Positions 1 to 64,000 of a stretch of 64,000 nucleotides of DNA are shown here, in pieces; position 1 is the stretch's first letter, and each line of letters begins with the position of its first letter. The position numbers and the translations under genes are program-made. The notes beneath the pieces were generated by a model. It saw only the letters and a list, made by a program, of their open reading frames with translations. It was not told the DNA's origin and ran no database searches. Origin of the DNA: Botryosphaeria dothidea (lineage: Eukaryota > Ascomycota > Dothideomycetes > Botryosphaeriales > Botryosphaeriaceae); NCBI GenBank assembly GCA_011503125.2, contig WWBZ02000001.1:4898001-4962000 (forward strand), given 5' to 3'.

Positions 1-430
1 GTGGTCCTCCTGGTTGTCTTCCTAGATTAGTTCCCTTGCCAGGCTGAATTGCTTGAGCAGCCCCAGGCGTAAGAACCAGTCTGTTGCTGCTTTGACCCCC
101 TTCTTCGTTAAGAGGAGGGAGTAGTAGTCCGTAGTCCCTGCCCTTTAGAGTATCTGTGCCCTGCCCTGTTGGAAGTGGGGGCAGAAGAGGAGGATGTGCT
201 TTGGGGTTTGTCTATGCCAGCCGCATGGGCAGGTAGGGCTAGGGTGCCCTGGCACCTTACGCCTGGAGAGGAAGTCCTCTAGTCCAATATGCTCTGTACG
301 CAGTAGGGTAGCGAGTGTGCTCTGTGGCTTGGGCAGTTCACTGTGGATTTGTCTGACTTTCGGGTTCCACTGTGTGGTTTGGGCTACTGGCTTGCCTTGC
401 CTTCCCTGGCTAGTGAACTTTATCCATCTC
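1..430 (-). mobile_element. LINE (Tad/I-like) retrotransposon fragment, 3' part of ORF2
   Basis: Read on the minus strand, the frame contains RTEHIGLEDFLSRRKVPGHP followed by CPCG...H..LLFCP. This is the cysteine/histidine segment that follows the RNase H region in fungal non-LTR reverse transcriptases, then a typical tail (TDWFLRLGLLKQFSLARELI). The frame is broken by TAA at 145-147 and TAG at 22-24. Both could derive from glutamine codons (CAA, CAG) by C-to-T change, as RIP produces. The element is 5'-truncated near 430 and runs off the left edge. It is a dead copy. Confidence 0.75.
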
Positions 431-548
431 TCTTTTAAAGTTCTATATTAAAATCTCGAAAAGAAAGAGAAGAGAAAACAAATAAAATGACCCGCATGAC
501 ACGAAAGTCACGCATATTCCTTGCCAGGAGGAAAGCTCAAGGGCTCTC

Positions 549-1235
549 TCAGTTCTTGTTGTTTAATCGCCTTTTTGACCTCGCCATGCTCTTCCTCTGA
601 CCCTTCGTCAGAGCAGTTCCCGTGCGGAAGGCGGTCACGTCCGACGCAACGTCAGAGAAGTCTCCGTCCGCCGCAGACTCTGAATCTATGTTGGACGCTA
701 CATCCGCTCCTGGGCCCGTGAGGGCATCAGGGTTCTCTGTGCCCACGTTGGACTGTACGTCCTCCGTGGGTACGTCGTCGCCCTCATTTACACCGGCATC
801 GCTGGTTGGAGCTCCGCCAGTGTCTGCGGCAATGCGTTGCTCAGCATGGGTGCTTTACTCGGCATTGCCGCTTTCATTTTCGAGAGACCAGCTGGTATTG
901 CGCAGCCATTGTCTTTTCTCCATCGCGTGAGCGCTCATTTGGAGTTGAGCCTCTGCACGATTACGAGCAGCCCGCTCGCTGTCCAACGCGGTCCTCAGCA
1001 GCTCAATACTGTCTGCCAATTGCGCATTCCTCTTGTTGCTCCTTTTCTCGCGCTCAGAGCGTTGAAACTCAGTCCTGAGGTTGGACTTCTCAGACCTTAG
1101 GCTGACATTCTCAGACAATGCTGCCCACCGTTTACGCTGTTTTCGACTCCGTCTTGTTTGCATCTGTATCAATGACCTTGCCGCTGAATCACGAGCAGTA
1201 TTTCTTGAAATAACGTTGCAGATATCTGAGGACAT
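549..1235 (-). pseudogene. Coiled-coil protein gene broken by one TAA codon
   Basis: From an ATG at 1235 a 126-codon frame runs to a TAA at 855-857. The same frame then stays open for about 100 more codons to 549. The total is about 229 codons with a single internal stop. The first part is rich in Arg, Glu and Gln with heptad-like spacing (for example RTALDSERAARNRAEAQL), so a coiled coil is likely. The second part is acidic and Ser/Ala/Asp-rich, and the tail is very basic (KGQRKSMARSKRRLNNKN). The stop fits a CAA-to-TAA change. I do not recognise a family. A similar coiled-coil relic lies on the plus strand near 8.7-9.2 kb, so both may belong to a transposon-associated or multigene family. 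Confidence 0.5.
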
Positions 1236-2243
1236 GTTCAGTCCTGCTCACTTTTCACCTTACCGCTTGTAGCTCTTCGCGGGTTGTTTGGAAGCTTGCA
1301 ACGACCAGACCGGTCGTTGCCGCCGAGTACCATGGCAGACATACAGGTCAAATAAGCAAAACAGAAGAAATCCACTTTCTCTTGACCCTGTTAGCCCGCG
1401 CCTCCGGACGTATGTTGGCCTTCTCGCTACCTACCCGTCCACCTACGCTCACTTGCTTATCTTCTGATCTACCCGACTACTCATGTATCATCGTATACTT
1501 CTGCCTCTTTGAGCCTTCTGGACGCTCCAGAAGGAAGTAAAGATGGGATAACAGGCAGCCGAGGAACTCACATCGTGAGCTTTGCAGTGCAATCGTATCA
1601 TGGAGGGGCTGTCCTTCGCCTTCTGTGCGGACACAAGAAGATTTCGACTGATAAGGATTAAGTCAGGACATCTCTGCAAATATAGGCTGCACGTGTCGGG
1701 AACTGTGCAATAGGTCGAACTGCATCTTCTGCCCTTCTCAAAAGGCTACTTTCCACACATGTCGATCACCCACTATTCTGCGGTCCACGAGTGTTCGTAA
1801 AGATCATTTAGCTAATGATATCGTCCATTGAATACTATGTACATCCAGCCATGTGACTCCCTCCCTGTGAACTTCTTCTGCGATCTCCCAACTGTACTCC
1901 ACATGCGAGCGGAATGAAGCTGTTATGTTAGCTAAGGCCATGCTGGTAAATGGGGATTGTGATGACTTACTGTTGCACATGATTCCAAGTGTGAAAAAAC
2001 ACCGACCAAGCTTGCCCTTGCTCGTCAAGCGATTTGATTGAGTGTACGAGAACACGAATGTATTTTTGTGTTCCTGTAAGTGTAGGGTTGTGTTTGAGTG
2101 TCCGATGAAGCTTTGGTATTCTTAGGAATTTTCTTTTTGAATAAGCTCGAAGAGATTTCGAGCAAGTTCGAGTTCAAGGTCCCAGCCGAAAGTCTGTCCA
2201 TGTTGACAAAGAAATGATCGCGAAGGCTGTAAGACGCAGTCAA
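1236..2243. other. Intergenic, no supported gene
   Basis: Only short overlapping frames without family resemblance are visible. No repeat or regulatory structure was identified. Confidence 0.5.
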
Positions 2244-2598
2244 TCACACACGGTTGTAAGCCATGGCTTGTTGAGAAGTGACTGCCCACATGACCCGAAA
2301 AGATCCTGAAGTCATTGTGCTTGCCCACTGAGCTGATTTTCGACGGATGGCTTCGGACACTTTGCAGGTAGCAGCTCCCCTGTAAATGGTGTTGATGACT
2401 TGAGAAGTGTTGGAAAATTGGTTGAATTGATAATGAGTTGTGTTGATGGCATGTCCCATGAGAGGGGGTATGAGAGGGTGCCTGCTATATAGACTATTTG
2501 ACGCTAAACCCAATGTGGAGCATTCTGAGACGATATTTCCAACAAGAAGCGCCGGGGGGACTGTTCTGATGGTTGGAGCCGACAACCTCATTCGCCAT
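2244..2598 (-). pseudogene. Small hypothetical ORF split by a solo LTR
   Basis: An ATG in good context (ACGATGGCG) lies at 2598. The frame is interrupted by the LTR at 2408-2544. If the LTR and one 5-bp target copy are left out, the frame continues without a stop to a TGA at 2244-2246, giving 70 residues. That an open frame is recovered on both sides of the insertion supports it having been coding, although 70 codons can arise by chance. The product has no recognised motif; it is polar with a tryptophan-rich second half. Confidence 0.4.
2408..2544 (+). mobile_element. Solo LTR, copia-type, copy 1 (137 bp)
   Basis: The element starts TGTTGGAAAA and ends TTTCCAACA, the TG...CA ends with extended inverted termini typical of Ty1/copia LTRs. 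It is flanked by a perfect 5-bp duplication, AGAAG, at 2403-2407 and 2545-2549. A second copy in the opposite orientation lies at 6819-6954. A CTATATAG stretch inside could be the LTR TATA box. No internal retrotransposon sequence accompanies it, so it arose by LTR-LTR recombination. It interrupts a small minus-strand frame. Confidence 0.85.
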
Positions 2599-3580
2599 CG
2601 TTGAGTTTGGGGTTCGCCTAACTGAGGATGGAGTTGGAGAGGATAGTGATGTTACCACGTTGAAGCATTGCGTCGAAGGAGACAGGCTTGTCCTTGGTTG
2701 GAGCCATTGCTAGAGCTGGACGCGGAACGTAGGGCAAGATGTAGAGGCGGTAGTGATATGGAGAGCAGACGCAAGGCAGCTGCGGGCTGACGGCGAGGAT
2801 CGGGCGGTTGGAGGGCGAGCGAGCGGACGCTATCCATGCTATCAAACTTTAGACCTGGTCGGAAGCAAACGGCTACGAGACCTATTAGGCCTTGGCATAA
2901 CGAATGCGGCATGTGGATTGCTTGGTTTCCAAGCGGCTGGAAGATAGTACGCGACTCGACCATGTGGTGATTGAGGTAATTGAACAGTCGTTCGGCCATT
3001 GGTATTGGTAAGAATGGGGTCGCGAGAGGAGTGTACTTGTGGTGAAACTGGCCATGAAATGCGATTCACGAGACCGTTGTAATGAATGAATGGCAGGACC
3101 CCAGGAAATGGAAGTGCTGGTGGCACTTTTACGAGTGTCAGTTTTATTTTCAACATGAGAATGGAACAAACGTACAAGGCTTTCGATGTGCTAGGAGATG
3201 CTGAGAATTGTTGGATAAGATCCAATGTGATGTGGAGGCTTGCAGGCTCAAGAGTGGTGGGCAGATGCTGCGAAATTGGAAAGGTCGTCCAGTTGGGAGA
3301 TCGTGAAGCGTTACGCGCGTACAGTTCCTTGCTCTTGAAGTACCTTGTCCAAACCAAAACCCCGAAAGAAAAACAAGAGAACCATTGTAACTGAAAGGAA
3401 TACATAGAAAACAAACAAATTCCTCGAACGCAAAAAAGAAAAACATGACTAAGAGAGCAGAGACCAAGATTTGAAGAAAAAGGTCGGATGGCACTTGAAG
3501 TACTGTCGACCGGTCGGGTGATGGACGTGGATGAACTGGTTGGTGTTCCGAATTGATGTTGGATTCATCCAAGGCGAATG
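2599..3580. other. Intergenic, no supported gene
   Basis: A minus-strand frame of about 190 codons (3414-2842) is open but its composition is unlike protein and it has no recognisable motif. I do not annotate it as a gene. Confidence 0.5.
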
Positions 3581-4440
3581 CTAGTCAAAATTTGACCGGC
3601 TCATCGCAAAGGAGTAAAGGACGACGACTAGTCAAAGACAACAAAGGTTGAATTCGACCGGTACGTCGGAGAGAAAAGTTGAAAAATGTGTCAACTAGTC
3701 AAAGACAGCGAAGATTGAATTCGACCGGCCTGTCGTGAAGGTTGAGGTGGTAACTAGTCAAAAACAACAATGAACGTTGAATTCGACCGGCTATCGGAGA
3801 ATGACTGAAGAATGAGGAGCAACAGATAGTCAGGACGCTGAAATATATTGAAGATGGGCGGCGACGGCTAGTCAATGCATTATTGACTGGTCATCGTAGA
3901 TTTGAGTCGATTGTCGTTCGTTCGGAAAGATGGCCGGTCAAAAACCGAAGAGTTCGACCGGCACGCCAGAGGGACGTTGATTGTTGCTTGAGAGAAGTGA
4001 TAGCCAGTTAAAGAATTGACCGGAAGTCAGAGAGAGTGGATACGACGACTAGTTAAAGAATTGATCGGAAGTCAGAGAATGTGTGCGCGACAACTAGTCA
4101 AAGAATTAACCGGATGCCGAAGTAGTGAGAAGTAAGTGGCAGCTAGTCAAAGAATTGACCGGGTGTCGAAGTGGTGGGAATCGAATGGCAGCTAGTCAAA
4201 GCATTAATCGGATGCCGAAGAAGTGAGAAGTAAGGGTGATAGCTAGTCAAAGAATTGACCGGATATCAGAGGTCCTCATTGATAAGTGGGAGGCAACTAG
4301 TCAAAGAATTGACCGGATGCCAGAAGTGTGTGAGAGAGTAGCAGCTAGTCGAAGAATCGACCGAATGCCAGAAGGTTCTTCTCATTGACGAGAGGTGGAA
4401 GGCAACTAGTCGAAGAATCGACCGGATGCCAGAAGATCTT
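3581..4440 (+). repeat. Degenerate tandem array of dyad-bearing units (about 16 units of 42-72 bp)
   Basis: Units begin with CTAGTCAAAG followed by AATTGACCGG or a variant, at 3581, 3628, 3695, 3754, 3826, 3868, about 3935, 4005, 4049, 4094, 4143, 4192, 4243, 4297, 4345 and 4406. The spacers between cores differ in length and sequence. Each well-preserved core is an inverted repeat: GTCAA-AGAA-TTGAC, or GTCAAA-A-TTTGAC at 3584-3596. In the last two units both arms changed together to GTCGA-AGAA-TCGAC, keeping the dyad. No long frame runs through the array. It could be an array of protein-binding sites, a transcribed hairpin array, or a decayed minisatellite. Confidence 0.8.
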
Positions 4441-5820
4441 CATTGAAGAGGTGAGAGCGTGAATGGAAGCTGGCTGCGCAAAAGAGCAGCGAAGCTGACC
4501 TAGGAGCGAGGTGAAGTTGTTGCCATGATTGCTGTTGGATCGCGGGTCGAAGATCTGGTGCAGATGGCGCAGGATTGAAAATTTGAGGCGCGCAACAACA
4601 AGTCTTGTGTAGTTGTGCTGGTGATGCCACCTAATAAGACATGTCAGAGATTTGTCAAGTGTAATATTCGCGACACTGTTGGCTTACCTATTGGTGAGTG
4701 ACGCCAGTGAAGTGAGACCAATGCAGGACTTTTGTCTTGTGGGCGCAAAGAAATGGATGCGGAGTGAAGATCGCGGTCGCTGTACGGCTGCAGAGTCAGC
4801 GAGAAGAAGCGAGGCGTTGCGCCACTGCAGACTTGATTTTCACTGAAGTGTGCGACGACGCGTGGTCAAAATGCCATTGCGTGTGAGCGATGATTGCTGT
4901 CACACAGGCATGGATATCATTGATGTTGCTCTTGGATAGTTCATTTTCTGCAGGCGTGTCAGTGTTTGAAGAGCGGAAGCTGCGTTGTGGTGTGCTTACC
5001 AGACTCGAGTCGCTCGTGCGCGATGAGATATTTGGGTGAGCGCGTCGCCGCACAATCGGAGTGCGTTTGACGAGAAAAGAGAGTAGAAGATTTTAGAGTA
5101 TGATCGCAATGCTGCACAGCGGCTTGCAAGCGCTGAAGGCAGGTTGTGTGTAAAGAGCTTGGGAGGAGGTGGTGTAGGAGGAGGACAAGGTGGAGGACCA
5201 TCTTTGGTGGGGCGACGCGTTTAAGCGATAGCGCACGGACATTTTTTAAGCTATGACGTAACTCACGCGCCGTAGCGATGCCCGCAGCGCTGCTCGCAGC
5301 GTCGCGCGAGTGTCGGCCTGCGACATTTGAGCAGCGCAACGCCGCAATGCAGAGCAGCGCTGGCCGCAAGTCGCCAAGACCAATTTAGGAGTGACCGACA
5401 ATAGATTGCGACTAAACAATTCGTGAGCGATGGTCGTTGGAGGGCCCGTCAAGCATGCGCGGTTGTCTCTGCGAGCCCGAGCTTCATGCCGCTGAGGCCG
5501 CGACGTACGACGTGCGACTGTGACGTGCGGCTCTGGCGGCCAGCGCCGTTAAGTCTGCACCCGCGTACCTGGTTCTGAGATCGCGCTAGTTCCCGCCGCA
5601 CCTGACAATATATCATTTGCCCGCCAGCTCATTCGCTATCAGCTCAGCACAATCAATCCCCAGTACGTTTCTCCCCGAGATATTTGTCCCCACCCCTGTC
5701 ACTATTTGTACCCAGCGCTTACGTTTCTGCAAGTACATCATCATACCCGAGGAAAATGAGAAGCGCAAGCGGGAAGGCGCACCTTCCCAGCAACTCGGAT
5801 TGGAGTTGTCCGGTGGAAGC
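4441..5820. other. Intergenic, no supported gene
   Basis: This stretch directly follows the dyad array. A GC-richer block with many CGC and GCAGC steps lies at about 5240-5600. Only short shadow-like frames are present. A short hairpin (ATCTTCattGAAGA) sits at about 4435-4448. Confidence 0.4.
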
Positions 5821-6182
5821 ATGACCGAGCGCCAGCGCCAGCAATCCGTCGACACCATGGCTCAAGCCAAGAAAAATTTTGCTGAGCATAATCAACGGTT
5901 CGATGAGGTGCTGAATAGGCCTTTGTCCATTTGGGAGAGGGGGAGATCCATATTCCAGAGGAGGTCGAGTTGGCCCAGCCGAGCGAGACAAGAGACCAAG
6001 CTGCGCACAAGCTTGCAGAACTCCCAGACGAGTGCAGGCAAAAGCACCGCGTAACGTGGGCTAGCTTCTCGACAGCCCTCAGGAATTTATATGCGCACAA
6101 GTGGAGGGGATACCTTGAGAGCCCAATCGAAGAGAGGCGATCTGGCATCACAAGCGGACTCATGTACGCATACTCGCATTAG
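5821..6182 (+). pseudogene. Hypothetical polar protein, frame changes once
   Basis: An ATG at 5821 opens a Gln/Glu-rich frame (MTERQRQQSVDTMAQAKKNF...) that is protein-like to about 5920. From about 5922 a different plus-strand frame is protein-like (EVELAQPSETRDQAAHKLAE...) and stops at 6182. No convincing GT...AG pair joins them, so a single-base indel near 5917-5925 or a poorly marked intron is likely. No family is recognised. Confidence 0.35.
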
Positions 6183-6319
6183 GAACTTATGGAGGCTTTC
6201 ATGTGATTGAGTTTTGACTACAAAGCCATGTTGCCGAACCGACTGTATCATTTCTACTCCAGAACACGCCCTTGATTATTTCGCGGCGTGAAGCCCTAAT
6301 AATCATATGGAGTGGAAGC

Positions 6320-8008
6320 TTACTCGAGGTCCTCCCATACATCCATGAGCCCGTTGATGAGATCCGTAGCCTCATCCATTTCCTGCATTCTCTGCTGAGC
6401 CCAAGGTTCAAGTCTCTCCCTGATGTTCTGCTCCAGATCCACAATCTCGCGGTTGGCGTCGTCCAACCCGGCTTGGGTAGTCTCAAGCTTGTCAGCAAGC
6501 CGAGCTTCTTCTTCCCTCTGCTTCAGGTAGAGCTTCAAATTCTGCCGCACTGGCGTATGCTTCAGCGTCCAAGCCGCAGCCCGTTCCCACTGGTGATGGG
6601 AGACGCCATACGCACTCGAGTTATTCTGGCCTGCCCAAGTATGGCCGAAGCCACCGCCGTGGCTGGTATATCCGTCGCCAATGGTTGTGAAGATAACTTC
6701 AGCCCATATGCAGCTCTCGATTTCAGTACACCAATGGATGACGAAGTCGTGAACTCTGTAAGCCTTGCTCTTGAAAAGGGACTGGCATGTTTCTTCCACA
6801 AGATTCATGATGTAGTTGTGTTGGAAATATCGTCTTAGAATGCTCCGAATTAGGTTTAGCGTCAAATAGTCTATATAGCAGGCACCCTCTCATACCCCTC
6901 TCATGAGACATGCCAACAATCCAGACAATAATCAAATCAACTCAATTTCCAACAAGTTGCAACCACGATGCTTGACATCGCCGTATCCAAAATACCTGAG
7001 AGGAGCATGGAGTGGAAGGTCGCGGTCCTCCTTAGATATTTCTCCGATGCGCTTCGACAGTGCATTGCAAAATATCCGCACCTCCTCCAGCTGCTGCGAA
7101 CCTGGGATATATTTCCTATATCCGTCAGTTGACTTGGCCATGTCGTACTGCTGACCCATGACAGAGTCTATCTCATCTGCGAGGGTGGAATGTGCGAGCA
7201 TTTCATACCTTTCAATGGTATCGACAACCTTGGACAGCTCATTCGCGGTGGGCGAATTACCTTCATCGTCAACAAGAAGCAGGTGGTATATTGCAGGCGC
7301 ATTTTGACCTGTCTTCAAGCGCAGCCGCTCCTCAGAGGTTTTCAGAATCTTTGCGACGTTCTGGTCGTGGATCTTTGCCTTTGCGAGATTGCCACCCATA
7401 ATCTCAGTGAGGATCGGGGTAGGCGTTGCAGCAAGCACTGGAACAGTCCACCTCATCCATTCGATTTTGTCGAATCTCCTCATAGCCGGAACGTTGTCAT
7501 GATCCAGATCCCATTGAAATTCCGCCAAGAAGTGGAATCCTTTCTTTAGCTTGTCTCTGAAAGACTTCGCTCTCTCGCCGATAGGCAAGCTCTCATCAGG
7601 CTGTGACGCGTCAGGATCAAACAATGGAAGAAGCTGTGTCTCAGGAACAGCTTCAACCATGTCTTCCAGTTGCTCATCACGAGCCTCTTCCTCATCCAGC
7701 TCTGAAGACGCAATCTCGGGGCTGCTTTGAGGAATCATGGGGTCCTCAGCCGGTTGATCCTGTGGCGGTTGGTTGAGTGACATGATGTCGCTCTCGTTGT
7801 CTGAAGCATGAGTTATCGTGTCTGACAGGCGGAAGTGAGGCTGCTCCGTCATGAGAGGCGGTCCACGTCGCGGGGAGGGTCCTGCGACGGCCACTGTGCC
7901 ACTCGATGCGTGCTCGTCTTCCTCGATCATCAAGGTGCGGTGATCGTTTGTGTATGTCCTTGGCTCTCTGTCGCCGGGCCGGCGGGGGTGCTCGTCTCCG
8001 AAGCTCAT
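6320..8008 (-). pseudogene. Hypothetical acidic and coiled-coil protein gene disrupted by a solo LTR
   Basis: An ATG at 8008 opens a long frame: an acidic, disordered N-terminal third (runs of Asp/Glu/Pro/Ser), a more conserved-looking centre (WTVPVLAATPTPILTEIMGG, ERAKSFRDKLKKGFHFLAEF), and after the LTR at 6819-6954 a C-terminal part with Gly-rich and coiled-coil stretches ending at 6320. Subtracting the LTR and one AGTTG copy joins the two halves in the same frame without a stop, giving 515 residues, so the gene was an intronless ORF before the insertion. With the LTR present the frame stops a few codons into it. Splicing that removes the LTR cannot be excluded: a TATATAG acceptor lies inside it. 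No family is recognised. Confidence 0.6.
6819..6954 (-). mobile_element. Solo LTR, copia-type, copy 2 (136 bp)
   Basis: On the plus strand it reads TGTTGGAAAT at the left end and ATTTCCAACA at the right end, flanked by a perfect 5-bp duplication AGTTG at 6814-6818 and 6955-6959. It is closely similar to copy 1 at 2408-2544 but inverted, and the two differ at scattered positions and by one base in length. It lies inside the frame of the 6320-8008 gene. Confidence 0.85.
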
Positions 8009-8173
8009 CGTGTGCGAAATCGGTGGTGAGAGTGTTGTGTGAAAGGAATGGTGACAGCGTTCGCTGTGCGCCAAAGTGTCGGCCAGCGTGCACGGACCGC
8101 CGTCGGAGCAAGGTGAGTAGGCAAATGAAGCAAAGCAAATTACCAGTCCGCCGAGCACGAGGTCACACTGATT

Positions 8174-8350
8174 CTAAAGAAGCATCCGATGAAAAATGGT
8201 ACCCTCGAGCGCGCGGATGATGCGTCCAAGCGTCATGTAGATCGGCGCGGCGAGGAAAGGCGCGGCGGCGAGAACATACAGCCTCCAGATCTCCGCGGAC
8301 GCATCCTTAAGGGCGATGCGCTTCGAGGTGTCCGGCAAGTTCTCGGATAA
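8174..8350 (-). pseudogene. C-terminal fragment of an RTA1-like lipid-translocating exporter
   Basis: The minus-strand frame reads SAEIWRLYVLAAAPFLAAPI followed by YMTLGRIIRALEG and a stop at 8174-8176. The APFLAAPIYMTLGRIIR segment is the hallmark transmembrane helix of RTA1-like (PF04479) seven-helix membrane proteins. Upstream of about 8350 the frame enters unrelated sequence containing stops. Only about 55 codons remain, and they come from an internal helix rather than the true C-terminus. The gene was truncated, probably by the foreign sequence at 8350-8700. Confidence 0.6.
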
Positions 8351-8428
8351 CTAAGCAGTCTATAAGGTCTTCAATAACCTTTAAAAACAGCTTTATTGGG
8401 GGTGGAAGCATTCGTCCGGACGGCTTTG

Positions 8429-8690
8429 TCAGTAGAAATGCCATTCACTTACGTCCCGATGAATACTCCCACTCCCTATAGCATCCCTAATTTGATCTTT
8501 TACTAACTTGTTAGTTGTAAAGGATTCCGGATTAGCTCTAGTATGGAGGTAGTCTATAAAGTCTTGGAAGGCGTCTGGGTGGGCGTATTCTAGGGAGATA
8601 CAGTTCTCTATCCTTCTTGCGTAAAATACGGAGATTACTCGCAGTGCAAGACTAGCGAGGCGAAGCCACTGCTAGGTTTTAAGCTCAATT
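8429..8690 (-). pseudogene. Coding relic of unknown type, possibly transposon-derived
   Basis: The minus-strand frame is protein-like for about 80 codons (VFYARRIENCISLEYAHPDA, then FQDFIDYLHTRANPESFTTN), ending in TGA at 8429-8431. Upstream the same frame meets a TAG in the context KT-TAG-QWLRL, again consistent with CAG to TAG. A similar short relic (YELHEAIKEAMTYKERGLVE) lies on the minus strand at about 10.87-10.97 kb. These may be remnants of a repeated element. Its position directly beside the truncated RTA1 fragment suggests that its insertion caused the truncation. Confidence 0.35.
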
Positions 8691-8721
8691 AGACGAGAGC
8701 TGTCGGACGCAGCAATAGCAA

Positions 8722-9160
8722 GAACTAACAGAGGCTCGCACTCCAGGCTTCTCGCGAGAATAGCAGGGCTGCTCTTCAGAACGTCGCGGAGTATAGAGAT
8801 ACATACCGTAAGGAGAGAGATACAGCGCCCAGGTAATCATAGGCAGCTCTCAACTCAGCAGAGGAAGCAGAGAGCCGCAAACATCTCATCAAGCGTCTTT
8901 AAGGAGAGATCCCGGGATAAAATTAGGAAAACCGACAACCCAACCATTATTAGACTAGTAACAGGCACTGGATTGGAGTCCACCGATATTCGTGACAAGC
9001 AGAGACTTTCCCAGGCTCGTGATGAAATTAAGGAGTTGAAAGCACGTCTGGAAGATAGTCGTGCTGAGAATCGGACTGCTGTAATTGACCTCGATACTGT
9101 CCGGACAGAGCGCGACCAGCTTGAAGGGGACATCAGTCTATCAGTCACGTGGAGTTTCAA
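8722..9160 (+). pseudogene. Coiled-coil protein relic with several stops
   Basis: The plus-strand reading has strongly heptad-like stretches: RLALQASRENSRAALQNVAE near 8730, then RLSQARDEIKELKARLEDSR near 9003 and DTVRTERDQLEGD near 9090. TAA/TAG codons and frame changes lie between them. The style resembles the coiled-coil pseudogene at 549-1235. No start, finger or catalytic motif is preserved, so the function is unknown. Confidence 0.4.
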
Positions 9161-9192
9161 GCGTTTCCAGTTTAATCGTCTTGTTCAAAATC

Positions 9193-10601
9193 TTATTCCT
9201 GGACATCGGTTCTTATGAATGGCTGCCCAATCTTGTCCAGCAACTGCTCGAGCGAAGTGAGGTCAGCATCAGTCTGTTTCGACAAGTTCACCAGAAAGGC
9301 CTTTGCTTTCTCGCCCTTCGTGGCCGATCCCATGTCGATGTCTCTCCCTTCCTCAAGTTCCTTGAGGTCTTCATCCGTGAAGTTGGTACAGTCAGAGAAT
9401 TGGTAGCGGCCAGGAAAGAGGTCGATATCCATGTGTTCGTGTGCTGTGATGCTGAAGCTGACGTTTCGGTCGTGAATAGCAGATTTGCCTATGCGGAAAT
9501 GGCACAGGTGATCATGGTGCTCGCGGAGAAGATCAATGATGAGGGACCAAGTAAGGTCGAAGAAGCGATAGTTGTCAGCCCTCTGGTCTTGGAGTTCGGT
9601 TGGATATCCATCTGCATCCTCCTCACCGAAGCAGCTGAAGCAGACTACGATGCAGTTGTCCAGAAACAAGTTCTCCAGGCTGGACGCATGATCCTTGAGC
9701 CAATCAAGTTGCCAGTCGTGAGAGAAGACGTAATTTCCCAGGGCAAGGGTACGGAGCTGTGAGAAGTGAACCGAGCGAAGATCGAGCTTGGGGCAATTGC
9801 CGAAAAAGGCGTCTTGATACAGGATGAGGCTAGTGAGGTTACCAGCAGCAGGCGCAAGCCAGAGGGGGGGGCAGTTCAGCCATAAAGTTGTGGAGCTCCT
9901 CCATCTCGATGTTCAACTCAGGCGCCGGATCATGATCCTCCGTAACGATGTAGAGGCGCAGGGTAGAGAGCCCGGAGAGCACTCCTCTGACTTTCGGTGA
10001 CTGCATGAAAGCCGTGTCATTGATGTTCTGAAGATTGTTGATGCAGACATCTTTGACCTTGGAAGCAGTTGGATGGGCGAGTACGTTGAAGAATCGTGGC
10101 AGGATGGGTCGACGAAAACCGAGATGCTGGGGCCATTCAGACCAGGGCATGAAGCCATCGCCACCAATGGTTGACTCGGAAGAGGAATGCTTTGAGAAGT
10201 GGAGTGCGGCACTGACAATATTGGGAAACTCTTTGAAGCGTCTGAAAGCGTCGGCGAATTCTTGTGGACGTGTCGCGGTATCCTGTTCTTCCTCATGCTG
10301 TTCATGGTCAAGTTTATGCTAAGAAAATGGCTTAGTTGTTGAAACTTACCTGACCCCTCTCTCGAGTATTCAGTCCCACATGACGCACATGTTTGCGGAA
10401 GACGGAGTGGTTGAGAATTTGGTGGTAGTTATTGATACTTCTAGTCTCCGGGTAGAGGATGAGGGACGCGAAGAGGGAGAATGACCCGGGATAGAGAAGC
10501 TTCCTGCAGGTGAGTCGAAGAGCACAAAGGTCGCTGGGGCGCAAAAAGCCAGCGATAGCACACGCTATCTCCTCTGGAAGGGTAATCAGACAAGGTGACA
10601 T
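9193..10601 (-). pseudogene. F-box/LRR-like protein gene with a poly-C frameshift
   Basis: An ATG at 10601 starts an F-box: LITLPEEIACAIAGFLRPSD then LCALRLTCRKL. F-box proteins bring targets to SCF ubiquitin ligases. A short intron follows; the in-frame candidates are 10319-10349 (31 nt, very short) and 10319-10388 (70 nt, donor GTGCGT). The next exon continues with irregular leucine-rich-repeat-like text (VLSGLSTLRLYIVTED). At 9862-9869 there is a run of 8 C on the coding strand; the downstream coding (LTSLILYQDAFFGNCPKLDL and on to 9193) needs 7. With 8 the protein ends early. This is either real inactivation or a homopolymer sequencing error. Apart from this the frame is open over some 440 codons. 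Confidence 0.65.
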
Positions 10602-11239
10602 GATCTTCAATGACGTGGAAGTTGTACGGGAGTGGCAGCGCTGTTGAGTGGCAGGATTCACAAAGCCGCTGGAGCCTGTTGTTTAGCGCGGCGCTAGTGA
10701 CACGAGCGTAAGAAGCTTATTCGACTTCATGCCAAACGAAAATAAGAAGCATAAGCCACACGAAAGAGGAGTTATCTATATTCGGAGACGACTAGAAATC
10801 AGAACACATACTTCACGTTATACTAAAGCTTAATAGTAGAGAAAGCGCTTTATAAATCCTCAACTAGACCCCTCTCCTTGTAGGTCATGGCCTCCTTGAT
10901 AGCCTCATGTAACTCATAAGCCGTAGGGGACTGGGGATCTTTATCTACCAACTAGATGAGGTAGCTTGCCGGTTGGGCGAAATTGGTCCTTGCGTTCTTG
11001 GCCTTATTGCCCGTGGAAACGTCGAGACGAGCTAGTTACGGGACCGGGCATAGTAAGCTGACTCATTCGCCTGCCAAACCCTCGGTAATGATGTCGAGTA
11101 TTGGATATTTTCCATTTGGCTTTGAGCAACCATCGATCTCCAGGCACTGTTCACCCCACCAACTCAACCTACCACTTCACACCTTCGATTGCCTTCCCCG
11201 CCCCATCTGCTAGCGCTTTCAACACGCGGCAGCGTGAAA
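10602..11239. other. Intergenic with a short coding relic
   Basis: A minus-strand relic of about 35 codons ending EAMTYKERGLVEDL and a stop lies at about 10865-10970. It may belong to the same unknown element as the 8429-8690 relic. Nothing else was recognised. Confidence 0.35.
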
Positions 11240-11686
11240 TGGCGTATCAACAGGACTTGGAAGAGACATTGCGGGATTCCGCTGCCCCTGGACGTACAGC
11301 ACGTCTGCATGGATCAGGCTTCGAAATCATGCAGTCTGCGTCAACCGGCATCGTGCACTCCGAGCGCACATACAGGGCACGCTTGACCAACAGTACTACT
11401 CTACCCGACTTCCAGGGGGAGCATGACAACATACGCCATTGCTCGGCGGATTTGGACGCCAGCGCGACCAACCCTCTGAACTTGCCGCAGAACAATTTCC
11501 CAAAAGAAGAGATCAAGCCATGGAAACCACTCGTGCGTTCACGCCAGCCTGCTTAAGGATGCCACGGAGTTCATCACCTCCGGAAATCTCCAGTCAGACA
11601 GCGGAACTATTCTCATGATCATTCAGGCTATCATAGCCTTCGAAAGCGAGAGAAGGTTATTGCGGAAACTTATAGATGGGTAGAAG
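11240..11686 (+). CDS. Hypothetical protein, possibly frameshifted
   Basis: An ATG at 11240 opens about 105 codons ending at 11556 (MAYQQDLEETLRDSAAPGRT...). Another plus frame overlapping this end then reads HASLLKDATEFITSGNLQSD and continues helically to a TAG at about 11684, which looks like the natural C-terminus. A single indel or a missed intron near 11530 would join them. No family is recognised. It is convergent with the CAX gene. Confidence 0.3.
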
Positions 11687-11731
11687 GACCTTTTTCTAAG
11701 ACTGTCCTTGACCTGAAGGCGCCGCCAAGGT

Positions 11732-13277
11732 TTAGGTAGAAGAGGATTCTCCGTGCTGGGGATCAGGATAGTAATAGGAACAAACGGCGATGATCAGGTA
11801 AGCCACGAGGCACAGGAAACCCCGAAGATAATCACTTCTGCCGTCGCGCAAGAAGCCGCCAACGACCAAAATAGCGAGAATAAGGACGATGGCTTGGAAG
11901 GGCTCAAAGGCCAAGCTCATATTCCTCCCGACACCCCACCCGATGAAAATAATCATTGGGGTGATAAGCATCACCGTCTGAATGCAGGATCCGACAACGT
12001 GGAACAATGCAAAATTCATCCGGTTGTCAGAGGCGTCGCCAACAGCTGTCATATGCTCGGCCGCCTTTTCGATAACTGGCACGAGAATCAAACCGACGAA
12101 TGCATCCTTAACATGACGCTCCTCGACAATGAAGTAGATTTGGTCTACGAGCAAGTAGGCGATACAGCAGACGCAGCTGACCGAAATAACGAGAGCGAGG
12201 AGGCATTCGCTTAAGCTGAGTTTTTCCTCTTCGACGGCTTTGTCAGGGCTTTCGCCGACTAGTAAGTCGTGATTGAAGACATCGGAGTACAAGCTACGGT
12301 GCGAGTTGGTCTGATACCACAAGTAGCTGGGTATGTCAGTAACTGAGCGAGACGGTGCGAATTCGCATAACTCACACCATGTACGAGGCCAACAGAATAA
12401 AAGCCGTCCCGCGGCTGATCTTGAGACCGTCCGCATCAAAGTCTCCTGTCCCGCCATACTCGGTGTTTTGAAGAAGGTTGATATAAGCAGAGGGCAGAAT
12501 CAGAGCCACTGCCGACAGTTAGAAGCAGCCTCCTCACGCTCGGAGAACACGACTTACTGCCAGCGACCAAAATGAGCCCGCTTCCAACTTCACCAATCGC
12601 GGCATGGAACCTCTGCTCTTCGCGTTTCATGCCGCCGATGAAGAAGCAAAGACCAACGCAAAACAGCAGATTAGCCAGAACGGAGCCGAGAATAGCCGCC
12701 TGGATGATCTGGATCGGATCGAACGTGCTCGTGGCTGACCGGGTGATCAGGATCGCAAAGACGACAATTTCGACGATGGACCCCAACGTCGTCTCTATGA
12801 TCAGTCCAACAACGTTGTAGATCTTGCGAACAATCTGCTCTCCACCAAATCCGATCAAATTAGCAGCCGGGACCATGGCGATGTAGTTCAGGATGAATAT
12901 CGCGAGGTGCCAGCTGCCTGACTCGTCATGACGCTTGGCGAAGCCCTGTCGTCGAAACCTACCGCGTCAGCATGCCCGGAATCACTAGGTATCTCCCTCT
13001 CTGGCTTGTTCGTTTCGTGATGACGTACGATGATGATCGCCGCGGGCACAATCACCCACAAGAGATTGAAGAATCTGCACGGCGCCGAACGGGCAAAGCA
13101 GATGCGAAGAAAGCGCCAGATATGAATGCCACCACGGCCGCTTTCGCCGTAAGCGTGAATGCCGAGGAAAGAAGAGCGGCGACGCCTCTCGAATTCCGTG
13201 CCGCCAGCCTCGAGCGTGCTTGCATCTGAGGGGTCTAAAGGCTCTTCGCTCATGTTTTCTTGATGACTCGCCATCAT
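11732..13277 (-). CDS. CAX-type Ca2+(cation)/H+ antiporter, divergent
   Basis: Four exons (13277-12986, 12917-12558, 12508-12376, 12326-11732) join in phase to 459 residues. The N-terminal 95 residues are cytoplasmic and basic, followed by about 11 hydrophobic segments in two halves separated by an acidic loop (LLVGESPDKAVEEEKLS), the layout of vacuolar CAX/VCX1 exchangers that use the proton gradient to load Ca2+ into the vacuole. The two alpha repeats are recognisable: TTLGSIVEIVVFAI and VGLILVPVIEKAAEHMTAVG, and the end matches the family (DGRSDYLRGFLCLVAYLIIA...YYYPD). The usual GNAxE signature is GSIVE in repeat 1 and EKAAE in repeat 2: the glutamates remain but the Gly-Asn pair does not. 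A divergent or re-tuned transporter is likely. Confidence 0.85.
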
Positions 13278-13989
13278 TGGACAATTTCTCGACAAGAATC
13301 CGTATGGGATTGATTTCGGAAAAGGTCGAAGACCGTTAAAATGTACTGTTCGGATAAATCGGGAGCAGTATGTTGTAGAGAAACCGAGGCTACACCGGAT
13401 CTGCGTCGAAGGCGGTGTCGATTTCGGTGCAACGTATTCGACGAGGAAGTGCGCCAGCCTATAAATTGATAAAGCTTATTTGCGCCACGGCGGCTTATTG
13501 GGGGATAAGTGCACTCAACAATGCCAGGCACATCGAGACGACAGAAGTAGTGTGGGGTGGGAAAAGGGGTGGACGGATGTTCGGCCTGGCCTGACCGTGA
13601 ACTGGGGCATGTGGAGTGGATTTGCATCTCGCTATGCCGTTCACCCGCGAATTCCACTTTTTTGACGTCAGCCTGGACCCTATCTGTACGCGGCGTGCTT
13701 GAATCTTATAAGAAGCGCTGTCGAGGAATCCAGGAGCTTGGCGTGCTTCGGTTTGAATTCACCACGTGGCTGGCTTACAGTTTACTTAACATAAACCGCA
13801 CTTCTCTATGATCTTGCTCTCCTATACAACACTTGCTCAGCCAGCTTCCGTATCTCTCAAAAAGAAGGACACGTTGTTCAAACATTAGTGTGTAAGAACA
13901 ATAACAATGGAGGGGGATTGGGGTTCAAAAAGGAAATACGGCAGATAGGTGCTGCTATTTGTACGGCAACTTCAAGCACTAATCATCTT
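13278..13989. other. Intergenic, upstream of the CAX gene
   Basis: This contains the promoter and 5' region of the CAX gene. No other gene or repeat is supported. Confidence 0.5.
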
Positions 13990-14443
13990 TCATCTGTTTA
14001 AGAAGCCATTGTACAGCATGGTCCACCTACTCTCCAAGTCGCCCAAATTGAAGCAATTCCGTAATTCAACGTGATTGTCCTGGGTCAGGCCTATCGCTCT
14101 AAGCGCATTCGCCGTCTCTTTCAACGATCTCAAGTCGATGTTCTTTTTCGCCGGAAACTGAATGCAATACAACGCAAGAGCTGCTAGATATGCAGCGAGT
14201 GCCTTCGTGATGTTCGATCTTGGAACCGGCTTGTCGATTGGGTTGAATTCGGATTGCCGATCTGTAAGAACGTCGTAGCCCGGGAAAATGAAATTGACAG
14301 CAGTGTTCCCAGTCCACCTCCAGACTGTCCCTCGAGTGGCGGCAGCTCCGATTTCGAGCCCCTGTTTGAGGAGTTTCTGGAACGTGTTAGTGTTTTGTGG
14401 TCCTTGGTCGTCCGCTGCACAGAAGAGACGTAGTTGTTCCATA
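13990..14443 (-). CDS. Hypothetical protein, or last exon of the PRiA4-domain gene
   Basis: The frame runs from an ATG at 14443 (MEQLRLFCAADDQGPQNTN) to a stop at 13990, about 150 residues. It is protein-like with a hydrophobic helix (ITKALAAYLAALALYCIQF). It begins only 18 nt downstream of the stop of the PRiA4_ORF3-like gene on the same strand, so it could be that gene's C-terminal exon if the 14462-14464 stop lies in an unrecognised intron. I found no clear splice pair. No family is recognised. Confidence 0.4.
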
Positions 14444-14461
14444 TCCACCGCTGGTGAGGGC

Positions 14462-15280
14462 TTAGCAATCTAAGCTTGCAAGCTTCTGGTTGACCTCGGT
14501 GACGTCCCACTTCCACGGCTGGAGACCCTCATGATCGCCATTGAAGCACTCGGTGGTATACCAGACTCGCAGCTCGTTCGCGGTCAATCCGGCGCGATCG
14601 AAGACTTGGCCGTCAGAACTACTCGCGAAAGCTTGCTTCAATTCCTCCCATCCCCTGGAACCACCGCAGTCTTCCGCACATGGTGACCCTTGCAAGATTT
14701 TAGTGCTCGGGGGTGCTGACGATCTACTGGAGACTCACCTCTCCCGACACGCACCAAGTCCTCTGGCCCTCGACAACACCCTTGCCAATCTGTCTTTTGG
14801 CGAAACTGTCATCGGCTTTTCCGAGATAGACGATCTCGTGGCCCCAGCCGTCGCCGTAGTCCGCCTTGCCGTCCGCATACTGTGGGTTCGCGAACACGCT
14901 GGCGAGTGTGCGCTCGGAAGCCAGGGCTGTGGCAACCCGGTCATCCATCTCATCCCGGCTCTCGTCAATGCGAAGAAAGTCTCTATTGCTGCGGAAAAAG
15001 GGGCTATATTCCTGCAAGCAGGATTTGTTGGATCAGAAGACAGAAACCGTCAAAAAGAGCGGGAGGTCGAGGATACCTGAGCGGGAGGGCGTGGTTCCGA
15101 GACAGTGAAGTCATAAATGTGCATGCTAGCCCAGCCGAATGCTCCCTGCAGGACACAGTGGAAAGTATCGAATTTAAGGTCGGCTGGGACGCAGAGGACA
15201 CGTGAGATGGTAGGGTTTTTCGTCTTTGCGAGACGCACGAAGAGAATATACGAATCTCGTGGGATGTTGGGGGCTGCCAT
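14462..15280 (-). CDS. PRiA4_ORF3-like (IS1096 TnpR-like) domain protein
   Basis: An ATG at 15280 begins a frame whose first 55 residues match the start of the plasmid pRiA4b ORF-3 domain (PF07929): RLAKTKNPTISRVLCVPADL then FDTFHCVLQGAFGW.SMHIYDF. A 65-nt intron (15012-15076) joins in phase. The second exon has DYGDGWGHEIVYLGKAD, the family's D(F/Y)GDxW(x)H signature. After a second intron beginning at 14738 comes the terminal PCAEDCGGSRGWEEL, the PEDxGG motif. The acceptor of the second intron is unclear: the obvious CAAG site leaves the frame one base off. The family is best known from bacterial mobile elements and has no established biochemical role. Its start is 324 bp from the divergent Zn2Cys6 regulator. 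Confidence 0.8.
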
Positions 15281-15604
15281 CTCGTGGAACCAGGCCGATG
15301 GGTTGGAGAGAAGAGGGGCTGGTAAAACTTTGATCTACATTAGTTGGCTAGCCAGTGAGCTGAAGCCCATGATTCGCGGCGGTGGGCTTGAAAAATGCAA
15401 CTCCACGGGGAGTGGAAGCCATCATGCGGTCGCGGGTGCATTGGCAGCAGAGACTAGGAGGCTGCCTGTCAAGGGATTCTTCATGTCCGTAAACCCGCTC
15501 TGTGGGCACCACTCCAGACGATGCGCATGTGTAAGCACCGGCGCAAGAGGCGAGCGAGCATTTAAAGGCGCCGTGTCCCCCGCGCCTCGAACAACACCAT
15601 CACC
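15281..15604. promoter_or_regulatory. Shared divergent promoter region
   Basis: This 324-bp region separates the starts of the minus-strand PRiA4-domain gene and the plus-strand Zn2Cys6 factor. No specific binding site could be assigned. Confidence 0.4.
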
Positions 15605-17680
15605 ATGTTCCTCACATTCTCAACGCCGTCGCACTCCAAAGGGCGGAGACGCGTGAGACATGCATGCGACAACTGCAGGCTGTTTCGAGTGCGCTGCAAT
15701 GGCAAAGAGCCGTGCGCGCGCTGCCAGGCGACGCCGCGCCGCTGCACCTATTCGTCCAGGAAACGACCTGCACCCAACACGCAGCCCTCCGCAACGATTG
15801 TCCCGCCGCACTCCACCGGAACCACTCCGTCTCCGCCCGCCAGTCCGGAATTCGCGTCGAGAATCAACGCCTACTTTACCTCCATCTCCGAGCTGGTTCT
15901 TCACAGCCCGCCCCTGCAGTACAGCGCCCTGAGCCAGCCCTCCTGCGATGCTCACCATCTCCAGCCCGACCTCTCTCGTGCCCAGCACGCTGCTCTCCTG
16001 CGCTTCTTCGCACGCCACCTCTATCCCGCTATCCCCGTCGTTGATCTGGCCGCCTTGAACACCGCTCACAACTCCCACCCCGACCAGCCTCTTTCGCCTC
16101 TGCACTGCGCTGCCATCGCTTTGGCTGTTCAGCATGCTTACTGCTCCTCTCTGTCGGAGCGCATGCTCGGTCTCGGCTTGTCGTCGCTGCCTGCCGGCGC
16201 CGACGCGTCACTGGCTGGCTACGAGCTCATCACCCGCTGCAGGACAACGCTCGCCGCTCGCTCGCTGGACCTTGACCCGTCCTTGTCCGACGTGCAGTGC
16301 CACTTGCTGATGTCGCTCTTTCTCATCAAGGCTGGTCATCTCAAGCCCGCCTACAACCTGCTCGGCTCTGCTGTGCGTATGGCCTACGCGCTTCACCTGC
16401 ACCGCCCTGCATCAGGTGACGATGCAGACCTCTACACCCGCGTTTGGTGGACCCTCGTTCAATTAGATCATAACTGCTCGACTCTCCTCAGACGCCCATT
16501 TGCCTTTCACTGGTCCGAGATTTCTTGCCCGATGCCCAGGAACGATCCCACCAAGAGCTACCACACCTACGTTGTTGGACTGACCGCCGCTATCTTGTCC
16601 GTCACCTGCGCCCGCAAGCGTGCACCAGCAGCCGAGGAATCCCTGACGCTCGTCGAGGCACAAGCTCAGACACTGATGAATGCACTCAGCCGCGTTCGTG
16701 AGTGGGAGCGATCCCTAATCGAGAGCAACGCTTTTTCAACCCTCAATCTCGACCCAGATATCTCCATCGCCAGCTCCGGACAAACCGAGTGCCTCTCCGT
16801 GGCTATTCAAGATGATGATAGTGGCGCTATGCGCCATCTACAAAGAAAAATGCTTCAGGTCCACTACCATAACAGCCTCATGACCTTGTACCGGTCCTTC
16901 ATCCGCTTCCCCTTCCGCTCTCTCACACCCGTGCGCAGCCCGCGCGTCGACGTCAACGCCACCATGGCTGTCAAGCACGCCCTCGCCATGACAGCTACTG
17001 TCGTCGACAGTTTCCACGCCGGCGACTTGCTGTACGGTGTGTGCGAGGTTTACCACGCGCAGTGGAACGCAGTCCTGACCATGGCCGGCTTTATTCTATC
17101 TTACCCGCTTTGCCGTTACTCACGTCTGGCACGCCAACACTTTCCTCACGCCATCGCCGTTTTTGACACGGTCGCTGGCCGGATTGCTACTGTGGGCCGC
17201 CTCGCTGTTGTTGGGCGCGATCTGTGTGGTCGCGTCGATGGCCTTGTCAAGCTGGCTGAAGAGAGCCAGAAGAGCAAGGATGGGGCGGACGCTGACCGTT
17301 ATGAGTCTCTCGGTGCTCGTCAAGTGCCGGAATCTTCCACATCCGATATGTCTAGAGAGACAACATCAACGACGGTGAATGCAGTGGGCTTGCCTCTTGC
17401 ATCATTACAAGCCCATGAAGACACGCAGGAGACAAGCCATACCGTCATGATGCCACCTCAGCAACAGCAGCAGCAGCAGCAGCAAGAGTCCCCAGCGCAA
17501 GATGGTAATACCGCTCAGGATGATCTTTTGATGGCGCCCGAGCAAGACTTGTGGAGCTGGATGGACATTATGAGCTTGCCCAGCTGGCCCGACTACCAGC
17601 ATGGCGTCGATGAACTGTTTACTGATATTACTGATTCGGATATCTTGATGGATGAGTCATGGGATGGTTTTCCTGCATAG
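15605..17680 (+). CDS. Zn2Cys6 transcription factor, candidate cluster regulator
   Basis: A single uninterrupted 691-residue frame. Residues 21-47 form a canonical binuclear zinc cluster, C-x2-C-x6-C-x5-C-x2-C-x6-C (CDNCRLFRVRC...CARC...C), preceded by a basic patch (GRRRVRHA). The middle, about 160-480, is helical and fits the fungal-specific transcription factor domain (PF04082: HLLMSLFLIKAGHLKPAYNL, then LLGSAVRMAYALHLHR, RVWWTLVQLDH). A nine-glutamine run lies near residue 620, and the acidic C-terminus with Trp and Asp (DLWSWMDIM, DSDILMDESWDGF) looks like an activation domain. It stands at the left edge of the pathway genes, next to the exporter, so pathway-specific activation is the natural inference. 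Confidence 0.9.
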   Translation: MFLTFSTPSHSKGRRRVRHACDNCRLFRVRCNGKEPCARCQATPRRCTYSSRKRPAPNTQPSATIVPPHSTGTTPSPPASPEFASRINAYFTSISELVLHSPPLQYSALSQPSCDAHHLQPDLSRAQHAALLRFFARHLYPAIPVVDLAALNTAHNSHPDQPLSPLHCAAIALAVQHAYCSSLSERMLGLGLSSLPAGADASLAGYELITRCRTTLAARSLDLDPSLSDVQCHLLMSLFLIKAGHLKPAYNLLGSAVRMAYALHLHRPASGDDADLYTRVWWTLVQLDHNCSTLLRRPFAFHWSEISCPMPRNDPTKSYHTYVVGLTAAILSVTCARKRAPAAEESLTLVEAQAQTLMNALSRVREWERSLIESNAFSTLNLDPDISIASSGQTECLSVAIQDDDSGAMRHLQRKMLQVHYHNSLMTLYRSFIRFPFRSLTPVRSPRVDVNATMAVKHALAMTATVVDSFHAGDLLYGVCEVYHAQWNAVLTMAGFILSYPLCRYSRLARQHFPHAIAVFDTVAGRIATVGRLAVVGRDLCGRVDGLVKLAEESQKSKDGADADRYESLGARQVPESSTSDMSRETTSTTVNAVGLPLASLQAHEDTQETSHTVMMPPQQQQQQQQQESPAQDGNTAQDDLLMAPEQDLWSWMDIMSLPSWPDYQHGVDELFTDITDSDILMDESWDGFPA

Positions 17681-18111
17681 TAATAACGAAGATACGCTCT
17701 ATTCTTTGAACATCAGCCCATTTTCAAGCTTTATACATCGGCTTCCTGCGGCCACAGAATCGCTCACCATATTCGGAAAGATTACCTAAGCCTCTTCTTC
17801 CATTTCAAAGCAAGAGGAGGCGAAAAGATAGCCAACAGCTGAGTAGCGAGACCGAAGAATGACGGCAACTCGAACGCGGGGCCTCGGGGCAAGACCAGCA
17901 AGACCGTCAAAACATAACCAAGGCCCCCTTAGATGTCAGAAGCTGAGGAAATCCATAACCTAAGTCCAGGCAGTTATTATCTACGCTCATTGTTCTGATA
18001 TTACATGATTCCCCACCAATCTCTCAGGTCCTTATGTTTGCCAATCCTGTCGGACGACTGTATCGAGACCTGGAGAAAAGGTCTGAATCTCTTCTTGTCT
18101 GGTGACAGGTC
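17681..18111. other. Convergent intergenic region
   Basis: The 3' ends of the Zn2Cys6 gene (plus) and the ABC transporter gene (minus) meet here. No gene is seen; transcript ends are expected. Confidence 0.5.
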
Positions 18112-21100
18112 TTACGCTTTCTTCCATTTGCGAATAAAGAGCAGGTACGTGGCTCCAAGGATCAAGACAAAATTCAATGCAATGAACCCCATGAAAATGC
18201 CCACATTATCTCCTCTATGGGAGTACGAAAATTCGTATTGTCGAATCTGCAAGACAAGGCAGGATGTTAGTCTGCATTCAAATTGACAAAAGAGAGAGAA
18301 ATGGTGCTTACGAATTCATCACCAACAGAGAACTGACAATACTCGCACTGACTAGTAGCCGAAGGGTCCAACAGGTAGCCCGTGGAGTTGGGCTGAGCGA
18401 AATACGCCGCCGCATAGTCGCCGCACGTCACGCCGTCGGGGGCAAAGAAGAGGCTCGTCTCGGCCGACGAGCAAGTGATATTCTGGTCGTGCACGGCATC
18501 GGACGCCATGCCGTCAATGAAATAGTACAGCGGCGAGACGTTGTAGATCCAGCGCCAACCGCGCGGTGTGAGCGGCGGCGGCGACAGCGGTCCGTTGAAG
18601 GTGTTGACGATGAGCCAGATGAAGCCGTTGGCCACCTGGGCGGCGGCTACCGTAGGGAAGCACGCGCTCGTGAACTGGGAGAGACCGGCCACGAAGACTG
18701 TATATAGCATGTACATGAGGAAGGCGTACGCTGCGCGTCCGGCGGCATACGGGAAGCCGACGGAGTAGTACCACAGCACCCAGTACACCACGGCGCCCAG
18801 CAGCGCCCACGGTATTTCGACGGCAGCGGCGCTGGCGAAGAATATTTGCCACCGGTAGGTGTTTGATTCCTTCTCGCGCGCAAGGAACTGGTCTCTCAGC
18901 CCGACGAAACGCGGCATGGCGGCGAGACTGATGACAGGTCCGGTGATGACGGCGACGAAGAGCGAGAAGACGTGGTTGCGCGCATCTGTGAGTGAGTGTC
19001 CCAGCTGCAGAAATGTCAGTCCGTTCATGAGCGCCATCCACAAGTTCAACTGCAGATTCCCCAGCACGTAATCCGGATCGCGCCAGTAGTTGGTGAAGGC
19101 CCGCGCCGTCACCATGCGCAGCTGCGTCCACAACGACGCCGCGTACTTGTTCGGATCCTCCTGCTCCTCCGGCATTGCCACCCCCTCTTCATCACTCGTG
19201 CCGCCAGCTTTGGAGCTCTCGCCGCTGCTGGTACCGCTCCCGCCATCACCCAACGTCCGCCGCAACTCCACACACTCCGCCGACTCCTCCCACAGCTTCG
19301 GCCAATCCACGTCCGGATGCACCGTCTCCCCCAGAAAATACTCCGCTGGATTCTCCCACCCCTCGCACCTCCGCGTATGCCTCTCAAAATACCCAATCAC
19401 ATCCCCGCACTCCTCGCCCAGCGGGCCCACGTACGCCGTCTGTCCCCCCGGCACCAGCAACACCAGCTCGTCAAACTCCCGCATCAGCTCGGCCGCGGGC
19501 TGGTGGATCGTGCACAAGACCGTCAAGCCCGCGTCGCGCGACAGCTTGCGCAGGAGGTGGACGATGCGCGCCGCGGATCCGCCGTCCAGCCCGCTGGTGG
19601 GCTCGTCGAGGAACAGGAGCACGTCCGGCCGAGCGGCCAGCTCGACGCCGATGCTGACGCGCTTGCGCTGCTCGAGCGAGAGGCCGCTGCCGGGGTGCCC
19701 GATCAGGGCGTCGGCGATGGGGTCCATTTCGAGGAGGGCGAGGATCGCGGAGACGTAAGTGTGTTTGGAGGCGGATGGGATGGATGCGGGTTGGCGTAGG
19801 GTCGCGGCGAGGAGGAGGGCTTCGCGGACGGTGGACGTGGCGAGGTGGACGTCTTGTTGGTGGACGAAGCCGGTGCGACGCTTGAAGGAGCGCGGGAGCG
19901 GAGAGGTGGTGCCGAGGTGGAGGGTGCCGGTGAGAGTGCTGCCCGACGGAGTGGCGCGTTGGGAGAGGGTGTTGAGGAGGGTGGTCTGTGGGGGTTGTCA
20001 GCGTTGGGGGGGTTTCTGTTGTGAGAAGAGGTGAAACGCACTTTGCCTGCGCCGGACATGCCCATCAGGGCGGTCATTGAGCCGGGTTTGAGGTGGCCTG
20101 TTCGGGTTGTCAGCGCTTTCCCGTGCATTGACCGGGTTTGCTGAACTCGCCTGATACGCCATGCAGCAGCCTCTTCGTACCATCCGGTGTCTTGACGTCG
20201 AGACACAGGTCCTTCCAGGAAAACGACTTCTCGCTACGGACGATCTCGGCTGGGGTAGATACCTGTGTAGTGGACGTTGGTGGTTCGGCCTTTTCGTCGT
20301 CGAAGCCAGAACTCGATTGCTGGCTCTCCTCATCCGAGACGGAGGATTTTTGCGTCGGTGTGTCGAAAGCGCTGCGGGCGAAGAAGACGGTGGCGAGCTT
20401 GCCGGCGGGGACTTTGAAGCGCTCCATTCCGATGCTAGGCCTCATGAACATTTGTTCCAATATACGCGCGCAAGAGAAGGCTTAAGGCAAAGGTAAGACT
20501 GAAGGGGATATAATAGGGACTTACGCGACGATCACAGAAAAGACGGCGAAGAAAGCAATGATGATTCCAAAGTTGCGCCACAGGTGGGCTTTGCGGAAGC
20601 CGTAGAAGGATTCGAGGTAGTTGTCGCCGATGAGACGCGTAGATCCGGGCTCGAAACCCTGTACGGCGCAGGTCTGGTAGTGGCTGTCGTTGTAGGCGGC
20701 GCCGAAGGGGACGGTGTCGAGCTCACTGCAGCGATAGCGTGATCCAGATAGTTCGTTGGAGACGATGCCCTCGAATGCGTAGTACATGGGCTGGTGAAGG
20801 TAAGTGTAAGTTTGCCTTTATTTTCCAAAACAGCTTTTGGAAGACTTACGTTCAGGTAACGGACCCAGCCCAACCACACCTTCATGCCTGTTGATGGCTG
20901 TCAGCCACATGAAACCCATTGATGAAGTCAATCCCGCCGGATTTCTTACCTGGAGCCGTGACGTAGAACCCAGTGTACAGAATCCACGCGTTTATCAGCA
21001 GCCCAACCGGCAGAATAGCCCTGGTCACCGAGGTGGTATTCACAGCAATCGCCCGAAACACCATCCCCAGCGACATCAAGCACGCATACAGCACAACAAA

Positions 21101-22932
21101 CCACGTAAAAAAAGCACCAGCATCCCTCCGGAACCCAGCCATCCAATACGTCGGCAGCTGCCACACCACCGTCAACACCTTCCACGGCGCATCCGCCAAC
21201 AATTGAGCCACGGCATACGCGCCAGGCCGATACAGCATCAGCGCGCCGTGCTTGAGCAGCACGCCGCGCTGCGCGAACGTGTTGCCATACTCGGCCGACG
21301 CCTGCAGCCCCATCACCAGCACGTTGAAGAAGAGTGCCGCGCCGCGCGTGTACAGGCTGCGCGTCGTGTCCGGCTGGTCCCAGTACAGCGTGCCGAGGAT
21401 CAGCGCCTGCAGCGTCAGGCAAATGGCCTCGGCGATCCACGGCCCCAGGTCGGTCAGGTGCACGCGGGTCTGCCGCGCGGCGCACGCGAGGACCTGGGCC
21501 GTGAGCGGGAGCGCGTACTTCGCCTGGCGAGCAGTCATGGTCCGTTGCGACGACCGCGGTTGCAGCCCGACTTCGTCCCGGACTCTCGTCCAGTGCTCGC
21601 TGCGCCGGAAAGCGGCCTCGAAATCCCCAGGCGTCCGCGGCGTCACGACCCCCTCCGTCCGAGCCACGGAAGGGCTGTCCGGGACCGACACCGCCGTCAG
21701 GTAGTCCGACAGGCTCGTCCGCGGCGGCCGCGCCAGGCCCAGCTCGTCGGCGAAGTAGGCGCTCGCTTCGCTCATCCGGCCGAAGAAGACCTGGCGCCCG
21801 CCGTTGATGACGAGGACCTTGTCGAAGAGGGCGAGCATCGCGTCGCTGGCCTGCGGTACGCTGGCTACCACCGCGGCGCGCCGCCGGGTTGCGTACGAGC
21901 GGAGCGTGCGCATCAGACGGAGGGCGGTTGCGGAGTCGAGGCCGCGGGTGGGGTTGTCGAGGGCGATGACGCTATGTTGGTGAGTTTTCTCTCTCTTTTT
22001 CTTTTCTTTGAGGGTGGTGGTGGTTGCTTACCCTGCTCGTGTGCTCAGAGTCTCGGCGACTGTGACGCGGTGCCGCTCGCCGCCGCTGACGCCGCGGTGG
22101 TAGTCGTTGCCGACGGCGGTGTTGACGGTGTGGGAGAGGCCGAAGAGCTTGAGGAGGTTGTCGAGGATGCGGTCTACCCTGCCTGCGCGGCCGGGGATGT
22201 TGGTTGGTGTGCGCGCGTTCACGGCGAAGCTGGTCGTTGGTCAGTTCCCCTTTCTCGGAAATTCGGACTGTCTCACCGGAGCGTGGTTCCAACGGAGAGC
22301 GAAGCGAAGTGGACGTCTTCTTCGCCTGGAGAAAAGAGGATTGTCGTCAGCTTCGGAGCGGGGTGAAGGTAAGGAGTTTTGGGTGGATTTTGTTTTATCT
22401 TACCCGCAAATGCGAATTCTCCTGGAAACGCCTCCTTCATCTTGACTGCGTCATCGCCTCCAACCGTTACATCTCCATTGACGGCGTGGTACTCCTGCCG
22501 CATGTTGGCCATGATCTTGAGGAACGTCGTGCATCCGCTGCCAGGAGGCCCGACGACGAGCAGCATCTCGCCGCCACGCACGGCGCCGCTGAACTTGTTC
22601 AACAGCGCTCTTGAGGGCTGCAGGCCCTGCTTGGAAAGCCATTTGGCTGGATTGAGATTTTGGAGTAGGCGGAGGGATGCGGTCGCTACTGTCGGCGCGG
22701 TTTGTGTCTGGAAGTAAAGGGATTGCTCTCAGCAAGATGTCTTCCCAGTGGTTGGAGAACTTACGCCGAAACCGGCGCCGACGACGTCCAAGTCTTTGAA
22801 GCATACGTCAAATTCGCCATCGGTGGGGTCAGGTACTCCCTCGAGAAATGCCTCGACCAGCTCATCAACTTGCTGCTCGGCGGCAGCTTGCCCTGCATGC
22901 TGCTTCTTTCCGTCAGGCTGGTTCGTCGACAT
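18112..22932 (-). CDS. PDR-type full-size ABC transporter (ABCG), probable exporter
   Basis: A multi-exon gene from ATG 22932 to TAA 18112. The order is NBD1-TMD1-NBD2-TMD2, the reverse topology of fungal pleiotropic-drug-resistance pumps in the plasma membrane. NBD1 has the PDR-specific Walker A GPPGSGCTT (Cys for Lys), signature VSGGERHRVTVAE and Walker B VIALDNPTRGLD. NBD2 has GMSGAGK, the degenerate signature LSLEQRKRVSIGVELA and LLFLDEPTSGLD. TMD1 lies at about 21500-20520 and TMD2 at about 19100-18115. The last exon (about 18112-18251) supplies the final helix, NVGIFMGFIALNFVLILGAT, and a basic KWKKA tail. Its start faces the AROM gene across a 1.27-kb shared promoter. Self-protection by exporting the cluster product is the likely role; substrates cannot be read from sequence. 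Confidence 0.92.
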
Positions 22933-29134
<6,202 letters not shown>

Positions 29135-29516
29135 TGGATGGAGATGGGAGTGAGTTGGGGAAGTGTGGGCAATTTGTTATCAAGCACTTGCGCCTGGAGT
29201 ATTTTAGTCATGGATTTGCATGAACTTGACTTGTTGGCCATTCCTGGAAGTGAATTAATAATGCTATGAAATCCCAGCAACGTGATATAGCAGATGTCAA
29301 AGCGGCTGATAGTCATCGCAATAACTGCCGCCGTCAATCCCGAATATTCGATCTCGTATCGGCTCTCCGCTCAGCGATAGTGGTCAGGGCAGCACTCGGC
29401 TCCGTTGTGGGCTGTGTATATATAGTGCCGGTTCCAGTCTCCCAGCTACTGCCTTCTCTCCACACATATTCCATCATCCGTTCTGCCTCTACAAAGGAAC
29501 AAAATCAACCTCCACG
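29135..29516 (+). promoter_or_regulatory. Prephenate dehydratase promoter with TATA box
   Basis: A TATATATA element at 29417-29424 lies 93 nt upstream of the ATG, followed by a pyrimidine-rich leader and CACGATGG start context. CGG-N4-CCG (near 29359) and CGG-N2-CCG (29397-29404) pairs are also present. Confidence 0.6.
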
Positions 29517-30504
29517 ATGGCAATTCAAGACAAGGTCGTCTTCCTCGGTCCAGAGGCATCATACACGCATCAGGTGCGTTTCTCCACCTGCCTCCCGCAT
29601 CCCTCTCGTCCAAAGAAGCAACGAAAACAAGACTCTAAGCAACCTCCCACAGGCCGCCCTCACCACCTTCCCGCCAACAACCGGCAAAACGACGCTCCAC
29701 CCCGCCACTGACATCGCCGACATCTTCCACGCCGTGCAGTCCGGCGCGGCCACCTACGGCGTCGTCCCCTTTGAAAACTCGTCCAACGGCGCCGTCGTCC
29801 CCACCTGGGACCTTCTCGCTTCCTCCTCCTTCCCGGACGTTCTCGTCTGCGGCGAGGCCTACGTCGCCGTCCGCCACGCCCTCCTCGGCCGCCGCTGCCC
29901 GGCGCAGACCAAGGCAGCCAGCGGCAACCCGTGCCTCGCGCACGTCAAGACCGTCTACTCGCACCCGCAGGCGTGGGGCCAGTGCGCCGCGTTCTTGACC
30001 GGCACGCCCGGCGTCAGGGCGGCGCGGCGGGTGGACGCGTCGTCGACGAGCGCGGCGGCGAGGATCGCTGCGGCGGATGGGGAGGGGAAGAGCGCGGCGG
30101 TGGCGAGCAAAGAGGCGGCGAAGCTGTGGGGCTTGGACGTGCTGGTCGAGGACGTGAGCGATGTGGAAGGGAACGCAACGAGGTTCTTGGTGCTGCGGCG
30201 CGGCGGCGTGCGGGTCGCGGACGTGCCGGTTGGGGCCGGGGCGGAGCGGTACGGGGCGCTGCTGGGGTTTGTGGCGGGCGAGCCGGCGGTGGTGACGGCG
30301 GCGCTGGGGGCGTTGGCGAGGAGGGGGGTTGGGGTCGTGAATGTTGGGACGCGGCCGGGCGGGGGGAAGGGCTGGGAGAGGGCTTTCTTTGTGGAGATTG
30401 TGTTGGGCGGGAGTGAGGCGGTTGAGGCGGCGTTGATGGACTTGGGGGATGTGGTGCCCGGCTGGCGGTGGCTTGGGAGCTGGGAGAGCAAGTTGGCTGC
30501 GTGA
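29517..30504 (+). CDS. pha2: Prephenate dehydratase
   Basis: Two exons (29517-29573 and 29653-30504) give 302 residues. The start VVFLGPEASYTHQ, then GVVPFENSSNGAVVPTWDLL and the catalytic Thr-Arg-Phe in GNATRFLVLRR, are diagnostic of the PDT domain. The C-terminal 80 residues (LLGFVAGEPAVVTAALGALA..., ending GWRWLGSWES) form the regulatory ACT domain that binds phenylalanine. The enzyme decarboxylates and dehydrates prephenate to phenylpyruvate. Its 3' end is 57 bp from the convergent chorismate synthase gene. In this setting it supplies the arylpyruvate that the A-T-TE enzyme at 38.9-41.8 kb is expected to dimerise. The exons are very GC-rich. Confidence 0.95.
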
Positions 30505-30561
30505 GGGGAAGCGGCACTGGTGGTACATTTGGAACTACTCGATGAATCTAGTCTTGTCTTC

Positions 30562-31884
30562 CTACAGAGGGTGGAGCAAGCTCCTCGCCGTCTGCCTGGC
30601 TTGCTGTGCCATGAACGCATCCATCAGCACGAGCGCCGCCATCGATTCAACAATTGGGATTGCCCTCGGCACGACACACGGGTCGTGCCTGCCCTTTGCT
30701 TCCAGAACACCCTCTTCTTCGTCGTAAGTAGATGTTGTCTGAGCCTGGCCGATTGTAGCTGCAGGTTTGAACGCCACATGGAAGTAGATGTTCGCCCCGT
30801 TGGAGATTCCGCCCTGGATCCCCCCGGAGTTGTTCGTCTTCGTAGCCAGACGTGGACGGGGAACCTTGCTCGAGTTCAAGCAGTCAGCTCCACCAGGCGC
30901 CTTCACAAAAGCGTCATTTTGCAGCGACCCCGGCACCAGACAGCCACCAAACCCAGACCCGATCTCGAATCCTTTGGTGGCAGGGATGCTCAGCATGGCA
31001 TGGGCGAGCTTGGCTTCCAGCTTATCAAAGCACGGCTCGCCGAGGCCAGAAGGCACGTTTCTGATGACACAGGCAACCGTCCCGCCAATGCTATCCTGGC
31101 GCGTCTTGTACTCTTCCACCAGCTTCTCCATGCGGCTGCTCGCGTCAGCGTCCGGGGCACGCACAGGAATGAAGCTGTCCACCGCCTCCCTGTCAATCTC
31201 ATCAACCAGCTTCAAGAAGGCCGGGTTGGTCGAGAGACCTGGGTGCTCAGGCGTGGGTGGGAAGAGAAACTCATTGCCGATTGACGCAGTGAAAGCAACA
31301 ATCTCAATCCCACAGGCTTCCTTGAGATACTTCTCCGCGATGGCGCCTGCTGCCACACGGCCTTCTCCCAACTTCGTCAGCATTTGAAATCTGCTAAAAT
31401 AAGAACGAACGACATGGAATATTACCAATTGTCTCCCTTGCACTGCTCCTCCCACCACCACTACTGGCCTTCACCCCATACTTCTCCAGGTAAGTCCAGT
31501 CGGCATGACTGGGCCGAGGATACAAATCCATCGTCTTGTTTCCGTAGTCTTCCGGCCGCTGGTTCTCGTTCAGCACGCGCAGCCCGATCGGCGTGCCCAA
31601 AGTGACGCCCAACTCCGTGCCCGACTGGATCTCGACCCTGTCCTTCTCGTTGCGCGGCGTCGTGATGGCGCTCTGGCCCGGCCGCCGTCGCGTTAGCTGG
31701 GGCTGGATGTCGACTTGGGTGAGTCGCATGCCTGGTGGGCAGCCATCGACGATACAGCCGACGGAGCGACAGTGAGATTCGCCGTAGCTGAGGCAAGAGA
31801 GGTCAGTGAGCCGGGGTCAAGATCGTCGGGCAGGTGGGATGCGGCTCACGTTGTGACGCGGAAGTGTTGGCCAAAGGTAGACAT
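30562..31884 (-). CDS. aro2: Chorismate synthase
   Basis: Three exons (31884-31850, 31787-31426, 31361-30562) join in phase to 398 residues. Motifs: [20 protein letters not shown] at the N-terminus, [44 protein letters not shown], and [13 protein letters not shown] near the C-terminus, all chorismate synthase signatures including the FMN-binding region. It converts EPSP (the AROM product) to chorismate. Fungal forms are usually bifunctional, carrying their own flavin reductase activity. It diverges from the DAHP synthase gene across a 1.6-kb shared promoter and converges on prephenate dehydratase. Confidence 0.97.
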
Positions 31885-34838
<2,954 letters not shown>

Positions 34839-35342
34839 GGGGGGTGCCATCACTTGTCTTTCACATGGCTGTTATTCTTCAATGACTGATAACTGATGTC
34901 CATCCACGCATCTTCACGACCCGTTCAAGTACCGGTGCTGAAAGTTTTTGAGCCTCGGTGATACACCATCGCGGTGCTACAATGCTAGGTGAGTCTATGC
35001 TCTTGACATGGTGAATGTGAAAATGCCCAGCCAGCCCTGTACTTTGTACTTTGGACCAGTATGAGAGGCGTTGGGCGATGCAGGATTTGGGTGACGGCGG
35101 TTGCGTCACCTCTGACTCTTAGATCTTCGACTGATGGAAAAACCAAGTGACGGGCTAACCTAAAGAGGGAATCTTAACTACAAGTAGACATGGATCAAAG
35201 TTCCTCCTTGGAGTTGCTTGCACATAAAAACCCACAGATCCTCCACTCCTCGCCCATTTGGAACCCACCCGCCCTCGTTCTTTCTTGGGCCATTCCCTCC
35301 CTCTCTTCTTGGCACGCATCTCACCCTCTCTCCGATCCAGCC
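34839..35342. other. Intergenic, promoter of the deuterolysin-like gene
   Basis: No gene is seen. The last 60 bp before the ATG are pyrimidine-rich. Confidence 0.4.
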
Positions 35343-37051
35343 ATGAAGCTCCTGCTGCTTTTGCTTGCGCTGCTGACCTGCGTATCCGGTCAGCGCTGGC
35401 CATGGGACGCCGGTCCGACCCTCCAAGACGTGATTGCACGCTACTGCCAAGAGTGCATCCTTCCAGACAATCCCCACGAGTTGTTTTGTGGTATAAAATG
35501 GATGGGCGGACTCAAGGCCTCGGGACACGTCGACGACACCAACCTCACCCACTACCTCGACAACGTCACCCCGGATCGTAACGACAACTTCCAGTCCTTC
35601 CAACGCTTTGGCCTGTCGCACTCCAACGGCATCGTCAACCTCACCGAAGCCTTCCCTCCGAGTGCTCCGCTCCAGAACGTCACCGGAGCCTTCCACTGGA
35701 CTGCTCCGTTCCTCAATGTCACCGCACATGCCACCTCTGGAGATGGCAACTCGAACCAGAATCTCAGTGTCAGCCTCAAGCCACTCGGCGGCTCCAAAAT
35801 CAGGGCCACTGTCAGCAACATTGGGCCCAGCGATCGTCTCCTGTACAAGCCCAACACCGTCCTGGATAAATATCCAGTCGACAAGGTTTCCGTCTTCCGT
35901 CCTACCCGCCATTGGGAGATTGTCAACATCAGTGAACCTCTTGATTTCCTGGGGTCCTCGGGGCTGATTGCGCCCGAGTTCAGGAATGAGAGCAGATACT
36001 GGGCCCACCTCGCCAAGGGAGAGCACATCAGCGCGGACTTCGACGCTGCCGTGACGGTCTGTGAACCTCTTTTCGATTCTGACGAGCCAAGCATATGCTA
36101 ACCTTTTGCGCCCCATCGGCTAGTATAACCTGAGCAGTGGCGGCGACTTCGTAGCCCTCGCATCAGGTTACTTTTTCACAAAGGGCACCGCCGACCCCGA
36201 CGACGTGGCCCAGTGGAATTTCACCAACAGCTTCGTGCCTTTGCAAGGCGTCGATGGAAAAAAGGCCGCTCAGGCGTTAAAGGAGACGCTTGAAGATAGC
36301 CGCGTTGATGGAACCTCGGATATACGTTCTCAAACCGATGTTCTCAACCGCCGCGCCAACGTTTTGTTTGCCGGCGCCCCAGATGTGGACATTAGGATGG
36401 CTATGTCGGCGATCAGCTGGGTCCGTAGGATATCAATCGACGCTGCAATGGATGCTCTGGATACCCCGGACGACTCGCTTGGAAGCAGGTAAGATGGCAA
36501 TTGCGCTTTTGTTGAATTGCTTACCATCCTGACAACTTTACTACCAGATTCTTCGCCTATTTCAACACAGCCAGGAAAGAGAACAGGTGCCACGTTGCGA
36601 ACAAGCTCATTATGGTCGCGAAGGAAAGCATAATCACCGACCTAGTCGCCTTCGCCACTGTCGTCGTGGCCGACGATGAGAACATATGCCAAGACTGGAC
36701 CGTGTCCATCTTTTATGTTGAGACTGGCAAGGTGATCCTTTGCTCCATGTTTTTTAATTTCCCCGCCCTTGGAGACAACTGCTACGCCATGGACATGGCG
36801 GCGCAGCTCCTCCACGACTTCCTTCGCATCGACCTGGTGGCTCCTCCAGCTACCCACGACTACGAAGGGCACTTATGGCATCCTGAATGCAAGAACCTTG
36901 GCTGGGCCCAGGCTTCAGATAATGCTCAAACGTATGTTTGGTACGCCAAATGTAAGTTTTACCATTGATATGAATATGTGTTGCTATCGTTTGCGTCTAC
37001 TAACATCAACATCAATTAGCAAACTATCACGTGTGCGCATTCCCGTACTAG
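35343..37051 (+). CDS. Secreted deuterolysin-like (M35) protein with inactivated zinc site
   Basis: Four exons (35343-36056, 36124-36488, 36548-36951, 37020-37051) join in phase to 504 residues. A signal peptide (MKLLLLLLALLTCVSG) is followed by about 110 residues without recognised homology, then the beta-rich domain of deuterolysins (SVSLKPLGGSKIRATVSNIG, then VDKVSVFRP) and a full-length M35 catalytic-domain-like region (RFFAYFN, CQDW...CSMFFNFPALGDNC, AQTYVWYAK). The zinc motif HExxH is HDFLR at residues 449-453 (36813-36827), and the following GTxDY motif is ATHDYEGH. The catalytic Glu and second His are both lost, so peptidase activity is not expected. There are at least eight N-glycosylation sequons. 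It could be a decoy, carbohydrate- or peptide-binding protein. Its place in the cluster may be incidental. Confidence 0.8.
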
Positions 37052-38906
37052 GATAGGCTGATGAGGCTGCTTCTCGGAGGAGTTCGGGTCTAAAGCCCTC
37101 TCAAGGAGAGTTCAAGGGGGTAGCATCGGCGCAGAGTTGAGAACGCAAAATTGGGACAGACGAAGAAGCTTGTGGACAGACAGAGGATCTTATTATTGAT
37201 AGAGGTCTTCCTTCGATACTTGGAATTGATAATCATCATTCCTCCAATCCAAGAGTCAGAAAAGTGAAGCGAGCAACGTTGTTGAGTAAGAAGATCTGAC
37301 GTCGTCACCACCTTGTGGTCTCCGCACAGAGCGAGAAAGAAAGTTTCACTACCTACAGTAATCCCCCTCTCATTGCACGCTCAGGAGAATGACCTCCACT
37401 TCACTCGTTCAGCACCACGCATTCCCGAATTGCCAGTGACTATACGTCCATGATCCTCCGTGGCGTATTCTGCCCAGATGGCCAAGAACAAAGGAAGCTT
37501 TAGGCGTTGCTACCAAGAATTCTTGGCCTCAGTAACGACAGCGTTGAAAAAAGCGAGAAACTGCAAAGCAACTACAGCTTTGCCCGGCTTAGCGAACACT
37601 GTCTAAGCACCAAAAAGATGTGACACCTCAGGCCAGACAGCATGCCCAATCCGGGTTCTTCGGAGAGGTTCACTCCCAATCTGCAGTAGGTAAGATCCAG
37701 CGAGGACATGCGGAAAGCCTAAAATCCACCGCCGATGCAAGCCTCGCCAAGACAGCAGTGCTCGACAGGGAAGAGCACCCTGGCGTGCTCCAGATACCGA
37801 GCACCAGGTCCAGACTCCGCGCGCATGCAGGTCTTCGGTAATTTCTGACTCGCAGCACCCTCCCCCGACGATTCGGGCAAGCCATACCGACCAACACGAC
37901 GACAGGGAATGTAACCCTCAGCCCAACACGCAGGCCCTGATAGCCGTGAGCAGTCTACGGCAAAAAGAGGTCCTTATTAGTGACACTGACAATGTAGTCA
38001 TGTCGGCACGGCCCGACGCCACCCGGCCAGACCTCGTAACGCCCTCCCGTACGTAAGGTGGCGTGTCAATGGGTTGAATCCCTCGAGTCGTGCTGACTCC
38101 CCGGTCTGCTCCCAACACCGACACCTTGCTGAGCACAAGCGAGGGCAAGATAGCGCTCCGTCTCCGCACGTGCGCTATTGATACGCTGTCTCACATTACG
38201 AGGGTGGAGCTCCATGAGCGCATATTGCGTACATGCACATAGAAGTGCAGACTGACTCAGATAGCCGGGATCTTGCGTGAGGCGGAAAGATGTGCATACG
38301 GTGCGGGTCTTGCGTGCTGTGGCTTGTCTTCGTTTCTCGCGGGCGTTCCGCGTTGGTTGCATGATTCATGGAGACGCCGGGTTGTTGTGCTGTGCAGATG
38401 TGGCTTCGGAAATCCCGGAGAGGGCGCGGTGCACGACGGACGGGGAGAGGAAGGCCGAAAACGTGAATTTCTGGGTTAGTGCTCGAGGCAGAAACGCGGA
38501 CCCCCTTCTTACTTGGGAGCCAGGATGGCATCATCTTCCGATGCTGAAGGTCTGCATATCAGGTGTCTATCTGTCATGACAGGCGGATTTACTATTTTAA
38601 ACTTAAGTCTCGGTGTGGAAAGAAAAACATCTTCGCGAGCTTTACCAACCGCACGGCCATCTCATCATGAACAAGAGGGGCTGGAAGCAATCGTCGATGC
38701 ATCTGAATCTCACTCTTCTTATCTTTCCAGACAAAAAGGGCATGACTGAAGCTGAGCTCGACTCTCTCAATACATCTGCTAATAGCGCGCATAATCAAAT
38801 AACATTCAACTGGCCGATACTTGTATATAGTCTAATCGAGAATAATGAATCAAAAACAGCAAAGAAAAACAAAACTCCCAATCCCAACAAACAAAACAAT
38901 CACCAT
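37052..38906. other. Intergenic, 1.85 kb, no supported gene
   Basis: This holds the 3' regions of the deuterolysin-like gene and of the A-T-TE synthetase. Only short, low-quality frames are visible, and no repeat was found. Confidence 0.45.
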
Positions 38907-41819
38907 CTAAATACCCCTCTCAGTCAAGACCTTGCGCAGCCTATCCGCAAACCCGGCAACATACGTCGGGTTGAGCATGGTATAATGCTCGCCCTCGACA
39001 TCGTGGAACCTGACATCATCGCGCACAAAATCCTTCCAGTGGCTCAGCTTGTTCTCGACCCAATCCTGCCTATCCTTCGCCACCGCCTTGAGCGGAATGG
39101 CCACAAAGACATCCATGCACTTGATGCTGCCCGACGGCTCGTAATCGCGGGCCATGCCCTGCAGCTTGGTCGCGACGTCCGCCCAGTTGAGGTAATCGTC
39201 CTCGTCGAGGCCGAGCTCGTCCCAGCGCGCCGGGTCGGCGAGCTTGCGCATGTGCTTGACCGCGTCTTTGCGATCGGGCATGGCGCGGATCGTCGGGCAC
39301 TGGTCGAGCGCGACGTCCTGGTCGATGAGGGACACGAAGTAGAACAGGTTGGCGATGCACTCCTCCCAGTCGAGCTGGCGCATGCGGTACTTGATGTGCG
39401 GCGGCAGGTTCCAGCTGCCGCAGTAGCGCACCTCGTCGCCGAGCGCCTCGAGGCGCTTCGAGATCTCGAATGCCAGCATCGCGCCGTACGAGTAGCCGGC
39501 CAGGGCGTACGGGCCCTGCGGCTGCGTCTTCTTGATGTGCTCGACGTAGCAGGTGAGGACCTGGTCGATGGTGGTGAAAGGCTCCTCACCCTTGTTGAAG
39601 CCCTTGGCGCGCATGCCGTAGACGGGGCGGTCCGTGATGTACTTGGTTAGGTTGAGGAAGACGAGGACCTCGCCGACGCCAGGGTGGATGAGCCAGAGCG
39701 GCGTCTTGTGGCCGAAGGAGTTAAGCTTGACCACCGGGTTGTACTCGCGGTCCTCCGAGTTGACCCCGGCGATACGGCCGGCCAGGCCCTTGGCCGTGGG
39801 GTTGTTGAGGATATCAATCAGCGGGATGGGGGCTGGAAGGCTTAGGCGGGGCTTTAACCGGTTGATAACGGCGATGAGGTCCATTGAGGACGCTCCCATA
39901 GCCAGGATGGAGTCATTAACGCTGAAATCATCTTCTGCCGGAAGAGCCAGCTGGAAGCGAATCTCCTCGAGGATGATGGCCTCAGCCTCGGACTCGGGCT
40001 CACCACGGATGGTCTGGCGGTGGCGGGCAATAGCCTCATCGTTGGCGGCGATCTGCGAGCTGAACTCGCCCTTCTCCAGAGCAGCCTTGAGCTTGGCCCT
40101 GGACAGCTTGCCAAGCGTCGACTTGGGGAGCTGCTCCTTGCGCAGCGGCACAATGCGGGGGCGCGAGCGGGTGTGCATGCTGGCAATGCGGATGATGGTG
40201 CTCTGCGTATCGAAGCGGGCGGCATCGTCGATTTCGTCGAAGGTGGGCAGGTAGATGACAACGACGCACTCAGTATCCAGAGATGCATCCAGAGTCGAGA
40301 AGGCGCAGAAGTAGGTTGGGGTGGTGCCGGGGATCTCAGCCTCCTCAAGAGCGGCCTCCAGTTCGACAGGAAGGTACTTGACGCCGTTCACGATCATGAC
40401 CTCCTTGGTACGGCCACTCAAGTTCAGGAAGCCCTTGTCATCGATGAAAGCCAGGTCATCCGTCCGGAACCAGCCATCTTGGGTGAAAGCCCTTGCCGTC
40501 GCCTCGGGGTTGTTGTGATAGGCCTTAAAGACCACCTCGCCGCTCACTTCCAAGTCACCGATCTCATTAGGTCCCGCTTCGACCGTCTGGCCACCGCTGA
40601 TCAGCTTCGTCACCCGCATGCGGACGCCGGGGATGCAGGAGCCCAGAGAAGTGAACTCATAACGTTTCTCTTTGTCGTAGCTGGGGCACTGGCGATTGTA
40701 GATGCAGCCGGCACAAGTCTCAGTCATGCCGAATCCGGGGACGATGACATCCTTCCGCGCACCATACTTCTCCAGCAGCGGCTGCAGAGCAGCGCAGACC
40801 TCTGTCACGTTGCTCTCACCACCAGAACCAAACCATTCCAGGGACTCTAAGCTCAAATCAGCGTCCAGGGAGGAGGTGACGCCTGACTCAAGAGCTCTGC
40901 GCAGTCTAGCCAGATAGAAGTTGGGAGCAAAGGTACGCTGGACCTTGTGGCGACTGATGAGGTTCAACAGCTGAAGCGGGTCGACCAGTAGGTCCGCAGC
41001 CGAGATCTGTATCTGCGGGAGGCCGAGCAGAAGTGCGTGCAAGTGGATCTCAGTAAGGTTGGCAACATGATCCATGCCGATCCAGCTGAGATATGGCTTG
41101 CTAGCATGCGGCTGTGCGAATTGCGCCTTGCCATTGATGGCCGCGAGCATCTGGCCGTGGGTGAGACGAACTGCCTTCGAGTTGCCGCTGCTACCCGAAG
41201 TGAGCATAAGCGCGGCCAGATCTGAGGCAGACGGAGAAGGCAATGGCACCGCGGCTGCGGTGGGTGCTGAGGCAAGCTCCTCGACACTGAGGATGTCGAT
41301 ACGTGCCTCAGCATCCTGGACGGCGAAGGGTTCGAGAAGCGCGCGCCGGGTGAGGCAAAGCGGTTGGTCGAGGGTCTTGTAGAGGTGGGCCAGGTGCTTC
41401 TTCCGCTCCGAGACGTTGTTGCTCAGCATCGATGGTGCTGAGATGGCAGGCACAGCGCCAGCGAGGATGACAGACCAGAACCATGGGATTGCATCCACAG
41501 CGCTCTCGAAGTGGATGAGCACGATCTTTCCGGGTGCGAGAGTGATGCCTCTGCTAGCAAGACTGCTGTGGAGAGATGCGGCATTGGCTTGGGCAACTGT
41601 GAAGAGTTCAGCATAGGTGAGGGTGGTAGCGGCGCTAGAGTCGTTGATGATGCCGGGTGGGTAGGTCAGGATGCCACCAATTGACTCCTTGGCAGCTTTC
41701 TGGAGGAGGCCAACAAGGGTTGTGACGCTCTCAGAACCTGCGGTGGTCGTTTCCTTGGGGGTTTCCACCGGAACAAAGCCGGTGGGGTGCTTGACTGTGT
41801 CCTGAACAAGAGAAAGCAT
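38907..41819 (-). CDS. NRPS-like A-T-TE synthetase (aryl-pyruvate dimerising, quinone/furanone type)
   Basis: One uninterrupted 970-residue frame. Adenylation domain about 30-580: LTSGSSGNSKAVRLTHGQM (207-225), WIGMDHVANLTEIHLHAL, GFGMTET (362-368), GWFRTDD (449-455), GRTKEVMIVNGVKYLPVELE, and Lys571 in LPKSTLGKLSR. Thiolation domain about 610-680, with the phosphopantetheine Ser in MGASSMDLI. Thioesterase about 705-965, with the nucleophile in AGYSYGAM (Ser777) and the His in GEHYTMLNP (945). There is no condensation domain. Length and layout are those of the atromentin (AtrA/MicA), didemethylasterriquinone (TdiA) and phenguignardic acid synthetase family, which adenylate aryl pyruvates and couple two of them. 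The adjacent prephenate dehydratase suggests phenylpyruvate as substrate. The coupling chemistry (terphenylquinone, furanone or dioxolanone) cannot be read from the motifs. Confidence 0.93.
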   Translation of the reverse strand: MLSLVQDTVKHPTGFVPVETPKETTTAGSESVTTLVGLLQKAAKESIGGILTYPPGIINDSSAATTLTYAELFTVAQANAASLHSSLASRGITLAPGKIVLIHFESAVDAIPWFWSVILAGAVPAISAPSMLSNNVSERKKHLAHLYKTLDQPLCLTRRALLEPFAVQDAEARIDILSVEELASAPTAAAVPLPSPSASDLAALMLTSGSSGNSKAVRLTHGQMLAAINGKAQFAQPHASKPYLSWIGMDHVANLTEIHLHALLLGLPQIQISAADLLVDPLQLLNLISRHKVQRTFAPNFYLARLRRALESGVTSSLDADLSLESLEWFGSGGESNVTEVCAALQPLLEKYGARKDVIVPGFGMTETCAGCIYNRQCPSYDKEKRYEFTSLGSCIPGVRMRVTKLISGGQTVEAGPNEIGDLEVSGEVVFKAYHNNPEATARAFTQDGWFRTDDLAFIDDKGFLNLSGRTKEVMIVNGVKYLPVELEAALEEAEIPGTTPTYFCAFSTLDASLDTECVVVIYLPTFDEIDDAARFDTQSTIIRIASMHTRSRPRIVPLRKEQLPKSTLGKLSRAKLKAALEKGEFSSQIAANDEAIARHRQTIRGEPESEAEAIILEEIRFQLALPAEDDFSVNDSILAMGASSMDLIAVINRLKPRLSLPAPIPLIDILNNPTAKGLAGRIAGVNSEDREYNPVVKLNSFGHKTPLWLIHPGVGEVLVFLNLTKYITDRPVYGMRAKGFNKGEEPFTTIDQVLTCYVEHIKKTQPQGPYALAGYSYGAMLAFEISKRLEALGDEVRYCGSWNLPPHIKYRMRQLDWEECIANLFYFVSLIDQDVALDQCPTIRAMPDRKDAVKHMRKLADPARWDELGLDEDDYLNWADVATKLQGMARDYEPSGSIKCMDVFVAIPLKAVAKDRQDWVENKLSHWKDFVRDDVRFHDVEGEHYTMLNPTYVAGFADRLRKVLTERGI

Positions 41820-43183
41820 GATTCTGAGAGTGTTTCTGCCCTTGGTTGGATTCTGGGGGATTGAGGGAGCTCAACGAGGCTGTTTATATACAATAATCTG
41901 GAAGCTACATTTTGAGTATCTTGATGATAGAGTCCGTATTTCGCAGATACATTGGAGCTATGAGGCTGCTGGTGTTCCATTTTCCAGACTGTCATCGTCA
42001 GCAAAACGGACATGGCCTACATTGTCGAGCAGCTCGTGTGAAGTCTTTTCCCGTATGCTCGAGTCAAAGATGAGTGTCTACTTCCAGTGACCTACGGGTT
42101 AACACTGAATGCAAACGCGATACCGGTAGGCGGGGAAGATCAGGTCCATTGCCGCTTCCCACGTGCTATCATGGCGATTAGGCGGTCTATCATTGCAATC
42201 AGCTCCGAGGAGCTGGTAGAAGCATGATTGAAACAGGGGCCGAAGCAATCGACGGGAGGAGGCTATACGGAGAAGAGTGGGATATAGGAAGGGGCGGGCC
42301 CATCATCCTCGTAACGGGCTACAAGATTGCGCTTAGCCAATGAGGCAAGGGCCATTCGTCATGGCTGGGGCCTTGAGTCGGCAGGGCGGGATTCCGCGAT
42401 GCGGCTGAGAGGGCTGATTCATGGTGCAGGAATGCCCAAGCCAGAATTTGAAGCTTGTCAGTGCTTTGCAGCGTGTAAGCACGCCAAGGATCAATGGAGG
42501 TAACAGCAAGCGAGGTGCCCGGTGGTCGATCTCCCGGAACTCTCCCGGGGCTCATTACGGGTTGGAAGAGTGTGGCAACGTTCAGCAAGCGAATTCAGAA
42601 GCACGTCTCAGTTGAGGCGGCCGTGCAAAGGTGCACGATGGTAGTGCGAGCGAGGCTCGGTGTCGGTAGCGGCGGTTGAGCTCAGAGTGCGCGATGAAGG
42701 ACGGGGGAGGAGTTGCAAGAGCTGGACTCGACGTCGCAGGTAGGTGCACACGGACGCAGACGGGCCGAAGCCCGGGCAAAATTGGCAACGGGCCGACCAG
42801 CCAATCGCGCGGCGCCACCCTTCCCTAACGTAAATTGCTTTTTCCACCGTGGGCAGGCACGCAGAATGTAGGCGGACGGCTTCGAACAGCGAGTCAGCCA
42901 TTGCACCTGCAATACTGCACAGGCACAACTCAAGCACAAACCTCGCTCTCGGCCTCCCCCGCGGCCCGAACACGCGGACCCCCGAGCCCGCGTCGCCCGA
43001 TCCCTTCGACTCCGCAAGGACCATGGCCATTCTGCTGATAGTTAAAGGACCCCGAGGATCGCGAAGAGTACGACGACTTCTGCCCGGATCACGGGCCGAG
43101 GATCTTCACTATCGCCACCTCGCATGTCACCGCCGCACAGCCTCTCACGACTTCTCAGAGCGAACCGCCTCCCCAAGACCCTG
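41820..43183. promoter_or_regulatory. Bidirectional promoter, A-T-TE synthetase and MDR oxidoreductase
   Basis: 1.36 kb between divergent starts. A near-perfect dyad CAGCTCC-GA-GGAGCTG lies at 42201-42216. Two CCCGG steps (near 42533 and 42545) are also present. A plus-strand stretch at about 42900-43180 looks partly coding in shifting frames but was not resolved into a gene. Confidence 0.4.
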
Positions 43184-44104
43184 ATGAAGCAAGCCCAAGT
43201 CGCCGCCTGGGGCCAGCCGCCCAAGTGCGTGCAGGTGCCCTCCCCCGCCGCGCCGTCCGCCGACCATGTGCAGATAAACGTGCTCGCCGCCGGCCTGCAC
43301 AACCTCGTGCGCGCCAGGGCCGCCGGCACCCACTACAGCGCCAAGACCCTGCCACACGTCCCGGGTAGCGACGGCGTGGGGACACGCGGTCCCGACGGAA
43401 AACTGGTCTACTTCTCGTCCATGACTCCGAGCGGCGGCTCCATGACCGAGCTCATCAACGTGCCGGTTGGCGCCGCCACGCTCGTACCCGACGGCGCCGA
43501 TCCCATCCAGGTCGCCGGCCTCGTCAATCCCGTCATGGCCAGCTGGATGGCGCTGGCGACGCGCACGTCCAACCTGCCTCCATCCTTCACCGCCGTCATC
43601 ATGGGCGCCACCACCGTCTCCGGCACGGCGGCCATCTCGGTGGCCCGCGCGTTCGGCGCAGGCAGAGTCGTTGGAGCGGCGCGGCCGTCGGAGAGGCTGA
43701 GCGCTCTCCCGCTCGACGCCGTGATCGAGCTGCGGGATGCGCAGACGGACTACGCGTCTGCCCTGGACGCGGACGTCATTCTCGACTTCCTGTACGGCCC
43801 GCCTGTCCTGCGGCTGTTCCAGGCGCTGAAGCCGACGAAGCCTGTGCAGTACGTGCAGATCGGGACGCTGGCGGACCGGACCATCGACTTCCCCGGTGAT
43901 ATCCTCAGGAGCAAAGATATTACTATACGTGGATCAGGGCCGGGTGCGTGGCAGATGAAGCAGTTTGCTGAGCAGTGTCCCAAGGTCGTCGAGGCGATTG
44001 CGAACGGCAGTATCGCGCCGCTGAACTTTCGGAAGGTGAGCCTCGATGACGTTGAGAAAATCTGGGATAGGAAAGGAGAGGAGAGGATTGTTGTTGTGCC
44101 TTGA
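43184..44104 (+). CDS. MDR-family NAD(P)H-dependent oxidoreductase (quinone/enoyl reductase type)
   Basis: 306 residues from ATG 43184, without introns. An in-frame ATG at 43124 would add 20 residues. The N-terminal GroES-like part (VQINVLAAGLHNLVRARAAG, LPHVPGSDGVG) and the Rossmann part (AVIMGATTVSGTAAISVARA, then FGAGRVVGAARPSERL) identify a medium-chain dehydrogenase/reductase. The catalytic and structural zinc cysteines of true alcohol dehydrogenases are absent, as in quinone oxidoreductases and enoyl reductases. It is divergently paired with the A-T-TE synthetase, so it is the best candidate tailoring enzyme, for example reducing a terphenylquinone or a side-chain double bond. The substrate is an inference. 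Confidence 0.85.
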   Translation: MKQAQVAAWGQPPKCVQVPSPAAPSADHVQINVLAAGLHNLVRARAAGTHYSAKTLPHVPGSDGVGTRGPDGKLVYFSSMTPSGGSMTELINVPVGAATLVPDGADPIQVAGLVNPVMASWMALATRTSNLPPSFTAVIMGATTVSGTAAISVARAFGAGRVVGAARPSERLSALPLDAVIELRDAQTDYASALDADVILDFLYGPPVLRLFQALKPTKPVQYVQIGTLADRTIDFPGDILRSKDITIRGSGPGAWQMKQFAEQCPKVVEAIANGSIAPLNFRKVSLDDVEKIWDRKGEERIVVVP

Positions 44105-44490
44105 ATACCACTCTTCTATTTTTATCCCTCCATACGTAGTCTAGCAGTGTCTGCTCCTCTGTATACCGGGTTTGCACGGCTCACAATTCTTTCCTGTTTC
44201 TCTTTCAGCAGTTGTGTCCATCCTCTCAGCGGATCTCTACAATAGAAGAAAATATCATGTTGCTTATATTACTCCAACATGCGGCTATTAAGCCATAGTC
44301 GGAATAGATGTTTCTTGAACTAAATGAACTAATAAGGAGATGTGGAAAAGGGCGAAGTAATCAAGGAAATCAGCTATCCACGTTGATATCATAATTGGGC
44401 AGTCCCCATACGCCGGTGCGACAAGAATGAAAATGCGCGAGAGGGAACGACCAACAAAGGAAAAAAGACAAAGAGCGTGAGGAGCTCCAC
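44105..44490. other. Convergent intergenic region
   Basis: AT-richer DNA between the 3' ends of the MDR gene and the 557-residue hypothetical gene. No gene is seen. Confidence 0.5.
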
Positions 44491-46427
44491 TCATACAAGA
44501 TTTGAATACCACTCATCCAACTGAATCGCCAATCCCGTAAGCGGGCTACCCAGCTCCAAATCCCAGGACCCGTCAGTCAGGCTCGCCGCACTGCTTGTGG
44601 GCGCGGACTGTGAGGTGTCCGAGGCGCAGCTGCTGTCCCCGCCAGCGATGGGCCTTGGATATGCGTGTATTGCGGGGCCCTTGCGGGGATTGAAGCTGAA
44701 GGAGTTTCTCCAGTGTCCATTCTCGGCGATGTCTGTGGGACTTTGTCAGCGGTGACCGTGGCGTATGTGTCTAAGATACTCCTTACCTAATTGCGCTTCT
44801 TCGCCTTCTACGATCATGTCTTGTAGGGGTTTCATCTCGCTTCCAAACCCCTCAGAGAAAGCCAGAGGTTTGTATCTGATTGCCTTATTTATGGTATCGA
44901 TGCTGGAACACACAGTCAGCAATGAGCTGCTTTCAAACTCAGGGTAGTTTAACGGACTCGAGATTTGGCAAATACTCCTTGATGATGTTTTGCGGCCGAG
45001 CAGTCAATACAGGCCACTCTGCCGGAACAGCAGTAACAAATTTCTTGCAAATATGTTCCACCGCACCAAGTCTCTTGATACCACCGAACCGACACACGGT
45101 TCGGATGTAATGGTAATTCGACGCCGCTGAAATGACTTAGTATATTCGAAGCATCCTCGGAGCCGGAGAACTTACCAAAGATACAGTAGATGAGTTTGGA
45201 TGCCACTTCGGCGCCGTGCATCTGCTCTGCTGAGGAAACGAGCTGATTGATGAAGATGGTCTCGTCGCGGAGTGATTTCAGCGTTCTGGATGTGCCCTCG
45301 AAGCCAGCTTCTCTCATCCGCATGTTGACCTGACGCAACGTCAGTGATTTGTCAGACAAACATTCGCCGCTACGGAACCCACCTCTCGGGCGCTCGCCTT
45401 GCCAGTCTTGGTGGAGAAGTTCTCCCAGATGAGGAAGAAGCATAGTGAGATAAAGCGGATGAATCGAGTATGTCCAAAATACTGATTCGCCTGTCTGGCG
45501 CCTGCGGAGCAAAGCTCCCATGCCTTGACAGCGTATTGCTCAGGTTCGTCTTGGTCCATGCGTGACGTCTGAATCGGCAAGCAGAAGGATGAGGTGGCAA
45601 TTCTAGAGACCTCGATGTTGGGTATCGAGTCCAAAAACTTATCCGCAACTAGGATTGCAGCTTCGCTGTTGAGATTGCATGGGTCAATCTGCAGTGAAGC
45701 AGGCTCGCCGCATTCACGTGCGGCTTGTTCGGTCTTCTTGGCTCCACAAACGGACTGCCGTTTTCTGCGTTGGCGAGGAGCGCTCTCTGTATTTGTAGGA
45801 AACAGATAGGGCGCAAAATCTAAGGACTGGCTGTCGCCCATGACAGAGTCTGGGTACCAGGGTCTTGGTGTTGGGAGCGGGCTGGTGGCGAGCACATTGC
45901 TGTTGTAGTCATCCATGAGTTTCTCGAGGTAGTCAAGCGACCTTTGCGAGCAACTTTCCGCTGGGGAAACATTTTCCCAGCCGAGTTGCAAATGTTCCCT
46001 GATTCGGTGTCAGCAAGGCAAGTAAGAAAGAACACGATGGATGGCTTTACCAGCAGCTTGAGGTTTTGAAATTCCAGTAGTGGTTACGGACGCAGAATTC
46101 ATAAATGGTCTGCGCAGCATCACAAATCGCTGATATGAAATCGCAAGGCTGGAGATCTGGACAGCACGGCGCGTACACTCCGCGAGCGTAGTAGAACACT
46201 TGATCCCGGTGTCCAGCAAGACAGAAAGGAACAACCGAAATCTGGACCGCAAGGAAGTGCACGTCCCAGAAGGGCACTTGGAAATAGAGGTAACATGATT
46301 CGCTCGGAGAATTAACGTATAGTTCGGTATTTCGAGGGTCCAGATCGTCGAGGGTCAAGTAAAGAACATTGTGAGATATTCTCCGAGACATTGTCGACGC
46401 ACCAAGTGGATTTCTGCTGCATGCCAT
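44491..46427 (-). CDS. Unrecognised 557-residue protein, six exons
   Basis: Exons 46427-46051, 45998-45383, 45329-45176, 45126-44958, 44902-44787 and 44732-44491 join in phase to 557 residues with introns of 49-55 nt, so it is a real spliced gene. The donor of the fourth intron (GTCCGT) is the weakest. The protein has no signal peptide, a basic patch (RQRRKRQSVCGAKK) near 200, a helical middle (SLRDETIFINQLVSSAEQMH) and a Ser/Ala-rich C-terminus ending LAIQLDEWYSNLV. No zinc cluster, bHLH or catalytic motif was found. It lies beside the MDR and A-T-TE genes and could be a second regulator or an unknown enzyme. No function is assigned. Confidence 0.7.
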
Positions 46428-47831
46428 GGCCCGGCACCGTGGTTGCTTAATAGCTGTTGTCCGTCCCTCACCCCACGGTTGGAGATTCGCAGGTTGGACG
46501 ACGAGTCAAGTGCGAGGCAACCAACCTGCATTGTACCTGACTAGCCGAGCACCTCGAGCAAGCAATTGCCGGGCTCTTGGCGCCACCTTAGCCTTGTCGC
46601 CACACCGCCCCAGTCAAAAGCCAGCACCCATGGATATAACCGCCTGCGCGGAAAGTGAATGGCTCTACCTCGCCCTTGCCGACCTCAACCGATCAAGAAA
46701 ACCACTTATCAGCCAGTGTCAGCAGTGTGATAAGGAGAAGCGCATTAGGGAATACAAACGCGAGCCGTATTGCGCGTCTTTAGTCAGTTATCGCCCCAGC
46801 GGGAATTTCCGCATTTTCAGCCGCTCGTTTTTACTCCAGATCTCCTTTAGGAACGATCACTTTCCCCAGTGGTAGTCCAGACTCTTCAAACGATCATCCG
46901 ACTCAAGTCAAATCCTTCGTCTCCACGGGAGATTCGAGTTAGACCCTGTCACCTAGTCCGCAGCGTGGAGGCGAATTGATCGACAAGTCAGTACCAGATG
47001 TATCAATTAGGTTACGAATGCAACGGCACAGCCCGGTGCTCGGGGCGCACGGGGTCCGGAGTCCGATGGGCCCCGTTGGCGGAGGGCCAGTTGAGCCTTC
47101 TCTGCAACAATGTGATGTCAAACGAAAGAGAAGAACATGGACCCATCGGAAACAAGAGCGTACCTTGTCTATAATGGTAGTGCAGGGTTGCAAGTTAAGG
47201 TCAATGTAAGAAATAGAAGCTCAGTTGAGGTTGATGAGATGAACAAAGGGTAGGTGATTCATCAGCGCTTTTGTTCGGCGTCTATACTCCAAGATAAGCG
47301 TGAAACATCGCAGATGCAGCGTGGAAGGGAAGCGTCAAGTTTTATCTTTGGTTGTTTGGAGCCAGGCGTATCTAATTACATAGTCAGTGGTAGGGTGACT
47401 TTGCAATTCAGGTTGACATTGAATCTGGGGAAATGGGCATATCCGTTCGAGCTTTGGTGCAAGGTAATTACTCTAATTGCCCCGAGCTGAGGAAATGCGG
47501 AATCTGGCCTCTCGATTGAAGGCTATGACTCGATGCATAGTCGGTCCTGTGGCACACTTGTGAGGAGCTGACGCGTTTGGCCGAATGAATGCTTCCACTG
47601 CGAATGGTAAGGGCGTGTTATAATACTTATAACATCGACCTCGTGACCGCTTGAGCGCAGCCATGGCAGAGGAAGCCACGGTATATACGTCCGCACAAGC
47701 ACCTCAACCCCTTACAGCACCACCCACTATCCCCATTCATCCTCTACAACGGCGTTATCCCCCTCCCTTTCTTCATTCGCAACAGAATGTTCTTCCTGCT
47801 CACCATCCCCGGCATCTTCTTCACCATCATA
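46428..47831. other. Intergenic, 1.4 kb, no supported gene
   Basis: No gene is recognised. One plus-strand frame at about 47740-47860 encodes a hydrophobic stretch (FFLLTIPGIFFTIILI) but has an upstream stop and no start in frame. Confidence 0.4.
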
Positions 47832-49037
47832 CTAATCAATCCATTCCCCCCGTCCCCTTTCGAATTCACCCAACACTCTCGCCCTCTCCTCCCATTCCTC
47901 TTCTCTCCTCACACCACAATCTGGCCCCACCCTATCCAAAATCTCCTGCATCTCCGCCGCTAACGCCCTCCGCAGCCTCAAGGGCATATGTTCCCCGCCT
48001 CCTGATCGTTCTCTCTCGGCCAGCCTCAGATAAGCCGTCTCCTCTAATGTGAAAAATTGGAGATCACCGCTGCGATACCGGATAAGTGCCCCAGCTTGGT
48101 CATCGAGGTAGGGACGGATATCTGCAGGCGGCCTGGAGGTCGGAGAGAGGGGAGCCTCTTCGAAACTGGACGCCAAGCTGTTCAAGTGGGGGCGGACAGG
48201 AGTCGGCGCGAAAGGAGAGTCGGCGATGTCCTGGCTGGTGGGACGGCGATTGTGGCGGGAGGGTGTCGAGCGAAGCGAATCGGCGAGGCCGGCGCCTCTA
48301 CTGGAGACGAACCGCTGGTCATGGTTCGTGGGCAGAGAGACGTATGGAAGTCCATGAAAGCTGTCGGCTTGGAAGACGTCATGGGGGGACGCGCTTTCAG
48401 TTGGTGGTGGGCTGGCCGGGGAGATGATGTGAGGAGACGCACTTTCGAGTGGTGGCGGGCTGCGAGTAGTGGCCTCGATGGGGGGCGGGCTGGTGTGAGC
48501 TTGTAAAGGTTCGTGTTCTGGAATAGACATAAGGTTGCGAGGATCGAAATCATGTCTATTTGATGCGTTCTGCGAAGGTGCCGCTAGTGAGTTGCTCGGA
48601 GTACCTCCAGTCATTGAACGATGGGAATGTTCTCTGCGATAGAAGTTGCCATTCCAGTTTCGAGCATCTTCCTCAACATGTACACCGAGGCTATTGTTAT
48701 TTCCCTCGCCTTCATATGGAACCCTTTCGGTCGATTGACTCCGAAGCCGAATAAATGATCGGAATGAATTCCTCCCGCGCGCGGGCTCCGGGTTTGTGGT
48801 CATCTGGGCGACGTCGAATAGGTGCACAGTCTCTTCACCTGAACCGATGGTTGAAAGAACTCGGTCGTCGCGAATTCGGATGGAGGTATCGTCGCTCCGG
48901 GCAAATGATTGAAATGTCCTACTCAACATCATGGGATGCAGAAGCGATCGTCGTTGAGTCGATATGGGTGGACGCTCTCTCTTAGGACAAACGCTGAATA
49001 GCCGTTGCCGGTAACTGTTACTCAGACAACTAATCAT
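47832..49037 (-). CDS. Hypothetical disordered protein with a conserved-looking C-terminal helix
   Basis: From an ATG at 49037 (others at 48932 and 48929) the frame runs about 400 codons to a TAG at 47832. Most of it is Ser/Pro/Arg-rich and low in hydrophobics, with repeated SPPPxESASPH blocks near the middle (48370-48480), so it is likely disordered. The last 80 residues look folded: GDLQFFTLEETAYLRLAERE and RLRRALAAEMQEILDRVGPD, ending in an Arg/Glu helix. No family is recognised. There is no signal peptide or membrane span. Confidence 0.6.
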   Translation of the reverse strand: MISCLSNSYRQRLFSVCPKRERPPISTQRRSLLHPMMLSRTFQSFARSDDTSIRIRDDRVLSTIGSGEETVHLFDVAQMTTNPEPARGRNSFRSFIRLRSQSTERVPYEGEGNNNSLGVHVEEDARNWNGNFYRREHSHRSMTGGTPSNSLAAPSQNASNRHDFDPRNLMSIPEHEPLQAHTSPPPIEATTRSPPPLESASPHIISPASPPPTESASPHDVFQADSFHGLPYVSLPTNHDQRFVSSRGAGLADSLRSTPSRHNRRPTSQDIADSPFAPTPVRPHLNSLASSFEEAPLSPTSRPPADIRPYLDDQAGALIRYRSGDLQFFTLEETAYLRLAERERSGGGEHMPLRLRRALAAEMQEILDRVGPDCGVRREEEWEERARVLGEFERGRGEWID

Positions 49038-49534
49038 CAACGACTGTAAGGTTGAAAAATGTATGCTTGGATCCCAGTTGGTTGACTCTGCAGGCAGGAA
49101 GCTGGGTATCGCATAACATCTAATGTAATGATGGGACAATGCGACAGCTTGAGGAGCCGTGACGTGACAATCAATACAGAGATGAGTAGATGTGCTGCGC
49201 TTGTATAGGTGGATGTGATGTCAAAAGGACTCTACTGTACCAAGATATCCCCTAAAGAGGCAGCCATGCTCGAACTACGCGCTTCGCCACAGAGGAAGCC
49301 GCCACATTGTCGTTGACGCTTTCTCCCTTGGACTCAGGAGCCTGGCTTCAAAGGCGTGCTCAGTGTTGATCGCGGCTCTGTCGGGCGGTGCCATCGGTCG
49401 TCGCTTTCTCTTTCTGAATGGTATGGGTCGCTGCGTGCCGAATTGGCCAAGTTGATACAGGATTTGATTCAACTATGTACAAAATCCGAATCGGGTTTTT
49501 CGGAACACCGGAGGTCTCGACGAATCAGTAGAGC

Positions 49535-50724
49535 TCACTCCAAGACGATGTACTTCTTCAAGTGCTCTGGTATCGAGTCGATGAGCTTCTTCTCGGTCAA
49601 CCACTTCTTAGAGAAAAGCCTGTCGGCATATCTGTAAGCACCATCGCAGAGGATGGTCACAACAGTGTGGCCCTTTCCGAGCTTTTCGGCAACCTTCTTA
49701 GCGGCCACAACGTTCAGGCAGGAGCTGGCGCCGAGGTACAGACCCTCTTCGTCAAGGCAGCGGTACACCATGGCGATGGTCTCCTCATCGGGAATGTGCA
49801 CAGAGTCATCAACGAGGCCTATATCGGGCTTCAGGTTGTCAGTGATGCGTCCTTGGCCAATACCCTCGGTGATGGAGCCACCGCTTCTCTCGGTAAGCTT
49901 TCCACCGCTCTGGATGTAAGAGTGTAGCACCGAGCCCGGAGGATCAGCCAAGAACGACTTGACGCGCCCATCCGACTTCTCCTTCAAGTATCTGGTGACG
50001 CCAGCGAGAGTACCTGCGGTGCCAGTGGCACAAGTAAAGGCGTCAAGCTTGCCGCCGGTCTGGTACCAGATCTCGGGGCCAGTGGTCTCAATATGGGCCT
50101 GACGGTTGGCAGTGTTATCGAACTGGTTGGTCCAGACAGCATTATCCATGTTCTCAGCGTGCCTCTTTGCCTGATGGTTGTAGTTTTGCGGGTTATCGAA
50201 GGCGACGGCGGGGACGGGGTAGACCTCGGCACCAAGGAGTCTGAGCAGGTCGATCTTGCCTTGCGACTGGGTGTTGGGCATGTAGATGACCAGCTTGTAG
50301 CCCTTGGAACGGCAGACATGGGCGAGGCCAATGCCAGTGTTACCAGCAGTGCCTTCGACGACAGTACCACCCGGCTTCAGCAGACCCTGCTTTTCGGCGT
50401 GTTCGACGACGTAGAGAGCGGCGCGGTCTTTGACGGAGCCACCAGGGTTCTGGAATTCGGCCTTTCCCAGAATCTCGCAGCCGGTTTCTTCGGACAGCTT
50501 CTTCATGCGAATAAGAGGGGTCTTGCCAATCGCTGCGCGCGGTGTCAGTCATCAATGGCGGCAGTAAGGCAACGAACGTGCGCACCGTCAAGGAAGCCGC
50601 GCTGGGCGACAGCCTGAGCCTTGGAAATGCCAATCGCATACTGTTGGGCAGCCTCGATTCCCGAGATGCCCTCGGCCATGCGGTAGCTAGTGGCTGCGAA
50701 ACGCAGCACTCGTGTGCGAAACAT
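49535..50724 (-). CDS. Cysteine synthase (PLP-dependent, CYS2/YGR012W-like)
   Basis: Two exons (50724-50586, 50532-49535; 53-nt intron) give 378 residues. The N-terminus ([20 protein letters not shown]) is Arg-rich and lacks acidic residues at first, like a mitochondrial presequence. PLP-fold signatures: [33 protein letters not shown] with the Schiff-base lysine, [20 protein letters not shown], and the PLP-phosphate loop [16 protein letters not shown]. It would make cysteine from O-acetylserine or a related activated serine. Extra sequence relative to short OASS enzymes (the [12 protein letters not shown] region) matches the fungal cysteine synthase 2 branch. The gene starts 222 bp from the divergent condensin gene. 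Confidence 0.92.
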
Positions 50725-50946
50725 GGTGAGGGCTGTGAGACGGCACGGAGCGTGGGGTGGGTGGTGGTGACGGCAGCGAACTTTCTGTGGTGCATGCGTC
50801 CATCCCGCCGATTACGCAGGGCTTGGCCCGCTCTCCTCCGACCGACGCGCCAAGACTGCGGGCGCAGGGTAAACACCGCGTTATCGTAAACAACCATCCA
50901 ACACCAACGACACGATATCCTCCGCCGACTCCCCCAGGTCGACGTC
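50725..50946. promoter_or_regulatory. Short shared divergent promoter
   Basis: Only 222 bp separate the starts of the cysteine synthase and condensin genes. No specific motif is identified. Confidence 0.5.
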
Positions 50947-53900
50947 ATGCCTGGCCGTGTAGCAGACAGGCGCAAGGCCCGCGCCTCCGCCGCCGGTTCC
51001 TCCGCAAAGCCTACCACCGCCGCCACCCGATCGCGCAACTCCAAGTCTTCCCGCGCCTCCGCCAACGCCGTCGAGATCCCCGATGAAGGAGAGTCCACTT
51101 CGCTGCGCGAGCAGATCTGCAGGATTTTCGGCGATGCTCAGCGAACGACTGCAACCCAGCGTAAGCTGGTTGTGCAGTTGCGCAAGATCATGGAAGCTTG
51201 TTGCTACGAGCCTGTCAAGCCGAAGAAGCACCAGTCCGGCGAAGAATTCGGCGAGGAGGAATTCAACATCGAAATCGGTCGCTGCGTTCTGCGCATTCTC
51301 CCCGTGAAGAAGAGCGAACCTGTGGGTGACCGCATCGTGAGATTCATAGGGCTGTTTCTAAGGCACTCCAGTGACAAGGGTGGGCAGCTGCGCTTTGCAC
51401 ATGAGGAAACGTCTTTGCTGATGCTGTGTAGATAACCAAATCGCCCAAGAAGCCGATCCCGATGAGACTACACTTCCTGCAACCCCCAGCAGCCGTCTGA
51501 CCTCCCATATCCTCCGCGCCTTGGTTCGTCTCCTCACGGCCAAGGACAAGATCGTCCGCTTCAGGGCCGCCCAAATCATTTCCCATATTCTCAATACCCT
51601 TGATTCCATTGACGACGAACTTTTTCCTGCGGTCCGCTTTGGACTGCTCAGACGGTTGCACGACAAAGAGGCTCAGGTTCGAGTTCAGGCAGTGCTTGGG
51701 CTGGGACGTCTTGCCGACGAGGGCGATGAACAAGACGAGGATAGTGATGATTCGAGCAGCGCGAGGGGACTTCTTGAGAGACTCCTCTACATATTGCAGA
51801 ATGACCCTGCAGCTGAGGTCCGTCGGTCTCTACTACTCAATCTCCCGTTGACGCCTTCTACTCTACCATATTTGCTAGAGCGCGCCAGAGACCTGGATCC
51901 GGCTACCAGAAGGGCCCTCTATTCTCGCCTGCTACCTGCACTGGGGGATTTCCGCCATTTATCACTTACGCACAGAGAAAAGCTTCTCCGCTGGGGCTTG
52001 AGAGATCGCGATGAAAATGTCCGCAAAGCCACTGCTCGTCTATTCCGGGAACGCTGGATCGAGGATTGCGCTGGGGTACCTGAGGCAACTCAAGACAGTA
52101 ATGGTCCCGTGAAGCAACTATCCAAGCCGAGTTACAATGCGCTCCTCGAACTTCTCGAGCGTATCGACGTTGCCAATTCCGGCGTGGAAGGAGGTGTTGC
52201 TCACGAGGCTATGAAGGAATTTTGGGAGGGACGTCCGGACTACCGTGATGCCATCAGCTTCGAGGATCCATTTTGGGATGACCTGACCCCTGAAAGCTCG
52301 TTTGTTGCCCGTTCCTTCAACGACTACTGCCGGACCAGCGGAGACAGCAGACTCCAGAGTTTAGCAGAGGATAAAATGCCTGAGGTCACTAAATATGGCT
52401 ACCTCATCCAGAAGCATGTCCAGAAGCTTATCGAAGGTGTCCAAAAAGTGGTTGACGATGAGGAAGATCCGGATGCCGAAGAGGACACTGTGCAGCAGGA
52501 ATTCTGCGTCGAGCAACTTCTCCACATTGCTCTGACGTTGGACTACACGGATGAGATCGGCCGTAGAAAGATGTTTTCGGCCATGCGTGAGGCTCTGGCC
52601 ATCCCGGAGCTCCCAGAAGAATGCACCAAGCTCGTTGTCGAAATTCTCCGCACAGTCTGTGGAGATAATGCTGCTGGAGAGCGCGAATTCTGTGGCATCG
52701 TATTGGAAGCCATTGCCGATGTCCATGATACTATCATGGGCGACGACGACGAGACCAAAGATGATGATAATGAGAGCTTTCATTCAGCCCACTCTGATGT
52801 TGACGAGAACGAAGAGAGCACTACAAGAGAAAAGTTGAAGAGAAAGAACCCAGACATGACCGACGAGGAGTTGGACGCAGCTGAGGAAGAGAGGGCTGTT
52901 CGAGAAATCATGGTGAACATGAAATGTCTTCACATTGCGCAATGCATGCTGCAGAACGCGCAGAGCGAGCTCGAATCCAACAGCGCTCTAGTTACCATGT
53001 TAAACAACTTGGTTGTCCCTGCTGTTCGCTCTCATGAAGCACCAATTAGAGAGCGCGGCTTCCTCTGTCTTGGTCTTTGCTGTCTTCTTAGCAAGGTGAG
53101 CCTCCATATCCCCAACGAAAACATACATTTTGCTAACCTATTTCAGAATATCGCCCAAGAGAACCTTGCTCTTTTCCTCCACTGTTTTGCAAAGGGCCAC
53201 GAAACACTGCAGACTATCGCTCTCCAGATCATCACCGATATCCTCACGACACATCCCGCACTCCTTGCTCCCCCGCCGGCTCCCGCTGACCCTGATGCTT
53301 CAGAGCTAAACCCCGTCAACCCGTTACTCAAGCCCGTCCACAAGATGTTCTTGAAGGCAGTGAAGTCTCCCGATCCTGGTGTAGCGACCACTGGTGCTGT
53401 CGCTGCCAGCAAACTCATGCTGCTCAACACCCTTCGGGACCCAGATCTCCTCAAAGCTCTGACTGTCGCGTACTTCAACCCTGAGTCTCAGCAGAACCCT
53501 GGACTGCGCCAAGCTTTGACATACTTCCTCCCGGTGTACTGCCATTCTCGCAAGGAGAATGCGGAGCGCATGTCTAGTGTTGCGGTATCTGTCATCCATG
53601 CGCTGTTGGGTGTTCAGGATGAACTGGACGAGGAAGGTGATGTTGAGATGGTTGGTCTCAATGTCATCGGCAGTCAAATTGTCGATTGGACCGACCCGCG
53701 TAAATTGGTCGGTGCCGATGAAATGGGCGGCAAGCTTGTCAGCGGAGAAAACAAAGTCGAGGGCCTCGGCGATGCTCATGTTTCCCTCCTCGAGGACCTG
53801 TTGGAGAAGATTATGACTCCAGGAATCATCCGTAAGTCTCACTGTGCATGTCTCCTATAGACTATTCTGACCATCTCTCAGGTGACGAGAAGAAAGTCTA

Positions 53901-54888
53901 CATTTCTATGCTCGGCAAGCTCCACATCCACTCCTCGTGCTCGGCCGAGAAGATCCAGTCCATCACCAACCTCGTCGAGGAAGGCTTCAACAGCAAGCAA
54001 GGCAAAAGCGACTACGCCTTCCACAACGCGCTCATTAAGCTCTCCAACGCTCTCGCCAAGCTATCCGCGCCGTCCGAGAAGGCGGACACGAGCGGTACCG
54101 TCGTGCTCGACGCGGACGAACAAGAGCAGGATCAGAACAAAAGGGACGACGATCAGACCGCCGGCGGCGGCAGGAACAACGAGGATGACGGCAATGCTAC
54201 CGTTAACGAGGAGGTTGCTTCCGCCGTCGATGTTAGCGAGGCGGATAACGCGCCTAGCCAAGCGGGCGATGTGGACGAGATGTCGGTCGTCGAGGAGGAA
54301 GAGGAGAACAATGATGATGCGGTTGTGCAGCGGCCAGTGGCGTTGAGTCTGGAGGAGCAGATTCAGATGCAGCTGCAGGACGAGACGATGAGGGATGTTG
54401 ATGCGGAGGGCACGGTCATGCCGATTGGGGATGAGATGGATATCGATGAAGAGGAGGAGGAGGAGGAGGAGGAGGAGGAGGAAGAAGAAGAAGAAGAGAC
54501 GGTTATGAAGGAGCCAACTCCTCCGCCGCCTCCGCAGCCGAAGAAGAGAGGCAGGAAGAAGAAGCCTGAACCTGAACCCGAGCCCGAACCGCAGGTCAAG
54601 GATGAGGATGTCTCGATTGAAGTCGACGTCGAGGAGGCGCCGAAGCCGAAGAGGCGAGGCAGACCGCCGGGTAGTGGTTCGAAGAAGAAGGTTGCTGATG
54701 AGGATGGTGCAGCCGAGAAGAAGGCACCGGCGAAGAAGAGGGGGAGTGACGGTGCGTCGTCGTCAAAGGCGGACAGCAATACTCCGGCACCGAGTGGCCG
54801 GGGGAGGGGAAGACCGAGGAAGGCGGCGGCGGCGGCGGAAAAGGCGAGGGATGTGGTGGATGAGTTGCTGAGCAGCGATGAGGAGTAG
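50947..54888 (+). CDS. ycg1: Condensin complex subunit 3 (YCG1/Cnd3, CAP-G)
   Basis: Four exons (50947-51379, 51432-53095, 53147-53831, 53882-54888) give 1262 residues. The N-terminus is basic and Ser-rich. HEAT repeats follow (RLLTAKDKIVRFRAAQIISH, LLRRLHDKEAQVRVQAVLGL, DPAAEVRRSLLLNLPLTPST) and the Cnd3 C-terminal domain covers about 530-970. The tail has an uninterrupted glutamate tract of about 18 residues near 54450-54500 and three AT-hook-like blocks (KKRGRKKK, KRRGRPPG, GRGRGRPRK), then LLSSDEE. Condensin compacts mitotic chromosomes; Ycg1 HEAT repeats bind DNA with Brn1. The second intron (53096-53146) is 51 nt, in phase and stop-free, so its retention would insert 17 residues. Confidence 0.93.
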
Positions 54889-55490
54889 GTCACAGGCTTG
54901 TCGTGGATATGATCTTGGGTGGGATTTTGTGGGCTGGTGTCAGGTAAAGTCTGGGTTGAGTGACGGACGGGATGTCCGATCTCTTGGGGCGTTTGTTTCC
55001 TTTTGGACGGTTCCTTTGTCATGATGAGATTTTTGTCTGCTTTTGGCTCTGGTATGATTAGTCGATGCTCTGCAATGATCTGCCTTTTTGATTGAGAATC
55101 TGCTTGTGCCTTGATATTGATTCTTGGTGCGTTCGCATGGCGACACGGTCAGCCTCCTGCACCCAGGAAACGAGAACGAGCCCACGGAGTCCTCAGCAAG
55201 GAGCAGTAGGTAGCCTGTTACCTTGACGGAGAAAACTGTCGGAAACGAAAAATACTAATAAGACTGTGGCTTTGATAGACCTGTTGTTGCATCGAGCCGA
55301 GAAGTCCATATTTTGACAGATGATTCAGATTAAACGGTTCTTGTTCTGTATGTTCCACACCATTCCAATTGATTCTTACAGGGTCCAAATGTCTGGTATT
55401 TGGCGGGGGAGCTATTCTTATTGAACACGCGCGGCCGGCTGATGTGATTTGTCGCATCCACCAGCTCTCGTTCCGCTCTTCTTTTCATCC
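54889..55490. other. Convergent intergenic region
   Basis: 600 bp between the 3' ends of the condensin gene and the HET pseudogene. No gene is seen. Confidence 0.5.
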
Positions 55491-57805
55491 TCACAGAAGC
55501 ACAATCTTAGTCACGCCCATATCCTCCAGTCTTTCTTCTCCGACAAACTTATACAAGTCATCAACACCAGTATTAACAAAAAATTGGCCTGTGCGCCGGA
55601 ATTGGTGCACAGTATTCGGGACAGATTCAAGTACGAGGCCGTGGACGAAGTCTTTCCTCGTCAAATCACCAGAGCTGTCGAAGATGTATGCTCCAGGCAT
55701 ACATGCCACCCGTGTACGCCCAGAACCCGTCATAGCACTGGCCAGATTGAGATTGTCGAAATTGAGACTGCCAGTGATGATTCGATTACCATTAGCGCTC
55801 TCAATGCGGTCGCCATCACGCGAGGAGTCAGAAAGAGGGGACAGAACCCAGTCCGCGTGGAAGATCCGACATTCGATCGTCAAAGATGCTGCCTTGAGCA
55901 AGCCGGTGCGTCCACTTCCATGAAGTGGAGCAACTCCCGTGCTCAGGATGCGAATCAAGGAAGCGGCATCTCCGTTGGGGCCTATTGATGACCTCCACAC
56001 CGGACCGTCGACACTTGCCCAACTCCATGACGGCGCTCGCCAAGTATCATCAGGGTTTGGCCGGAAGGTCTTCTTCGATGATGTGATGTCTTTGTCATAG
56101 AACACAAGCCAATACAAGTCCAGCTCAAGCCACCAGCGCCACAGACCCGCCAAGTATTCTTCATTCCCGGCGGCATGCTGCCGGATCATGGCTTTTGCAA
56201 CCGCAGACACTGCAATAAGCTTATCGGATGTGAAAGTGAAGTCCCGCGTCGTGTACGCCTCGACGAAATCCCACCACGCCCGCCACCGCCTGTATCGTTG
56301 GAGCTTCGTCATTTCGGAGATTGGAGTAGGCTCAGAAGCACTAAAGCAGTCCGCGAGATGCTTCCAAGGTCGCAGCTGCGGGCCAGCCGAGAAGTCCGGG
56401 TCACCTCCCGGGCTCATCTCGCACGCCGCACGTGCGGTGCACTTCCACCAGAGCTGATTGCTACCAAAATGTAGGATGCGTGGCGAGAAAAGGCGCTCCT
56501 GGGCCACCCAGCCTCGCGTATTGACGACAGCGAGCTCGATCTCAAAGTTCCACAGGTCTGGGTCCTAGTAGTTGCAAGATATGCGGCCGGTTGGTGGAGT
56601 TCCTCCGTCTTCTTGATTGGATAGCCAATCGATCTCGACTTCCAGATGCTCGGCGTCTCTCTTTAGTCGCTTAAAGAACAGACCGCCGTCGCTGTCCTGT
56701 GCTGCTGTGGCTGCAATGTTGACGAAGCAGTCGTGGTACACGTCACCCATCATACCAGCTTCCTGCACCCAGTCTTCGGCCGAGTCTTGAAGGATGCACA
56801 GGGAATCGATCCAGAGGAAGCGAATTCCGAAGCTGCGCGTCACTTCGATGGCATCTCGGAAGGTGGTGGGCAAAGCGGATACGTCGAAGCCTTTCTGCAA
56901 TTCTCCCAGCTTGGACTTGGTGCACTTGGGTAGGTTTACTTTGCCCCAGCGGTGACTCAACGTCATGTATCGGCCATGCTGAACGTCCGAATCTTTTGTA
57001 ATGTGCAAATGCATTTGGGTGTCTCCATGGTGGCCGACATCAATCACGCGGGTAGGCAGTTGGACAGTGTCCTCAGTCGGAAGTGGGCAGGGATCATGCT
57101 TGACGCAGTATTCAACCCATTTCCGCATGAGAGCCCGACATGCTTCGGATCCAGTGTTCTCTTCCACGTGGTGGGTGTACACCACTTTGACACTTGGGTG
57201 TTGCTCGTAAGCGTATGCACCGGGATCTGTTTGGGAATCTTTAGCGCTTGTATGGGAATGATGAGAAGAGAATGCTGACGTTGCGTTGGAACAAGCCAGA
57301 AGTCTTTTGTAATTGGATCTTCATTGCCGATCCAAAATATTACGATGAGCATATGCATTGTGTCGACGGCCTCAATCGTCTATTCCACGATGCTGCCCGT
57401 ATCGCTGCATTCATCCTCCACATCCCTCTCATGGCTACTTCCTCCTTGATTCTCCACCGAATCCGCATCACCGTGGATGTCTGGCCTCTCAACCTCTTCT
57501 TGGTCTTCATCTTCATCATCGCTATACGCCCCGAGCCAGCCGACGTCAGTCTCCTAGACGTAGGAAATCTTGAAAGACTCGGTCCCCACCTGAATTGCTT
57601 CGGGGAAGTCGCCATGCTCATTGGTATAGGCTTTTTTCAGCATTTCACAAAGCATGCACTCAGCTTGCAGGGCTTCTTGAAATGCCGCGAATGAGTGATG
57701 GTGAAGGTATCTCACGGCACCTGGTACATTGTAAGGACCAGGGTCCTTTTCCCGAGCATCACCGCCGGTAAAAATGGAGGAGCACTTTGAACAAAAGGAT
57801 TCCAT
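55491..57805 (-). pseudogene. HET-domain (heterokaryon incompatibility) gene with three TAG stops
   Basis: The N-terminal ATG at 57805 starts MESFCSKCSSIFTGGDA with a CxxC pair seen in many HET proteins. The HET domain (PF06985) lies at about 57000-56570: YMTLSHRWG, ALPTTFRDAIEVTRSFGIRF, LWIDSLCILQDSAEDW, MMGDVYHDCFVNIAATAA. The post-HET region continues RGWVAQERLFSPRILHFGSN to 55491. Coding text is interrupted by TAG at 57554-57556, 57380-57382 and 56565-56567, each with plausible protein on both sides in the same frame. The frame also changes between about 57340 and 57290, where an intron is possible. CAG to TAG by RIP-type C-to-T mutation explains all three. Intact HET proteins trigger cell death on fusion of unlike strains; this copy is very likely dead. 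Confidence 0.8.
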
Positions 57806-58996
57806 AAAGCTGTGTTGGTGATTCAAGTGTGCTGTGTTGAACGACGAGGCTGAAGCAGAAGGAAGCGGGGCCTAGCGCCACAGCGCTTAGTGATCTTACG
57901 CCTTGCATATCAGGCATCAAAACCGAATCATACTCAGGATTCCAGTCGAATGCTCCACTCTGGACTCGGCAATGCATCCGCCAAAAGTTCCGATTGTCAG
58001 CCGCCGGAACTTCTCGCGTAAATATCATGATGCCTGTGGAAGTGTTGAATTATGATTGGTTCGCAAATACCAGATAATGAGTGGCATGAGGAGGAGGGTA
58101 GGTGACCCGGTATCCTCTTATATAATAGCTATGTGACAAATTTTCGGTGTTGACCCTTGGTTCAACCAGACCCTGTTCCTCCTTACAGTTCATATTCCAA
58201 CAGGAAGCCCAGCGGTGCCTTTCTTTGGCGGATTATCCAACTCAGCTGAGATCAGTGTCTCGAATGGTACCATCGGTCCCGGCAGCAATTTTCCCATTAT
58301 CGTGTGACCCGCTGTGGCTCAACGCCTCTCGAGATTTCGGACATCCGAGAGTGAGAACATTCTGATCACGGGTTGGCAGCAAGAGAGCTGTAGCATGGTC
58401 CTACCGTCATGAGTTGGAAAGCATTTGCGTGGGTGGCATAACATTTGAGTGCAGAAGAGTTTTCCACGTGTCTATCCCTTCTTATACATACTTTTCGTAG
58501 TACTTCTAGGGCCAGCCTCACCCGTTGCGCTGGCAAAAACTCTGACGTTTTCAACTTTCAGCGTCACCTTACCCCGCTCGAGGCCCTTCCAGAGACACTT
58601 TACTGGCTGCATCGGGTCCCCACCACTTATACACAGAGGGTTTCTGGCGTCAAACCCCTAGCGCCAATCTATATTACCATGCCAGGATACTCTATCCACA
58701 CGCGTAGCGAAGAGACTATGACAGGACCGGCCAATCATATCGCAGAAAAGCCACCCTGTCCAAAGGCTTCAGTATGCAGAACCCCTCCATAAAACCAAGC
58801 ATGCCAAGCAGCACTGTCAAGAAAACAGCGTGGCCTGGTAAGCTTGAGGTAGAAGCCGCAAGTATATATTGCCGGGCCGGTTCAAAACCTCTCAGTCGAT
58901 GGAACCCAAAATATTCCTAGCCTCATCCTCAAGTCACATTTCTCCACTTTGAATCACAAGAAGAAACAAACGTAAAAAGGCCAACACAGACCAAAG
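57806..58996. other. Intergenic, no supported gene
   Basis: 1.2 kb between the start of the HET relic and the start of the class II aldolase gene. Frames present are short and unrecognised. Confidence 0.45.
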
Positions 58997-59940
58997 ATGG
59001 CCGTTAATCTGACTAACGTACTCGCAACGCTCATCACAGCCAACCACATCCTTTCTTACCACTCTATCCTTGACGCCTACGGCCATGTTTCTTCGCGCAA
59101 TCCGGCCAATGCTTCGACTTTCTACCTTTCGCGCCAACTCGCACCGGCATTGGTTTCTAGCGCTTCTGACATCGTCGAGTACGAGGTCGCAAACGGGCCA
59201 GCCGGTGCTGGGGGAGGAGGGTGCACCAAGCGGCTACGCAGAGAGGTTCATCCACAGCGAGCTGTACAAGCGGTATCCCGGAGTCGCCGGTGTAATCCAC
59301 AGCCATGCGCAAGAAGTTGTCCCATACGGCGTGGTCGAGGTGCCGCTCACAGCTTTAGATCAAGCCGGAACGGTTCTAGGCAAGTACATGGCCAAAACAT
59401 CCGAACACATAATCCTCATCCCCATCCTCATTCATAGCCCAGCTTCTTGGAAAGATGACCTAACTTGCTCCCTCCGCAGGCACGACTGGCAGCGCCCCCG
59501 TCTGGGACATCGCCACCGCGCGCCTCTCCTCCGACACGCCCACCCTCCTCGTCAACAACCAGCGCTTCGGCGCCTCCCTGGCCGCGTCCTTCGGCCCGAC
59601 CAACACCGACCTCCCGCCGCACGACGTCGTGCTCATGCGCGGCCACGGGATGGCCGTGGTCGGGGCGAGCGTGATAGACGCCGTCTTCCGCGCCATCTAC
59701 GCCGTCATCGCGGCGAGGGAGGGGGTCGCTGCGCTGACGCTCGCAGGGCTGGGCGGGCCGGATGGGCAGCCGCAGTTGGGTGGCGACGGGACGATTCGGT
59801 ATCTGAGCGAGGAGGAGAAGGTGGCGGGTGGGGGTGGGCTGTTGGGGTACGAGGGGCGCGGGTGGGAGTTGTGGGTGCGAGAGGTGCAGGCGGTGGCGAG
59901 CGGAGCGCTGTATAGGAACGAGGTAGGGAGTCCGCTCTAG
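58997..59940 (+). pseudogene. Class II aldolase/adducin-domain protein, one-base frameshift
   Basis: ATG 58997 begins LITANHILSYHSILDAYGHV then SSRNP, the class II aldolase/adducin (PF00596) N-terminal signature. Near 59197-59199 (GGGCCAG) one extra base shifts the frame; without it the text continues APSGYAERFIHSELYKRYPG then VAGVIHSHAQEVVPYGV, including the metal-binding HSH. A 100-nt GC-AG intron (59380-59479, donor GCAAGT, branch CTAAC) leads to TTGSAPVWDIATARL, VVLMRGHGMAVVG with the third zinc-type His, and a C-terminus at 59940. The family includes fuculose-phosphate-type aldolases and decarboxylases. The shift is either a sequencing error or a recent lesion: the rest is uncorrupted. 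Confidence 0.75.
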
Positions 59941-61832
59941 ATTCCTGCTGGTAATGGCATAGAGGTCTGCTAGGCCTGTAGCCGTGTAAGGCTGGCGCCT
60001 AAGCGGTTTGCCGACGCGAGGTGTTGGCTTGTCGGAGAGCAGGATCGTGGTTTTTGGGTGCGACAGCTGGCTGTAAGGAAGAAGATCGTTTCGAACCCTG
60101 TTGAATTTTGGGTGGGAGCTCTGGAACACAGTCAAGCAAGTGCGCCCTCATGCAGTAACCCCACTGATCATCCTCAATCTCAACCTGAAGAGGAGGAATT
60201 CAGGAGAGCATTCAAGACATCGATTGGTCGTCAGGGGGGACGAAACTCGGGGGTCATTTCTGGCAGGCAGTAAAGCACGACTGTTGCGCTTGTGGAAATG
60301 TTGAGGAAGGTATGAAAGGGCCATGCTAGAGAAATCTTATAGACCTGGACGAGCTGATGCGGCCCGACAGTCTCGTTGGTTTCGGTTGATATTCAGTGGA
60401 CCAATTGTTGTCTCTCGTAATGTCCTGCGAATCCATTGCAACGCCGTAATTTATCCAGGCATATGGTAAGATCGATCTGTCATAGAGAGTCGAAACGCCA
60501 GCTTGAATGTTGAGAAACGTTTAAGTGCTCAGATGGACGATGACGTCATTTCCTAGAGACTCGCACTCAGACGACGACGTCTCCTGCCTCCCAAGGCACT
60601 CCGTCACTCCGGATGATGGGTTCTTTAGATGTAGTGCAAGTCACGACCCGCGTGTTTGTGGATTGTTGAACGCGTCAGCAACCCGGGGTGAGACCGTCCG
60701 GAATCGCGTTCCCATCCGTACTTCGGATCTACGGAGACCGACTAGCCGATGTCTTCGCTCCGTGTGCTCCGTCTCCGTTGGTATGGCCTGCCTCCTGGAG
60801 AGATGATGAACATTTGAATGAACACGTTGATATACCGAGCGCCGAGAAAACTACAGTGAGGTTATTCTCCCCCCCCCTTCCCCCTCTCCCCCTTCCCCCC
60901 CAAAAAAAGAATAAAAATGAAAAGTACAAGGGCTGGATCGTAAGCTTCAACTTCGACCGCTTCAAACCTCGACCGCCGCCCCCGTTCGCTACTCGTCGAG
61001 CGGAAACCTTTTCGCAGAACACAGCAGGCATTGCCGAAACCCCACTGACTTGGAGGTTGCCCACCTGCGTCCCATGCGCTAAGCTGATTAGGCAGGCCGA
61101 CCCCGTAAAGTGCCAACTTGCGAGCTTTGATTACGCACACCACGGACGCGACACGAGGCCCAGAAGTTTGCACAGCGAAGAGCCGCATTTTAACTCTATC
61201 TTTCATGCGAACCCCTAAACTATGCTTATCTGGATCAGACATATGTGCAAGACCAAATACCAAGGTGCCGTGTGTATGCTTGACGGCAGCAATCCAATTT
61301 TCCTGAGCATTGTGGACGGGAAACACAAGCACGACAAGCCTCGGCCCTGTTCTGGGCCGAGGGGCTTGTGTGACGAGGAACACAACGACACAGCAAGTTG
61401 AACACGCGTAACAACCTCGTGGGGCCGATGCGCTAGGTCGCTATAGCCGCTTGCCAACCATAATCCTGGTGTGGAGTCGTACATGGAGCCAATCAGCGAT
61501 ATTGCATTATGAAATAGCCGGTCCTCCACCAGACCGCCCCTGTTGAACGATTATTAATTCCTGTTCCTGGGTGTTTGCGGCGCATTGCTTGCGTATACTT
61601 AAGCACCGTGAGCTCTTGGCAACGACGGACCAATGTCGACCGGCTTGGCACAAGAAGGCTTGCGTATGCGGTTGTTGTTTCGAAACGGGGCGTGCATGCA
61701 GGCGCGTCGATGTCTCATCGTGCAAGTGATGGAGTGGCGTTGTATAAAACGGATGAGAAAGGGCCTGGACTGTTCAGCATTCACTAACTTCTTCGCAAAC
61801 TTCTTCCAACATCTTCACATTCCACAAGCAAC
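59941..61832. other. Intergenic, 1.9 kb, no supported gene
   Basis: A polypyrimidine tract rich in C runs from about 60866 to 60902, followed by an A-rich stretch. No gene is recognised. The last 200 bp are the promoter of the intradiol dioxygenase gene, with TATAAA-like sequence near 61741. Confidence 0.45.
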
Positions 61833-63187
61833 ATGGTCCAGTTCCGCAATACTATCGCCCTGATCACGGCATTCCTAGCCGCCAACCCGGCGTTGGCGCA
61901 TCCAGGACATAGTCTTGACCATGAGATTGCTGCCCGTGCTGCTTACCTCAAACACGGTCCTCGCGATCTCTCGCACTGTGCCGAGAAGCTCAAGGCTCGT
62001 GGAGTTGAGCAGCGGTCCATTGAGAGACGGAACGCAAAGGTCCAGCAGCTGAGGGCGGAGGTTGAGGCCAAGAAACGTAAGCTTGAAGCCACCTCTGTCG
62101 CTACTCCTTTACTGATAGTATAGTAGGTGTCAGACGTGCTCTGGCTGCTTCCGCTTCATCAGCATCAAGTGCCGCGGCCACCCCTAGTGGTGGTGCTGGC
62201 GGTGATGCTCCTGGAGGCGACACTACTCTTTCGGACTGGGGCGCTCAAGTGGCCAACACGAGCCATTTGTCCAACCTCACGGTCAGTCCGGACACGCCTG
62301 ATTTTGAGGGTTTGATTTTTCAGAACGCAGGAAGCGTTCTGAGCCCGGAGGGTGGAATTGGGCCATACTGTAAGTATTTATCTCATATCCGCAGCCTGAC
62401 ATGAACTCAAATTTGGAAAAGATGTCCTTGGCGAATTGATTCGCGAGGATCTTGTTGAGGACCAGCCTGGTGTTTCTGTCACCATCGATGGCCAGTTCAT
62501 CGACATTAACACTTGCGAGCCCATCGCCAACCTGTACTGGGACCTTTGGCAGTAAGTTCTTCCTTTCTCTCCGCTATTCGTCAACCCGCCTGACAAAGTT
62601 TCGCCTCCAGTTGCAACGCTACTGGTGTCTACGCGGGTGTCGTCGGCTCTGGAAACGGCAATGAGGCGGATCTGTCCAACATCAACAGCACTTTCCTGCG
62701 AGGGATTTCCAAGACCGATGAGGACGGAGTAGCCAGCTTCAAGAGCATTTTCCCGGGCCACTACTCCGGCCGGGCCACGCACATCCACGTGGTTACACAC
62801 AGCGGAGCGACCGAGCTGTCCAACGGTACACTTACCGGAGGCAACGTGACGCATATTGGACAGCTGGTAAGTTTCCAGTTTCCCCTATATCCTGCAACAA
62901 TTCGATTGACACGCTGTTAGTTCTTCGACCAAGACATCATTGATGAGATCAACTCGAACGTTTCGCCGTATACCGACAACACGATTGACATTGTGGACAA
63001 CGCGGATGACAGGGTTTTCATGGTTGAAACCGAGACGGAGAGCGATCCCGTGTTTGATTACGTCAAGCTGGGTGACGATGTCGAGGATGGATTGTTTGCC
63101 TGGATTGCCATGGGAGTGGATTTGAGCGCCAGCTACGATGCCAGCTACGCTGCCGTTTACGGTGCAAATGGCGGCACCGAGGCTTAA
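61833..63187 (+). CDS. Secreted intradiol ring-cleavage dioxygenase
   Basis: Five exons (61833-62076, 62127-62369, 62422-62551, 62611-62866, 62921-63187) join in phase to 379 residues. A signal peptide (ALITAFLAANPALAHPGH) precedes a helical, Lys/Arg-rich linker and an Ala/Ser/Gly stretch. The intradiol core (PF00775) follows: IGPYYVLGELIRED with the first Fe-ligand Tyr, VTIDGQFIDINTCEPI, WHCNATGVYAGV, and FPGHYSGRATHIHVV with the second Tyr and the two His ligands. It would cleave catechol-type rings outside the cell, as in secreted fungal enzymes acting on lignin-derived or plant phenolics. The first intron ends in TAGTAG, so either AG can be used, differing by one residue. Confidence 0.9.
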
Positions 63188-63528
63188 GCGGTAGAGTCCG
63201 AGAATACGGTGTGAATATGATGAGGATTGAGCTTTTTCATGTAGGTTGGGTTGTATTGCGCAGTCTTAGCTGCGACGAGGGCGTTGCTTTTTGCTCCTAG
63301 AAAATCAGCAGACAAGGACCAGCTTTAGTACCATAATCGCGTCTCCGTGATCTTGCAGACGAAGGCTCGAATTCGTTGCCTGTGAGCCAAAATGAAGGAC
63401 ATGATTTAGGTGTGGAGTGATCGGCAGCGGCGCAGGGGCCAGGCCGACAGGGCGGAGCAAATCATGGCCGCCGCGTCACAGCAACTGCACAGCTCCAGCG
63501 ACTCCTGCCCATCCCTCAAACACCAACC
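63188..63528. other. Intergenic, promoter of the CFIm25 gene
   Basis: 340 bp with no gene; it holds the 3' end of the dioxygenase gene and the promoter of the next gene. Confidence 0.5.
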
Positions 63529-64000
63529 ATGTCGACCATCACCCAGAGCGCTCTGCAGAGCTCCTACCCGTGCGTCGCCGCTGAAACACACCTGCGATGC
63601 CTACGCTGACCGACCTAGCCCCGTCCTGCCCAAGGAATTCAATGCCAACCAGCCCAACACCATTCGCCTGTATCCGCTGAGCAACTACACCTTCGGCACC
63701 AAGGAAACCCAGCCCGAAGAAGACCCCTCCGTGCTGGCCCGCCTGAAGCGCCTCGAGGAGCACTACAACGAGCATGGCATGCGCCGCACCTGCGAGGGCA
63801 TCCTCGTCTGCCACGAGCACAACCACCCCCACATCCTGATGCTGCAGATCGCCAATGCCTTCTTCAAGCTGCCCGGCGACTACCTGCGCCCCGAGGACGA
63901 CGAGATCGACGGTTTCAAGGCCCGCCTGAACGAGCGCCTGGCCCCCGTTGGCTCGCAGTTCACCGGCGAGGGCGTCAACGACGAGTGGCAGATTGGCGAC
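63529..64000 (+). CDS. Cleavage factor Im 25 kDa subunit (CPSF5/NUDT21), 5' part
   Basis: ATG 63529 and a 49-nt intron (63570-63618) lead to TIRLYPLSNYTFGTKETQPE, then RLKRLEEHYNEHGMRRTCEG, ILVCHEHNHPHILMLQIANA and FFKLPGDYLRPEDDEIDGFK. This is the NUDT21/CFIm25 sequence, a Nudix-fold protein without hydrolase activity that binds UGUA elements and helps choose mRNA poly(A) sites in the nucleus. The strict Nudix catalytic box is absent, as expected. The gene runs off the right end after about 140 codons, roughly half to two thirds of the usual length. Confidence 0.93.

What the first reader, a model, noticed from the sequence alone, without database searches (positions are those of the whole stretch)
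15605..46427. Probable gene cluster that carries its own shikimate pathway for an A-T-TE dimerising synthetase
Seen: DAHP synthase, five-function AROM, chorismate synthase and prephenate dehydratase lie within 11 kb of each other and share bidirectional promoters. They are flanked by a Zn2Cys6 factor, a PDR pump, an A-T-TE synthetase and an MDR reductase. Known: these shikimate genes are normally dispersed in ascomycetes, and A-T-TE enzymes couple two aryl pyruvates. Inference: a secondary-metabolite cluster with dedicated precursor supply for a phenylpyruvate-derived dimer. I know of no fungal cluster described with this set.
Basis: partly seen in the sequence, partly recalled or inferred. 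Interest (0 to 1): 0.92.

Follow-up and report, generated by a model that had tools for sequence, protein, structure and literature searches.

The report
Private shikimate pathway beside synthetase
A fungus keeps, next to an enzyme that probably joins two aromatic keto acids, a second copy of nearly the whole pathway that makes such keto acids, with one step apparently freed from its usual brake; this suggests a natural product cluster that brings its own raw-material supply.

Summary
In 10.6 kb (24,204-34,838) lie intact-looking genes for AROM, prephenate dehydratase (PDT), chorismate synthase and DAHP synthase (DAHPS), near a Zn2Cys6 regulator, a PDR-type pump, an A-T-TE synthetase and an MDR reductase. 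All four are extra copies: the genome has other full or nearly full-length genes at five other loci, 44-83% identical in protein. Chorismate mutase has no second copy. The AROM copy is an old paralogue, sister to the eight Botryosphaeriales housekeeping AROMs in my tree. Macrophomina phaseolina has the same AROM and PDT types. Both cluster-type PDTs keep the catalytic domain better than the regulatory ACT domain, where 15 and 12 of 30 near-invariant columns changed, as expected of a feedback-released phenylpyruvate supply.

DAHPS alone beside an A-T-TE gene is published (acy, alf clusters); I found no report of the near-complete pathway. Against: no expression data; a protease gene between supply genes and synthetase; no Macrophomina name among the 120 listed synthetase homologues; the synthetase's specificity residue 5 is Phe, not Ile/Val; DAHPS keeps known feedback residues. 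Verdict: new variant of a known kind, probably dedicated phenylpyruvate supply.

The parts
15605..17680 (+). Zn2Cys6 transcription factor with Fungal_trans domain, candidate pathway regulator
   Evidence: Pfam PF00172 and PF04082 over cut-off
18112..22930 (-). PDR-type ABC transporter, candidate exporter (multi-exon, ends approximate, not spliced by me)
   Evidence: Pfam ABC_tran and two ABC2_membrane stretches, open frames
24204..29074 (+). Second AROM (five-domain shikimate polypeptide, 1581 aa; exons 24204-24812, 24938-29074)
   Evidence: Pfam/NCBIfam; gene model; 423 of 434 near-invariant columns kept; tree
29517..30504 (+). Second prephenate dehydratase (302 aa; exons 29517-29573, 29653-30504), ACT domain eroded
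   Evidence: PF00800; model; alignment; column counts
30562..31884 (-). Second chorismate synthase (398 aa; exons 31850-31884, 31426-31787, 30565-31361 plus stop)
   Evidence: PF01264 in own-genome search; TIGR00033 432 bits; model
33502..34838 (+). Third DAHP synthase (381 aa, four exons), nearest to the isoenzyme on C3/C12 (77%)
   Evidence: PF00793; TIGR00034 537 bits; model; identities
38907..41819 (-). A-T-TE (NRPS-like) synthetase, 970 aa, single exon
   Evidence: AMP-binding, PP-binding, Thioesterase; specificity residues, T-domain Ser and TE motifs; tree
43103..44104 (+). MDR-superfamily reductase, candidate quinone reductase (start approximate)
   Evidence: ADH_zinc_N below the curated cut-off; TIGR02824 quinone oxidoreductase 48 bits, far below its cut-off
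35341..37053 (+). M35 deuterolysin-type protease gene, probably not part of the pathway (ends approximate)
   Evidence: PF02102/PF14521 over cut-off on 36516-36965; below cut-off on 35178-36098
44500..46427 (-). Uncharacterised multi-exon gene at the right edge; membership unknown
   Evidence: no Pfam match: single frames up to E 0.01, hand-joined frames up to E 0.05

Best explanation
The 15.6-44.1 kb region is a secondary-metabolite cluster whose A-T-TE synthetase condenses two aryl pyruvates, most likely phenylpyruvate, and which carries its own supply line. DAHPS (step 1), AROM (steps 2-6) and CS (step 7) make chorismate; the single housekeeping chorismate mutase makes prephenate; the cluster PDT makes phenylpyruvate. 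The PDT works without the usual phenylalanine brake. The MDR enzyme then reduces a quinone-type dimer, the PDR pump exports the product and the Zn2Cys6 factor switches the set on. Shown: genes, intact frames and conserved residues, second-copy status, age of the AROM paralogue, ACT erosion, the same AROM and PDT types in Macrophomina phaseolina. Inferred: enzyme activities, loss of feedback, that the synthetase is the consumer, co-regulation, product class, roles of reductase, pump and factor.
For: Other copies of all four enzymes, full or nearly full-length in my models, at five other loci, with 65% (AROM), 83% (CS), 44% (PDT) and 77/64% (DAHPS) identity to the window copies. AROM keeps 423 of 434 near-invariant columns over five domains (Macrophomina copy 421 of 434). 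PDT keeps 52 of 54 catalytic but 15 of 30 ACT columns that are at least 95% conserved; the Macrophomina PDT 49 of 54 and 18 of 30. At 90% conservation the ACT changes are 17 and 14 of 39, while 104 of 110 reference PDTs have at most 2. In both the stretch aligned with the GALV ligand motif is replaced (PGAL to PAVV or PERV) and that of ESRP changed (NTRP to GTRP or VTRP), while the catalytic TRF triad stays (motif roles from PMC10845154, passages). Cluster-type AROM and PDT are both found in M. phaseolina. A-T-TE has Val at code position 1, the mark of keto-acid enzymes. In Ascocoryne a DAHPS gene is clustered and co-expressed with the polyporic acid synthetase (PMC9047271, passages).
Against: No expression or chemistry. 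Protease gene and ~4 kb between DAHPS and the synthetase. No Macrophomina name among the 120 listed A-T-TE homologues (120 of 1366 listed, many unnamed). Code position 5 is Phe. DAHPS keeps the residues matching yeast Aro3 D154, Q159 and K222. No chorismate mutase in the cluster. The cluster PDTs also change more catalytic columns than most (7 and 13 of 75 at 90%; 7 of 110 reference rows reach 7, maximum 11), the window PDT is below NCBIfam's PDT cut-offs (147 of 219 bits; the housekeeping copy was not scored), and the cluster AROMs change more near-invariant columns (11, 13) than the five control rows printed (0-2), so faster drift is part of the picture. One reference PDT (P0304) has 13 ACT changes. 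The shared promoter word CGGGCCGA is weak.
Confidence: 0.65

Rival explanations
1. The supply genes and the synthetase are two neighbouring but separate units. Regulator, pump, AROM, PDT, CS and DAHPS form an old phenylpyruvate-supply module serving some other product; the A-T-TE and reductase landed next to it in this lineage.
For: Protease gene between the blocks; M. phaseolina has the AROM and PDT types but no Macrophomina name is among the 120 listed A-T-TE homologues; the window's A-T-TE has no annotated close relative, next hit 59%, and a long branch of its own.
Against: A-T-TE enzymes are exactly the consumers that would need such supply, and DAHPS-plus-A-T-TE pairs exist in other fungi. 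The Macrophomina gene order was not seen.
Confidence: 0.2
2. The copies are self-resistance enzymes: the cluster makes an inhibitor of the shikimate pathway and protects itself with insensitive copies.
For: The DAHPS homologue ApmC of the asperphenamate cluster has been discussed as a possible self-resistance protein (PMC12616698, passage).
Against: An inhibitor would need one insensitive target; here seven shikimate steps plus PDT are duplicated. Only 11 of 434 near-invariant AROM columns changed.
Confidence: 0.06
3. Ordinary redundancy: extra isoenzymes for bulk aromatic amino acid synthesis that happen to be linked, without a link to secondary metabolism.
For: All four proteins look catalytically intact; no expression data exclude it.
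Against: Fast-evolving paralogues (stem 0.41 in AROM, 2.13 in PDT) seen, among the 120 rows of each listing, only in this lineage and Macrophomina; ACT domain eroded; pump, regulator and A-T-TE at the same place.
Confidence: 0.09

Closest known systems
acy (ascocorynin) cluster of Ascocoryne sarcoides (PMC9047271)
   Same: A-T-TE synthetase (polyporic acid from phenylpyruvate), Zn-binding transcription factor and a clustered, co-expressed DAHP synthase
   Different: only DAHPS; the words chorismate and prephenate do not occur in its text
alf (allantofuranone) cluster of Allantophomopsis lycopodina (PMC12105029)
   Same: A-T-TE (AlfA), DAHP synthase (AlfS), regulator, dehydrogenase
   Different: DAHPS is the only shikimate gene in its six-gene table; has methyltransferase and ring-cleavage dioxygenase, not seen here
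tdi (terrequinone A) cluster of Aspergillus nidulans (as told in PMC12105029)
   Same: A-T-TE plus a quinone reductase (TdiC); own supply of keto acid
   Different: supply is one aminotransferase from tryptophan, not a shikimate pathway
apm (asperphenamate) cluster with DAHPS homologue ApmC (PMC12616698); DAHPS AMT16 (name seen in PMC10491840; AM-toxin cluster recalled)
   Same: extra DAHPS in a fungal secondary-metabolite cluster
   Different: role of ApmC unclear, possibly self-resistance; no further shikimate genes known to me
Housekeeping AROM, Aro2-, Aro3/4- and Pha2-type enzymes
   Same: same families and domains; first intron positions of AROM, PDT and CS shared with this genome's other copies
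   Different: clustered, divergent, and PDT regulatory domain eroded

Membership tests
Non-reducing NRPS-like (A-T-TE) aryl pyruvate synthetases | A, T and TE domains, no C domain | tested here: met
   Pfam AMP-binding, PP-binding, Thioesterase only
Non-reducing NRPS-like (A-T-TE) aryl pyruvate synthetases | Val at code position 1 (keto-acid activation) | tested here: met
   DHVAN in window; V in 120 of 120 listed homologues; rule from PMC10316625 passages
Non-reducing NRPS-like (A-T-TE) aryl pyruvate synthetases | Ile/Val at code position 5 for phenylpyruvate, Asn for 4-hydroxyphenylpyruvate | tested here: inconclusive
   Phe by my placing of the column, shared by 2 of 120 (P0001, P0004); the others: Leu 77, Ile 34, Val 3, Met 2, Cys 1, gap 1. 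The source says this position contributes but does not strictly determine
Non-reducing NRPS-like (A-T-TE) aryl pyruvate synthetases | T-domain Ser, TE nucleophile GxSxG and His | tested here: met
   GASSMDL, GYSYG, EHYTML
Non-reducing NRPS-like (A-T-TE) aryl pyruvate synthetases | dimer of two aryl pyruvates as product | not testable with these tools
   needs enzyme assay or heterologous expression
acy/alf-type clusters (A-T-TE with own DAHP synthase) | regulator, A-T-TE and DAHPS in one neighbourhood | tested here: met
   but ~4 kb and a protease gene lie between DAHPS and A-T-TE
acy/alf-type clusters (A-T-TE with own DAHP synthase) | co-expression with the synthetase | not testable with these tools
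   no expression data
AROM pentafunctional polypeptide | five catalytic domains in order, conserved residues | tested here: met
   423 of 434 near-invariant columns
Prephenate dehydratase with Phe-regulated ACT domain | catalytic domain with TRF triad | tested here: met
   TRF kept; 52 of 54 columns conserved at 95% kept; Pfam PDT 152 bits over its cut-off; below NCBIfam's cut-off
Prephenate dehydratase with Phe-regulated ACT domain | GALV- and ESRP-type ligand motifs in ACT | tested here: not met
   PGAL replaced by PAVV/PERV; NTRP of other fungal PDTs by GTRP/VTRP; 15 of 30 (window) and 12 of 30 (Macrophomina) ACT columns conserved at 95% changed
Self-resistance gene cluster | target copy with resistance change | tested here: inconclusive
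   no inhibitor known; AROM changes few; resistance positions were not looked up

The most novel reading that the evidence does not exclude
A near-complete private shikimate-to-phenylpyruvate pathway, released from phenylalanine feedback at PDT, was assembled in early Botryosphaeriales as a supply cassette that can be coupled to different core enzymes: an A-T-TE synthetase here, perhaps something else in Macrophomina. Primary metabolism was in effect copied as a whole, bar chorismate mutase, into a secondary-metabolite locus.
Probability: 0.35. Interest if true: 0.85.

Novelty: new variant of a known kind. Interest (0 to 1): 0.74.

Why it matters
Fungal clusters with one precursor-supply gene are known; a cluster with its own copies of all seven shikimate steps plus PDT would show that selection can copy a whole primary pathway into a secondary-metabolite locus. 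It makes testable whether such copies are feedback-released and how supply and assembly modules combine, and it points to an uncharacterised metabolite in a family that includes plant pathogens.

Tried and rejected
Assembly duplication: C3/C12 and C36/C78 are 100% identical over about 10 kb, so they count as one locus each. The window copies match the other copies at about 71-81% in the longer DNA pieces (pieces of 30-47 bases reach 97%), so they are not artefacts of that kind. Bacterial origin: rejected by shared intron positions and by the AROM tree. DAHPS released from feedback: not supported at the known positions; a change in the N-terminal EDWRI stretch (IDSRI here) is only suggestive, and its link to the effector site is recalled from E. 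coli AroG. Shared promoter motif: CGGGCCGA 7 times in the window against 3.3 expected (4 of 100 shuffles reach 7), 4 of the 7 in the three divergent promoters, but the word was picked after counting all words; CGG-N-CCG spacings showed nothing convincing. Origin of the PDT copy: very long stem, placed beside Bipolaris; one clade with the other Botryosphaeriales PDTs is not rejected (p-AU 0.097), so age and origin of the PDT copy are open. Homologues of the window DAHPS and CS were not searched (the three protein searches went to A-T-TE, AROM and PDT). Supplements of papers were not available. Correction made on checking: P0122 is from strain MS6 while the record of P0242 names no strain, so co-occurrence in Macrophomina is at species level; confidence moved from 0.66 to 0.65.
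Full report
What is there. The window is part of a 51.7 Mb, 78-contig fungal genome (G000:C1:4898001-4962000). Its other AROM is 91% identical to those of Neofusicoccum and Lasiodiplodia, and its other PDT is nearest to one of Macrophomina phaseolina (89%), so it belongs to the Botryosphaeriaceae; the genus was not determined. Gene models give AROM 1581 aa, DAHPS 381 aa, PDT 302 aa, CS 398 aa and A-T-TE 970 aa, all with open frames. The recognisable genes outside 15.6-46.4 kb are unrelated (sodium/calcium exchanger, cysteine synthase-like, condensin Cnd3, HET, aldolase II, NUDIX_2); many open frames there matched nothing.

Second copies. Own-genome searches found DAHPS at C29 and C3 (=C12), AROM at C36 (=C78), CS at C1:3.27 Mb and PDT at C58, besides the window; C3/C12 and C36/C78 are identical over about 10 kb and are assembly redundancy. 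My models of these copies cover AROM and CS in full, PDT but for a short stretch, and both DAHPS but for their first exons. They lie at five loci. Window copies are 65% (AROM), 83% (CS), 44% (PDT) and 77% or 64% (DAHPS) identical to them. Chorismate mutase is found once, on C2, by both TIGR01802 and PF01817. The cluster therefore encodes steps 1 to 7 of the shikimate pathway and prephenate to phenylpyruvate, but borrows chorismate mutase.

Intactness and age. Against 118 AROM rows (this genome's other copy and the 117 of 118 further listed homologues that passed a length filter), the window AROM keeps 423 of 434 near-invariant columns: 116 of 121 in DHQ synthase, 175 of 178 in EPSP synthase, 28 of 28 in shikimate kinase, 52 of 52 in dehydroquinase, 52 of 55 in shikimate dehydrogenase. 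The Macrophomina copy keeps 421; the five control rows printed have 0 to 2 changes, so the cluster copies drift faster but no domain is broken. In a 32-row tree (LG+G4) the window copy, an unnamed 97% relative and the Macrophomina copy form a 100/100 clade, sister to the 8 other Botryosphaeriales AROMs, Aplosporella and Phyllosticta included (those 8 together 97/96, all 11 together 100/99), on a long stem. The duplication thus predates the split of those families, with loss elsewhere, or the copy came from an unsampled relative. First intron positions of AROM, PDT and CS match those of the genome's other copies. The origin of the PDT copy is open: its stem is very long and its place in a 33-row tree uncertain.

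Regulation. The two cluster-type PDTs (window and Macrophomina) change 2 and 5 of 54 catalytic columns conserved at 95% or more, but 15 and 12 of 30 in the ACT domain (110 of 118 listed PDTs used after a length filter). At 90% conservation they change 17 and 14 of 39 ACT columns, while 104 of 110 reference rows change at most 2; the largest is 13, in one row. At that threshold they also change 7 and 13 of 75 catalytic columns, more than most: 7 of 110 reference rows reach 7, the maximum is 11. So both domains drift, the ACT domain far more. The GAL stretch is gone and the NTRP stretch altered. GALV and ESRP are described as the ligand-binding motifs of this domain and TRF, kept here, as the catalytic triad (PMC10845154, passages). 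Loss of phenylalanine feedback is the natural inference; it was not measured. For DAHPS the residues matching yeast Aro3 D154, Q159 and K222 are kept (PMC10349828, passages), so feedback there may persist; its FLSVTK stretch matches the isoenzyme on C3, which I take for the Phe type (role of that Ser recalled).

The synthetase. It has Val at specificity position 1, as do 120 of 120 listed homologues, the T-domain serine and the TE motifs. Position 5 is Phe by my placing, where phenylpyruvate enzymes have Ile/Val and 4-hydroxyphenylpyruvate enzymes Asn (PMC10316625, passages); 2 of 120 homologues share the Phe. So the substrate rests mainly on the neighbouring PDT. Apart from one 99% unnamed sequence, the best homologue is 59%; a quick tree of 109 of 121 rows gives it a long branch of its own in an unresolved fork with P0004 and a 48-row clade. 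The neighbouring MDR enzyme recalls the quinone reductase TdiC of the terrequinone cluster (PMC12105029, passages), which would fit a quinone product; this is inference. A second, 37% A-T-TE lies elsewhere (C36=C69).

Conservation elsewhere. M. phaseolina has the cluster-type AROM (79%, strain MS6) and the cluster-type PDT (65%, strain not named) besides another PDT (44%). In the two 120-row listings no further named row comes nearer than 65% (AROM) or 47% (PDT). No Macrophomina name is among the 120 listed A-T-TE homologues; only 120 of 1366 were listed, so absence is not shown. Gene order in Macrophomina could not be seen. The pattern fits a supply module whose partner may differ between lineages.

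Comparison with what is known. A DAHPS gene beside an A-T-TE is published twice: acy, where regulator, DAHPS and synthetase are co-expressed (PMC9047271, outline and passages), and alf (PMC12105029, passages). ApmC is a DAHPS homologue in another cluster (PMC12616698, passages), and AMT16 is a DAHPS named in PMC10491840 (passages; the AM-toxin cluster is recalled). Passages of PMC5566483 (dioxolanones of Guignardia), PMC8336260 (Botryosphaeriaceae clusters; the word shikimate does not occur) and PMC13065033 (neither DAHP nor shikimate occurs) added no such cluster. Searches for a fungal cluster with AROM, CS or PDT gave none in the 8 to 20 rows listed per search; the library holds openly licensed PMC papers only, so a description elsewhere is possible. 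This works like the acy/alf arrangement, carried almost to the whole pathway: a new variant of a known kind.

Confidence. That the four copies are a dedicated phenylpyruvate supply I rate about 0.8, that the A-T-TE is its consumer about 0.7 to 0.8 given that; the combined statement 0.65. Expression and chemistry are wholly missing.

Noticed in passing
35341-37053 (+): A secreted-looking M35/deuterolysin-type protease gene sits between DAHPS and the synthetase; probably unrelated to the pathway.
   Followed up: partly
G000:C36:254589-256433 and C69:2570744-2572588: A second A-T-TE gene, 37% identical to the window's, with one TAG inside the match (possibly an intron); present on two contigs with the same score.
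   Followed up: no
G000 contigs C3/C12 and C36/C78: Stretches of about 10 kb are 100% identical between contigs, so the 51.7 Mb assembly is partly redundant.
   Followed up: partly
window 23626, 32317, 42761, 42789: The word CGGGCCGA occurs in all three divergent promoters of the cluster (4 of 7 occurrences in the window); weak evidence for a shared regulator site.
   Followed up: partly
AROM residues 1316-1317 (shikimate dehydrogenase domain): A near-invariant His-Asn pair is Phe-Asp in the window copy and Phe-Gln in the Macrophomina copy; meaning unknown.
   Followed up: no
window 49538-50548 (-): Cysteine synthase-like PLP enzyme (NF007989, 464 bits) just outside the cluster.
   Followed up: partly
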